A stretch of DNA of 64,000 nt. Source: Arenicola marina. Lineage: Eukaryota > Annelida > Polychaeta > Arenicolidae. Made by a program: the position numbers and the translations under genes. Shown here piece after piece: positions 1-64,000 of the stretch; the first letter of the stretch is position 1, and each line of letters begins with the position of its first letter. The stretch spans positions 13,957,574-14,021,573 of the forward strand of contig OZ025248.1 of assembly GCA_964019135.1 (NCBI GenBank), written 5' to 3'. The notes beneath the pieces are model-generated. The model was not told where the DNA came from, searched no databases, and saw only the letters and a program-made list of their open reading frames with translations.

Positions 1-1089
1 GGAAGGGGTGGGAATAGGACCACACGTATGAGAATCGGCGGTAAACTTTAACTAGATGGTTCGCTGGGTTGCGAGAAATGAAAATTGAGGCAGATGTATT
101 CTTTAGACAGGCTTGTTCGCGTCACCACTCTTGCGCCTATAACCGCAAAAACTGTGCATGTCAGCTGTCCCACTCACGGCGTAGTATCCCCAGTGTGGTA
201 AGAGGGGCATGGTACAAATTTGCGACCATATTTACCGCCTTCAGTATGTGAGAACGCCATCCCTTTGTCGTGATCCCCCACCTACCGACAAACACGCACT
301 GAACCCTTCACGTACCTCCCGCCGTCCGCTATCGCAACCCAGGGACGCTACCCACGCCCGCATACATGATCTATGCTCCTTTGTGTACACTGAGTCTGAG
401 AGGTGCGTAGAGAGAGCAGACGTGAAGGCACCTGCCCAGGGATCATGTCTGGTTACCCCTGTCTGCCGCGACATGTGAGTGGTGAGACAGATACGTCCCT
501 TTGTTCGACAAAAGAGCGGGCTAACTGGCTGGCAGCTGTTCCTCTCGGAACAGAACAGACAGGAGGCGGGTAAGGGTTGCGGGGGGGGGGGGGTGGGGGG
601 GCGGAGCGGTAACTGTTTGGGAGGGGCGCTCCCAGTACGCTGCGGCTACCTTTGCCGCGGCCTTAGTGTCAGAGCCGGGTTTGAGAGACACCACGGCCAG
701 GTCATTGACGTCACGTTCACCGAGGGACTAGGTTTCCTGCAAGTCACCAGGCTCGTAGCCATGGCAACACACAGGGTACATAATAAAAATATAGTAGACG
801 ATGGTGGTGAGTGCATGGACTTGGTGGGGGTAAATGTTGCCAGTGTGTTGCGCGCAGTAAAAGTAAGTCAGACTCCCGGGGTCAGAGTCCGGATGCAGCG
901 GCGTTGCGGTTGCAACCCCCCTAACCCCCCCCCCCCCCTAGATCCGCTACTGGGATGTGTTCTGGAGTTCTGGGGACTAAACACGCAGCCAGTGATAACC
1001 AACTGGGACGGTTCCAACGCCAGACTGACGACCCTCAGCGATATAGGCGTTCAAAAACTGTACTGCCCGGAGATACCCGCCATGAGAGA
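1..1089. other. Non-coding flank, nothing recognised
   Basis: No gene is supported here. The open frame at 479-1108 on the plus strand runs through a long G homopolymer (about 580-600) and into the repeat array that follows, so it is not credible. A CRE-like TGACGTCA-type site lies near 705-715, and a C run near 926-938 is one of many G/C homopolymers in the window. Confidence 0.5.
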
Positions 1090-4000
1090 TATTACTGCAC
1101 TGCCCTAGATGACAGCCGGGACAGATATCACCGCACTGCCCTAGATAACAGCCGTGACAGAGATCACTGCACTGCCCTAGATAACAGCCGAGACAGAGAT
1201 CACTGCACTGCCCTAGATAACAGCCGAGACAGAGATCACTGTACTGCCCAAGATAACAGCCGTGAGAGATATCACTCTACTGCCCTAGATAACAACCGTG
1301 ACAGAGATCACCGCACTGCCCTCAGATAACAGCCGCGAGAGATATCACTGTACTGCCCCCAGATAACAGTCGTGAGAGATATCACTGTACTGCCCCTAGA
1401 TAACAGCCGATAGAAATATAACTGTACTGCCCTCAGATAACAGCCGTGAGAGATATCACGGTACTGCCCCTAGATAACAGCCGTGACAAATATCACTGTA
1501 CTGCCCCCAGATAACAGCCGTAAGAGATATCACTGTACTGCCCTAGATAACAGCCGTAAGAGATATCACTGCACTGTCCTAGATAACAGCCGTAAGAAAT
1601 ATCACTGTACTGCCCTAAATAACAGCCGTAAGAGATATCACTGTACTGCCCTAGATAACAACCGTGACAGAGATCACTGCACTGCCCTCAGATAACAGCT
1701 GCGAGAGATATCACGGTACTGCCCCCAGATAACAGTCGTGAGAGATATCACTGTACTGCCCCTAGATAACAGCCGATAGAAATATAACTGTACTGCCCTC
1801 AGATAACAGCCGTGAGAGATATCACTGTACTGCCCCCAGATAACAGCCGATAGAAAAAATATAACTGTACTGCCCTCAGATAACAGCCGCGAGAGATATC
1901 ACGGTATTGCCCCCAGATAACAGTCGTGAGAGATGTCACTGTACTGCCCCTAGATAACAGCCGATAGAAATATAACTGTACTGCCCTCAGATAACAGCCG
2001 TGAGAGATATCACGGTACTGCCCCTAGATAACAGCCGTGACAAATATCACTGTACTGCCCCCAGATAACAGCCGTAAGAGATATCACTGTACTGCCCTAG
2101 ATAACAGCCGTAAGAGATACCACTGCACTGTCCTAGATAACAGCCGTAAGAGATATCACTGTACTGCCCTAAATAACAGCCGTAAGAGATATCACTGTAC
2201 TGCCCTAGATAACAGCCATGAGAGATATCACTGTACTCCCCTCAGATAACAGTCGTGAGAGATATCACTGTACTGCCCCCAGATACCAGCCGTGAGAGAT
2301 ATAACTGTACTGCCTCTAAATAACAGCCGTGAGAGATATCACTGTACTGTCCTCAGATAACAGCTGTGAGAGATGTCACTGTACTGCCCTCAGATAACAG
2401 CCGCGAGAGATATCACGGTATTGCCCCCAGATAACAGTCGTGAGAGATATCACTGTACTGCCCCTAGATAACAGTCGATAGAAATATAACTGTACTGCCC
2501 TCAGATAACAGCCGCGAGAGATATCACGGTACTGCTCCTAGATAACAGCCGTGACAAATATCACTGTACTGCCCCCAGATAACAGCCGTAAGAGATATCA
2601 CTGTACTGCCCTAGATAACAGCCGTAAGAGATATCACTGCACTGCCCTAGATAACAGCCGTAAGAGATATCACTGTACTGCCCTAGATAACAGCCGTAGG
2701 AGATATCACTGTACTGTCCTAAATAACAGCCGTAAGAGATATCACTGTACTGCCCTAGATAACAACCGTGACAGAGATCACTGCACTGCCCTCAGATAAC
2801 AGCCGCGAGAGATATCACGGTATTGCCCCCCAGATAACAGTCGTGAGAGATATCACTGTACTGCCCCTAGATAACAGCCGATAGAAATATAACTGTACTG
2901 CCCTCAAATAACAGCCGTGAGAGATATCACGGTACTGCCCCTAGATAACAGCCGTGACAAATATCACTGTACTGCCCCCAGATAACAGCCGTAAGATATA
3001 TCACTGTACTGCCCTAGATAACAGCCGTAAGAGATATCACTGCACTGTCCTAGATAACAGCCGTAAGAGATATCACTGTACTGCCCTAAATAACAGCCGT
3101 AAGAGATATCACTGTACTGCCCTAGATAACAGCCATGAGAGATATCACTGTACTGCCCTCAGATAACAGTCGTGAGAGATATCACTGTACTACCCCCAGA
3201 TACCAGCCGTGAGAGATATAACTGTACTGCCTCCAAATAACAGCCGTGAGAGATATCACTGTACTGCCCTCAGATAACAGCTGTGAGAGATGTCACTGTA
3301 CTGCCCTCAGATAACAGCCGCGAGAGATATCAAGGTATTGCCCCCAGATAACAGTCGTGAGAGATATCACTGTACTGCCCCTAGATAACAGCCGATAGAA
3401 ATATAACTGTACTGCCCTCAGATAACAGCCGCGAGAGATATCACGGTATTGCCCCCAGATATCAGTCGTGAGAGATATCACTGTACTGCCCCTAGATAAC
3501 AGCCGATAGAAATATAACTGTACTGCCCTCAGATAACAGCCGCGAGAGATATCACGGTACTGCCCCTAGATAACAGCCGTGACAAATATCACTGTACTGC
3601 CCCCAGATAACAGCCGTAGAAGATATCACTGTACTGCCCTAGATAACAGCCGTAAGAGATATCACTGCACTGCCCTAGATAACAGCCGTAAGAGATATCA
3701 CTGTACTGCCCTAGATAACAGCCGTAAGAGATATCACTGTACTGCCCTAGATAACAGCCATGAGAGATATCACTGTACCGCCCTCAGATAAGAGTCGTGA
3801 GAGATATCACTGTACTGCCCCCAGATACCAGCCGTGAGAGATATAACTGTACTGCCTCCAAATAACAGCCGTGAGAGATATCACTGTACTGCCCTCAGAT
3901 AACAGCTGTGAGAGATGTCACTGTACTGCCTCTAGATAACAGCCGTGACAAATATTACTGTACTGTCCCCAGATAACAGCCGTGAGAGACATCACTGTAC

Positions 4001-4566
4001 TGCCTCCAAATAACAGCCGTGGAGATATCACTGTACTGCCTCCAAATAACAGCCGTGGGAGATATCACTGTACTGCCTCTAGATACCAGCCGTGAGAGAT
4101 ATCACTGTACTGCCCCTAGATATTAGCCGTGAGAGAAATCACTGTACTGCCCCTAGATATCAGCCGTGAGAAATATCACTGTACTGCCCTCAGATAACAG
4201 CCGTGGGAGATATCACTGTACTGCCTCTAGATACCAGCCGTGAGAGATATCACTGTATTGCCCCAAGATAACAGCCGATAGAGATATCACTGTACTGCTC
4301 CTAGATATCAGCCGTGAGAGAAATCACTGTACAGCCCCTAGATATCAGCCGTGAGAGAAATCACTGTACTGCCCCTTGATATCAGCCGTGAGAGATATCA
4401 CTGTACTGCCCCTAGATATCAGCCGTGAGAGATATCACTGTACTGCCCCTAGATATCAGCCGTGAGAGATATCACTGTACTGCCCCTAGATAAAAGCCGT
4501 GAGAGATATCACTGCACTGCCCCTAGATATCAGCCCTGAGAGATATCACTGTACTGCCCCTAGATG
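1090..4566. repeat. Tandem array, 36-37 bp unit, with higher-order structure
   Basis: Roughly 95 head-to-tail copies of a unit containing CACTGTACTGCCC followed by TAGATAACAGCCGTGAGAG. The unit alternates between 36 and 37 bp according to whether three or four C residues follow ACTG. Blocks of distinct variants recur together: a variant with GCCGATAGAAATATAAC and a run of GCCGTAAGAG variants reappear as a block at about 1483, 2037, 2551, 2954 and 3579, which shows block duplication. Where the unit stays at 36 bp it leaves short open frames with a 12-residue period; these are a by-product of the period and not evidence of coding. Confidence 0.95.
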
Positions 4567-5144
4567 TTCATGCCCAGACTGTTCCCCGAGCAATGTGCAC
4601 GGGACTATGCCAATCCCTGCGCACATTTAATTTACGCAAAATATATAATCAAAGAGCCATGAGTGAACGCATAATGCATTCTGCCCTGTAACAGACCGGG
4701 TACAAAGCCTTTCAGATAACCCACAGCATGGGGGGGGGGTGACGTCATGCGAGGAATATTCTTCGGAGGAATATGGAACGGGTGACGGTCAACATACTAT
4801 TCCAGACCCCCCCCCCCCCCCCAACGCAGCACGATTTCGGGCCGTTCTTCCATGTAAGGGCGAACCATTGTTCCAGCATAACTCACGTATTACTCACGCC
4901 CAACGTTTACTACAATAACACATTTCGTGGGTTCTAACATGGAAGATGGACCGGATTTCGGGAGCAGCAATTCTTGTCATTGATCATTGAGATAGTTCTT
5001 CATGTGCGAGAATCGCCGGAGTAACTTGTTTGCCGTTTAAAGCAAACACCAAGCGGTAGCAAAGAAAGACTGACAAATGTTTTTTTTATTTAACCGACAA
5101 CAAGGAAACATGTGACCTACATGCATAATCATTTAAATAAGGCA
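4567..5144. other. Spacer between two tandem arrays
   Basis: Unique-looking sequence with a G run near 4731, a C run at 4808-4822 and a GTGACGTCAT site at about 4740. No gene or known element is visible. Confidence 0.5.
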
Positions 5145-7717
5145 ACTGCACCAGTGGTACGGCAGTACTGCCCCAGAGTGTTTAAACTACGCCTAGTCAT
5201 GTAGTGGATGCACCAGTGGTACGGCAGTACTGCCCCAGAGTGTTCAGACAACGCCTAGTCATAAGGGGACGCACCAGTGGTACGGCAGTACTGTCCCAGG
5301 GTGTTCAGACAACGCCTTGTCAAATAGGGGACGCACCAGTGGTACGGCAGTACTGCCCCAGAGTGTTCAGACAACGCCTAGTCATAAGGGGATGCACCAG
5401 TGGTACGGCAGTACTGCCTCAGAGTGTTCAGACTACGCCTAGTTATATAGGGAATGCACCAGTGGTACGGCAATACTGCCCTAGAGTGTTCAGACTACGC
5501 CTAGTCACATAGGGAATGCACCAGTGATACGGCAGTACTTCCCTAGAGTGTTCAGACTACTAATATAGGGGACGCACCAGTGGTACGGCAGTACTGCCCC
5601 AGGGTGTTCCGACAACGCCTAGTCATAAGGGGATGCACCAGTGGTACGGCAGTACTGTCCCAGGGTGTTCAGACAACGCCTTGTCAAATAGGGGACGCAC
5701 CAGTGGTACGGTAGTGCTGCCCCAGGGTGTTCAGACTACGCCTAGTCATATAGGAGACGCACCAGTGGTACGGCAGTACTGCCCCAGGGTGTTCAGACTA
5801 CGCCTAGTCATATAGGGAATGCACCAGTGGTACGGTAGTACTGCCCCAGGGTGTTCAGACTACGCCTAGTCACATAGGGGATGCACCCGTGCTAATGCAG
5901 TACTGCCCCGCAGTGTTCAGACTACTAATATAGGGGACGCACCAGCGGCACGGCAGTACTGCCTCAAGAGTGTTCAGACTACGCCTAGTCATATAGGGGA
6001 CGCACCAGTGGTACGGCAGTACTTCCCTACCCTGCCCCAGGGTGCCCTAGGGTGTTCAGACTACGTCTAGTCACATAGGGGATGCACCAGTGGTACGGCA
6101 GTACTGCCCCGCAGTGTTCAGACTACTAATATAGGGGATGCACCAGCGGCACGGCAGTACTGCCTCAAGAGTGTTCAGACTACGCCTAGTCATATAGGGG
6201 ACGCACCAGTGGTACGGCAGTACTTCCCCAGAGTGTTCAGACTACTAATATAGGGGATGAACCAGTGGTACGGCAGTACTGCCTCAGTGTGTGAAGACTA
6301 CGCCAAGTCAAATAGGGTATGCACCAGTGGTACGGTAGTACTGCCCCAGGGTGTTCAGACTACGCCTAGTCATATAGTGGATGCACCAGTGGTACGGCAG
6401 TACTGCCCCAGGGTGTTCAGACTACGCCTAGTCATATAGGGGATGCACCAGTGGTACCGGCAGTACTGCCTCAGAGTGTTCAGACTACGACTAGTCATAT
6501 AGGGGATGCACCAGTGGCACGGCAGTACTGCCCCAGAGTGTTCAGACTACGACTAGTCATATAGTGGATGCACCAGTGGCACGGCAGTACTGCCCCAGAG
6601 TGTTCAGACTACGACTAGTCATATAGGGGATGCACCAATGGTACGGTAGTACTGCCTCAGAGTGTCCAGACTACGCCTAGTCATATAGTGGATGCACCAG
6701 TGGTACGATAGTACTGCCCCAGGGTGTTCAGACTACGCCTAGTCATATAGTGGATGCACCAGTGGTACGATAGTACTGCCCCAGGGTGTTCAGACTACGC
6801 CTAGTCATATAGTGGATGCACCAGTGGTACGGCAGTACTGCCCCAGAGTGTTCAGACTACGCCTAGTCATATAGGGGATGCACCAATGGTACGGTAGTAC
6901 TGCCTCAGAGTGTCCAGACTACGCCTAGTCATATAGTGGATGCACCGGTGGTACGATAGTACTGCCCCAGGGTGTTCAGACTACGCCTAGTCATATAGTG
7001 AATGCACCAGTGGTACGGCAGTACTGCCCCATAGTGTTCAGACTACGCCTAGTCATATAGTGGATGCACCAATGGTACGGTAGTACTGCCTCAGAGTGTC
7101 CAGACTACGCCTAGTCATATAGTGGATGCACCAGTGGTACGATAGTACTGCCCCAGGGTGTTCAGACTACGCCTAGTCATATAGTGGATGCACCAGTGGT
7201 ACGGCAGTACTGCCCCAGAGTGTTCAGACTACGCCTAGTCATATAGGGGATGCACCAATGGTACGGTAGTACTGCCTCAGAGTGTCCAGACTACGCCTAG
7301 TCATATAGTGGATGCACCAGTGGTACGATAGTACTGCCCCAGGGTGTTCAGACTACGCCTAGTCATATAGTGAATGCACCAGTGGTACGGCAGTACTGCC
7401 CCATAGTGTTCAGACTACGCCTAGTCATATAGTGGATGCACCAATGGTACGGTAGTACTGCCTCAGAGTGTCCAGACTACGCCTAGTCATATAGTGGATG
7501 CACCAGTGGTAGGGCAGTACTGCCCCAGGGTGTTCAGACTACGCCTAGTCATATAGGGGATGCACCAATGGTAGGGCAGTACTGCCTCAGTGTTCAGACT
7601 ACGCCTAGTCATATAGGCGATGCACCAGTGGTACGGCAGTACTGCCCCAGAGTGTTCAGACTACGCTTAGTCATATAGTGGATGCACCAGTGGTACAGCC
7701 GTACTGCCCCAGTGTTC
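5145..7717. repeat. Tandem array, 62 bp unit, 186 bp higher-order repeat
   Basis: About 41 copies of a 62 bp unit containing GATGCACCAGTGGTACGG, CAGTACTGCCCCAGAGTG and TTCAGACTACGCCTAGTC. Spacing was read directly: GATGCACCAG occurs at 6691, 6753 and 6815. A variant with CACCAATGGTACGGTAG recurs at 6631, 6879, 7065, 7251 and 7437, that is at 4 x 62 and then 3 x 62 bp, so the right half is organised as trimers. The left half has more truncated and irregular copies. No coding function is supported. Confidence 0.95.
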
Positions 7718-8967
7718 TATGGAAGGCCAAGCTATGCATAAACGTCGAAGAACCTACATTTACAACACATACACGTAGTGTTGTCGCTGTTTCATCCTAT
7801 TACACCGCTGCATGTTCTACATGAAGCAAATGTACACGTCATTCAGTCATGTGTTAAGCGTAGTAAAGTAACACGTAGTATCGCACTGAAATTTATGTCT
7901 AACAAGTGACGACGAAACTTCGACGTCCAAAAGCTCTATCACGTCGCCTAGAACGCTCTTCTCAAAATGTATGCATACGGCGAATTCCAATCTCAGAACG
8001 AGGCTGCCGGCACAGCAACGCGAGGCGTATGTGGCAATATGGCACACTGTTGTGTACCCGGGAGTGTTAATGAGCCTCCGTTATTTGAACAAAATACAAT
8101 TAGTCGAATGTATAGCCTACAATTAGGCTTAGTAGTACTGAAGTACTGACCCTACGCTGGGCAGTATAGCTAACGGCAACTTGGCAAGGAGGTGTGACGC
8201 ATCCCTAGACTCGAACAGTAACGACTCGGTATCTCTAAAAGATATAAATGAAATTATTTGATTAATTAAAGTGGTCAAAATGAGAAGCACATAATTTAAT
8301 GGCGGATACAGGAACGGGGACCGCATCGACGGTCCTTATCCCGCACATGTTTTTGTTCATTTCAATGACAGACCACATGGTATGTCGGCTCCTGGCTTAG
8401 TTTTGGTCTGGTTGCTTTACTATTGGTTACCACTTCACACGTCACCGAGAACTCGAACGAGTAAAGAGTAACGAGTAACTAACGAGTAACTAAATTAAAG
8501 TCTAAAGTAGCCCTTTCCTAAACCTTAAATGACTATTCGTTTCGTTTGCCTCCTTCATAGTACAGTACACCAAAGCCTTTCACCGACTATTTGACACAGA
8601 TAAGGCAAGTTTGGCAAATCCGACAACCCGTTATTTATTAAGACCATTTCCTCTCAAACCCGCGGGTAAACGTGAACGCTTTTGCTGTCGACTTCTGTGT
8701 TCAATGGTACATACACGTCGTGCTATCTTGGGTACAAAGTCTGGTATCTGTGCGAGAAGTAAGGCGTAACGTCAAGTGAAGACCGAAGAAAGAGAACTAG
8801 ATATGTATGTCGAGTAGCACTGTAGCCCAAGATCTACAAGAGGTTTTCATTACTGTTGACTCTTGGTAAAGTACAGGATGTATTTGGTCAATCAGTGCAG
8901 GCAAACATTTCGTCCTATATATAAAATACGAGGACGATGACGGCGGTCGAACACACACATTATGGCA
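7718..8967. other. Non-coding, nothing recognised
   Basis: Mixed-composition sequence between the 62 bp array and a hairpin cluster. Open frames of 60-71 codons on both strands are at chance level and show no domain. Confidence 0.4.
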
Positions 8968-9204
8968 TCTTAATGCATACTTCTTGGTCATTATTGTACC
9001 AGAGCGGGTCATTATAGTTCCGTCACAATAATGACCCCTCGCTCACATACTCCATGCCATCGCCGCCTCCTCGGAGGAAACAATAGAAGTATGCATTAAG
9101 CCAGATAAGGAATGAGTTGTAGGTCATTATTGGGATCTCACAACTTCTCGGCTACGCCTCGAAGTTCTTCGATCCCAATAATGACCTACAACTCATTCCT
9201 TATC
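8968..9204. repeat. Cluster of hairpins sharing GGTCATTATTG
   Basis: The right hairpin is perfect: arms 9104-9137 and 9171-9204 (34 bp each) enclose a 33 bp loop. The left part is nested: CTTAATGCATACTTC at about 8969 is inverted at about 9086-9100, and inside it GGGTCATTAT / ATAATGACCC around 9006-9036 forms another stem. All stems contain GGTCATTAT, so this looks like foldback (MITE-type) elements inserted next to or into one another. No clear target-site duplication was found. Confidence 0.75.
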
Positions 9205-11508
9205 CAATACGTAATGCGGGGATTTGGGGCGGTGATTCTGATATATGTATCTCTGCATGTATTCCTTCCATAATGATTTGGAATTTTATCTCTTTACCGT
9301 GTAGAACAGGGCAGGCGCAAGCCTGTACCGTGTCAGGTGAAAGAATATGCATAAACGCACGCCTAAACCTTAAGACCCCCAAAAGCTGAATCAACCAAAC
9401 CAATTAACAAGACCTTAAGCGTTTTCTAGGTCACAAAAGTAAGTAAAGTGAAAACTAGCCCATGAACCTAGCACATTCAACATGGTGCTATCACTGTAGG
9501 GTCGTAACACCATAAACAACGAGGAACTGTCAAAACCGTTTTCCATTCCACGTGGTGCAATGTGCTATGGCTAACGACTCTTCGCATAATCAGACACGGA
9601 TCCTTTCCCAAAGTTATCGGGCAGAGGTATTTAAACACCCATAAGAGCTCGGCGCGCAACCGACTGAGCCACAGACTTGTGTACAGTCTCTCTGCTTAGC
9701 TGCAGCATGTGGGTATACCAAACATTTTCAAGGGCCTGCTTTGAACAGTGGTGTGGGGGCCGTGTCAAGTGAGGAATTTTTGCCTAAACATTCCAGTATG
9801 CATTCAGACTGCCCTGTGTGCAGTCACCGTGAAGCACACAGAGCTGGAAAACTGGTTATATAGACCCCATGATTGGTTAAGGCGAGTAGCCAATTTGGGC
9901 TGAATGACTTGTGCCGAGGTTTGCACTCCGGTCTTCCACATTTTTATATGTCAGTTGTCTCGTACAGCTGGTGTTGATAATCAAGTAATCGATCCCACCA
10001 CAAACTCACACACCCATCCATCGGACAGGAGTTAATCAACAGTTGCAATCGTTGCGCTGTAATTGTGCTGATAGTCCGGTGTAGTCACGTTCTGTATTTG
10101 CCTATCCCCGCAAAGGTTCTAAAGAGAACAAGTGCCAGACCCCCCCTCCCTCTCCTCCTTTAAACGGTGTGTCAACATTTAATGACATGCTCTACAAAAC
10201 CGCTGTTTTTAGGCACTTACACAATACCTTTATTGTATGCAAACATTTCCTCAGATAACGTAAAAACACGGGGAGCACCAGTGATTGTTACAGTATGTGC
10301 CCTTTCCCCCCGGACCCTAATAAACATACCCGACCACGGTCACCAGCTTTTTGAACGCCCACCCCCCCCCCCCAACCCAACATCACTATGCTGATCCCTT
10401 CCCTTGGTCGTCATCATGCTGCGCCCCCCCCCCCCCCGCGCCCCTCACCCCACCCCTGTCACCTACAGTTCTGCCCTTCAATTCTTCCTACGTCAATATT
10501 TAGTGCATGCAGAGGGCGCATAAAAAAATACTCATGTATTTCATAAAGAAGTCAAGGATTATATTCACATATTGTGCATCAAGACTGAGGAGGAAGAAAG
10601 TTGCAATCATATACAGGTGCATTTTGAATTAAAGCATTTCGTACACATACAATAATACAGAGCAAATAAAACCCTATTATTGCCTATAGTCGGCGCGTTT
10701 AATATCTGCCGCCTTGCTTTCGTAAATATTTTTGTCCGTGCACCATTTGCAGCCACGATTTATGTATTTATTTGCTCCATTACACAAGACCCTTGTGATT
10801 TTAACTTACTTGAAAGTGTATCTTGTTTAATAACAGCACAACACGATAGTCTCCAGCATAAAGTATAGCAGATAAAAGTGTGTTGACAGCCGCCTTTTTA
10901 TGACGTCGTAGGTGACGTCGATGTGAAGGTCATGTTACTGCATTTTCATTGGGTAAAAGAAGTAGGCCCACGGAAGAGTCTAATATCAGGCACTAGAAAA
11001 GGGGACAGAGCATTATGTGCCCATGCAAAGTTTCTATGCAACAGTAATTTTAGCATCTCAAAGCAAAAGCAATGCGAAAGGAATGTGTTTGTAGCTTCAA
11101 TGTTCATATATATGAGAGGAACTATATACACATGTAAGCTTGATTCAAGTTACGACTTGACATTGACACAACCAAACGCCCCTGTCCAAAATACCAGCAA
11201 TACTATCGCCCACAGATAGGACAGATGACAAGGTAAACAGAGCGACGGCCATAGCGAAACTTGTCTGCTTCGTTTGCGTGAAACTAATGTTGGCATATTG
11301 TGAATTCTTTTGACAACACGACTGTGAGTACGCCAAATTCTGTTGTGGCTTTGGTTCAACTTGACAAATATAAACTGATTTTAGGCTTGTCAATGAAACA
11401 TTTCGTGTCAAATTAGAAAACGAGGCGGCAAATAATTTCCGTGCCGGCTTTTTTTTTATAGTGAACGACTTCGATAAAGAACAGGCATTCCCAGCACTCC
11501 TACAAAGT
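9205..11508. other. Non-coding, nothing recognised
   Basis: No gene or known element is supported. C homopolymers occur near 10364 and 10422. Two CRE-like half sites (GACGTCG) lie at about 10903 and 10915. Overlapping open frames at 10923-11411 on both strands are at chance level. Confidence 0.4.
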
Positions 11509-11526
11509 CACAATGTACGATACACA

Positions 11527-11766
11527 TGGGCTAGAGCGCTCGCATTGAGTGCTCTGGTCACCTGAGAGCCTCACGGCACGTTGGTCGGTGGTTCGAGCCC
11601 TGCTGTGGCCATGTCTGTGTGGTTGCAGGATACAGATCCCATGTCTTTCTTCGTAAAGAGTAGGGGGTTACCCCCGGGGACATGGCTCCACTCTCCCTTC
11701 CTTCTCCCATTGACGCGATATGACCAAAAGTGGTTAAAGCGTCCTGAATAACCAACCAAACCAAAC
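11527..11766 (+). mobile_element. tRNA-derived SINE with 18 bp target duplication
   Basis: A complete-looking SINE. An 18 bp direct repeat, CACAATGTACGATACACA, flanks it at 11509-11526 and 11767-11784. The head is tRNA-like, with an A-box-like TAGAGCGCTCG and a B box GGTTCGAGCCC at about 11589-11600. The body is followed by AAAGCGTCCTGAATAACC and an AACCAAACC-type tail. SINEs are mobilised by a partner LINE; the identical target duplication suggests a fairly recent insertion. The 3' part resembles the end of the second SINE at 37.5 kb. Confidence 0.92.
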
Positions 11767-11784
11767 CACAATGTACGATACACA

Positions 11785-13069
11785 CACAATCACATTTCAA
11801 TCAGTATCGCTCGAAGCTATGCACGGTAGCCTGCCTCAATCGCCCGTGGGCATATTTTAGGGCCCGCAACAAGAGTGTAAAACTTTGCATCAATTCTGTG
11901 CTCCACAATTTGTGTCTTCTCTCCCAGTTTAAAACAGCCAACAGTAGACAACGTAACGACACGACTAGGGTTTTACATCATCGTTATGTGGATCCAGTTA
12001 TACGATATGTCGTGTAGAAAACCTCGTTGTGCGCATAGCACAATCAAGGATACGAAGTGCACGCCTCAGCTTATGCGTAGTAGATCTGGGCATCTGGCCA
12101 AGTTCCAGTCTGTATCGGGCCTATATCATTCTATACAGTAGTATTGATGTTGGCCTGGCTCGGGCGACCTGTACAATTTCAAGGTCCTCGGCCCGCCGTC
12201 TAATGTGCTGTTGTCAAAAGAAAAACATAACGACGACGCATCCTACAGAGCGGCCGTAGACGACGTATTCTCAAACTCATTGACATTGTACCAAAACGCA
12301 TATGCCGCAGAACCTTCGCCAAATGTTATCCACTCTGAAATCCAACCGAGTGGCTGGCCACGCATTATTAGACACTAACAACACCCCACTCACCCACGAA
12401 CAACCCCCCACTGGCGGTCCCGTCTGAATGGCTAAAATAACCCACCACCCAAAACAGTGAGAGAACGAATGGATAATCCCCATCGTTCGATCCACGCGCC
12501 CACGTAGCGCTGAGCTGGGGCGAGGATGCTATTTTTAGAACCGCCACGGTTAAACAAGCGAGTCGTCAGCGAGACACTTGCGGCAAGCTCAGGCAAGCAG
12601 AGTTCCTGACATGTCGGCCGGCTGCGTATGAAAGCAAGCACATATTGTATCTCCTTTCTTTGCCACCATGCTTTACATTGGAATTTCGAGGCGTCCAGTC
12701 ATTGTAATCAGCATTGGCGTGTAGTGCATGCTCCGACATCCGTACTTCAATCACAATACTCACCAAACATCCAGTGCAATATCAGAAGTTTATAGCGCAT
12801 ATGGTTTCGCAATCTTCTGTCATATATGTGTGTTCATATTTCACGATTGATAACATAACGTATTGTTAGTATATCGTATACATTATCTATGCCTGCCATC
12901 CTAGATGTGACGAGGAAAAACATCTTTTCCACTGTGATGATTCACAATGTTCAGATATCGTTGTGCAACCGAAGTTCGTTCCAAATCACATGTGTTGCAA
13001 ATGTCAAACTCCTGCGAACAAAGTTATGATTTCCCACCTTTCGTCAGAGACAACTGGACATGAAGTGTA
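11785..13069. other. Non-coding, nothing recognised
   Basis: No gene supported. Open frames up to 76 codons on both strands are at chance level. Sequence is of ordinary complexity without visible repeats. Confidence 0.4.
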
Positions 13070-13121
13070 TTCAGGCGTTTATTCGACGTCTTGTGCGTTC
13101 AGGCGTTTATTCGACGTCTTG
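13070..13121. repeat. 24 bp direct repeat at 28 bp spacing
   Basis: The 24-mer beginning TTCAGGCGTTTATTCGACG occurs at 13070-13093 and again at 13098-13121. It is a simple tandem duplication at the left edge of a GC-rich stretch. Confidence 0.9.
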
Positions 13122-14580
13122 TTCGCAATCGGCGCTTAGCGGTAACGGTCCCAGATCAGTTCGTAGTTTGCGTGGCGCCAGAATGTTCTGGTCTCTGTTC
13201 GCGCCCAACTACAGCAGTCCCCTTCGCACGCTCACACAACGTTTTGTACAGCTTGCCACTGGCCGGTCTCTTTAAATAGCAGGCCGCAGCGTACAGGCGG
13301 CTTGGCAGCCGGCCAGAAACGCTGGCGTTCAGCCCGGCTGGCCAGCGGGCTGGTTCAGAAAGGAGAGGACTGACGCAGCGAGCGCAAGGCCAGATAACGA
13401 GTGTCGCGGTGAGCAAAGGTCCCTCGTCTGGTTGGCAACGCGAACTGCCTTAGCAACCGCCGTCTGTCTCAGTGCAGACGCACTGGCGTATATATAGAAC
13501 ATCAACCTTACTGTGGCGCGTTCGCTCGCTCCGTTCGATGCGAGCGAGTTTCCTCACTGCAGTGAGCCGTGGATGCAGTGAACCACTCAGTGCAGTGATT
13601 GGCATTGTTTTGAGCCGTAAATCAAAAGCTAATTTCAAGGCGTTTCTGCAGAACATTTGCTCAGTTGAATCCTTTCGCGAACTCGCAAGTTTTTGTTGAT
13701 CGCCTGCCAACGCGGGCAGGAGCAAGGGGGAAGGGTTCACCGGCTGTTTTGAGCCCTTGTGAAGGGGAGTTTTTTTCTGTGAGTCTGTGACGTAAACGCA
13801 TTATCTGTCGAACGCCTTAGATATCGTTTGGCTGTCAGCCAACCCATACTTGACTAGGCTGGTATTTATATGATGGCGGGTGGCTTTTTACCCCATTCTT
13901 GCCGGGCGGGACGTGTTGTGACTTGCCGAAAGCCCCCAAGCTCCACCAACTCTACGGGGGCCTCCCTGGTGTAGTGGTTATTCTGGTGAATGGTGAATCT
14001 AGAGCCGGGGTTAACTGCTCCCAACCATGGTAACCTGCACATCCTCGCCTTATTGACTCGAGGGTGAGATTATGATTTGGCAGTGTCAGTCTTGTGGAGA
14101 GAGATATTCAATCACACAGTGGATAGGGAGCGGTTGGCGTGTCACGTTTCCATATTTACTTAAAATCAAATGGCGACGTCATCCCATTGTTCTCTCACGA
14201 CATTATTTTTTCTGTGATGTAGGCCTAGTGCGTAAGTGGATTTTACTCCGGGGAAAATGCCATTACCGGATAATAATGAGTCCTCGCGCTGCGTCCTCGG
14301 ACTATTATTATCTAGAAATGTGTTATTTGGACATTAGCTTATGCGTAGACATCCGTGACCCCACACTGCATTCGTTCTACTTGCAGCGCAGCTAGCATGC
14401 GGAGTGCCCTCCACGGCCCACGACCCACGCCCGGGGAGTTTGGCTTCTGTCCAACTGACAACCGAGGGAATGATTCATCGCGCTGAAACGAACTTCGTTC
14501 AGGTCCATGCGGCTCGCTATGACTCACCCTTGGTCTCCACCAAGAGAACAGGCGCCCCACTAATTATTCAAGTATCTTCC
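13122..14580. other. GC-rich stretch, possible promoter, no gene established
   Basis: Between 13130 and 13560 the sequence is GC-rich with CpGs, a TTTAAATAG TATA-like element at about 13271, an inverted pair TCGCTCG / CGAGCGA (about 13522-13547) and a 14 bp palindrome CTCACTGCAGTGAG (13553-13566), with TGCAGTGA repeated twice just after. This could be a promoter but no convincing coding exon follows on either strand. A tRNA-like TGGTGTAGTGGTTA at about 13968 may be a decayed SINE head; its B box is not recognisable. Confidence 0.3.
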
Positions 14581-14589
14581 TCGGCCTGC

Positions 14590-14825
14590 CGCCCGGCCAG
14601 CGTGAGGCCGTACCCTACACCCCCGGCCAGCCAGTGTGAGGCCGTACCCCACTCCCCCGGCGGGCCAAATGTAAGGCCGTATCCCACACCCCCGGCCGGG
14701 GCCGCCCGGCCTGCGTGAGACCGTGCTCCACACCACCGGTCGTACCCTACACCCCCGGCCGGCGTGAGGCCGGGCCCCACACCCCTGGCCGGCCAGCGTG
14801 AGGCCGTACAACACCTCCCCGGTCG
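14590..14825. repeat. GC-rich imperfect tandem repeat
   Basis: Repeated modules of about 35-45 bp with GGCCAGCGTGAGGCCGTAC and CACCCCCGGCCGG. Related modules reappear at about 15050-15160, on the far side of the inverted-repeat element at 14829-15037, so that element probably inserted into this array. No coding function is supported. Confidence 0.7.
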
Positions 14826-14828
14826 TAC

Positions 14829-15037
14829 CCAGGGCATTAGCCAGACATTTTTTTTGCCAAAGCATGTTCATATAAAATTGTGCGTGCTATGACTTTCTTC
14901 TAAACCTCCTGACCAGAAGGCCTTCTTTGGGCGGGTAAACAGCACCTGAGTGCCCGCCAAACTGAAAATCTGTCCGCCAAAATTGAAACTGCCTGCCCGC
15001 CGGCCCGCCTGGCGGGCACGCGAGGCTAATACCCTGG
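14829..15037 (-). mobile_element. Small inverted-repeat element (MITE), copy 1
   Basis: The ends are CCAGGGCATTAGCC (14829-14842) and its inverse GGCTAATACCCTGG (15024-15037), 14 bp with one mismatch. The interior includes a GCCTGCCCGCC / GGCGGGCA hairpin near the right end and GGGCGGGTAAACAGCACC. The same interior is found in opposite orientation at 56129-56453, which establishes a dispersed family. It splits a GC-rich tandem repeat. No clear target duplication is seen for this copy. Confidence 0.8.
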
Positions 15038-15900
15038 TTGTATTCCACACCCACGGGCCGGCCGTCCGGCCAGCCTGAGGCCCCCCCAAACCTCCGGCAG
15101 ACCCGCTTGAGACCGTGCCCCGCACACCCGGCCGGCCTTCGCGGTCTCACGCCGGCCAGCACTCTATGTAGAGTGGGGGTCAATGGGTCATCTGGGGCAG
15201 CGGTCAGTTAAGGTCATGTAAGGTCATTTAGGGTCATGTAAGTGGGTAATAATCGTAAAAAGTTTGAACGACAATAGAAAGGCCAAATGTAATAGCGGAC
15301 AGACAAGGGGTTGGCCCCTACGGCATATCTATTAACGGCTATAAAGTGTTACTGTGTTGATACGAGTTGATAGGCGGTCAAACTCTCCCGAAAGAAGAGA
15401 GCACAAGCAGATACATGTAGGGTACAGGTAGCCGCGGGGTCACGAGGGGTCATCCCGCCTGGTGTTCAGCCCGACCGAATTATTTCCTAGTAATTGAACC
15501 GTCTGCCGGAACCAGACAAGTCCAAAGTGACGATTATCTGCTAATATAAAATGTCCCGGCACTTGAAAAACCCGAAAATGGTAGAGACTAACGATTAGCC
15601 TGGCTTAATTGGCCAACAAAAGACTTAATTACTCTCTGGTATATGGAGTAGTTCTGTCCCTGTCCATGAGGCATTAGATGGACCCGTAGGTGTAGATCAG
15701 AGAATGGCTTCTGAGCCAAATATGAGTGGTGTGGGACAGTGCCCCCCCCCCCCCCCTCTCGTCCCGATGAGCATTAGATGCAATTAGAAGGTGGGATGGT
15801 TCGGACAGTGGACTGAACTGTATGATACTGATAACAAATGTCTGCTGTCATAATGTTACCCTGCTTCGTGGGTATTCTGTGGTTCGCATTATTGTCGCAT
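15038..15900. other. Non-coding flank with a half-site cluster
   Basis: Starts with GC-rich modules continuing the repeat at 14590-14825, then ordinary non-coding sequence with a C run near 15741. The nuclear-receptor-like half-site cluster at 15201-15236 is listed separately. No gene is visible. Confidence 0.4.
15201..15236 (+). promoter_or_regulatory. Four nuclear-receptor-like half-sites at exact 10 bp spacing
   Basis: CGGTCA, AGGTCA, AGGTCA and GGGTCA start at 15201, 15211, 15221 and 15231, so each neighbouring pair is a direct repeat with a 4 bp spacer (DR4 geometry, known for thyroid-hormone and LXR-type receptors with RXR). No gene or promoter is recognised close by, and a short repeat expansion would look the same. 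Confidence 0.25.
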
Positions 15901-15901
15901 C

Positions 15902-16155
15902 CAGCGGCAGATCCAGGGGACCCAAGCCGGATCATCCAGGGGGAGTGGGGAGTGGTGCCCCCCCCCCCTCCTCCCTCAACTTGTAAGCGTGGCCTGGTGA
16001 GCAATGCGCACATGCGAGCTGACACACCCAGTGGGAGATCCAGGGGGCCCAAGCAGGATCATCCGGGGGGGTGGGGATTGATGGGGGCAACACGCCCCCC
16101 CCCCCCCCACACACTCCACCCCCACTTGCAGGCGTCGCCTGGTGAGCACTGCGCA
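15902..16155. repeat. 127 bp tandem duplication with hAT-like ends
   Basis: Unit 1 (15902-16028) and unit 2 (16029-16155) share CAG-GG-AGATCCAGGGG at their starts, CCCAAGC-GGATCATCC, a long C run and a GCCTGGTGAGCA-TGCGCAC end. The starts resemble CAGTGGCGGATC-type hAT termini such as those at 37900, so this may be a duplicated fragment of such an element. Confidence 0.75.
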
Positions 16156-16377
16156 CTTACGTCCTGCCCTGCTATACTCAACATGAGCTCCTCTTTCTTT
16201 ATTGTAACTGGTCAGGGGTCGAGCGACAGCTAGGTTGACGAACCCTGCTAACGGGTAAGCATCAAGATTATAGACGCCACTAATGTATTATGATTTGAAC
16301 AAAGCTTCTTATAACATCTTGTTTAGAGGTGTGGCAACATGCCGTCTGTCGGTCCTCTTTATACATATAAGGGGGTG

Positions 16378-16492
16378 GGGGGGGGGGGGGCGACAAGGGG
16401 TATTTGCGTTCCTCGGGATTGGGCTTTTCATTGTGACCGTGAATCGGGAAATCGTCAATTTAGTATCGTGTATCCGCCCCTCCATTGTCTGA
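16378..16492 (+). repeat. Dispersed repeat family, partial copy
   Basis: A G run is followed by GGGGTATTTGCGTTCCTCGG, ATTGGGCTTTTCATTG, GTGAATCGGGAAATCGTC and ATCCGCCCCTCCATTG. The same order is present on the minus strand at about 37130-37325, and a diverged copy lies at 34515-34700. This copy lacks the middle part present at 37.2 kb. Confidence 0.75.
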
Positions 16493-16704
16493 ACCAAAAC
16501 AGATGCCTTGATTTATGAAGCCTATTAAAAGCCTGCAGGTGGAGCTGGACGAAAGAAGACTATCACTAATGAATTTATTGAGAACTAATTGATGAAGATT
16601 GTCACCCCGATTACACTGATATTCTTAATGGTGTTGGTCGGTTTACGTTACGGGGAAATGCGTAGGAAGAGATACGAAAGAGGCGCGATCGATTATTCCA
16701 TCAC

Positions 16705-17243
16705 GGGACACACGTGGTGGAATAGGCACTCGCGTCTAGCACACCCGTGTTGAGTAGGCCTGGTGGAATAGGCACTCACGTCTAGCACACCCGTGGTTGA
16801 ATAGGCCTGGTGGAATAGGCACTCGCGTCTAGCCCACCCGTGTTTGAATAGGCACTCGCGTCTAGCACACCGGTGGTTAAATAGGCCTGGTGGAATAGGC
16901 ACTCGCGTCTAGCACATCCGTGGTTAAATAGGCCTGGTGGAATAGGCACTCGCGTCTAGCACACCCGTGGTTGAATAGGCCTGGTGGAATAGGCACTCGC
17001 GTCTAGCACACCCGTGTTGAGTAGACCTGGTGGAATAGGCACTCGCGTCTAGCACACCCGTGTTGAGTAGGCCTGGTGGAATAGGCACCCGCGTCTAGCA
17101 CACCCGTGGTTAAATAGGCCTGGTGGAATAGGCACTCGCGTCTAGCACACCCGTGGTTAAATAGGCCTGGTGGAATAGGCAATCGCGTCTAGCTCACCCG
17201 TGATTGAATAGGCCTGGTGGAATAGGCAATCGCGTCTGGTCCG
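16705..17243. repeat. Tandem array, about 47 bp unit
   Basis: Eleven to twelve copies of a unit containing GGTGGAATAGGCACTCGCG, TCTAGCACACCCGTG and GTTGAATAGGCCT. Some units are 1 bp shorter (GTGTTGAGTAGG variant) and one around 16825-16860 lacks part of the unit. No coding function is supported. Confidence 0.93.
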
Positions 17244-18010
17244 ACACGTTTCGTCTCTGTCTCTAGTTTAACAGCCTGGATCGAATGTTGGCGATAACAC
17301 CTTACAGACTTACATTCCTGCCACATTCCTCGCAAGCACTTTCATGCCAGGCAGATCACGTGGGGTGAACCTGAGCCCGGATCCTGACGCGTGAACCCTG
17401 GAGCTGTTTACCAAACTAGTGTGAGCGTATCACTAACACAGTCGGGGAGCCGTGCGGCCTTGAGTTGCTAAATATAGATGTGATGGTCCCCATCCCGCGA
17501 GAAAAATAACCTTCTGGATCAACATCCAGGAAAGTGGGACACATGTACGCAGTAGCACACCTCACTTCGTTCAAGGCCAGTTGTCAAGGTCGTTTGCCCG
17601 CAAGAAAATTATCATAAAATTACCATAACACAAAAAATACTAAAGGTAAGGCCTGCATGTACATGGTCGTCTCCATCGTATAAGCAGATGTTGAATAAAA
17701 CAGTAAGTTTTTATTCTAAGACGAATCGGAATATAAGTTCAGGCGACCCTTTGCGGTTCGTTTGCTTAAATTTTGTTGAAATAGTAACTTTAAACGCAAG
17801 GCCTTTACATTTGCATTGCCGTCATGTATTTACATAGTTCTTCAGTTCGGGGGATGGGGGGGGGGGGGGGAGGGGTGGGGGGAAGGGTACCTCTTTCGAT
17901 CTCCGCGATTGGCATCCAAGAATTATTGGAGATTCGCGATCAGCTATTGGCAATTTTTGGGGATCGTTATCCGTACAATTCCTGGTTAAACGCGAAAGTA
18001 GTAGAAGCTG
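17244..18010. other. Non-coding, nothing recognised
   Basis: Ordinary-complexity sequence ending in a G run near 17853-17880. No gene is supported. Confidence 0.4.
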
Positions 18011-18019
18011 CCCACTTTT

Positions 18020-18740
18020 GATGTAACTTTCCCTGGGGGTAACGCTTCTTGGGGGTAACGCTTTTGCCGGCGCGAATGCGCGGCGGTCTCCCATCGCCAC
18101 CTGGCGCGTGAATGGCAACCCCCCTCCCCCCCATTCCCCACTACCCCCCACCCCTCCCGTAAACCTCCCCTCCCCAAGCAAAACTCCTCACCCCCCATGA
18201 CCCCTACCCCTGCTCACGCCCCCCCCCCCCCCCACACCTCATCCACTGCCCCCCACTCAACTAGCTAGACGCCTTACTACACCCTCCCAACCATGATAGT
18301 GAACGGTATTTCACAATCACCGAGTGACGTCATGGATGAGTCATCGCGGGTTAACTGCAAGGACAGTAGTTCCATAATTATCTTGTCAAATCGTAGAAAG
18401 GGGCACGATTTGATGTAACTTTTTCATGGGGCTAACGTTCTTGGGGGTAACGCTTTTGCGGGCGCGCATGCGCGCCGGTCTCCTATCGCCACCTGGCGCG
18501 TGAAGGTTTGTACCCCCCCCCCAGCCCTCCGGTCCCCAAATGTATCTCCTATACCCCCCACCCCTGTTCACGCCCCCCCCACCTCATCCACTGCCCCCCC
18601 CCCTCCACTAGCTAGACCCCTTACTACACCCTCCCAACCATGATAGTGAACGATATTTCACAATCACGCAGTGACGTCATGGATGTGTCATCGCGGGTTA
18701 ACTGCAAGGACAGTAGTTTCATAATTATCTTGTCAAATCG
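18020..18740. repeat. Tandem duplication of a ~380 bp unit
   Basis: Two copies, starting near 18020 and 18405, share TGATGTAACTTT, GGGGGTAACGCTTTTG, CATCGCCACCTGGCGCGTGA, long C-rich tracts, then GTGACGTCATGGATG and GCGGGTTAACTGCAAGGACA. A third, more diverged copy of the 3' part (TAGTGACGTTAAGC and GGTAACTGCCAAGACAG) lies at about 19130-19230. The giant inverted repeat begins at the start of the second copy, and the right arm has no counterpart of the first copy. Confidence 0.85.
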
Positions 18741-20159
18741 GTCGCCCTCTCTCAGCCTCGATACCCCTTTCTCCCCCACCCTGATAGTCCGACCGATATC
18801 CCTACACCTATAGCTGCCACGGAGGAGCGGTTAGAGAAGACAATTAATACTTGACAGCTGGTTGCTTATGTTGTAGAGGTCAACCCATTCGCCTTTCTGG
18901 TCGACGTATTAATTGCTTGCAGATGAAAAACTGCCTGAGGAGGAGAGCATACAGGCGCTTATTAGTATTAAAATAATAGACTGACTCATCAAACAACTGT
19001 CATTACTCTTTTCTCTCACAATAAGAGGGCGCCAACCCCCTGCTCCTCATCCACTGACCAACTCCCGATATTACTGCCCCCGCCCCTCCCTCCGCGAATA
19101 CCGATTCCCTTCTACCCTCACCTAACCAAGACGGTGATCGGTATTCACAATCATGTAGTGACGTTAAGCTGTGTCATCGGCAGGTAACTGCCAAGACAGC
19201 AGTTAGCTTGTAAAATTAGTCGCCCTCCCTCAGCCTCTTTTCCCCCCTCCCTCCTAGTCCGACCGTTTTTCCTACATGGTTGCCGCATTCACCGAGTTCA
19301 TCGAGTCGCGCCCCTATTTAGCATGTCGCCCCTCCGATACTACCACCTATGAGTGAGTAATGTTCTCCCGACCCCACTCCCCTCCCCTCCCCCGCCCGCA
19401 CCCCAAGGACACCAATGCCTTAATTTGAGAGGCTACCCAGACCGGTGGAGTCACCGAAGCGTGTCGCCAGGAAAAGCCAGTACTAGTCACCACTGAGCGT
19501 GTTGAGGCTTGTCTCTTGGCTTGAAGGTGAGGGTAGGCGGGTGGATGTAATGGGGGGGGGGGGGGGGTGCGCAGTTCACTCCAGCTGGCTGTTCATCGGA
19601 TTTCGAGATGAGGGTGAGCAGTAATGTAAAGACAATATTGAATTCAGTTCCCTGTTTTCGATTGAGAACATGAGTTCTGGTGTTTATAGTTTTTTCTCTG
19701 TGTAGTTGTTATTTTTAAATGTAAGGCTTCAACAGAAAGTGATAGGCTTGTTTTACTTATAACTAATAGTTTTATCAGACATAACGTACGTTGGATGTCC
19801 TGTTGAGATTACTCCGATAGTTAGTCTAAAGATTACGATGTAGTGGCGTTTCGACAGTTTTGAGTGTTTAATCAGGGTACATTGGTGGTTTTGTCGAAGA
19901 TTTATGTACCCGTTAGTTTATCCTCGATCCCCTTTTACAAAGCACGCGGGCCGTTATTAGACTACCATAGTGCGAATGCCGGGGTAACCAAAGTTTTTGC
20001 ACACAGTGAGGGTGCTGTGTGATCAGTATCAGTCAGTATAATTTACTGACGGAACATTTCTACCAAAGACAGCCGAAAAGAGTGAGATCCCCATCACTGG
20101 TTTGTTCCGCTCCCTACATTGAGTTGGCTAGAGAGAATTAATTTTCCATGACTACCTTT

Positions 20160-21420
20160 ACACTTTGGTTAGAAAAACAGGTGGTGAGAGACGCTTGGGG
20201 AAGGGTGGAGTGGTTATGCACGCATGCTCTATTTTTAGTGTTGAGGCGATGAGGAGAGGGTGGTTGATGGAGGGGGCGTGGGGGCGCGTATGCACTATTT
20301 TTAGCAATGACGTCAATGGTTGGCTAAAGCAGGGTGGGTGGAGCGTTGAGGGGCTTCCCCTTTCGGAGTTTAGATGCTTGCCTTCTCTATTTTTATAAAT
20401 GATATCAGGGTAGGGAGGAATGAGGTGTTGTTACCTCTGTGCGTGCTAGTGCTATGGTGGTTAAGGTTTAGAAACAGTTATGTGTAACATACTGCAATGA
20501 TAATAGGACAAAATTAGTTTATGTTTCATTGCATTATGAATTAAATTTTGTGCAGCATTCGCATAACTAGAATAACACAATGGTAAAAAATATAGCATTA
20601 TTATATAAGTTTGTGTATTAGATGCTTCATAAGCAATCAAGTTTATGTTCTATGTACCATTCGGGGCAATACTTAGACAATAGTGAAACGACTATGAAAT
20701 TATTATGTAAAGTTTATGTTTCAAATGGCATAAAGTACAAGTTATGTGCAACATGTATGTAGCTCACTAGAAAATTGTGAAACATATAGGTAGCATTTTA
20801 CATGTTTAGCATTTCATATAGCATCAAGTTTCTATTTTATGCCGCATTAGGAGACTCAATAGACAACCGTCAAGAGTACTTATGTATACTATAAATTTCT
20901 GTATTTAATGCAAGAAAGCTTACGTTTATTTATTATTATTTTTTTGCAAAGTTAGTAGTGTAAATTAAGATTGCGCTGGAAGTTTACCAACGATTAAGAG
21001 AATAACGGGCTATAGCTGGCCCTGTTATGAACTGTGTTGAGACAAACGTGAAATGAAACGCTATGATCACAGGAATTACGTCTGAATAATCAGTGATGTA
21101 GCCATCTCAGAGAGGATGCAGGGGACATACATGCGGTTTCTATTTTTGGAAAATACGTTATGTTAAGAGGTGAGGGGTAGAGAGTTGTGTGGTTAGAGAA
21201 TAGGTACTATGATAGAGAGATTAGAGGCGTGTGTGGACTATTTCTAGCAATGTCAATGTTAGGATATGAGGCGGGTGGGTGGAGCATTGAGGGGATTCAT
21301 CTTTCGGAGTGGAGATGTTTGCGTGCTATATTTTTATAAATGATATCAAGGTAGGGAGGAATGAGGTGTTGTTACCTATATACGTGGTACTGCTATGGTT
21401 GAAGATGTTAAGATATATTT
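20160..21420 (+). promoter_or_regulatory. Duplicated block with MEF2/TATA-like and CRE-like sites
   Basis: Two diverged copies (about 20170-20460 and 21180-21410) share GGGTGGGTGGAGC, TTGAGGGG, TTTATAAATGATATC and GGGAGGAATGAGGTGTTGTT. They contain CTATTTTTAG and CTATTTTTATAA-type sites near 20228, 20306, 20383, 21239 and 21328, and one site is followed directly by CAATGACGTCAATGG. The motif spellings match MEF2 and CRE consensus; function is unproven and no transcript is visible. The mirror copy is at about 31090-32330. Confidence 0.2.
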
Positions 21421-21839
21421 GTAACGTTTTATTTCATTTGAAAGATTTATGTGTAATATACGGCAATGATAATAGGAATAAATAAGTTTATGTTTCATTG
21501 AATTAAGAATTAAATGTTGTGCAGTATTCGCATAACTAGGATCAGACAATGGTAAAAATATGTAATTATTATATAACTTTTGTGTATTACATGATTCATA
21601 TGCAATCAAGTTTATGTTTTATGCATCATTCGGATCAATACTTAGACAATTGTGTAACGAATATGTCAGTATTCTGTAAGTTTTATGGTTCATATGTCAT
21701 AAAGTCTAAGTTATGTGTAACATTTATGTGGCTTATTAGACAATTGTGAAACATAGGTAGCATTCTACGTTTTTGCTATTCATATATCATCAAGGTTATA
21801 TTTTATGACACATTCACATTAGTGTTAGGTTTTTTCGAT

Positions 21840-24800
21840 CGAGCATCGCAAGTGGGTTATGATTTATGTAACAATGATATGTTTAGTAAAATAAATATTT
21901 TAATTATGTTGAAGTTATTTATCAGAATACAGTGAACGAAAGTAATAACTGTTATGTATAGCTAGTGTACCGGTAGGGTCTCTAGCAGTAATGTAATGTG
22001 TAATGTTTTAAAGATCAAATGAGAAATACTTAGGCAATAAGATATAATTAACAAATCGAATACGAAAGTATTTTGCAAGTTTTATTTTTCATGACATCAA
22101 GTATAGGTTATGTGTTACATACGTGCAGCTCATTTGACAATCATGAAACGTATGAATAGCATTCTACATGTTTTAGCTTTTATATGTCATCAAGTTTACG
22201 TCACATTCGGGATAGTCAACCGTGAAAGGAAAATATAAGTTTATGTATTCAGTGTTGCTTGTGTCATGTTTGCGTATTTATGTAACACTCCTAGGCAATG
22301 ATAGAACAAATACATGTGTATTCTGTACATTTCTTGACTCAATACCGGTAAGCTTGGGTTGATGTAGTCATGATGTAAAAGATTGTTTCAATTATGTTAA
22401 AGTTATGTATCAGAGTACAATGAACTATGGAATAACGTAACAACTTTTATGTATGCCATTCAAGTATACATTAAATGTAAACCATTCTGCACGTGTGTCA
22501 CGATTGACGTATGATGTGTTTGGCGGAACATAGATCTTTTGCAAAGCAAGTGGTGTAAATTTAGATTGCACTGAAGTTGCCAATTGTAAGAGAATAACCA
22601 GCTGTATAGGTGTCGTGGTTATAATATATGTTGAGACAAATGCGAAAAGAACGGTATGATCAGTGTACGTAGGACGGAAAAATGAGTAACATGTTTAATG
22701 TGACATGTAGTCTTATGTTTTTTTCCGATCGTACATGGCAAGTAAGCTGTGCTTAATGTAACAATGATAGGTTTATTAAAATAAAAATTCCATTAAGTTG
22801 GAGTTCTTGATCAACCTACAACGAACAACCGAAGAAATGGAAAAAAATTGTGTATGAATATTGTATAGTCGCCGAGAAACTAGGTGGAAATGTAATGCGT
22901 AATTTGTTTAAGATCCAGTGCGACATAACTTGCGTAGTGCAAGTTGAGAAGCTACACAATAAGTTACATGAAGGAGTTTCTGTTAAATTAAGATATAGTC
23001 AGAGTAGTTAGGTATGAATAGCGAGTGATATGTTTAATGAACTCTGTTATATGATTTGTTTTCAGTTAGCAAAATATTTGTAAGAATAAGCTCTGCTTCC
23101 TTTAGTGATGATTGGTTCAGTAAAATAACTGTTTAATTATTTCGAAGCTATATATCAACATACAGCGAACGACGGAAGAATGTAATAATTTTTATGTAAA
23201 CTTTTGAAGTGAACATTAAATGTGAATCATTTTGTACGTGTTTGATGATTGATGTACGGAATGTTTGGTCCCATATATCTCTTGTGGAGCAAGGCATGCA
23301 ACGCGGATTTACACTCTCGTTAACCAAACAAAAACGATTGAGTAAATACTTGTCATAGTTGTCGCTTTTATGAGATGTGTTTAAACAAGTATTGAGAGAA
23401 GCATTACACGTATACATTTTGTATCGTTAGAGGACCTAAGTGCATATATAATGTCATTTGTTAAAGAACTAATATGAAATAATATGCGTGACATAAGTTA
23501 GGGAATAATATAAAAAATTACGTGATGGGAACATTGCTTAATTGTCATATGATCAGAATAGTTAGGTGACGATAACAAGTGATGTGTGAAATGTAACATG
23601 TACTGTGACTTTGCTTTCAGTAAGTCAAATGTTGCGCAATGTAAGTATGAGCCCCGCTTTATGTTGTGATGATAGGTTTAGTACAATAATTGTTTCAAAA
23701 ATGGTGGAGTTCTATATCAATATACGTTGAACTACAAAAGAAAGTAATATCTTGTAAGTAAGGCATTTCAAGTGCGCATTAAATGTGCATCGTGTTACAC
23801 GTCTATCCCCAAATTGTGAGAATGAGTCTCAGGTTGGTTAACATAGAAGACCAATATGCAGGTGTGCATGACGAGTGATTTGTTTAATACAACATGCACT
23901 ATGACTTTGTTTCAGTGAATGAACTATTGCGCAAGGTAAGTATAAACCCCGCCTTAGATAGGTTGTACAATAAATGCTTCAATCATGGTGGAATTCTAAT
24001 ACCTAACTACAGCGATCGACAGAAGAATGTAATAACCTATATATATAATATATTTCAAGTGAATACTAAATGTAAACCATACATTTACACGTATGTCGGG
24101 ATTGATGTGTAAAATGTTTCGTCGTGCATAGATCTTTTACAAAGCAAATACTATAAACTGGGTTTGCATTATAATTACACAATCGTAAAGTTTTTAAGTA
24201 AATAACACACGACATGTGTCGTTAACATAATCTATGTGTTTAGTCACGGGTGAAAAGAAACTACACGCATATAACTATTGAACAGGTGAACATATGAAAT
24301 GAGTTATTTGTGAACGAACTAATGGAAAATAACAAATGCAACACAAGTTGATGAATCGAATTATAAATTACGTAGAGGAGTTTTAGTTCAGCTAGCATAT
24401 GATCAGACCAGTAAGATGTAAATAACTGGTTCTATTGTTGTAATATAACATGTGGTGTGTCCACGCTAAAAAAAACTGGTTCATGTAGAGATGAAAGATT
24501 TATTACAGAAAATGTTTCACTTAGGTTGATGGTATCTTTTAACCAACATTGAATGACAAACGAACGCAGACAACGTATATGTGATAGATTCTAAGTGAAG
24601 CATAAATTGCGAACCATACCATTACGCTTGGCACGATATGTGTGAAGTGTTCGGGGACCCATAGCCCTTTTGCAAAGCAGGTGATGTAAATCGGCTCTGC
24701 ACTCCAGTTAGCAAAAACTAAACTGATTAAGTAACTGACACGCTATACGTCTCCCTATAATGCGTCATTTGCTAAAGCACTAATGTGAAACAGTTCCACT

Positions 24801-25000
24801 AACACAATTTAGTGAATCGAATGATAAGTTACGTCTAGGAGTTTCTGTTTAGATAACGAGCAAATGCTCAGAGAAGGTAAGTGTGAATAATGAGCGATAT
24901 TGTTAAGGTAACAAGCAATGTTCTTCTTTTTCGAATATACAATGTAAGTAAGCTCTGTTTTATCTATTCATGATGACTTTATTAAAAGAAATCTTTGAAT
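21840..25000. repeat. Degenerate AT-rich satellite-like region
   Basis: Loosely repeated modules recur in the same order: TTTGCAAAGCA followed by GTGTAAAT and an ATTGCACT-type segment; a segment with GTTGAAGTTAT, TATCA and ACAGTGAAC; and AATGTAAACCAT. Occurrences of the second module start near 21906, 22400, 22800, 23140, 23710, 23990 and 24535, so the period is irregular (about 280-570 bp). It looks like an old, diverged tandem repeat. It is mirrored in the right arm. Confidence 0.55.
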
Positions 25001-25704
25001 AACCACTGAACTTGGGCTGGATGGATCTACGTCAGTAATCAACAAGGGAATGCGTGGTGCAGATCCGACTTTTATGACACCAATCCTTCTTATGAAGTGA
25101 CGTTTGGGATCTTTCGACGTAACGATCTATGGGGTAGGCATAATTCACGCCACGACTCAGTGAGTTTATGTGGAGTCGAGCAATAACCGAATTGTCTCAT
25201 CATCAACTATCTGTCTGGTGCGAGGTCCTTCGTCATCGAATTTGTCACGATGTATATATAAGATGCACATCCCGCAGCTTCCGCGGTATGGCAGTCTCTG
25301 TAGTTTACCGTTACACCACCAAACAGACATACGCGCGGTCTCTGAAAACCAACGAATCGTGTCATCATCTCATTAGTCTCAATGATGGCGGCCCCTCTTC
25401 AAAATCTGGCCTTCTTCCTAACCGAGTACGTTTTCTTTCATTGCGCCTTGTGACTGAAGTCTTTATAAACCCGCTGCGTACCAGAGAAATTACAAAGTTC
25501 ATAACGTGAAAACATAAAATGTGAGTGTAAACATTGATCACATTTTTAAGATATGGCAACGAAACAAACGTGTGAGGGATAATTTAACACTTGGCAATTA
25601 TTTGTAACAAGTTGACTCATATTGAATGAAGTGATGTGCTTCCCTAACGAAAATATTTATGAAACACGTTTTAAGTGAAACATTATGTTAAATACTGAAC
25701 ATCG

Positions 25705-25904
25705 NNNNNNNNNNNNNNNNNNNNNNNNNNNNNNNNNNNNNNNNNNNNNNNNNNNNNNNNNNNNNNNNNNNNNNNNNNNNNNNNNNNNNNNNNNNNNNNN
25801 NNNNNNNNNNNNNNNNNNNNNNNNNNNNNNNNNNNNNNNNNNNNNNNNNNNNNNNNNNNNNNNNNNNNNNNNNNNNNNNNNNNNNNNNNNNNNNNNNNNN
25901 NNNN
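25705..25904. other. Assembly gap of exactly 200 N
   Basis: Two hundred consecutive N lie between the two arms of the giant inverted repeat. A round number normally marks a scaffold join of unknown size. The sequence just after the gap (AAAACATAAAATGTGAGTG) repeats sequence found 400 bp before it, at about 25509, which hints at a collapsed or misjoined centre. Confidence 0.98.
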
Positions 25905-26081
25905 AAAACATAAAATGTGAGTGTAAACATTGATGAAGTAAATTTTATGTGACGCGTGATTCCTTGTGCGTAAGTTAGTCACAGCAGTGATGCATTACAT
26001 GGTTCATATGTAACGGATGTCACTTATGTACGCGTTAACAACGAATGATCATATCAAAGGTATCTATTGTAGAACTTAGGC

Positions 26082-26156
26082 ACGCGTTTCAACTCCTTTT
26101 GTACAAATATACTTGATGCATTGCATGCATCAAGTATAAAAGAACTCGAAACGCGT
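26082..26156. repeat. Hairpin in the spacer of the giant inverted repeat
   Basis: ACGCGTTTC at 26082 pairs with GAAACGCGT ending at 26156, and TATACTTGATGCA pairs with TGCATCAAGTATA around a 5 bp loop, giving a near-continuous stem of about 30 bp with a small bulge. It lies about 70 bp from the geometric centre of the 7 kb arms. Confidence 0.85.
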
Positions 26157-26395
26157 TCTTTTGACTTCATCAATAATAAATGGTTTACAAATGAAACATA
26201 AGTGATTGCACAAACTTATTTTTACAATACTTATAGTTACAGTTGTTCGTAGAGTCGTATTTCTGCTTCTGCTGCTTCAGTAAACCTCTACAGACTGACT
26301 CCATTTTTAGGTAATGGTGGTATGCATGGTTCAAACCAATTTTTCGTCACTTAGACAAATTATTGTACTTTTCCGAAAGTCTTACATTATCAAAC

Positions 26396-29300
26396 GATGT
26401 TCAGTATTTAACATAATGTTTCACTTAAAACGTGTTTCATAAATATTTTCGTTAGGGAAGCACATCACTTCATTCAATATGAGTCAACTTGTTACAAATA
26501 ATTGCCAAGTGTTAAATTATCCCTCACTCGTTTGTTTCGTTGCCATATCTTAAAAATGTGATCAATGTTTACACTCACATTTTATGTTTTCACGTTATGA
26601 ACTTTGTAATTTCTCTGGTACGCAGCGGGTTTATAAAGACTTCAGTCACAAGGCGCAATGAAAGAAAACGTACTCGGTTAGGAAGAAGGCCAGATTTTGA
26701 AGAGGGGCCGCCATCATTGAGACTAATGAGATGATGACACGATTCGTTGGTTTTCAGAGACCGCGCGTATGTCTGTTTGGTGGTGTAACGGTAAACTACA
26801 GAGACTGCCATACCGCGGAAGCTGCGGGATGTGCATCTTATATATACATCGTGACAAATTCGATGACGAAGGACCTCGCACCAGACAGATAGTTGATGAT
26901 GAGACAATTCGGTTATTTCTCGACTCCACATAAACTCACTGAGTCGTGGCGTGAATTATGCCTACCCCATAGATCGTTACGTCGAAAGATCCCAAACGTC
27001 ACTTCATAAGAAGGATTGGTGTCATAAAAGTCGGATCTGCACCACGCATTCCCTTGTTGATTACTGACGTAGATCCATCCAGCCCAAGTTCAGTGGTTAT
27101 TCAAAGATTTCTTTTAATAAAGTCATCATGAATAGATAAAACAGAGCTTACTTACATTGTATATTCGAAAAAGAAGAACATTGCTTGTTACCTTAACAAT
27201 ATCGCTCATTATTCACACTTACCTTCTCTGAGCATTTGCTCGTTATCTAAACAGAAACTCCTAGACGTAACTTATCATTCGATTCACTAAATTGTGTTAG
27301 TGGAACTGTTTCACATTAGTGCTTTAGCAAATGACGCATTATAGGGAGACGTATAGCGTGTCAGTTACTTAATCAGTTTAGTTTTTGCTAACTGGAGTGC
27401 AGAGCCGATTTACATCACCTGCTTTGCAAAAGGGCTATGGGCCCCCGAACACTTCACACATATATCGTGCCAAGCGTAATGGTATGGTTCGCAATTTATG
27501 CTTCACTTAGAATCTATCACATATACGTTGTCTGCGTTCGTTTGTCATTCAATGTTGGTTAAAAGCTACCATCAACCTAAGTGAAACATTTTCTGTAATA
27601 AATCTTTCATCTCTACATGAACCAGTGTTTTTTAGCGTGGACACACCACATGTTATATTACAACAATAGAACCAGTTATTTACATCTTACTGGTCTGATC
27701 ATATGCTAGCTGAACTAAAACTCCTCTACGTAATTTATAATTCGATTCATCAACTTGTGTTGCATTTGTTATTTTCCATTAGTTCGTTCACAAATAACTC
27801 ATTTCATATGTTCACCTGTTCAATAGTTATATGCGTGTCGTTTCTTTTCACCCGTGACTAAACACATAGATTATGTTAACGACACATGTCGTGTGTTATT
27901 TACTTAAAAACTTCACGATTGTGTAATTATAATGCAAACCCAGTTTATAGTATTTGCTTTGTAAAAGATCTATGCACGACGAAACATTTTACACATCAAT
28001 CCCGACATACGTGTAAATGTATGGTTTACATTTAGTATTCACTTGAAATATATTATATATATAAGTTATTACATTCTTCTGTCGATCGCTGTAGTTAGGT
28101 ATTAGAATTCCACCATGATTGAAGCATTTATTGTACAACCTATCTAAGGCGGGGTTTATACTTACCTTGCGCAATAGTTCATTCACTGAAACAAAGTCAT
28201 AGTGCATGTTGTATTAAACAAATCACTCGTCATGCACACCTGCATATTGGTCTTCTATGTTAACCAACCTGAGACTCATTCTCACAATTTGGGGATAGAC
28301 GTGTAACACGATGCACATTTAATGCGCACTTGAAATGCCTTACTTACAAGATATTACTTTCTTTTGTAGTTCAACGTATATTGATATAGAACTCCACCAT
28401 TTTTGAAACAATTATTGTACTAAACCTATCATCACAACATAAAGCGGGGCTCATACTTACATTGCGCAACATTTGACTTACTGAAAGCAAAGTCACAGTA
28501 CATGTTACATTTCACACATCACTTGTTATCGTCACCTAACTATTCTGATCATATGACAATTAAGCAATGTTCCCATCACGTAATTTTTTATATTATTCCC
28601 TAACTTATGTCACGCATATTATTTCATATTAGTTCTTTAACAAATGACATTATATATGCACTTAGGTCCTCTAACGATACAAAATGTATACGTGTAATGC
28701 TTCTCTCAATACTTGTTTAAACACATCTCATAAAAGCGACAACTATGACAAGTATTTACTCAATCGTTTTTGTTTGGTTAACGAGAGTGTAAATCCGCGT
28801 TGCATGCCTTGCTCCACAAGAGATATATGGGACCAAACATTCCGTACATCAATCATCAAACACGTACAAAATGATTCACATTTAATGTTCACTTCAAAAG
28901 TTTACATAAAAATTATTACATTCTTCCGTCGTTCGCTGTATGTTGATATATAGCTTCGAAATAATTAAACAGTTATTTTACTGAACCAATCATCACTAAA
29001 GGAAGCAGAGCTTATTCTTACAAATATTTTGCTAACTGAAAACAAAATCATATAACAGAGTTCATTAAACATATCACTCGCTATTCATACCTAACTACTC
29101 TGACTATATCTTAATTTAACAGAAACTCCTTCATGTAACTTATTGTGTAGCTTCTCAACTTGCACTACGCAAGTTATGTCGCACTGGATCTTAAACAAAT
29201 TACGCATTACATTTCCACCTAGTTTCTCGGCGACTATACAATATTCATACACAATTTTTTTCCATTTCTTCGGTTGTTCGTTGTAGGTTGATCAAGAACT

Positions 29301-32300
29301 CCAACTTAATGGAATTTTTATTTTAATAAACCTATCATTGTTACATTAAGCACAGCTTACTTGCCATGTACGATCGGAAAAAAACATAAGACTACATGTT
29401 ACATTAAACATGTTACTCATTTTTCCGTCCTACGTACACTGATCATACCGTTCTTTTCGCATTTGTCTCAACATATATTATAACCACGACACCTATACAG
29501 CTGGTTATTCTCTTACAATTGGCAACTTCAGTGCAATCTAAATTTACACCACTTGCTTTGCAAAAGATCTATGTTCCGCCAAACACATCATACGTCAATC
29601 GTGACACACGTGCAGAATGGTTTACATTTAATGTATACTTGAATGGCATACATAAAAGTTGTTACGTTATTCCATAGTTCATTGTACTCTGATACATAAC
29701 TTTAACATAATTGAAACAATCTTTTACATCATGACTACATCAACCCAAACTTACCGGTATTGAGTCAAGAAATGTACAGAATACACATGTATTTGTTCTA
29801 TCATTGCCTAGGAGTGTTACATAAATACGCAAACATGACACAAGCAACACTGAATACATAAACTTATATTTTCCTTTCACGGTTGACTATCCCGAATGTG
29901 ACGTAAACTTGATGACATATAAAAGCTAAAACATGTAGAATGCTATTCATACGTTTCATGATTGTCAAATGAGCTGCACGTATGTAACACATAACCTATA
30001 CTTGATGTCATGAAAAATAAAACTTGCAAAATACTTTCGTATTCGATTTGTTAATTATATCTTATTGCCTAAGTATTTCTCATTTGATCTTTAAAACATT
30101 ACACATTACATTACTGCTAGAGACCCTACCGGTACACTAGCTATACATAACAGTTATTACTTTCGTTCACTGTATTCTGATAAATAACTTCAACATAATT
30201 AAAATATTTATTTTACTAAACATACCATTGTTACATAAATCATAACCCACTTGCGATGCTCGATCGAAAAAACCTAACACTACATGTTTCATTAAACATA
30301 TCACTCATCATTCAGACCTAACTACACTGATCATACTATTTTTCATATTTGTCTCATCCCACATGATAACAGTGACACCTATGGCCTGTTATTCTCTTGT
30401 TCGATGGCAAACTGCTGCCCACTCCAAATTACATCACTTGCTTTGCAAAATGTCTATGTTCCACCAAACATTTTAGTGTAACATGGTTTAAATTTAAAAG
30501 TCACTCGCAATACATACACAATTATTACTTTATTTCATAGTTCACCGTAGGATGATACATAACTTCAATATCATGGAAAAAAAATTCCATTATTATTACT
30601 ACATAAAGCTGAGCTCCCTTGCATTGAATACCGATATTTATAGTATACATATGTATTCTTTCACGGTTGTCTATTAAGTACCCGAATGTGTCATAAAATA
30701 TAACCTTGATGATATATGAATAGCAAAAACGTAGAATGCTACCTATGTTTCACAATTGTCTAATAAGCTACATAAATGTTACACATAACTTAGACTTTAT
30801 GACATATGAACCATAAAACTTACAGAATACTGACATATTCGTTACACAATTGTCTAAGTATTGATCCGAATGATGCATAAAACATAAACTTGATTGCATA
30901 TGAATCATGTAATACACAAAACTTATATAATAATTACATATTTTTACCATTGTCTGATCCTAGTTATGCGAATACTGCACAACATTTAATTCTTAATTCA
31001 ATGAAACATAAACTTATTTATTCCTATTATAATTGCCGTATATTACACATAAATCTTTCAAATGAAATAAAACGTTACAAATATATCTTAACATCTTCAA
31101 CCATAGCAGTACCACGTATATAGGTAACAACACCTCATTCCTCCCTACCTTGATATCATTTATAAAAATATAGCACGCAAACATCTCCACTCCGAAAGAT
31201 GAATCCCCTCAATGCTCCACCCACCCGCCTCATATCCTAACATTGACATTGCTAGAAATAGTCCACACACGCCTCTAATCTCTCTATCATAGTACCTATT
31301 CTCTAACCACACAACTCTCTACCCCTCACCTCTTAACATAACGTATTTTCCAAAAATAGAAACCGCATGTATGTCCCCTGCATCCTCTCTGAGATGGCTA
31401 CATCACTGATTATTCAGACGTAATTCCTGTGATCATAGCGTTTCATTTCACATTTGTCTCAACACAGTTTATAACAGGGCCAGCTATAGCCCGTTATTCT
31501 CTTAATCGTTGGTAAACTTCCAGCGCAATCTTAATTTACACTACTAACTTTGCAAAAAAATAATAATAAATAAACGTAAGCTTTCTTGCATTAAATACAG
31601 AAATTTATAGTATACATAAGTACTCTTGACGGTTGTCTATTGAGTCTCCTAATGCGGCATAAAATAGAAACTTGATGCTATATGAAATGCTAAACATGTA
31701 AAATGCTACCTATATGTTTCACAATTTTCTAGTGAGCTACATACATGTTGCACATAACTTGTACTTTTTGCCATTTGAAACATAAACTTTACATAATAAT
31801 TTCATAGTCGTTTCACTATTGTCTAAGTATTGCCCCGAATGGTACATAGAACATAAACTTGATTGCTTATGAAGCATCTAATACACAAACTTATATAATA
31901 ATGCTATATTTTTGACCATTGTGTTATTCTAGTTATGCGAATGCTGCACAAAATTTAATTCATAATGCAATGAAACATAAACTAATTTTGTCCTATTATC
32001 ATTGCAGTATGTTACACATAACTGTTTCTAAACCTTAACCACCATAGCACTAGCACGCACAGAGGTAACAACACCTCATTCCTCCCTACCCTGATATTAT
32101 TTATAAAAATAGAGAAGGCAAGCATCTAAACTCCGAAAGGGGAAGCCCCTCAACGCTCCACCCACCCTGCTTTAGCCAACCATTGACGTCATTGCTAAAA
32201 ATAGTGCATACGCGCCCCCACGCCCCCTCCATCAACCACCCTCTCCTCATCGCCTCAACACTAAAAATAGAGCATGCGTGCATAACCACTCCACCCTTCC

Positions 32301-34113
32301 CCAAGCGTCTCTCACCACCTGTTTTTCTAACCAAAGTGTAAAGGTAGTCATGGAAAATTAATTCTCTCTAGCCAACTCAATGTAGGGAGCGGAACAAACC
32401 AGTGATGGGGATCTCACGCTTTTCGGCTGTCTTTGGTAGAAATGTTCCGTCAGTAAATTATACTGACTGATACTGATCACACAGCACCCTCACTGTGTGC
32501 AAAAACTTTGGTTACCCCGGCATTCGCACTATGGTAGTCTAATAACGGCCCGCGTGCTTTGTAAAAGGGGATCGAGGATAAACTAACGGGTACATAAATC
32601 TTCGACAAAACCACCAATGTACCCTGATTAAACACTCAAACCTGTCGAAACGCCACTACATCGTAATCTTTAGACTAACTATCGGAGTAATCTCAACAGG
32701 ACATCCAACGTACGTTATGTCTGACAAAACTATTAGTTATAAGTAAAACAAGCCTATCACTTTCTGTTGAAGCCTTACATTTAAAAATAACAACTACACA
32801 GAGAAAAAACTATAAACACCAGAACTCATGTTCTCAATCGAAAACAGGGAACTGAATTCAATATTGTCTTTACATTACTGCTCACCCTCATCTCGAAATC
32901 CGATGAACAGCCAGCTGGAGTGAACTGCGCACCCCCCCCCCCCCCCCCCCCCCCCATTACATCCATCCGCCTACCCTCACCTTCAAGCCAAGAGACAAGC
33001 CTCAACACGCTCAGTGGTGACTAGTACTGGCTTTTCCTGGCGACACGCTTCGGTGACTCCACCGGTCTGGGTAGCCTCTCAAATTAATGCATTGGTGTCC
33101 TTGGGGTGCGGGCGGGGGAGGGGAGGGGAGGGGGGTCGGGAGAACATTACTCACTCATAGGTGGTAGTATCGGAGGGGCGACATGCTAAATAGTGGCGCG
33201 ACTCGATGAACTCGGTGAATGCGGCAACCATGTAGGAAAAACGGTCGGACTAGGAGGGAGGGGGGAAAAGAGGCTGAGGGAGGGCGACTAATTTTACAAG
33301 CTAACTGCTGTCTTGGCAGTTACCTGCCGATGACACAGCTTAACGTCACTACATGATTGTGAATACCGATCACCGTCTTGGTTAGGTGAGGGTAGAAGGG
33401 AATCGGTATTCGCGGAGGGAGGGGCGGGGGCAGTAATATCGGGAGTTGGTCAGTGGATGAGGAGCAGGGGGTTGGCGCCCTCTTATTGTGAGAGAAAAGA
33501 GTAATGACAGTTGTTTGATGAGTCAGTCTATTATTTTAATACTAATAAGCGCCTGTATGCTCTCCTCCTCAGGCAGTTTTTCATCTGCAAGCAATTAATA
33601 CGTCGACCAGAAAGGCGAATGGGTTGACCTCTACAACATAAGCAACCAGCTGTCAAGTATTAATTGTCTTCTCTAACCGCTCCTCCGTGGCAGCTATAGG
33701 TGTAGGGATATCGGTCGGACTATCAGGGTGGGGGAGAAAGGGGTATCGAGGCTGAGAGAGGGCGACTGATTTGACAAGATAATTATGAAACTACTGTCCT
33801 TGCAGTTAACCCGCGATGACACATCCATGACGTCACTCCGTGATTGTGAAATACCGTTCACTATCATGGTTGGGAGGGTGTAGTAAGGGGTCTAGCTAGT
33901 GGAGGGGGGGGGGCAGTGGATGAGGTGGGGGGGGGGGGGCGTGAACAGGGGTGGGGGGTATAGGAGATACATTTGGGGACCGGAGGGCTGGGGGGGGGGT
34001 ACAAACCTTCACGCGCCAGGTGGCGATAGGAGACCGGCGCGCATGCGCGCCCGCAAAAGCGTTACCCCCAAGAACGTTAGCCCCATGAAAAAGTTACATC
34101 AAATCGTGCCCCT
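26396..34113 (-). repeat. Giant inverted repeat, right arm (7.7 kb)
   Basis: Inverse of 18398-25704. It starts with AACGATGTTCAGTATTTAAC, which mirrors the bases just before the gap, and ends at GATTTGATGTAAC-type sequence inverted at 34091-34113, at the boundary of the duplicated unit on the left side. It carries an extra block of about 400 bp near 30270-30660 and a C run near 32933-32955 that is longer than its partner at 19553. Beyond 34113 the similarity to the left flank fades. No convincing gene is inside. Confidence 0.95.
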
Positions 34114-35650
34114 TCCTACTACTCGCGAAGACCCTTTCCCTATTCACCGCGATCCGTTATAGCAGTAGGCCTATGCGAATTCCTCAATATTAGCGATGTC
34201 ACCATTCAAAATTAAGGCATCCTAAACTTGGAGATTCGATATTGCTCTCCCTAAATCTTGGGGATTCACGATTCAGAGGGGGCACAGACACTCTAAATCG
34301 ACTGACACAGAGATCCCCTCCTATACTTACTTTCAAGTTCTGATCCATAGATACATTTAGATGTTGAGATTGGTAACATGATCTTTTATTCTTGAATTTC
34401 ATTCGGAGTTTTGTGTTCAGTTTTTAATCATGTTCTTGCTCATCTGCGCTGTTGATTCTTTCGCCGCCTCTCTTTGTCTGTCATTCTCGGCATGATGGCC
34501 AGGCTGGGCATCGGAAGTGGGCAAGGGGTGGTATTCCGTTCGTCGGGAATGGGCTTTTCACTTCACCGTGAACGGTAATGACGAAAATAATTCATGGCGC
34601 ATTAGCCAACCCTCATGAGAAATGATTTTCAGTCATCGTGAACTGGGAATTTTAATATTCAATAACCGGGAACCTCAACCTCGACCTAAACCGCAATACT
34701 GGTCACTTATCAACAGATTAATTATCTAACCAGTAAAGAAGATGGCCTATTTTTGCATTTTGCATTTGCTTTTTCTGTAACAAAAATGCAGATATACACC
34801 AAGTTCGTCAATTCATATCCCTTTTTTTTTAAACACTCTTAAAAGTTTGAGAGAGGGTCCCATTTCTTTCAAAAAGTTGGAGATTTTGGACGTGTACTTT
34901 TCTGATTTATAATGATATATAATATTCTTTAATTCCGATAAAATTCGGGGCTATATTCATTTGCATTTTGCATTTTGCGTCTTGGCTCGCGCACGTGTTC
35001 GTTGTCCAATCATGTCTGACGCAGAGGCGTGAACCAGGAATTCATCTTTCAACTTTGGGAACACTTTTGAGAAAAAAAAAAGTCAGAAATGCCCCTCGTA
35101 AGAATTGATTAGTGCAGTGTGCCACCCCCGGTCGTAAGATTTCAGTTCCCATTTTGTTAATTATGCCCCCCCCCCCCACCCCGCCTTTCAAGGATTCCTG
35201 CACACGCCCCTGACGAGGACCCTCCGCCAACAGTCCCAGCGCCACGGCCGTCTGCTACACATTCCTTCCGGGCTTTGTCTAGTATAAAACCCATAAATCT
35301 AACTTTGACCTTCGACCGTCCCTCAGAAAAGGTCGCGTGGGATTCTAAACAACACGTCGTCAGCGCATCAGGCAACGGACCTTGACCCGGCTTGCTCAGC
35401 CCCAAACTGAATACTACTCTCACTCACTAGGCCTACTATATACTGCTCACCCAGAGTTCTGAGAGTAGGGCTTGTATAATAGACCGATCCACACTCTATA
35501 TAGCGTGATCGGTTCGCCTCTTCTAAACTCTATTTCTTCTAGAAGTGCACCTGCCATGCGATCGTTTCTGCCCTTCCGAACAGTGGAATCGAGAAGAGGT
35601 ATAGATTGTAAGATCGGACCCCTGGGTTAGGTTGAGGTTTCGGATCTCAC
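34114..35650. other. Non-coding with a diverged dispersed repeat
   Basis: About 34515-34700 contains a copy of the repeat family seen at 37.1 kb (GGGAATGGGCTTTTCAC, CACCGTGAACGG, GTGAACTGGGAATTTTAAT). The rest is AT-rich or ordinary sequence with a C run near 35166. No gene is visible. Confidence 0.45.
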
Positions 35651-36240
35651 GTGTGTCATGTTCGGTTCGGCCAGGGCGTGTATACGGACTCCCGGTATTC
35701 GCACTCACAAATGAAGTAGCTTGTACATTTCAATCAAGCCTTTATTCATAGCGGTTGTACATCTCGTTGTGTTGTCTAAGATTCTTCCTTCTCTAGTTGA
35801 ATGCTTGCTTCTTCCTTAGCTGTTAGTTGAGTTCTTATAGTTGTCTCGACTGTCGGATCCGTGCTCCTTATATACCCCTACGCTCCTACACCCCTGAGAG
35901 TGTACTCGCTTATCGGGAAATTGGGAGGAATTTGGTGGAAAGATGTTTTAACTCTCTTTCTCTAGTTTGCGCGTCTGGATTTCGGGTCAGACTGGCTGGC
36001 GCCGAGTGTCACCAGTGTCACCTTATCTCCCATGTTTTTAGTTCCAGGACGCAAACATCACGTTCGCCCGCCTCCCTTCCGGAGCTGTATAAGGGCCTAG
36101 CACCCCTGGGTCGACGGATCCACAACGCTCTATAAAAATGTATATAGCTAATAAGCGTCACGAGTACTGGGACACGCGATTGCATCACCGCTGGTAGGTG
36201 CAGTGACCTAACCCACTTCCACGCGGATCCCAGGACACAT
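35650..36240 (-). mobile_element. Possible solo LTR of an LTR retrotransposon
   Basis: On the minus strand a GGGTATATAAGG TATA box (about 35865-35876) is followed about 120 bp later by GAATAAAGG, a polyadenylation signal (about 35741-35749). This close promoter-to-polyA spacing is characteristic of the U3-R region of LTR retrotransposons. No internal gag-pol region is visible on either side, so it would be a solo or heavily decayed LTR. Ends and family are not determined; age cannot be judged from one copy. Confidence 0.25.
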
Positions 36241-37030
36241 GACTGCGTACACTGACTCATGCGTCAGGAACCTTCCAGAACTATGACTAAGCATATGGCT
36301 TACGTAATACATTCAGTACAGTGGTTACACAATGCTCCCTTCTGGGTGCGGATTAGTCACGCCAAGTGCGATAAGTAGGTAACACAGGGCGGGGACTTTA
36401 CAAGATGCTATTCCAAGATGGCGAAAGCTAACTATGCAATATTCGCTCAGTGTGATCAAATGGGTTTAAGGGGGAAATATATGAATATGAACAACGAAAA
36501 AAAATTATGTGAGACATATGTAAGACCTTTTTTGGTTATTTGGAAGGCATATGTGCAGGGTATATGAGGGCCCACATATGTAGTTAGCAATGTAGGCCTA
36601 TCTGTCTGTTAATGTTGGGCGATAATATATGGATGTGGGTTATAAGCAATAAGTAAGCTTCTCTTCGTCATAGGCCTATTGAAACTACTCTTCCAACGCG
36701 TCACACGTGATCGATTCATCGCTCAATCTCTCCTCTTGGATTAGCTCTTCTCTTCATGGAAGAGTTGAATCGATTAGACTCTAAGCCACTAATTATGTGA
36801 GCGAGAGGTCATTATTGTCCCTCTCTGGCTATCCAGCTGGTCCAGTTACTGAAATGTACAACAGTTGCGACTTTAAGGGTTTTTTGGCAATGCTATCCTT
36901 GTTACAATGAGTAAGCGTCCTTGCCATGTGGTAGCTCTGTGTTTATAATGTACATTCTCGCTTGTGTCAATGTCGATGTGTAACTCGTGGTTGTACTTTT
37001 CTTTAGAACCAAAGGAGGAGGGGGCAAGGG
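36241..37030. other. Non-coding, nothing recognised
   Basis: Ordinary sequence. A small GAGAGGTCATTATTGTCCCTCTC hairpin lies near 36810 and shares the GGTCATTATTG core seen in the hairpin cluster at 9 kb. No gene is supported. Confidence 0.4.
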
Positions 37031-37330
37031 GGGGGGGGGTCGTGTTCCCATATCACGAAGAATAAATTTCTTAATTCCCAGGTCACGATGAATTTAAAGG
37101 AGAACTCTCTGCATGCAATGGAAGGGCGGATACACGATACTAAATTGACGATTTCCCGATTCACAGTTATATAACATTAAAATTCTCAGTTGACGATTAT
37201 TGAAAATCCTTGATCACGGCGGTCGGCTAATACCCCATTCCCTAACTATTATTTTCCTCATTCCCAGTTCACGGTGAAAAATGAAAAGCCCAATCCCGAG
37301 GAACGCAAATACCCCTTGCACCCCCTCAAT
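37030..37330 (-). repeat. Dispersed repeat family, longest copy
   Basis: Read on the minus strand it runs from GGGGTATTTGCGTTCCTCGG through several variants of TCACCGTGAACTGGGAAT to TGATATGGGAACACGACCCC and a C run. Internal modules (CCCAGTTCACGG, CCCGATTCACAG, CCCAGGTCACGA, CCCATATCACGA on the plus strand) repeat about every 70 bp. Partial copies lie at 16378-16492, 34515-34700 and 38358-38410. It looks like a non-autonomous element; no coding capacity is visible. Confidence 0.75.
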
Positions 37331-37502
37331 GTTCTCCTACCGGGCGGGGTACTAAGCTTTCCCCTGCCTCGGTGAAGGAAATGTCGCATGTTATTATGAT
37401 GTGTCACTCGTCGCGGAGCCGATTTTCGTCTGGCGCAAATTGATGATATAGGATAGAATTATAGAAAATTAGGGGGATATCGAAGAAAGACGTGGATTCC
37501 TA

Positions 37503-37700
37503 CACGGTCTATCATGTGCATCCTGGTGTAGGTGTCAGAGCACCATACCGCAGATCAATATGTCCTGGGTTTGAATCCGAGCCCGGAAACAATCTGGGGT
37601 ATATATCATCCATTCATTCTTCACCGTCCCTGTGGGTTCCTCGGCCCAGCCAAGCCCTTGTGTGTACAAAAGCGGCCTAAAACACCAATCGTTTTATTTA
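37503..37700 (+). mobile_element. tRNA-derived SINE, second family
   Basis: A tRNA-like head has TGGTGTAGGTGTCAGAGCA and a B box GGTTTGAATCC at about 37568-37579. A body of about 100 bp follows and ends in AAAGCGGCCTAAAACACC, which resembles the AAAGCGTCCTGAATAACC end of the SINE at 11.5 kb. No clear target-site duplication was found, so limits are approximate and the copy may be old. Confidence 0.65.
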
Positions 37701-37899
37701 TATTTGATGACGTTTTAACCCGTGTAGGTCACTTTGGGAGAAGGAAAAGAGGAGCCATGTCTTATTCGTTTTGCTAAAAAAAACAAGCAAGGGGGTGTTG
37801 AGGACTGTTATAGGCGAATGCAATGACCCTTATAGAGAAGGAACAATGTCGCTTTGCATGCAATATCAAGGCCTTCTGAGGTGAAGGTGTAGCCTCCAT

Positions 37900-38201
37900 C
37901 AGTGGCGGATCTAGAAATTTACGAAAGTTGGGGCACCATTTATTTAAGTTTTATCCAGGCGCCGATCCAGTGAAAACTTGCGACCGGGTCGGAGGTGGGG
38001 GGTGCTGTGAGGTTCTATTTTTCAGCGAAATGGGGGGCCTGTGCCCATCCCCCCCCCATACATCCGTCACTGCCCGCCCCCCGGTCGTAAAAACATTAGT
38101 GGCCACCCACGGTCATTTTCACCCCCGCCCGCCGGTCGCAAGCTTACAGAGAGCATAGATCCCCCCCCCCCCCCACTTTTCAAGTTCCTAGATCCGCCAA
38201 T
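37900..38201. mobile_element. Short hAT-like inverted-repeat element
   Basis: It begins CAGTGGCGGATCTAGAAA (from 37900) and ends TTCCTAGATCCGCCA (to 38199), so TGGCGGATCTAG is an inverted terminal repeat. CAGTGGCGG-type termini are known from hAT transposons and their non-autonomous derivatives. The interior has G/C runs and no transposase. No clear 8 bp target duplication was confirmed. Confidence 0.55.
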
Positions 38202-38357
38202 AGGGAACAAGTATCCTTTGATCGAAATGAATTTTATGTTAACGTCACCGTAACGGACGATCACACTATATATGGCAATGCCTATATTATGCCTGCTTGT
38301 AAATAAATCAATACTTATATACCACCGGGGGGTGGGGGGGGGGGGGGTGGAGGGCAA

Positions 38358-39175
38358 GAGGGGGGGGGGGGTCGTGTTCCCAGATCACAAAGAATAAATT
38401 TCTTTATTCAATACACTTTTATACTGTGCACTTTGTATGGTACTGTTTCCGAACCCTGAGATTGGCATGTTGGATTCGCGATGATCTTCTGGCAATGGGA
38501 CCTTGTTATTTGTAGAAAGTTTGGTTCAACGAGAAGACCTTCCTCATTTACCGCGAATCCTCGACATTAGCAACATCACCTTCCTTCTCCTTCGTGCCTC
38601 CTGGTCCCCAGTTTTTCACGAGAAATAATGTCATGGGCTGGAAGTTATTTTTAGTGGTTTGGCGTCGTTTGATAAATTAGTGATATAGAAAACAACATAT
38701 TATTCAGTTAATTAAAGCTTTATGTGGAGGAACATATTTTGGTTAATTTAAAATGCTACCTCAACCTTTGTCCATATTGTAAAGTCCCCTTTGAGCCGCG
38801 AACTAAACTTTCCCAAACGCAAACATGCTAGAACACAGACGTTTCGGACGTTCTAGCATGTGTACATTTGGATAACTGCATAGATCTTGCTTACGTCCCT
38901 CTCGCCTTCCACTGTACGCGGCAGGCGGGCGGGTCGTTCAAGGCCTATGGCAACTCGGAGACCCTTTATCGTAAACCGGCTGGTGTAGTGTATAGTACAG
39001 ATCGACAGACTAAACCAACTCTTGCCAATTCAAACAATTAAAACAGCTGAAAGGGTAGAGCGTATTTACTGTCTTCGATCCGCTCTTTACAAATCCTGCC
39101 TATGCCCTTGCTGTCTTTTCTATGTTGCGCAGTATGTATTACAAAACAACACACACAATTAGGTTCACCATGTAT
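38358..39175. other. Non-coding; repeat fragment and hairpin
   Basis: A fragment of the dispersed repeat (GTCGTGTTCCCAGATCAC and AGAATAAATTTCTT) lies at 38358-38410. A perfect 12 bp stem ACATGCTAGAAC / GTTCTAGCATGT lies at 38823-38861 with a 15 base loop. The rest shows no recognisable feature. Confidence 0.5.
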
Positions 39176-39292
39176 TTATTTCATTCTTTTATAGCATATC
39201 CAGATACAGCCAAGTACGAAGATAAGGAAGCACATGAAGACAAGACCTGCCAAACCCAGAAGATCGTCCCCAGCCCCAGGTGGGTCAGGCAT
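39176..39292 (-). CDS. Candidate 38-residue single-pass membrane micropeptide
   Basis: A short open frame starts at ATG 39292 and ends at TAA 39176. It starts MPDPPGAGDD, followed by an uninterrupted hydrophobic stretch of about 23 residues (LLGLAGLVFMCFLIFVLGCI and on), then a basic tail YKRMK. That is the layout of a single-pass membrane peptide with the C-terminus inside. An in-frame TGA lies four codons upstream and A is at -3, so the start is self-contained. AATAAA overlaps the stop. I do not recognise the family. The frame is short enough to arise by chance, and transcription is unproven. Confidence 0.25.
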   Translation of the reverse strand: MPDPPGAGDDLLGLAGLVFMCFLIFVLGCIWICYKRMK

Positions 39293-40506
39293 TGTTTCAA
39301 TTCAGCCGAGGCGTATGCGGTCATGCGACGTATATTATGCACCTGATAACCTGGACATATATTAATTTGTTTAAGCTACTCTGGCGGTCGACGGCATCAA
39401 GGAGTATTGTGGAAGAGAGGTCATTGCAGTGGCCACTTCATTTGAATTTGCCTTTTACGTTTCTAGGGATATAGTCGTAAAACGAGTGTCTAATGACTGT
39501 ACATGTATTTACAAATACGCAATATAACATAGCAAAAGTGAATACTGGCCAGTTTCGGTCAAATATGATATGATCAGTGGACTCTCAATAAAAATGGAAG
39601 AGGAGGGAAGGGGGGGCTATGTGGTATATTAATTTGTGTTCTGCTGCGAACAAATACTGCTGCGAGCAAAAAAAAGACGATAAGAATTTTGAAATTTTTC
39701 ATCAACATCGATCAGTTTAACTAGCTTATCATTAGTGTCTTTAAGTAACTGTCTCTTAAGTAAAATGTCCACCCTAATGGACAAAGAACAACTTAATGCA
39801 CTCAATGAAGTAACAAGTGATCTAATATCTGTTGCCGGTTGTTGGAAAGAAAAACAATACTTCGATAATAATAAATTACCAAAAGTACACAAATTGAAAA
39901 ATATAAACGGTATCAAAAGGCACAAGACGGTATCCTCTCGTGGACATTGACATATATGGTATATTGAAGCAGCACGCATAGAAAAGCGATGAGTAACGCA
40001 TTCAGTTAAATTGTTTATCCCTGATACACCTTTTACAATGTGAGTTTCCATTGCGTTATATGCGTTAGCTTGATGGCAGTCAGTGTTCCAGGCCACCGCT
40101 GGACAGTTCACGTCAGCACCATGTCCGAACAGTAGAATATAATACAATGTTGGCAAAAACCGCCAAAATATACAAAAAGTACAGTTCCTGATGATGGTTT
40201 TCACTAGAGAAGACACGCCGTGATAACGGCTTTGGTGTCGGCGGTGGTTAATACATATAAAAGACACGTAATACTTCAAAAATTACTATCGAAACTGACA
40301 ATAATTATAACTTGTACAACTGGTGTACAGTTTGTTTTTACCCTTCACGTATCCAGCACGAGAAATATCGATCAAAGCGGACTGGCGTTGTCGTCAACGG
40401 CAGGACCTAAAAGACCTTGTATATGGGTGGGTAGACTGGTTGGTAGCCATGTTGACTGTGTCCATTGCTGTCCTTGACCTGACCTTGTTCGGGCACTATC
40501 GCCGAG
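39293..40506. other. Region downstream of the large gene, nothing firm
   Basis: Probably 3' UTR or downstream sequence of the minus-strand gene. A 216-codon open frame on the minus strand (39629-40279) shows no domain and has strongly biased hydrophobic and Cys-rich composition; I do not call it a gene. Confidence 0.35.
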
Positions 40507-40804
40507 CCTGTAGCGAAGTGGCAAACTAAGTTAATTTACAAGTAGCAGTTGCAGACAGCAGTGTATAACAGCGACTAATTATCAACAAAAATACCGGAAG
40601 CTGACAAGTGTTGTAAGATGTTTGTACCTAGAACACTAATTTACATACCAATTTTACCCAATTGAGGTCTCAAAATATGTGTCGATTAATTCAATCATGC
40701 GGGGTCGAGTGTCGGGGTGGACATTTCAAGGGGATTCAAAATCCATGTTCCAGTAGCTAAGATAGTAGACTAACTGACAATACTTTCGGGTTACTTCTGT
40801 TTAC

Positions 40805-43800
40805 CTGTAATTGATGAGCCAAGTTCTGGATCTGCCTCCGTCGAATGGGGTTGGACAGCTGTCGGACGGCAAGTCCGGCGATGGACGGATCGGACAAGTT
40901 CCATTTCACTTGCGGTTGTTGCCGGAGGACCTCCTCCACCGCGGGGTCGTCGGCTCGCAGTAAGTAGGTACTCGGGAAGTCCAGCAGCTGCCCAAGGTAC
41001 ACAGGGCCCGGGTTAATGGCAACAGTCCGCTCATCCTCATGGACGTCGTCACTTCTCTCGGCACCACGGCCGTATGGCGGCGGAAACTCCCTGTCCCTAA
41101 AAGGGCTGACCCTATACCTCCTGTTGCCATGTTCACGGTGATGCTGACGCGCCGCAGCAGTGTAGTCGAATGCCACGTGTTCCTCTCCGCGATAGCCGCC
41201 GTCAGTCCCATAGTAACCGGCCGACGTGGAGGGTTCCTCTTCTTTGATCTGAACATCACCAGAGTGATCGAACAGAGGACCGCGCGAGTGGTGTCCGCCC
41301 CATCTGCCGACATCCTCGCGTCCATGACCATCATCCCGGCGACTGGAATAGTTCCACTTCCGGTTGTCTGGTCCCACCTGGGGTCCGTCGCACTCCCAGC
41401 CATCATCATCATCATAGCCGGGGTGTAAGCGACCTTCCTGGCTGTCCAGCGAATAGCCAAGCCGCTCTTTGACCGGCAGCCTCCGCGGTTCCACCGACTG
41501 CATGTGGCATAGTACACTCCTCAAGTCCTCACAAGGTCGTCGTCTGGATTCTGCCCACTCTCGGCCGCCCTGACCACCCCTCGGTCGCGTCGTGTGAACC
41601 ACGTTTGGGGGCCCTAATCGTTGGATTACACTGCACTTCTCATTGCCTTTTCGTGGCGAAACTGACGCCGTCCGTCTACGTTTTGAAGGGGAAGAGGAGT
41701 CATCCGTATCGGTCGCTTTCCGTGATCGTTCCGATGTCGTGGATCGTTCCGGTCTCAAGGCGTCAAGAGCGTCTCTTGCCCTAAGCTTTCCACGGGTCGT
41801 ACTTGTCACTGGTGACTTCAACGCCCTCTGTGTCTCCCACATCTCGCCATCTTCGGTGGCGTCCCTTCCTTGACACGGTCCTTCGATGGATTTATGGGGA
41901 CTTCCAGTCCGCGTCATCTCCAGACTATCTCGCCGTAATTCATCTGTGTTTGGGACCAAAAGAGCGTCCTGTTCACATACCAACTCATCAGGTAAGCTAT
42001 GGACCAGCGTACTCTCCGCTTTTTTCCTTGCGTGTATAATAGCCTTTCGTTGTGCCACACCGGCGGCATCTACGTGAAGTGTCACTCTAAGTCTCTCAAC
42101 AGCCTCGGCTTTATTGACAGGACTGCCAATCACTGGCTTCTCAGCCGTGAGTTCGGGGCAATTTCCGGTCTCTCTCTTATCGTCATGTAGCTTGTCGACC
42201 GTGTCGCCCGTTAGCGCTTCAGGTGGGAAGGAAACATCGGATTTTATCGTTTGGGGTGGCGAGGCAACGTCGTCTGATATCTCTTGTGATGGCGAGGCAA
42301 CGTCGTCTGCTATCTCTCGTGGTGGGGAGACAACGTCGTCTGCTATCTCTCGTAGTGGGGAGACAACCTCGTCTGTTATCTCTCGTGGTGGGGAGACAAC
42401 CTCGTCTGTTATCTCTCGAGGTGGGGAGACAACGTCTTCTGGTTTCTCTCGTGGTGGGTAGACAACGTCGTATGCTACCTCTCGAGGTGGGGAGACACCG
42501 TCTTCTGCTATCTCTCGTGGTGGGGAGACAATGTCGTCTGCTATCTCTCGAGGTGGGGAGACAACGTCGTATGCTAACTCTCGAGGTGGGGAGTCAACGT
42601 CGTCTGCTATCTCTCGTGGTGGGGAGACAATGTTGTCTGCTATCTCTCGAGGTGGGGAGACAACGTCGTATGCTACCTCTCGAGGTGGGGAGACAACATC
42701 GTCTGCTATCTCTCGTGGTGGGGAGACAACGTCGTCTGCTATCTCTCGTGGTGGGGAGACAACGTCGTCTGATATCTCTCGTGGTGGGGAGTCAACGTCG
42801 TCTGCTATCTCTCGTGGTGGGGAGACAACGTCGTCTGCTATCTCTAGTGGTGGGGAGACAACGTCGTCTGCTATTTCTAGTGGTGGGGAGACAACGTCGT
42901 CTGCTATCTCTCGCGGTGGGCAGACAACGTCGTCTGATATCTCTTGTGGTGGGGAGACAACGTCGTCTGATATCTCTTGTGGTGGGGAGACAACGTCGTC
43001 TGCTATCTCTAGAGGTGGGGACACAACGTCGTAAGCTATCTCTCGAGGTGGGGAGACAACGTCGTCTGCTATCTCTTGTGGTGGGGAGACAACGTCGTAA
43101 GTTATCTCGCTTGGTGGGGAGACAACGTCGTATGCTATCTCTCGAGGTGGGGAGACAACGTCGTCTGCTATCTCTCCAGGTGGGGAGACAACGTCGTCTG
43201 TTATCTCTTGAGGTGGGGAGGCAACGTCACCCATTATCTCTCGTGATGGGGAGACAACGTCGTCTGTTATCTCTCGTGGTGGGCAGACAACGTCGTCTGT
43301 TATCTCTCCAGGTGGGGAGACAACGTCGTATGTTATCTCTCGTGGTGGGGAGACAACGTCGTATGCTATCTCTCGAGCTGGGGAGATAAAGTCGTCTGTT
43401 ATCTCTCGTGGTGGGGAGACAACGTCGCCTGCTATCTCTCGTGGTGGGGAGACAACGTCGTCTGTTATCTCTCGTGGTGGGGAGACAACGTCGTCTGTTA
43501 TCTCTCGTGGTGGGGAGATAACGTCGTCTGCTATTTCTCGTGGTGGGGAGACAACGTCGTCAGTTATCTCTCGTGGTAGGGAGACAACGTCGTCTGTTAT
43601 CTCTCGTGGTGGGGAGACAACGACGTCTGTTATCTCTCGTGGTGGGGAGACAGCGTCGTTTGTTATCTCTCCAGGTGGGGAGACAACGTCGTCTGTTATC
43701 TCTCCAGGTGGGGAGACAACGTCGTATGTTATCTCTCGTGGTGGGGAGACAACGTCGTCTGTTATCTCTCGTGGTGGGGAGACAACGACGTCTGTTATCT

Positions 43801-46800
43801 CTCGTGATGGGGAGACAACGTCGTCTGTTATCTCTCGTGGTGGGCAGACAACGTCGTCTGTTATCTCTCCAGGTGGGGAGACAACGTCGTATGTTATCTC
43901 TCGTGGTGGGGAGACAACGTCGTATGCTATCTCTCGAGCTGGGGAGATAAAGTCGTCTGTTATCTCTCGTGGTGGGGAGACAACGTCGCCTGCTATCTCT
44001 CGTGGTGGGGAGACAACGTCGTCTGTTATCTCTCGTGGTGGGGAGACAACGTCGTCTGTTATCTCTCGTGGTGGGGAGATAACGTCGTCTGCTATTTCTC
44101 GTGGTGGGGAGACAACGTCGTCAGTTATCTCTCGTGGTAGGGAGACAACGTCGTCTGTTATCTCTCGTGGTGGGGAGACAACGACGTCTGTTATCTCTCG
44201 TGGTGGGGAGACAGCGTCGTTTGTTATCTTTCGTGGTGGGGAGACGTCGTCTGTTATTTCTCGTGGTGGGGAGACAACGTCGTCTGTTATCTCTCGTGGT
44301 GGGGAGACAACCTCGTCTGTTATCTCTCGAGGTGGGGAGACAACGTCGTCTGCTATCTCTCGTGGTGGGTAGACAACGTCGTCTGCTATCTCTCGTGGTG
44401 GGGAGACAACGTCCCCCATTATCTCTCGAGGTGGGGAGACAACGTCGTATGCTACCTCTCGAGGTGGGGAGACAACATCGTCTGCTATCTCTCGTGGTGG
44501 GGAGATAACATCGTCTGCTATCTCTCGTGGTGGGGAGACAACATCGTCTGCTATCTCTCGTGGTGGGGAGACAACATCGTCTGATATCTCTCGTGGTGGG
44601 GAGTCAACATCGTCTGCTATCTGTCGTGGTGGGGAGACAACGTCGTCTGCTATCTCTAGTGGTGGGGAGACAACGTCGTATGCTACCTCTCGAGGTGGGG
44701 AGACAACATCGTCTGTTATCTCTCGAGGTGGGGAGACAACGTCGTCTGCTATCTCTCGTGGTGGGGAGACAACGTCGTCTGATATCTCTCGTGGTGGGGA
44801 GTCAACATCGTCTGCTATCTCTCGTGGTGGGGAGACAACGTCGTCTGCTATCTCTAGTGGTGGGGAGACAACGTCGTCTGCTATCTCTAGTGGTGGGGAG
44901 ACAACGTCGTCTGCTATTTCTAGTGGTGGGGAGACAACGTCGCCTGTTACCTCTCGTGGTGGGGAGACAACGTTGTCTGATATCTCTCGCGGTGGGCAGA
45001 CAACGTCGTCTGATATCTCTTGTGGTGGGGAGACAACGTCGTCCGATATTTCTAGTGGTGGGGAGACAACGTCGCCTGTTACCTCTCGTGGTGGGGAGAC
45101 AACGTCACCCATTATCTCTCGTGGTGGGGAGACAACGTCGTCTGCTATCTCTCGTGGTGGGCAGACGTCGTCTGTTATCTCTCCAGGTGGGGAGACAACG
45201 TCGTATGTTATCTCTCGTGGTGGGGAGACAACGTCGTCTGTTATCTCGTCGTCTGTTATCTCTCGTGGTGGGGAGACAACGTCGTCTGTTATCTCTCGTG
45301 GTGGGGAGATAACGTCGTCTGCTATCTCTCGTGGTGGGGAGACAACGTCGTCAGTTATCTCTCGTGGTAGGGAGACAACGTCATCTGTTATCTCGTTGTC
45401 TGTTATCTCTCGTGGTGGGGATATAACGTCGTCAGTTATCTCGTCGTCTGTTATCTCTCGTGGTGGGGAGACAACGACGTCTGTTATCACTCGTGGTGGG
45501 GAGACAACGTCGTTTGTTATCTCGTCGTCTGTTGTCTCTCGTGGTGGGGAGATAACGTCGTTTGATATCTCGCGTGGTGGGGAGACAACGTCATCTGCTA
45601 TCTCTCGTGGTGGAGATACAACGTCGTCTGCCATCTCTCGTGGTGGGGAAACAACGTCGTCTGATATCTCGCGTGATGGGGAGACAACGTCGTCTGCTCT
45701 ATCTCGTGGTCTGGAGACAACATCGCCTGCTATCTCTCGTGGTGGGGAAACAACGTCTCCTTCTTCCTTGCCTTCACCCCCGAGCGACAGTCGGATGTCC
45801 CATATTAAGTTGTTTGTTTCCAAATTGTTCATATTATAGGAGGTAACTTCTGGTAACTGGTTAACTCCAACCTGATCCCGATTGTCCTCGGTGATACGCA
45901 GCCCTAGACCCGTCCCCAGATCACATTCCTTGTGTGGAGGTTGCCGAGTAACAGTAACATCGTCCAAAGTCTCGCGACGTATCGAGTGTTCAGTGTGCCA
46001 CTGGCCGTCATCACCTGGAGAAACCTCATTGGAGGTTTTCGGGGGTGAGGGGTCCCGCTCACAAACCATCTGAGAAAGCGAGCAATGGATAACCGTGCTC
46101 GCCGCTTTTATCCTTGCATGCATAATAGCCTTTCGTTGGGCCACACCGGCGGCATCTGTGTGAAGAGCCACTTTAAGCCTCTCAACAGCGTCGGCTTTAT
46201 CGACAGGACTGCCGATCACTGGCTTCTCAGCCGTGAGTTTGGGGTAACTTCCAGGCTCTCTGTTGTCGTCATGCAGCTTGTCGACAGTGACGCCACTTAG
46301 CGCTTCAGGTGCGGAGGGAACATCGTTTTGTATCGCTTCAGGTGACGAGACAACGTCGTCTGCTGTCTCTGGTGGTGGGGAGACCGCGTGGACTTCTATC
46401 TTTAGAAGTGGGGAGCTAACGTCGTCTGCTATCTCTCGCGGTGGAGAGGCAACCTCGTCTGCTGTTGATTGAGGTGATGGTGCAATATTAATCACTCCAT
46501 TTTGAGAGCAGATGTCGTTGTTTATCGCTTGAGGTCGAGAGACATCTTCTTTAGTCGCATGGGTAGCAGAGTAGTCTTCTGCCACCCGAGGTGGGGAAGC
46601 AACATCGTCTTCTTTCCTTTGAAGTGGAGTACGAACATCGTCCTCTGTCGTTGCAATTGGAGGGACAACGTCGTCCCCAATCATTGGGACAACTGTATCG
46701 TTTACACTCACTCCAGCTTCGGAGACACCGTCGTCTTGCGGTGGAGAACCGATGCAATCTTCTATCGGTTGAATTGAAGAGACGTCGTTTTTCATATCTG

Positions 46801-48262
46801 GAGAAGGAGAGACAACCTCGCCGATCTTCGCTTTCGGTGGAGAAGACGTTTCATCTTGTACTCTTTGGCGTGAAGCCTGAGATTGAAGGTCAACGTCGTA
46901 TTTTAACTCAGTTACAGAGATTGTATATTCTTCCATCGCCCGAGTTTCACTAACGACGCCGCACTCTATCTTTTGTGGTGGAGATACAATGTAGTCTTCT
47001 TTCGGTTGAGTTGGACAAACATCGTTTTCTGTCACCTGAGATGGGGAGACAACGTCGTAATCTAGCGCTTTCATTGCAGAGACAACATCGTCGTCTGTAC
47101 CTTGAGATGGTGAGAAATCACCATCTTCTAGCATGTGGTCTATTGCTTGGATTAGAGAGACCACGTCGTCCTCTACCGCTTGCGGTAGAGGCGGAACGTC
47201 GCCTTCCGTCGATTGAAGTATTCTGTCCCTTGAAGTCTTGTTGTTCGCAGCGTGAGGTTCAGACAAAACGTCGCGCTCTATCGCTCCAGTTTTAGCGACA
47301 ACATCGTCCTCTATCGGCTGCGGTGAAGAGAGTAACGTGTCTTCTACAACTGGATGTGAAGAAATCATATTGTCCTTTGCTATCGGAGGCAAAATGTCGT
47401 ATGTGCCTTCTGGTACACAGCCTTTTCCCAGAATAGGGTCAAGCTCGTTGCCGGTTGGCAGTGTTGTCAGTCCTTTATTGCAACAGTCACTCGCCTTGAC
47501 AACAACACTCGCATTGCCGCTGGCCTTTGCCGTCGAGGATTTGACAATTTCAGAATGCTTAGAATGCAAAAGTTCAGTACACGTCAACACATCTGTCGGC
47601 CTTCCATCTTCATGCAGTGCCAGATTGTCTTTGGTTATCTCGCACATGGCCATTTTATTGCGAGTCAATTCTCTGTCTGGGTCGTCGAGATGTTTCCCTG
47701 GGGCCTTATCCCCCCTCGATGACACACGCCGCCTGCAATCTCGGACCCACGCCCTAGACCTCTGGCGCACGTCGTCGCGCCTAGAGTCTTTAACAGTTTG
47801 ATCACGGGGCATTCCACTTTCACTGACATCACGGGGAAACCAACTTGTGGCAAAACTATCCCTATTCCGATACGTGCGTGACCCTCGTTGCCTGTGTTGC
47901 TCCGCATTGTGAGGATGTCGATCAAGCGCTCTGGACCACGCTCTTGCTCTTTTGTCCTGTCCATCATGGCGACTATCACGGCGGGTCAAATCAGCAGCAA
48001 ATCGAACTCGTTTGTAACTGTGCCTTGGCGAGTCTCCCGCATGGCTTCTTTCCTCACCTCGGTTTTCCTCTTTGGACGTTGTACTAGTTCCCACCTCGCT
48101 CAAACGTCTCTTCGATGGCGAGTCTCGGATTGCGACATATCTTGGCGAGGACATTTCTGATAGCACACAGCTCGACGAAGGCTCAGGAACATGTAGATCT
48201 ACGTATGACGCCGGGCCAAGCGGGGCCGCCTCTTTGGTGGACCACACGCCATCGACGCTGAC
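40805..48262 (-). CDS. DUF3715 gene exon 10: 7.5 kb exon with SPPRE repeats
   Basis: A 7458 bp exon with acceptor TTTGCAG|GTCAGCG and donor TTACAG|GTAAAC, phase 0 at both ends, 2486 codons without a stop. The order is: a short start VSVDGVWSTKEAAPLG; an Arg/Ser-rich basic region; an old, diverged series of DDVVSPPQAIE-like units; a 60-residue segment containing EKPVIGSPVDKADAVERL; over 100 units of the 11-mer DDVVSPPREIA (33 bp); a second copy of the 60-residue segment; and a basic tail with RLGPPNVV and RLPVKERLG motifs, an IKEEE (SUMO-type) site, and a final compact-looking stretch with VKWNLSDPSIAGLAV. The last exon is unresolved: an acceptor at 40508/40507 fits, ending the protein after three residues from the strong donor, or after about 33 residues from a weaker donor 8 bp downstream in phase 1. 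Confidence 0.88.
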
Positions 48263-51200
48263 CTGCAAACACAAAGCCAGGACCATATACGAAAGTGTAG
48301 TAACCTAGTGCTGTACGCAAATCAATACAATGGAACTAACAGCGCCCCAGACTGTTGATCGGACACTTATTACACAGTGACTATTATGTATGTACTCTAG
48401 AAGTCCTATTTTGTCATTTTTAAACAACGAACAGCCTTGGACCGTACACCAATTAGTTTGTGTATACGCCTGCAGCCTGCCTTACATGCCGTCATCGTGG
48501 CAGTACACTGACCTGTATTGAGGACAGCACCAACTGGTGTCTCTCCAGTGTCCGGATTCTCATCTGAAGGAACTTCAGGATGTCGCCGGTGAAGTGGCCA
48601 TCATTACTGGCGATAATAACTCTGAAATAGAGAACAAAAACCCTCATATACAGCAAATCTATCAGTCATATCATTTGTCTTAGAATTAGATACCCCGCGA
48701 CGTTCCACACGATGGATGATATGAAGCTTTTACTCCACAAAGTTGAACGCACTGACCGGAAGTTTACGGAGAGAGAACAACGAAAAATTACATCAAAGAC
48801 ACTATTTGCGAGTAATCAGCTATATTGACAACACGAAGCAAATACCAAAACATATCAAAATACAATGAAATGCGCACCTGAACTTTTCAAGTTTCTTCTT
48901 AATTCTGTCCTGCAGCGCTGTCTTCTGCTTCACATTGGAAACTGCAATTCGTTGAAGAGTTCTTTGTCTATCGAGGTGTAGACAGGCTAACATGAGCGAC
49001 AGGCGAGTCTTTCTCGTCATACTCAGGGCCTCGTGTGTCCGCTTGGCACGATGCTCACAAATCAGCTGTTTTAATGCCAAGAACTTCTCACAATCGCCAC
49101 GCGATAAAGATCCTGCGAGAAAAAGCAGACATCCTTCCTCCGATATGAAGATACTTTTCTCCGACTCGAGCCGGAAATCCTCGGGTAACACTTCGATTCT
49201 TCTACACTTCGCGAAACGTCTTAAATTGAGCAAGTTGTGATTACATATCTCGTACTCCACCTCAAGCACATGAACCCGTCGCTCTTCACACTCAGTGTCG
49301 AGGTGTCGTGTTTCCCGATCACGTAGCTCCCGTCGCGCCGCGATAAGCTTATCCCGTAGACTCGTCGCCAGAGCCTCGTAGTCCATGTCCCTTCCAGTCG
49401 CGGGGCTAGACAGTCCATCCTTCTCAACCGTTACACCTTTGTCACAGACATTCGTACGTTGAATAGATCTCATACAGGCAACTAATGCCTTGTTTGCGTC
49501 TTGCAACAAGCCAGTCCAATCCTTAGTCTCGTCCAACAGTGGCTTCAACAGCTTCTTCATGTAATCCTGCTGGCCTCCGACACGAGGTAATCGGAGTCGG
49601 TGAGCAGTCATTGGCACTTGGCTACAGGTAGGAGACTCAGCCATGGGTGGTTCGGGGGTCGTTGATGAGACAATACCTACAGCTGGTGGACTAGACGTAT
49701 CGGCTTCCACAACTCTGGCCTTTTTCTCTGGAGGAACGTCGGGTAAATTGAGAGCAACTGTTGACTGTATGGAACCAATTACCCCTATGCGCTGTTTATT
49801 CTCTAAGGGGGTCGTCTGTGTAATGTTCGTGCCACCTATTCTATGTGAGTCACACTGCTTCTTCGTAACCGTTCTCTCTCTTATATCGTGGCAGCCGGAT
49901 GTTGATCCAACCCCAGAATTCTGGGATGAGGACAAACCACTATCACCCAGTACAACGTGTCCATCTCCTGGGCTCGGCTCAATCACGGAGCCAGATGTCA
50001 TCCCACCTTCGTTGTTCTGCTCACCGTCGGCCACGTCCAGACAGGAGTCGCTAATATCATCCGCACTCACAGGAGACCGCACGTTTACTGAATCTCTCCT
50101 CTTCTGCTCTGCAGGCGGGTATTTACTCCTCGGGGCATTATCCGGAGGTAAGCCCGGTGCGTTGACGTTACTAATCGCTTGCTGCATGCTGGCAGGCCGC
50201 AGGTAACGCGACGCCCTTGGGTCCGGTGGACCCCCTTGCCTTACTCGCTCGTTCTCAGCATCAAGCGCCGACTGGGGGATTTCTAAAGGATGTGCAATTG
50301 CATCGATCTTGTGTAGACGGCTCTGCCACAACAGATCCACGACAACCTTAAGGTCACCCCAGATTCTAAGGTGGCTGGTGGACTCGTCATTCCTGGTATA
50401 TTGTGTGGGACTTTGCCAGGGGATTTGCCTTGGGCTTTGCCAAGGGATTTTCCTGGGACTTTGCCCGGGACTGGAAGCAGTATCTCGCACAATGCGATTT
50501 CCTTCTCGCATCGTTAGCAAGCTGGCCTGCGCAACTGTAGAGATGTCAGGAGATAATATCTCACTTCTATGCCCATTCGGGGCGGTTGCAGGGTGCGCAT
50601 TTTTACTTTGCGCGGCAGCCGGTCCCAGGCCCAGGGTAAGAGTGTCAACCCGATCGCTTGTCATCAACTCTTCTGCTGGCACAGTTGCATATCCTGACTG
50701 GGGTTGGCTACATGTTGGAACTCCATGCCGAAGTGAATCTACGGATGTGTCCAGTGACTCACGCGATCTGTCAGTTTCAGCGGACGCCACATCAGACTGG
50801 CGTACCTGTATATTCCCTGACTGACCACGGTCGGCTAGGGCTGCTCTCAAAGCGGGAAACCGATCTGGCAATGGATTTGCGTCAAGAATTTGCGTCTCGA
50901 CACGACACTTAGCACTAGTTCTTATTGGTTTCTTCGTGCAATTGGCATTACTCGCCATTACAACTTGTTTGAGCAATGTCGGACCAACAACGGTTGATGC
51001 TGGGTTCTCGGGGGCCGAGTCTCGTGCACTCGCGGTGTCCTCGAGCAGAGGGGTGTCACCACGGGTAATCACCCCGGGAGGGGTCCTGGGCTCGTCAAAG
51101 CTAAAATCATGGTAGGCGTCCTCCGTCGGCTCCTTGACATCCTCCCCGTCAACGTCTTCCTTGACATCCTCCCCGTCAACGTCTTCCTTGACATCCTCCC

Positions 51201-54200
51201 CGTCAACGTCTTCCTTGACATCCTCCCCGTCAACGTCTTCCTTGACATCCTCCCCGTCAACGTCTTCCTTGACATCCTCCCCGTCAACGTCTTCCTTGAC
51301 ATCCTCCCCGTCAACGTCTTCCTTGACATCCTCCCCATCAACGTCTTCCTTGACATCCTCCCCGTCAACGTCTTCCTTGACATCGCTTGAGCGGTTGAGA
51401 TCACACCAAAATTCTAACCCCATCACTCGCAAGGATTCGTCAAACTCAATTTCTAATTCCGGCTGCGTTCTTTGCCTTCGACGTTGTTTGCCTCTGATGG
51501 GCTCTGCACACGGCTCGGTTTTCGCCACCATTGGTCCTCTGAACTCGGTCAACGAACTGCTGGATGTCACTTCGCATGCAGGCGTTTCTAAACTTTCAGA
51601 AGCACGTGCATGGCTTGTTGTGATCCAATCTCCACCGCGATCAGTTCGTACGGGACCATGAGATACCCCAGAAGTGACCCTAGATTCGTCCCTGATCACG
51701 TGCGGATTCGATGTGGGAGGAGATGCTGCATCGCGTACTTGGCAGATTGCAGTGAGCTCGCCATCTTCAGTGGCTGTCTGTACTACTTCACATGACGTCG
51801 TCAATCCAGCCTGAAAGACATTAATACCTTATGTAAATAACACGCTGCAGTACGGGCAAGCTTTGCGGCACCATATAAGATTCTTTTTTTTTGTGAGGAT
51901 TTACTGGTTTAACATAGGCTATAAGTGCTGATCGCTATAACCTAGGAGAGATAAAAACCTATGGCATAACAGGTAGTTTCACTTCTGAATAATTTCCTTG
52001 CCTTCCTAAACCCCTAGCTATTTTGCTCTTCATATAGTGCACGTGGTCTTTCGAAAGTAAACCAGAGTCAAGTTGAACTCCTAGAAATGTTATAATATTT
52101 ACTAGAGTAATACTTTATCTCGACATCACGTTCGCTGTGAAAGGAAAACAGAGATTTTCATCATGAAGAACAACAATCCAGGCACAGAAGTGTCACATTG
52201 ACGAATGAAACGGGACAACTGACTGAAGACAACCCTGCTCAAACATGCATTTCATAGATAAGCCAACGTATTTTACCATTATGTGTTCAATGCTGTGTTA
52301 ATAAACTTACGCTGCTTATTAGTGGTTGGGGATTATCATACTCGTCGGTAGGTGAGTCTCCGGTTAGCGACTCGCTGGAAACACAAGGCATTGCGTCATG
52401 TTTTCAACCCGGAGAAGGCATTTCTTTTTTTTAAAAGGCACACTTTTGAAATGTGAACAATTAACCCGAATACATTTATTAAACGTCTCAATTCTTCACA
52501 AATGTAGTATATATATTATGTTGCCTTTCTAGACATCCATATAAAAACTATCGACCTTTTTTACCTTTTATGCCACATTCAATCATAGAAATGTACAATG
52601 TATATAGTAAGACATACATACCAGATTGCCGCATTTGCGGCGTCCTCGTCACTGTCGTCATCTATGGTAATGACCGCATCCCCACAGCCCGGAGCCCTGG
52701 GAACCTGTCTAATGCTGGCCCAACGCAACGTATCCTGGTACGAATGCAGCAGTCTTTCTTTCTGATTCTCCAGTTGCTGGACCTCTTGCTGAAGACGTTC
52801 GACTTCCTGAAGCTGTTCATCCTCTTTCTCTTCAAGTATTCGTTGTCGTTCTTTTTCCTCCTTTGCTTGTTGTAACTTTAGTTGTCGTTCTTTTTCCTCC
52901 TTTTCTTGTTGTAACAATCGTTGCCGCTCTTTTTCCTCCTTTTCTTGTTGTAACAATCGTTGACGCTCCCTTTCCTCCTTTTCTTGTAACAATCGTTGAC
53001 GCTCTTTTTCCTCCTTTTCTTGTAACAATCGTTGTCGCTCTTTTTCCTCCTTTTCTTGTTGTAACAATCGTTGTCGCTCTTTTTCCTCCTTTACTTGTAA
53101 CAATCGTCGCCGCTCTTTTTCCTCCTTTTCTTGTTGTAACAATCGTTGCCGCTCCTTTTCCTCCTTTTCTTGTAACAATCGTTGTCGCTCTTTTTCCTCC
53201 TTTTCTTGTTGTAACAATCGTCGCCGCTCTTTTTCCTCCTTTTCTTGTTGTAACAATCGTTGACGCTCTTTTTCCTCCTTTTCTTGTAACAATCGTTGCC
53301 GCTCTTTTTCCTCCTTTTCTTGTTGTAACAATCGTTGCCGCTCTTTTTCCTCCTTTTCTTGTTGTAACAGTCGTTGCCGCCGATCTTGTTCTTGTGACTG
53401 CCTGTGCCTTTGTTCCTCCTCTGTTTGTTCTTGTAATTGTCTCTCTAGCGTCCGTTTTAATTCTCGTACAAGTCGCTCGCGCTCTTCGTTTTGTTGATGT
53501 TGTTGTAGCAGGTTGCGAAGTTCTTGGTGTCTCAGTGGCTCCTCCTCTCCGTCCAACGGAGCGATCACGATTGGCGTCACTGTCACAGCACCCGGGACCT
53601 CTATTGGGGGGAGTGTTGCAGGAGAGGAAGCCCGGACGGCTTCAGCGAGTAGCTGATCGAGTGTGTCCTCCAGATCATTGGAGATCAGATCAGTCTGTTC
53701 ATTTGGCATAGTCTGTGGATTGGACACGTGTTCAGGGGATACGGACTGCCCCGTCAAGCCGGCAGTCTGCCCGCCATAGTCAAGATCTCCAACACGGGCT
53801 GTGGCAACACTGTGGTCTCCGGCGCGTCGGCCAGCCCGGGTACCCGAGCCTCCTCTACCGCCTCGGCCACATGAGTCTCCTCTACCGCCTCGGCCACATG
53901 AGCCCCCATTACCACCTCGGCCACCCGAGCCTCCTCGGTCATCCGAGCTTCCTCGGCCACCCGAGCCTCCTCGGCCACCCGAGCCTCCTCTACCACCTCG
54001 GCCTCCTCTACCACCTCGGCCACCCGAGCCTCCTCTACCACCTCGGCCACCCGAGCTCACTCTACCACCTCTGCCACCCAGGCCTCTGCCACCACCTTGA
54101 TCGCTTAAAACATTTGCGTTGAGTATCGTCCTGAGCATAGAGTATTGCACATCTACAGGTAAGTAGGAATGCATCTGTAAGAACCCGACTTCGTTCAAAG

Positions 54201-57200
54201 ACTCGGCGGCGGCGACATCGGGTGCATGCGGCCGTGGTTGAGCCATAGTCCCCAACCCGCTTGCTGTGCTCCCAGCCGACGATGGATATGGGTTTGTGTG
54301 AGGAAACAGGTTGGGCCGTGGTTCCGTCCGTGCCACTGTCGTGTGAACAGCAGGCGATGCCACCACGTTGGCCGCACTTACGGAAACAGAAGGCCCATAA
54401 GGAGACCGCCTGATTGATGGTCGATCAGCCGTGCGGACGGGAGCTGGTAGGATATAACTTGGCTGGGGCGGTAAGCTGAACGACTGGCTCCCATCATACA
54501 CGCTGCCACTGTATTGTTGGCTATGTAACTGACCCACGGGTCCCACAAGCCTGTACAAAGGACTGGGTTGAGTAGAAGTAATGGGCTGTTGTCCGACAAC
54601 TGAATGTTGGACATTGGTCAGGTATCTGGGTAGCAAACCGGACTGTTGGGAAGCATCACCCCTACCAGACCCGCTGGGCGTAAGGTGGTTTGAAAAGTGA
54701 GCGGATGGCGGGAGATTTGATTCTGGACAGAGCAATTGATTAGAATGAGAAATTCCAAGATCTGACCGATACGGTTGATTCGAAGACGTTCCTTGCCTAT
54801 TTTGCTGCGAACGAGATGCATAGCCGATTGCAATTGTCTGGTTGTCATTTGTGGCGCTGGTGTTTGAGGCGTAACTTTCTCCCATTAACTGAGTGGCAAT
54901 GCCACTTTGGCTTGAATATGATCCCAGTATTTCAGTCTGGTTGGCTAGGAGGGACAGATTAGAGAATATCCCGTCAAACGGCGTCGCGGCTTCTGCGGTG
55001 TTCTGACTAGGGTACACCCCAGACGATGTCATGTCAGCAGTGCACTGACTGGGGTACACCCCAGACGATGTCATGTCAGCAGTGCTCTGACTGGGGTACA
55101 CCCCAGACGATGTCATGTCAGCAGTGCTCTGACTGGGGTTCACCCCAGACGATGTCATGCCAGCAGTGCTCTGAATAGGGTTCACCCAAGACGATGTTAT
55201 ACTAGCAGTGCTCTGCCCGGGGAACACCCCAGATAAAGAAGAAGCCGTCTGGCTGGTAACGGTGACTGGACTGGTGGCAGGGGTAGGTCCAGTGGTAGCG
55301 TCAGACTGCGTCTGTGGGGCTGGTAAAGAAAGCCCCTGTGTGTTCTGGCCAGTAGACAAAGCCTCAGATGGGTCCTTAGGTCTCGTAAAGGTCACCAAAC
55401 CGAAAGGGCGCACTTGCCGAGGTCGGTCGACGGGTACATCCACTCCATCTTTGGCCGAGTGGTCATATATGTATACCTGAAATGTGAGAATAATGGTTGA
55501 ACAAGGTCAATTCATCCAGTAAAGTAAACTCGGATTGCAATCTACATATCTACAAACTACGTATCTACGAACTACATATCTAATGTTCCTAATCTACATA
55601 TCTACGAACCATATATCTAATGTCTTCCAGAGGCGTTTCTTCCCAGTGAACTCAAATCGAAATGGAAATACGTATCGAGGTATCAGAAAGTTGTTTGCTG
55701 CCACGTAGATGCCACATATATATATGTATACCCAAATGATGCATTCATCAGTTGTACCGCCACATTTGTGGGCCGGCGACGAGTCTGTATCTGCCCTGAT
55801 ACCATGGCCAGACAAATCAAAAAGTGGTTTCCTGTACCTCGGAGTGAATACTCTGCTCAAGCAGAGACATGGAGACATCTGCCGGTTTATCACTGACGTG
55901 GCAGTCATAGCCCAGGGTTGGTGGGATCGCCACTCCATCATCATTGACCCCGATGGGCCGGCAACGACCCAGTATTACCTACAATGCATTGCAAAACATA
56001 AACATTGAGTGGTTAAAGTCTCACACATGATTTGTCACCGCCCGACCGCTACGCCACATATTTCAAGCAGTACTAAATTCACTATTCTGGTAATCACTGG
56101 TTAATCCTACGATGGCAAAGAGTTTCCTCCAGGGTATTAGCCAGAGACCCGCCTGCCCGCCCATCCGGCGGGCACTTCACTTTTACTTTCACTTTCACTT
56201 TCGGCGGGCAGATTTTCAATTTGGCGGGCACTCAGGTGCTGTTTACTCGCCCAAAAAGGGCCTTTTTGTCGGGAGGTTCAGAAGAGAATCATAGCGCTTA
56301 CAATTTTATATGACATCGAGAACTACTTTTGTCTATAGAATTGTAAATTGCGAGTTCAAAATGCGACCTGATTGGCTAGCGCCATGTTATCTGTGTACAC
56401 TGAAACACTTTTTTTTACCTCAGCCAGCCAAAAAATTCTGCTTAATACCCTGGTTTCCTCCGGGGCTATACACACCAAAAGTAATTACAAACCTCTACCT
56501 CTAGAATTATCGAGGATAGAGGATGGCTATATCGAGCTGCACTTCCTAGTAAGTAGACTCCGTACAGCCATCCTCTTAGTACAGCCAAGGACGTCAGTTA
56601 TTGCAATCGGTTTTCTTTTAGAAACGGTCTTGGCAAGTTGATAACGCTTTAGAAATGACAGCATCAGCAGTACGTTTGTACCTGGCAGACGAACAGGTAG
56701 CATGTCTCGACTCCAGCTTGCCAGGCAGCATGTAACTGTACATCTGCGTTCCGTCCCAGGCACACACCATTGCGGCTTTCACCTGCGGGACAAGACTCAA
56801 TGGTAACAGTCTAAATGATCGTAAGTATATGTGATAGAAACGTTGATTGACGGCAAAACTATGTGCACGGAATAGATAATCCAATCCAAATCCCTACCTA
56901 AGGTATTGAAATTTGTCGCCTTCGTGAGCAGGCCTTCTTTCTTGATGCGCTCGACGTAATCTGTGTCGTGGTGGCAGAAGAAGAGGTAGGTGACGCTCAG
57001 TTCCTCCTCCGTCCTGCTCTGTGCCTGTAGCTCTGCCCTCTTTGCCCTATCATATATATCATCATAATGCTCTCATTAGCAGGATTGGTATCTTTCAAGT
57101 ATTTAGAACGCACATGTATACTCCCAATAACATGGGCTAAACTGCAAACTGTTGTAAGTGAGTAGACTAGTTCATCCTCAAGCCTATTTCGTTCTTCTAC

Positions 57201-60200
57201 CATAAATACAGTTTGCAGATCCGGTCAAAATATTCCACGTATGCTCATTTTCGTCATATCATACAGACAATATTGTCTTGTAGAATTAGTACGTAGGCAT
57301 CAAGAATACGCCATTCATATTACCGACGATAATTATAGAAATCGATTCTCTCTGCATCGATGATCTGTAACAGTACTATGCCATTACCACACAACCTTCG
57401 TGCACGTTTGCTTACAGGAATTCCTGAGAAATGTTTCTGTTGTTGAACAAGAAGATATTCGTCGCTTTCCAGGGAATGGAGTATGCTGTGTTGAGGAAGG
57501 ACTGCACAATCAGGCGCGTTATCTCGCCTCTTAGGAGGCTGCTGTTCTCAGCGCAGGTCGATATCCCTGAAACAAATACCACACATATGTAGACAGCGCA
57601 GAGCAGATTCTTACAACCCTCGATTAACATTATTTATCCAGCCAAGACCGGTATAAAACACCGAATAATATCCCAACGAATGATATGTCCATTAAAGATC
57701 CATCGATGAAAACCAGTATCAATGGAATATCACTCAACGGAAAGTCTGCCTTTCCGCAAAAGAATCTTAGACACATACGTCAACGAAGGAATAAAGTAAA
57801 TAACACAACGAAAAGCATGTCAACGAAACCTATCAACTGGCAGGCTGATCTGATCGTGTTGGGTATCAGTGAGACAATACTTGGATAATACCTCTACACC
57901 TACATCTGTGCATCTGTTTCGATAATGGATGATAAGAACTAAATCATAGTGTGCCACTGAATGTAATTTGCAAAATATTAAAATTCACATATAATGAAAT
58001 GACATCGTGATTCATTGGTGTCTGTAGGGTGGGGTGGCATGGGGGCAATGACGACTAAGGTTGGGAAAGGGGATGTGGCTAAAAAAAATGGCGACATAGA
58101 TGGGGCAAGGGGATGCAGCCCAGAAAGATGACAGAGATGGAGGAGGGGGTGTGGTCCAGAAAGACGATGACATAGAAAGGGGAGGGGGTGTGACTCAGCA
58201 AGATGACAGAGATGGGGGAGGGGGTGTGAGTCAGAAAGATGATGACAGAGATGGGGGGGGGGGGTGTGAGTCAGAAAGATGATGACAGAGATGGTGGGGG
58301 GGAAGTGACTCAGAAAGATGATGGCAGAGATGGGGGAGGGGGATGCGATTCAGAAAGGTCGCAACAGAGATAGGGGAAGTGGGATGCAATTCAGAAATGT
58401 GATGACAGAGAAGGGAGAGCGGGGTGCAGCCCAGAAAGGTGACGACAGAGATGGGGGAGGAGGATGCAGCTCACAAAGGTGAAGACAGAGATGGGGGAGG
58501 AGGATGCAGCTCACAAAGGTGACGACCGAGATGGGGGAGGGGGGTGTGGCTCAGAAAGTTGGTGACAGAGATAGGGGAGGAGGATGCAGATCAGAAAAGT
58601 GACAACAGAGATGGGGGAGGAGGATGCGGCTCAGAGAGATGATGATAATGACAGAGATGGGGGAGGGGGATGCAACTCATAAAGATGACGACATAGATTG
58701 GGCAGGGGGATGCGACTCTGCCTCAGAAGGCACATGGCATATTTCACATAGGTTTTCAGACACTTAAAAACAATTTAACTTTCTGGCTGGCCAGAGAGCT
58801 GCCAGAGAGCCTGCCTGCCCAAAAGGCTCAATCCAGTACATAAATCTACAGGGACGACAGTGCCCGTTACCCCCTGTGGTGGAATATGCACTCATGTCTA
58901 TGATCTACATAGATATTTACACTGGTGGGATGCAAACCACACACTAGCTGCTTGGGCATAAGATATCAGAATACCTGTTCAGCCATTTCGGAAGCCCTGC
59001 TGGCTCACATTTTCTTGAAATTGTAACTTTTAAAAATAATGCATAGAGTCTTATCATAAATTAGCTTGCACTATTTATGCAGATCTGGTAGCCTACCTGT
59101 CATTATTACAGCATAGATCTACTGCAGTTCTCAGGTTATTAGATTCTGCTCTTCAATCTGCATATAAGAAAAATTACAACAGTAAAGTAAGTTGTTATCA
59201 ATGTGAGATCTAGCCTTAAAACAAGACATGTATTACTGTCATAATACAGTTGGCAATGGGACAAATAACTTGTTGTGCATTACTAAGTATCTTACGACAG
59301 TAACGTCTTATTTTAAGGCTATGTGAGATCCAGAAATGTTTAAAGGGTGAAGATCCATCCTGTACAGCTATAGATCTAAATCATAATGACACTGTACGAA
59401 CAGTCATATTATTATAGAGGCTGGGGCGAAGGTCTAAATATCCTGTGTTTTATATAAGGGAGATAACTGGAGTGGAGACATGGGCTGATGGATGCAGGTC
59501 ACACATCATTATCAACACTATAAAGTCTAAGTTGTTGCTGGGACTCTCTGCTCCATGTTTTCCTGTTTACTGCGAGATACAACGGCAACAAGTAGGTTGG
59601 TTGTGGAAGCAAAACTAACTCTCCAGTGCTTGATTAATCCATGTACCAAGCCTGTTCTGATAGATATTTTATTGTTACTCCAAACGAAAGTGTGCTGTGC
59701 ATCCAGTGGGCAAGGATTATGAAGGTCTGGTGGTAAGCTAAATCCAGGCAGGTAACAAGAGAGCTAGCCCAAACCTAGCCTGAATGTTCAGACGTTACAG
59801 TTTGAAAGTGTTGATGTCACCAGGCGCTCAGATCAGTTTATCTGTTGATACGAAGCCCGCCTATGATCTGGTGGTTGATATTACACTGACTAAAGTCAAA
59901 GTCATAAATGCAGTAGCGTGTCGTTTCGGCCCATATCTTCCGTAAATCTGCCGCGATCATTTTCAAAATCCCTGACGTGAAAAAGCAACGTCGTGCAATT
60001 TTAATACCAAACTCATGTTTGTACTGCAATGTTATCCTTTTTTATGACACAAAGAATATTTCTCCATGCTGACACGCCATTGGCGAAAAACGTTCTGTCG
60101 CCAAAATACTAAAACAAGCGTCATAAAATGATGGTTGCCATGGCGCCGAAACATGCTTTGAAAAATACATGCTCTATATTTATACTAGCCTGAAAGTTCA

Positions 60201-61594
60201 GACGCTACAGTCCTGACACTTGTTCTTGGTGACTGTCACCAAGAACAAGTGTCAGGACTGTAGCATCTGAACTTTCAGGCTATATTTATACCAGCCACGA
60301 AGATGCCAAGGCAACTATAGAGCCTTTCATTGTCTGTGATTTAGTCTATTTGTAAAAGGGTGTCTGCTGCCAATGTAGCCTGAATGTTCAGACGTTAGTC
60401 TTAACACTTGTTCTTGTGAGTCACAAGAACAAGTGTCAAGACTGTAACATCTGAATGTGTAACATCTGAACATTCAGGCTACTGCCAATGGAGTGTCAGC
60501 ATGCTGCATGGAGAAATATTGTTTGTCATTAAAAGGGATAACATTGCAGTACAGACGTAAGTTTGCTATCATTAAAATTGCACGGCATTGCTTTCTCATG
60601 TCAGGGATTTTGAAAACGATCGCGGCAGATTTACGCAAGATATGGGCCGAAAAGACACGCTAGGGGCCTACAATTCTATGACTTTGACTTTACCTACAGT
60701 AGTAGGTCAGTACAGTCACAAGAACAAGAACAACACTGGACAAGTCAACAACAAGTTCCAAGTCAAGTGTCCAGTCTGTACTGTCTGAACTTTCAGGCTA
60801 GCCCAAACCTTGTGGCGTTGTATCCAAGGGAGTGACGCTGGAGTCAATCACCAGAAAATCAGAGGTCCGAGGGATCGAAATTACATTACATTGCAAGGGT
60901 ACTCTGTCAAACCAATTTCTACACACCTCGCGTTCTCTATCCGCTGTGTTAGCCGCCATTTTTTTTTTGCGCTGTGACTAGTGGTGACACCTATCGAGTC
61001 GTTGAGAACTAAAAACTGCATGTAATTTCTAGTCCCCAACGACTCGATAGGTGTCACAACTGGTCACTGCACCAAGAAAAAATGGCGGTTGACACCGCGA
61101 AAAGAAACGCGAGGTGTGTAAAAAGCGGGTTTACGATGTAATCTTGCGTGAAAGACCTTGTCAAGTGAGGGCTTTAGTCAAGGTGGTCAAATAGGTTTTG
61201 TGAACATTGCCCAAAGCCTATGGCCTGGTTTCAAACGTTAATGTCGATCCCTCAGACTGTCTCACGACATGAACGTCTCGTATCTCACCCTGCGAGTTTA
61301 ATCCGAGCTATTGTATGATACCGTATGTGCCGTTTCGTGCATTTCGAATTGTAGGCCTAACTTTCAGATTCCACGCGGGCCTCTTCAATGTTCGTGCAGT
61401 GATGGTGTTGTCTGTAACTTTAGTTGTAGCCTTCCGTCTCAGTCACAACTAAGTTACACACAGTCGCTGGGCGCAGCAGGCATAGCAGCACAGTGGGTAC
61501 ACAGACAGCCTGAACCCCATCAGCCGTCGCACTCGCTAGCCATACCTCCTCCCTCCCTCACTACCTCCTGGCTTGGCTCGCCCACAGCCTGCAT
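40805..61594 (-). CDS. TASOR/TEX15-family (DUF3715) giant repeat-rich protein, whole gene span
   Basis: Ten minus-strand exons are proposed: 61546-61594 (candidate), 57416-57566, 56898-57046, 56682-56782, 55838-55978, 52622-55476, 52311-52374, 48878-51810, 48513-48621 and 40805-48262. Intron phases match at every junction, giving 14010 coding nt (4670 codons) before an unresolved last exon. The pseudo-PARP domain (residues about 25-225) shows the family layout: NTLGESRNGVCLGRNADV, VILGRC, GYDCHVS and then PVDRPRQVRPFGLVTF. In vertebrates TASOR scaffolds the nuclear HUSH complex that directs H3K9me3 silencing of retroelements; TASOR2 and TEX15 share the domain. The rest of the protein is low-complexity and repeat-rich. 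Orthology among the three is not decided, and a silencing role is inferred. Introns are 115-703 bp except the candidate first intron (about 4 kb). Confidence 0.8.
41985..42205 (-). repeat. Segment duplicated on the far side of the minisatellite
   Basis: Encodes ELTAEKPVIGSPVNKAEAVE, DAAGVAQRKAIIHARKKAES. A close copy at 46080-46310 encodes KLTAEKPVIGSPVDKADAVE, DAAGVAQRKAIMHARIKAAS. The duplicate segments bracket the 33 bp array, so the array probably expanded between, or together with, a duplicated block. Confidence 0.9.
42225..45760 (-). repeat. In-frame 33 bp minisatellite, about 107 copies
   Basis: Each unit encodes 11 residues of type D-D-V-V-S-P-P-R-E-I-A/T/S. No unit breaks the reading frame over 3.5 kb, which implies selection for an open frame. 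Higher-order duplication is visible: GGGAGATAAAGTCG occurs at 43381 and 43942, 561 bp apart (17 units), with matching flanks. A few units have lost segments of three-base multiples. Confidence 0.95.
48513..48621 (-). CDS. DUF3715 gene exon 9
   Basis: Acceptor CTATTTCAG|AGTTAT and donor ATACAG|GTCAGT; enters in phase 2 and leaves in phase 0, 36 codons plus a split Arg. It reads VIIASNDGHFTGDILKFLQM, then RIRTLERHQLVLSSIQ. The strand-then-helix pattern (I-I-A-S-N-D-G-H-F) continues the folded region at the end of the previous exon. The same I-x-A/V-S-x-D-G opening recurs at the start of the next exon as VSVDGVW. Confidence 0.85.
48878..51810 (-). CDS. DUF3715 gene exon 8 with acidic 9-residue repeats
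   Basis: A 2933 bp exon with acceptor GTCTTTCAG|GCTGG and donor AGTTCAG|GTGCGC, phase 0 in and phase 2 out, 977 codons. The N-terminal third is disordered and contains nine copies of the acidic 9-mer DVKEDVDGE (DNA about 51118-51385, 27 bp unit). A middle region is S/P/Q-rich, with three IPWQSPRQ-type repeats. The C-terminal 280 residues look folded: helical segments MKKLLKPLLDETKDWTGLLQ and RELRDRETRHLDTECEERR, then IFISEEGCLLFLAGSLSRGD and a long basic helix. This folded part lies where known TASOR proteins carry later structured domains, but I cannot assign it to one. Confidence 0.85.
51118..51385 (-). repeat. In-frame 27 bp minisatellite
   Basis: Nine near-identical units coding DVKEDVDGE; the DNA unit on the plus strand contains GTCAACGTCTTCCTTGACAT. 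Near-identity between units points to recent expansion. Confidence 0.95.
52311..52374 (-). CDS. DUF3715 gene exon 7 (64 bp micro-exon)
   Basis: Acceptor GTTTCCAG|CGAGTCG and donor AGCAGC|GTAAGT; enters in phase 2 and leaves in phase 0. It adds CESLTGDSPTDEYDNPQPLI plus SS and bridges the two giant exons. Both splice sites are strong and the length is the only one that restores the frame between its neighbours. Confidence 0.75.
52622..55476 (-). CDS. DUF3715 gene exon 6: domain end, RGG and coiled-coil repeats
   Basis: A 2855 bp exon with acceptor ACATTTCAG|GTATAC and donor ATCTG|GTATGT, phase 0 in and phase 2 out. It begins VYIYDHSAKDGVDVPVDRPR followed by QVRPFGLVTF, the last strands of the pseudo-PARP domain (known members end with P-V-x-x-P-R-Q-x-x-P-Y/F). 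Next are five to six S/T-rich 14-residue repeats (SQSTADMTSSGVYP), a Q/S/P-rich region, a Gly/Arg-rich RGG block (DNA 53820-54085), and a long charged coiled-coil-like repeat of QQEKEEKERQRLL type (DNA 52860-53370). It ends in a short acidic motif ITIDDDSDED, which resembles a SUMO-interaction motif. The plus-strand open frames here are shadows of the repeats. Confidence 0.88.
52860..53370 (-). repeat. In-frame 33-39 bp minisatellite coding a charged coil
   Basis: About 14 units of E-K-E-E-K-E-R-Q-R-L-L-Q with one or two extra Q. The plus strand shows CTTTTTCCTCCTTTTCTTG repeated. The 11- or 13-residue period would form a long charged helix. Confidence 0.92.
53820..54085 (-). repeat. RGG-repeat block
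   Basis: Gly/Arg/Ser-rich repeats of RGGRGGSGG type encoded on the minus strand. RGG blocks commonly bind RNA or are arginine-methylated; that is family knowledge and not shown here. Confidence 0.9.
55000..55210 (-). repeat. In-frame 42 bp repeat
   Basis: Five to six units encoding SQSTADMTSSGVYP and variants; the plus strand shows CCAGACGATGTCATGTCAGC at 42 bp intervals. Confidence 0.9.
55838..55978 (-). CDS. DUF3715 exon 5
   Basis: Acceptor ATTGTAG|GTAATAC and donor TCCGAG|GTACAGG, phase 0 at both ends, 47 codons. It begins VILGRCRPIGVNDDGV and continues AIPPTLGYDCHVSDKPADVS and MSLLEQSIHSE. G-Y-D-C-H-V-S matches the family's N-F/Y-D-C-H-x-S signature between two strands. Confidence 0.88.
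55979..56681 (-). other. Intron with MITE between DUF3715 exons 4 and 5
   Basis: A 703 bp intron. It contains the 325 bp MITE copy 2 (56129-56453). No other feature is visible. Confidence 0.8.
56129..56453 (+). mobile_element. Small inverted-repeat element (MITE), copy 2
   Basis: Ends CCAGGGTATTAGCC (56129-56142) and GCTTAATACCCTGG (56440-56453) are inverted. The interior matches copy 1 at 14829-15037 in reverse orientation, including GGGCAGATTTTCAATTTGG and CTCAGGTGCTGTTTAC. TTTCCT lies directly outside both ends (with two further C residues in common), a likely 6-8 bp target duplication. This copy is longer, with extra sequence near its right end. Confidence 0.82.
56682..56782 (-). CDS. 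DUF3715 exon 4
   Basis: Acceptor CCGCAG|GTGAAAGC and donor TGCCAG|GTACAAAC; enters in phase 1 and leaves in phase 0. It encodes ESRNGVCLGRNADVQLHAAW and QAGVETCYLFVCQ. Another frame of the same stretch is open for longer, but only this frame fits the neighbouring phases and continues the domain (G-V-x-L-G-R-x-A-D matching the family's GVY-S-R/K-H-x-D). A MITE lies in the intron that follows. Confidence 0.85.
56898..57046 (-). CDS. DUF3715 exon 3
   Basis: Acceptor ATGATAG|GGCAAAG and donor CCTTAG|GTAGGG; enters in phase 2 and leaves in phase 1. It reads AKRAELQAQSRTEEELSVTY, then LFFCHHDTDYVERIKKEGLL and TKATNFNTLG at the junction. The pattern helix, S-Y-L-F strand, I-x-x-x-G-L and T-L-G is typical of the family, where the LG is followed by GVY or GVC in the next exon. 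Confidence 0.85.
57416..57566 (-). CDS. DUF3715 exon 2: start of pseudo-PARP domain
   Basis: Acceptor TTTCAG|GGATATC at 57567/57566 and donor TTCCT|GTAAGC at 57416/57415; enters in phase 1 and leaves in phase 2. It encodes about 50 residues: GISTCAENSSLLRG, LIVQSFLNTAYSIPWKATNI and FLFNNRNISQEFL. The helix followed by a strand and an N-x-x-F-L end corresponds to the N-terminal part of the TASOR domain, where similar residues precede an acidic/basic helix. Confidence 0.8.
57567..58097. other. Candidate first-intron sequence, nothing recognised
   Basis: Non-coding upstream of exon 2. A 67-codon plus-strand frame (57685-57888) is rich in Lys/Asn and shows no domain. Confidence 0.4.
58098..58705. 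repeat. Purine-rich minisatellite, about 36-42 bp unit
   Basis: About 15 degenerate units with AAAGATGATGACAGAGATGG, GGGAGGGGGATGC and CAGCTCA. One strand is almost purely purine plus T, a composition able to form triplex or G-rich structures. Not coding. Confidence 0.9.
58706..59201. other. Non-coding, nothing recognised
   Basis: AT-leaning sequence inside the candidate first intron. No feature recognised. Confidence 0.4.
59211..59321. mobile_element. Hairpin element, TAGCCTTAAAA ends, 9 bp target duplication
   Basis: The ends TAGCCTTAAAA and TTTTAAGGCTA are inverted, and the stem extends through AAGAC / GTCTT and TTACTGTC / GACAGTAA. TGTGAGATC lies directly outside both ends (59202-59210 and 59322-59330). 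The 9 bp duplication and TAGCC start match the family at 59.8-60.8 kb. 111 bp, no coding capacity. Confidence 0.88.
60186..60282. mobile_element. 97 bp near-perfect palindromic element nested in the foldback
   Basis: TAGCCTGAAAGTTCAGACGC at the left is inverted at the right end, and the palindrome continues through CAGTCCTGACACTTGTTCTT to the centre GGTGACTGTCACC. TATTTATAC flanks it on both sides (60177-60185 and 60283-60291), a 9 bp target duplication. It appears to be the minimal form of the surrounding family. Confidence 0.93.
60376..60481. mobile_element. 106 bp palindromic element nested in the foldback
   Basis: Ends TAGCCTGAATGTTCAGACG and CTGAACATTCAGGCTA, with an inner stem ACACTTGTTCTTGTGA / TCACAAGAACAAGTGT. 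CTGCCAATG flanks both sides (60367-60375 and 60482-60490), a 9 bp target duplication. Near the right end TAACATCTGAA is duplicated. Confidence 0.93.
60922..61118. mobile_element. 197 bp hairpin element with TA target duplication
   Basis: Ends CACACCTCGCGTT and AACGCGAGGTGTG are inverted, and TA flanks both sides. Most of the element forms a long imperfect stem, with AGCCGCCATTTTTT / AAAAAATGGCGGTT and ACACCTATCGAGTCGTTG / CAACGACTCGATAGGTGT as clear pairs. TA duplications are typical of Tc1/mariner-type elements, so it may be a MITE mobilised by one. Confidence 0.85.
61119..61545. other. Candidate first-intron sequence
   Basis: Between the TA-flanked hairpin element and the candidate first exon. 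No feature recognised. A plus-strand open frame at 61311-61616 has no domain. Confidence 0.35.
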
Positions 61595-61765
61595 GCGAAC
61601 CGGCGGCGGAGGGTGAATGGGGCTGGATGGGATAAAGTGTAATCGAAGGGGAGCGGGGTTGGTGCGGGGGGCTGCTTAGGAGGTAGAGCGGGGGTCGGCA
61701 GGCGGAGCGGAGGCAGGGGCGGCGATGGCGGCTGGTCCAGGTCGAGCGGGGATCAGGAAGGACGG
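61480..61765 (-). promoter_or_regulatory. GC-rich region, possible CpG promoter of the DUF3715 gene
   Basis: The sequence turns GC-rich with many CpGs and G-rich runs (GAGCGGGG, GGGCGGCGATGGCGG) and contains the candidate first exon. No TATA box is visible. A plus-strand ATG at 61725 (MAAGPGRAGIRKDGETYARN, then a stop about 22 codons later) could reflect a divergent transcript but I cannot support a gene. Confidence 0.3.
61546..61594 (-). CDS. Candidate first coding exon of the DUF3715 gene
   Basis: ATG at 61594 opens a frame reading MQAVGEPSQEVVREGG to a donor GGAG|GTATGG at 61546/61545. It ends in phase 1, exactly what the acceptor of the exon at 57566 needs, giving a junction glycine before ISTCAENSSLLRG. 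It lies in a GC-rich, CpG-bearing region that could be the promoter. The implied intron is about 4 kb and holds a minisatellite and several hairpin transposons. The phase match has a one in three chance of being accidental, and extra exons could lie between. Confidence 0.35.
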
Positions 61766-62100
61766 GGAGACATACGCAAGAAACTTCGAATGTTTCAGTG
61801 GTTTCTCAAAAAATCGACAGCGACACCATTATGCGAGAAAGATCGAATTTTAAAATTGGATGCTGGATCCCGCTTCCAGACCCCAATTTATGAGGAATCC
61901 AGGTGGAACATCGATTGAACTTCGTAACTTTTATAGGCCGAGAAAGGCACAGTGTGTTAGCTGTTGATAGTGTCGGAAAACTGTCTAATCAGTTAATTTT
62001 CGTCTTATGTCGGTGTGTTCGGTTAGTGTCTGTTGGTCACGTGACGCATTATCTTTCGAATGCCTAAAGATATCGACTTCCAAATTCACAGAAAGCTGCG
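61766..62100. other. Non-coding, nothing firm
   Basis: About 62043-62080 (ACGCATTATCTTTCGAATG and AAAGATATCG) resembles 13796-13830 (ACGCATTATCTGTCGAACG and TTAGATATCG), so a dispersed repeat may be present. No gene recognised. Confidence 0.35.
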
Positions 62101-62140
62101 GAATGGCAATCGTCAGGCTAAGTTCGTAGACGGGCCATGT

Positions 62141-62160
62141 AGGTCAAAGGTCAAGGTCAC
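62141..62160 (+). promoter_or_regulatory. DR1 plus overlapping SF1/ERR-type half-site
   Basis: AGGTCAAAGGTCA (62141-62153) is a perfect direct repeat with a 1 bp spacer and continues into TCAAGGTCAC. A second AAGGTCAAGGTCAC lies at about 62425-62440. The motifs match nuclear-receptor consensus sites. They may be part of a dispersed repeat and have no proven function. Confidence 0.2.
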
Positions 62161-64000
62161 AGGATTTTTTTTCGAAATTCGTAACCATTGAAAAATCGGC
62201 AAAATCGCTATAGCGTTCCGAGTTTTTGTATACGGTGTTTCAATTTTGAAAATCGTCCGAATAGTTCTTCTGCAAAAAAATCCCAAAGTTTAACATAACT
62301 ACGGCAGCATTTTGGCGGGAAAATGGTCTCAATTTCTCCGTGAAGGGTACAAGTGAGACAACCGTCACCTGGCGTGATACGTGACATTAGTAATTGGGCA
62401 CGAATAACTATATTGGTCAAGGCCACGCTGCCAAGGTCAAGGTCACGAAACAGGTTTTTCAGCGTAACTCCGTTAATATCGAGTCTAGAGATTCGCTGTT
62501 TGTTTGAGAGTATTCGTCAGGGAGAGGCGGAAACGCAGTACTCGATTTTTCCGGATACTGAACGATTTTCGAGTAATCGGCTAATCAATATTCAGCGTAC
62601 GTGTCAAATGGCGTTTTTGCAAGGCCATAACTCGGTCAATATTTGAGCTAGGGAGCCCAGATTTGGCATAAATGGAGAAAAAAATGTGAGCTAGGTACAT
62701 TGAAACCACCTCAAAATTGCTCTAGGACGCTTAGTTTGGCCGCTAGAGCGCTCGGAAGAGGTGCACCCCCCCTCCATGCCGACGCTCCCATTATGAGTCA
62801 ACGGCGATATGGACCGGCACTCTTTCGGGGTTGCGGGCGATATTGTCTTGAACGCCAGGCCGAACAACCAATGAGCGAGCGGCGATGGGTCTTAATGGTC
62901 GAATTAGTCCCAAAACTCTCATTTTCGACCCTTCTCAAGCTCTGCTTGACCGTCTAGGTTTCTATGTAGGGGAACACGGGGTAAAATGACCACATAAACT
63001 TTATTTGTATTTTTTGGGGGACAAGCAGTGCGATGAAAAGAGCCAAATTTTGGTGAACTGACAATAGTTGTATTGTGAATAACATTGCTTGGATACATGC
63101 GAGTGATAAGAACAAAACATTTAAAGATAAAAGCGGCTATTTTCGAGCCAAATGCGAAGAACCCGTTGTAACGTTGGTTGGTGACCTACAAGGAAATACA
63201 AAAAAATAAATTGCATGAAGAAATCTGTGTTCATTTCTTTTCAGTGTGCTTTTAATGAGAAAAATGACCAATATTCAAAATGTTTACATTTCAATAGCAT
63301 TTCATAACTAAATCTTCCCTACTGTCTAAATACCAACGGTGACCTATGGATTTTTTTTCCATAAATGCAATCTTAGGGGCCTATTCTGACACATTGTTTA
63401 CTATGAAATCAATATCAGTGCTAAAAGTGAATAGCCGTCTTTATCTTTAACTAACACAAAAAACCTGTTTTATGTCACAGCAAGTGGGTCATTTTGTCAC
63501 CCTAAATGGGCAAAATGGTCACCTATGGAGTGAAATATAAAGTTATTTCAGCATGTTAGTAAGTGAACTGAACAGTTTGACCTAGACGGATCACACACAG
63601 AAATCACAAATAACTTTTACGTCAGTAGGGGCGGATCGGACCCGGTGGGGTGGGTGGGGGTGGACACCCCCGTCCCCCAACATTTTGCCATTTTTCAACG
63701 CAAAATTTAAGCCATCTGAGGCGTAGAACTCAGCTTTCATGCGAAGCCCGACTGTAGAACAGACGGTTGGGGGGTACTTAATACATTGCTGGGTAAAGCC
63801 TTCTCTTTCAGGGCGTTTTACTGCCATAATCCGCTCGGTCGGAGGGTTTTACAGCCAAAACCCGCTCTATGAACTCACATTTGTCTGACTTTCTCTCCTT
63901 CGAGTTCCGATTCAGTGGACATTGTAAAGGTTACGCTGTGACGTCCCGCCCAGCTCACCTTATTTTAACAGTAGTGGCATTTTCCTATTTTATTTTATTT
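62161..64000. other. Non-coding right flank, nothing firm
   Basis: No gene is supported. The stretch 62100-62960 has the style of a dispersed repeat (short motifs such as AAGGTCAAGGTCAC recur) but no second full copy is in the window. About 63000-63580 contains loosely repeated GGGTCATTTTG / AAAATGACCA motifs. At 63630 GGGGCGGATCGGACCC resembles hAT-type ends. The sequence runs to the window edge. Confidence 0.35.

Follow-up and report, generated by a model that had tools for sequence, protein, structure and literature searches.

What kind of protein arises when a DUF3715 domain, best known from TASOR and TEX15, is followed by thousands of residues partly made of tandem repeats? The question is posed by the minus strand of the 64,000-nucleotide stretch of Arenicola marina DNA analysed here (the window), in which a preliminary description had read a single giant, minisatellite-built member of the TASOR, TASOR2 and TEX15 proteins with a HUSH-like or germline silencing role. 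The DUF3715 domain of TASOR is described as a pseudo-PARP required for targeted H3K9me3, with other parts of TASOR assembling its partners (PMC7532188). Transposon silencing is reported to require this domain, which the DUF3715 domain of TEX15 can replace, and the same report states that its molecular function is unknown (PMC10578480).

Predicted structure of the window gene

Nine predicted exons with GT-AG junctions join into a single minus-strand open frame, which runs for 4,653 codons as far as the last donor and gives 4,668 residues, with a stop at 40757, if the donor of exon 9 is ignored. All junctions and the open frame were checked, and both the nine phase-consistent exons and the length of about 4650-4670 residues proposed earlier stood up. 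So did the observation that the protein outgrows its vertebrate counterparts, human TASOR, TASOR2 and TEX15 having 1,670, 2,430 and 2,789 residues, respectively (PMC7955679). The exons are, in coding order:

57416..57566, minus strand: exon 1, N-terminal part of the pseudo-PARP domain, entry phase 1 (AG/GT borders, open frame, paralogue exon of the same phase)
56898..57046, minus strand: exon 2, DUF3715 (splice sites, Pfam, paralogue exon)
56682..56782, minus strand: exon 3, DUF3715, GVCLGRNADVQL (splice sites, Pfam, paralogue exon)
55838..55978, minus strand: exon 4, DUF3715, PPTLGYDCHVS, 47% identity to the paralogue (splice sites, paralogue exon)
52622..55476, minus strand: exon 5, final DUF3715 strands (VYIYDH ... 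RPRQVRPFG), then ~900 low-complexity residues (splice sites, Pfam)
52311..52374, minus strand: exon 6 (splice sites, paralogue counterpart with LTGD)
48878..51810, minus strand: exon 7 (splice sites, open frame)
48513..48621, minus strand: exon 8, carrying on a conserved helical block (splice sites, paralogue comparison)
40805..48262, minus strand: exon 9, 7,458 nt (entry phase and terminal donor as in paralogue exon 9)
40496..40507, minus strand: candidate final coding exon, which would add three residues before a stop (AG acceptor, compatible phase)

Because exon 9 closes with a donor at 40804, the stop at 40757 may be unused; an AATAAA lies at 39180-39175, 3′ of the candidate last exon. The 5′ end and start codon are unproven candidates. 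The additional first exon suggested earlier, with an ATG at 61594, is compatible in phase, but its donor (gtatgg) is weak, and comparison of the upstream regions of window gene and paralogue gave 11 weak matches, one of them exon 1 and none at this ATG. Two scans of both genes, one for phase-1 donors of a strict form that skips the 61594 candidate and one for lysine/arginine-rich starts, returned no convincing first exon.

A tandem paralogue of similar size

Searching the genome (867 Mb, 762 contigs) with the spliced domain gave weak matches 5-7 kb past the low end of the window, and through them a paralogue at C1:13935414-13954478, on the same strand and just outside the window. Its nine predicted exons, accompanied by a possible tenth, pair one to one with those of the window gene and share the entry phases 1,2,1,0,0,2,0,2,0; the open frame gives 4,498 residues, rising to 4,513 if the tenth exon is counted. 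The two DUF3715 domains align at 36% identity over 180 columns (E 2e-35). Exon 7 spans 2,933 nt in the window gene versus 6,896 nt in the paralogue, and exon 9 spans 7,458 nt versus 4,386 nt, yet total protein length is nearly equal. Giant size is thus common to the pair, which rules out the window gene as a one-off giant. The view of a single giant gene was incomplete, having missed both this paralogue and two conserved blocks found nowhere else in the genome.

The paralogue also bears on whether the exon chain fuses separate genes or decaying copies, with the repeat exons lying outside the DUF3715 protein. Such an artefact would be in keeping with models read from genomic DNA alone, with the unusual length and with a window array that shows no amino-acid constraint (see below). 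However, the nine paralogue exons in the same order and with identical entry phases back the nine-exon chain, conserved sequence both precedes the repeat exon and closes it, and both frames stay open for ~4,500 codons or more. We consider a fused chain highly improbable.

A divergent DUF3715 domain

The spliced N-terminal 230 residues of the window protein match Pfam PF12509 with 50.3 bits (cut-off 28.5, E 3.5e-13) over domain positions 2-150 of 150, and human TASOR (6tl1) is the sole PDB match of the domain at E up to 10 (E 2.3e-13, residues 23-214); the domain recognised in the preliminary description is thereby confirmed by domain models. The paralogue domain alone scores 54.9 bits against the same cut-off of 28.5, with 6tl1 as its sole PDB match below E 0.01 (E 7.5e-13). 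At the positions of the NAD-binding H-Y-E triad, taken from PMC7955679 and PMC7532188, a purely sequence-based alignment reads F-C-E for the window gene and, for its paralogue, T-N-Q. Catalysis is therefore unlikely, and enzyme activity has probably been lost in both proteins.

Two further DUF3715 genes lie at C6:17073520 and C2:5069627, with family scores of 84.2 and 86.0 bits, respectively. Both exceed the scores of the window gene and the paralogue, marking the pair as divergent. The genome thus encodes at least four DUF3715 genes, a lower bound, since the splitting of their domain by introns hid the window gene and the paralogue from the family search. The C6 and C2 genes each have an intron just ahead of the last DUF3715 segment (VYLYE), and the C2 gene has another ahead of the preceding segment as well as in-frame tandem repeats, as in the window gene; a scan of one exon after the domain in each gave no Pfam match. 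Domain identity is highest between window gene and paralogue (36%), with the other pairs at 27-31% and each copy at 27-28% to human TASOR. A tree of five DUF3715 rows, human TASOR being the only vertebrate member, joined window gene and paralogue with support of 91/94, short of the tool mark of 95/80, and its remainder (52/13) resolved no other grouping.

Among the contigs searched, C762 is the mitochondrial genome, with 15,942 bases and a cox1 that contains 13 in-frame TGA codons. Its genes all lie on one strand in the order cox1 N cox2 D atp8 Y G cox3 Q nad6 cob W atp6, a non-coding stretch, H nad5 F E P T nad4L nad4 C M rrnS V rrnL, and L A S L nad1 I K nad3 S nad2, which we take to be the annelid ground pattern. 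A sea urchin as source was rejected: by bit score, a tektin exon was scarcely nearer to the tektins of 8snb (142 bits) than to those of mammals (131 bits), and the mitochondrial order indicates an annelid. Protein genes were placed by eye from reading frames and rRNA genes from the gaps, and ARAGORN found 22 tRNAs, among which there was no tRNA-Arg; a second tRNA-Val, on the other strand of the non-coding stretch, was taken as false.

Comparison with the TASOR, TASOR2 and TEX15 layouts

Schopp and colleagues describe TASOR-like proteins as DUF3715 followed by SPOC and DomI and report their occurrence in invertebrates; TEX15 is described there as vertebrate-specific and TASOR2 as a vertebrate duplicate of TASOR (PMC10578480). 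A Pfam scan of the window protein (E up to 1) covered the N-terminal 230 aa, exon 5 (951 aa), exon 7 (977 aa) and both ends of exon 9 (N-terminal 600 aa and C-terminal 500 aa). SPOC, TASOR_alpha-beta, PIN_TASOR and TEX15 were not found in these pieces, where a SPOC recognisable only at the level of fold would escape notice, and the sole match besides DUF3715 was TRIC in exon 7, under its cut-off (E 0.32). The TASOR-like arrangement, with SPOC and DomI directly after DUF3715, was not seen in the pieces scanned. Genome-wide searches by single exons, run without a positive control, found no PIN_TASOR, TASOR_alpha-beta or TEX15 domain (PF15326).

Residue composition points the same way. Bulky hydrophobic residues make up 0.33-0.37 of the DUF3715 domain, 0.10-0.27 after residue 181 (in the 120-residue windows listed, to 1380) and again 0.33-0.38 at the exon 7-8 block, so a SPOC barrel would hardly fit into the ~900 residues after the domain. 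The assignment to TASOR, TASOR2 or TEX15, as the preliminary description had it, is not supported, none of the follow-on TASOR and TEX15 domains having been found in the pieces scanned, and no special affinity to TASOR emerges from four DUF3715 copies that are equally far from the human protein. Judged by these pieces, the window gene would be none of the three as defined in print.

Conserved blocks between window gene and paralogue

Six stretches are conserved in the pair: DUF3715, four blocks detected by blastp and an IDDD motif. Those beyond DUF3715 are:

52645..52674, minus strand: VITIDDDSDE, resembling SUMO-interacting motifs, with 16 residues of exon 5 still to follow (conserved place)
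51034..51129, minus strand: conserved block PTEDAYHDFSFDEPRTP, 53% identity to the paralogue (blastp E 4e-5)
50065..50409, minus strand: conserved block with RVRQGG-x-x-DPR, 29% identity to the paralogue (blastp E 1.4e-4)
48880..49599, minus strand: helical block closing exon 7, conserved with 32% identity to the paralogue (blastp)
40805..41011, minus strand: C-terminal block (VYLGQLLDFPSTYLL ... RRRQIQNLAHQLQ), 49% identity to the paralogue (blastp)

The helical block continues from exon 7 into exon 8, with 27% identity over 447 columns (E 6e-28), and the C-terminal blocks align over 72 columns (E 3e-13). Genome-wide block searches covered two shared stretches, the exon-7 helical block and the C-terminal block; the paralogue's versions of both matched only the pair (two matches each) at E up to 10, with none in the C6 and C2 genes. 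A C-terminal stretch of the C2 gene thought akin to the exon-7 block was rejected (hhalign probability ~0.1%, E 0.63). Neither block has relatives among Pfam or PDB sequences, a profile of the helical block retrieving only CREB1 (E 0.32) and no TASOR chain from the latter. AlphaFold2 models of the conserved blocks were of low confidence (pLDDT 49.6 and 61.6), insufficient for comparing folds, that of the helical block (49.6) being mainly helix.

The paralogue carries VIVIDDDAEE 15 residues before the end of its exon 5. Since the SUMO-motif pattern is not enriched beyond chance in the window protein (one seen versus 1.45 expected by shuffling), it is the conserved place that argues for this site.

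Unrelated tandem repeats in homologous exons

The five unrelated repeats noted earlier in the coding exons were recovered as five main arrays, with a few short ones besides:

54998..55233, minus strand: in-frame array, 42 bp x 5.6 (array search and frame test)
53842..54097, minus strand: Gly/Arg-rich array in the open frame, periods 18-54 bp (array search; outside the seven-array frame test)
52840..53380, minus strand: in-frame array, 36/39 bp x 14, KEEKERQRLLQQ (array search and frame test)
51131..51384, minus strand: in-frame array, 27 bp x 9.4 (KEDVDGEDV), near-identical units (array search and frame test)
42255..45757, minus strand: in-frame array, 33 bp x 105.5 (DDVVSPPREI), with 102/102 extracted units in frame 0

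Arrays account for 36.0% of the window coding sequence (5,022/13,961 nt) and 27.0% of that of the paralogue, so 'minisatellite-built' is an overstatement. In exons 7 and 9 the two genes carry unrelated repeats: where the window gene has its 27-bp array in exon 7, the paralogue has 36- and 54-bp arrays, and in place of the 33-bp array of exon 9 (DDVVSPPREI) it has a 15/30-bp array (GSDKDGSKKD).

The reading frame is kept in both genes. In the seven coding arrays tested, a subset of the total, all periods are divisible by three and none of 72 non-zero gaps breaks the frame; gaps between units of the window exon-9 array are 15 or 30 nt only. Departures from the consensus of that array create no stop in the coding frame and 12, 12, 28, 2 and 8 stops in the other five frames. 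The contrast with eight non-coding arrays is not taken as proof, since these were chosen among the larger ones and skipped units inflate their out-of-frame gaps. Periods divisible by three also occur in other non-coding arrays of the region.

Amino-acid constraint had been expected in the window exon-9 array and none was seen, the non-synonymous/synonymous ratio being 1.01. The paralogue array gives 0.35, and one of its reverse frames 0.41, which we suppose reflects coinciding third positions. Taken with the kept frame, these ratios suggest that unit sequence is free in the window gene and not in the paralogue. The value of 1.01 fits a free linker and equally a young or weakly used stretch, whereas 0.35 speaks against a linker of wholly indifferent sequence.

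The window protein contains 82 SP-x-R/K sites (mean of 7.2 in shuffled sequences), 68 of them SPPR. Such an array would fit cell-cycle-regulated phosphorylation, and with it the notion that the pair are DUF3715 proteins that serve the nucleus in another way, for instance in RNA processing or as a structural matrix, with no part in silencing. The stated ignorance of DUF3715 function (PMC10578480) leaves room for this, and no binding domains of silencing partners were found. The paralogue, however, sits at the shuffled expectation (7 sites versus 7.6), so any SP-x-R/K role is not common to the pair, and the DUF3715 domains that have been tested, those of TASOR and TEX15, both silence transposons (PMC10578480). 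A nuclear function outside silencing appears rather unlikely.

A periphilin-type domain in the same genome

The search for periphilin-like partners proposed in the preliminary description was productive: Pfam Periphilin_C has a single match over its cut-off in the genome, at C1:29147663. The exon alone scores 36.7 bits (cut-off 27, E 5e-9) over positions 46-83 of 84, and its best PDB match is Periphilin-1 (6swg, E 1.4e-5); a nearby reading frame, in which R, G, S and E abound, has no counterpart among Pfam families. No statement on an annelid periphilin was found in the literature searched, in its partial coverage. HUSH was called vertebrate-specific in 2020 (PMC7532188), while proteins with a DUF3715 domain have since been described from animals at large (PMC10578480). 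A HUSH-like role for the window gene, as suggested before, gains some weight from this domain.

The pair could be sought among diverged annelid TASOR orthologues that act as HUSH scaffolds and whose SPOC-DomI and PIN have become unrecognisable by sequence. TASOR is the only strong PDB match of the DUF3715 domain, the genome holds coding sequence for a periphilin C-terminal domain, and the helical block lies far behind DUF3715, like the TASOR stretch reported to bind periphilin (residues 1000-1085 of the human protein; PMC7532188). Yet the ~900 residues after DUF3715 are too poor in hydrophobics (0.10-0.27) to offer much space for a SPOC barrel, Pfam found neither TASOR_alpha-beta nor PIN_TASOR in the pieces scanned, and the C6 and C2 genes score higher against the DUF3715 family. 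On balance, orthology to TASOR is unlikely.

A proposed role for the pair

We favour, at about even confidence, a reading of the pair as giant nuclear pseudo-PARP scaffolds for RNA-directed silencing, in which partner-binding blocks would be separated by disordered linkers. The DUF3715 head would be a catalytically dead PARP fold acting in RNA-directed silencing of transposons or repeats, a role proposed because the DUF3715 domains of TASOR and TEX15 act in transposon silencing. Partners may bind at the C-terminal block, at the helical block of exons 7-8 and at the motif that resembles SUMO-binding ones. Between these sites, minisatellites in disordered linkers could expand and be replaced while the frame stays open. 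Counted against this scaffold are SPOC and DomI, which TASOR is reported to need for function (PMC7532188) and which were not found in the pieces scanned, together with the failure of the helical-block profile to reveal a periphilin-binding segment among PDB sequences, the low-confidence AlphaFold2 models, the divergent DUF3715 domain and the candidate status of the start codon.

A further, highly improbable speculation sees in the pair a SPOC-free class of DUF3715 silencers that would turn the silencing they scaffold on their own giant repetitive exons. In human cells, TASOR-dependent H3K9me3 is reported over exons encoding repetitive polypeptides (PMC7532188) and HUSH-dependent H3K9me3 over long exons (PMC8770142). 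The longest exon of each gene (window gene, 7.5 kb; paralogue, 6.9 kb) is of that repetitive kind, so that repeat growth would lower the gene's own expression. If this were true, the pair would form a self-limiting sensor of repetitive transcription, and the paralogues would be free to swap repeat sequence while total length stays.

For the favoured silencing scaffold, unrelated padding at matching places raises the prospect that padding length may outweigh padding sequence. Because the same exons reach near-equal total length with unrelated repeats, the effect of length or charge can be examined independently of sequence, making the pair a natural experiment on disordered linkers. What is new here is a tandem pair whose homologous exons carry unrelated repeats and, as far as the sequence comparisons reach, DUF3715 proteins in which no SPOC was found and two conserved blocks appear to lack Pfam or PDB-sequence relatives. 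Literature searches of partial coverage, on coding minisatellites in paralogues and on TASOR in annelids, returned nothing on this pair. A DUF3715 layout without detected SPOC-DomI, in a genome that encodes a periphilin domain, would offer a route to the ancestral parts of a silencing scaffold.

Comparison with known systems

With TASOR (FAM208A), the HUSH core, the window protein shares an N-terminal DUF3715 pseudo-PARP and long stretches that lack recognisable domains, and its genome likewise encodes a domain of periphilin type. It differs in its length, ~2.8x that of human TASOR, in its own conserved blocks and tandem arrangement, and in that no SPOC, DomI or PIN was found in the pieces scanned. 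TEX15, a piRNA-pathway factor, likewise combines an N-terminal DUF3715 with great length, whereas no TEX15 domain was found in the scanned pieces of the window protein. TASOR2 (TASORB; 2,430 residues) has DUF3715 and large size in common with it, a likeness drawn from published description only. Mucins and AHNAK are coding-minisatellite proteins with long exons of in-frame tandem repeats; the A. marina pair differs from them in that unrelated repeats occupy the homologous exons of two paralogues.

Other DUF3715 genes and a periphilin-type exon

Two other DUF3715 genes were read in the Arenicola marina genome. Like the window gene, the one on contig C2 (L026:1384-4122) carries an in-frame tandem repeat, here of 15 residues, ESGGAVGHLSCGTDA, in the exon that follows the domain. 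This exon encodes poly-alanine and histidine-rich runs in the gene on contig C6 (L022:5980-7623), where its frame closes with KRIKYF followed by a stop. On the contig of the window itself, an exon at C1:29147663-29147776 (locus L040) encodes part of a periphilin-type C-terminal domain, periphilin being the HUSH partner of TASOR, in this annelid genome, spanning positions 46-83 of the 84 in the Pfam model Periphilin_C; an R/G/S/E-rich reading frame lies near it.

Repeats, assembly gap and palindromes around the window gene

Large non-coding minisatellites are abundant around the window gene, and an assembly gap lies within the window:

window 1057-4565, large non-coding minisatellite, 37 bp x 95
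window 5147-7712, large non-coding minisatellite, 62 bp x 41
C1:14034679-14041364, outside the window, large non-coding minisatellite, 59 bp x 112
window 25705-25904, assembly gap, 200 N

Near-identical copies of a 121-residue reading frame flank the gap in inverted orientation (window 25144-25509, plus strand; 26590-26955, minus strand), an arrangement that looks like a palindromic duplication or an artefact of the scaffolding.

Upstream of exon 1, near-perfect palindromes are clustered at window 59771-61147, one with 48-nt arms that are 98% complementary and 1 nt apart, and another pair with 92-nt arms. They resemble short inverted-repeat transposons.
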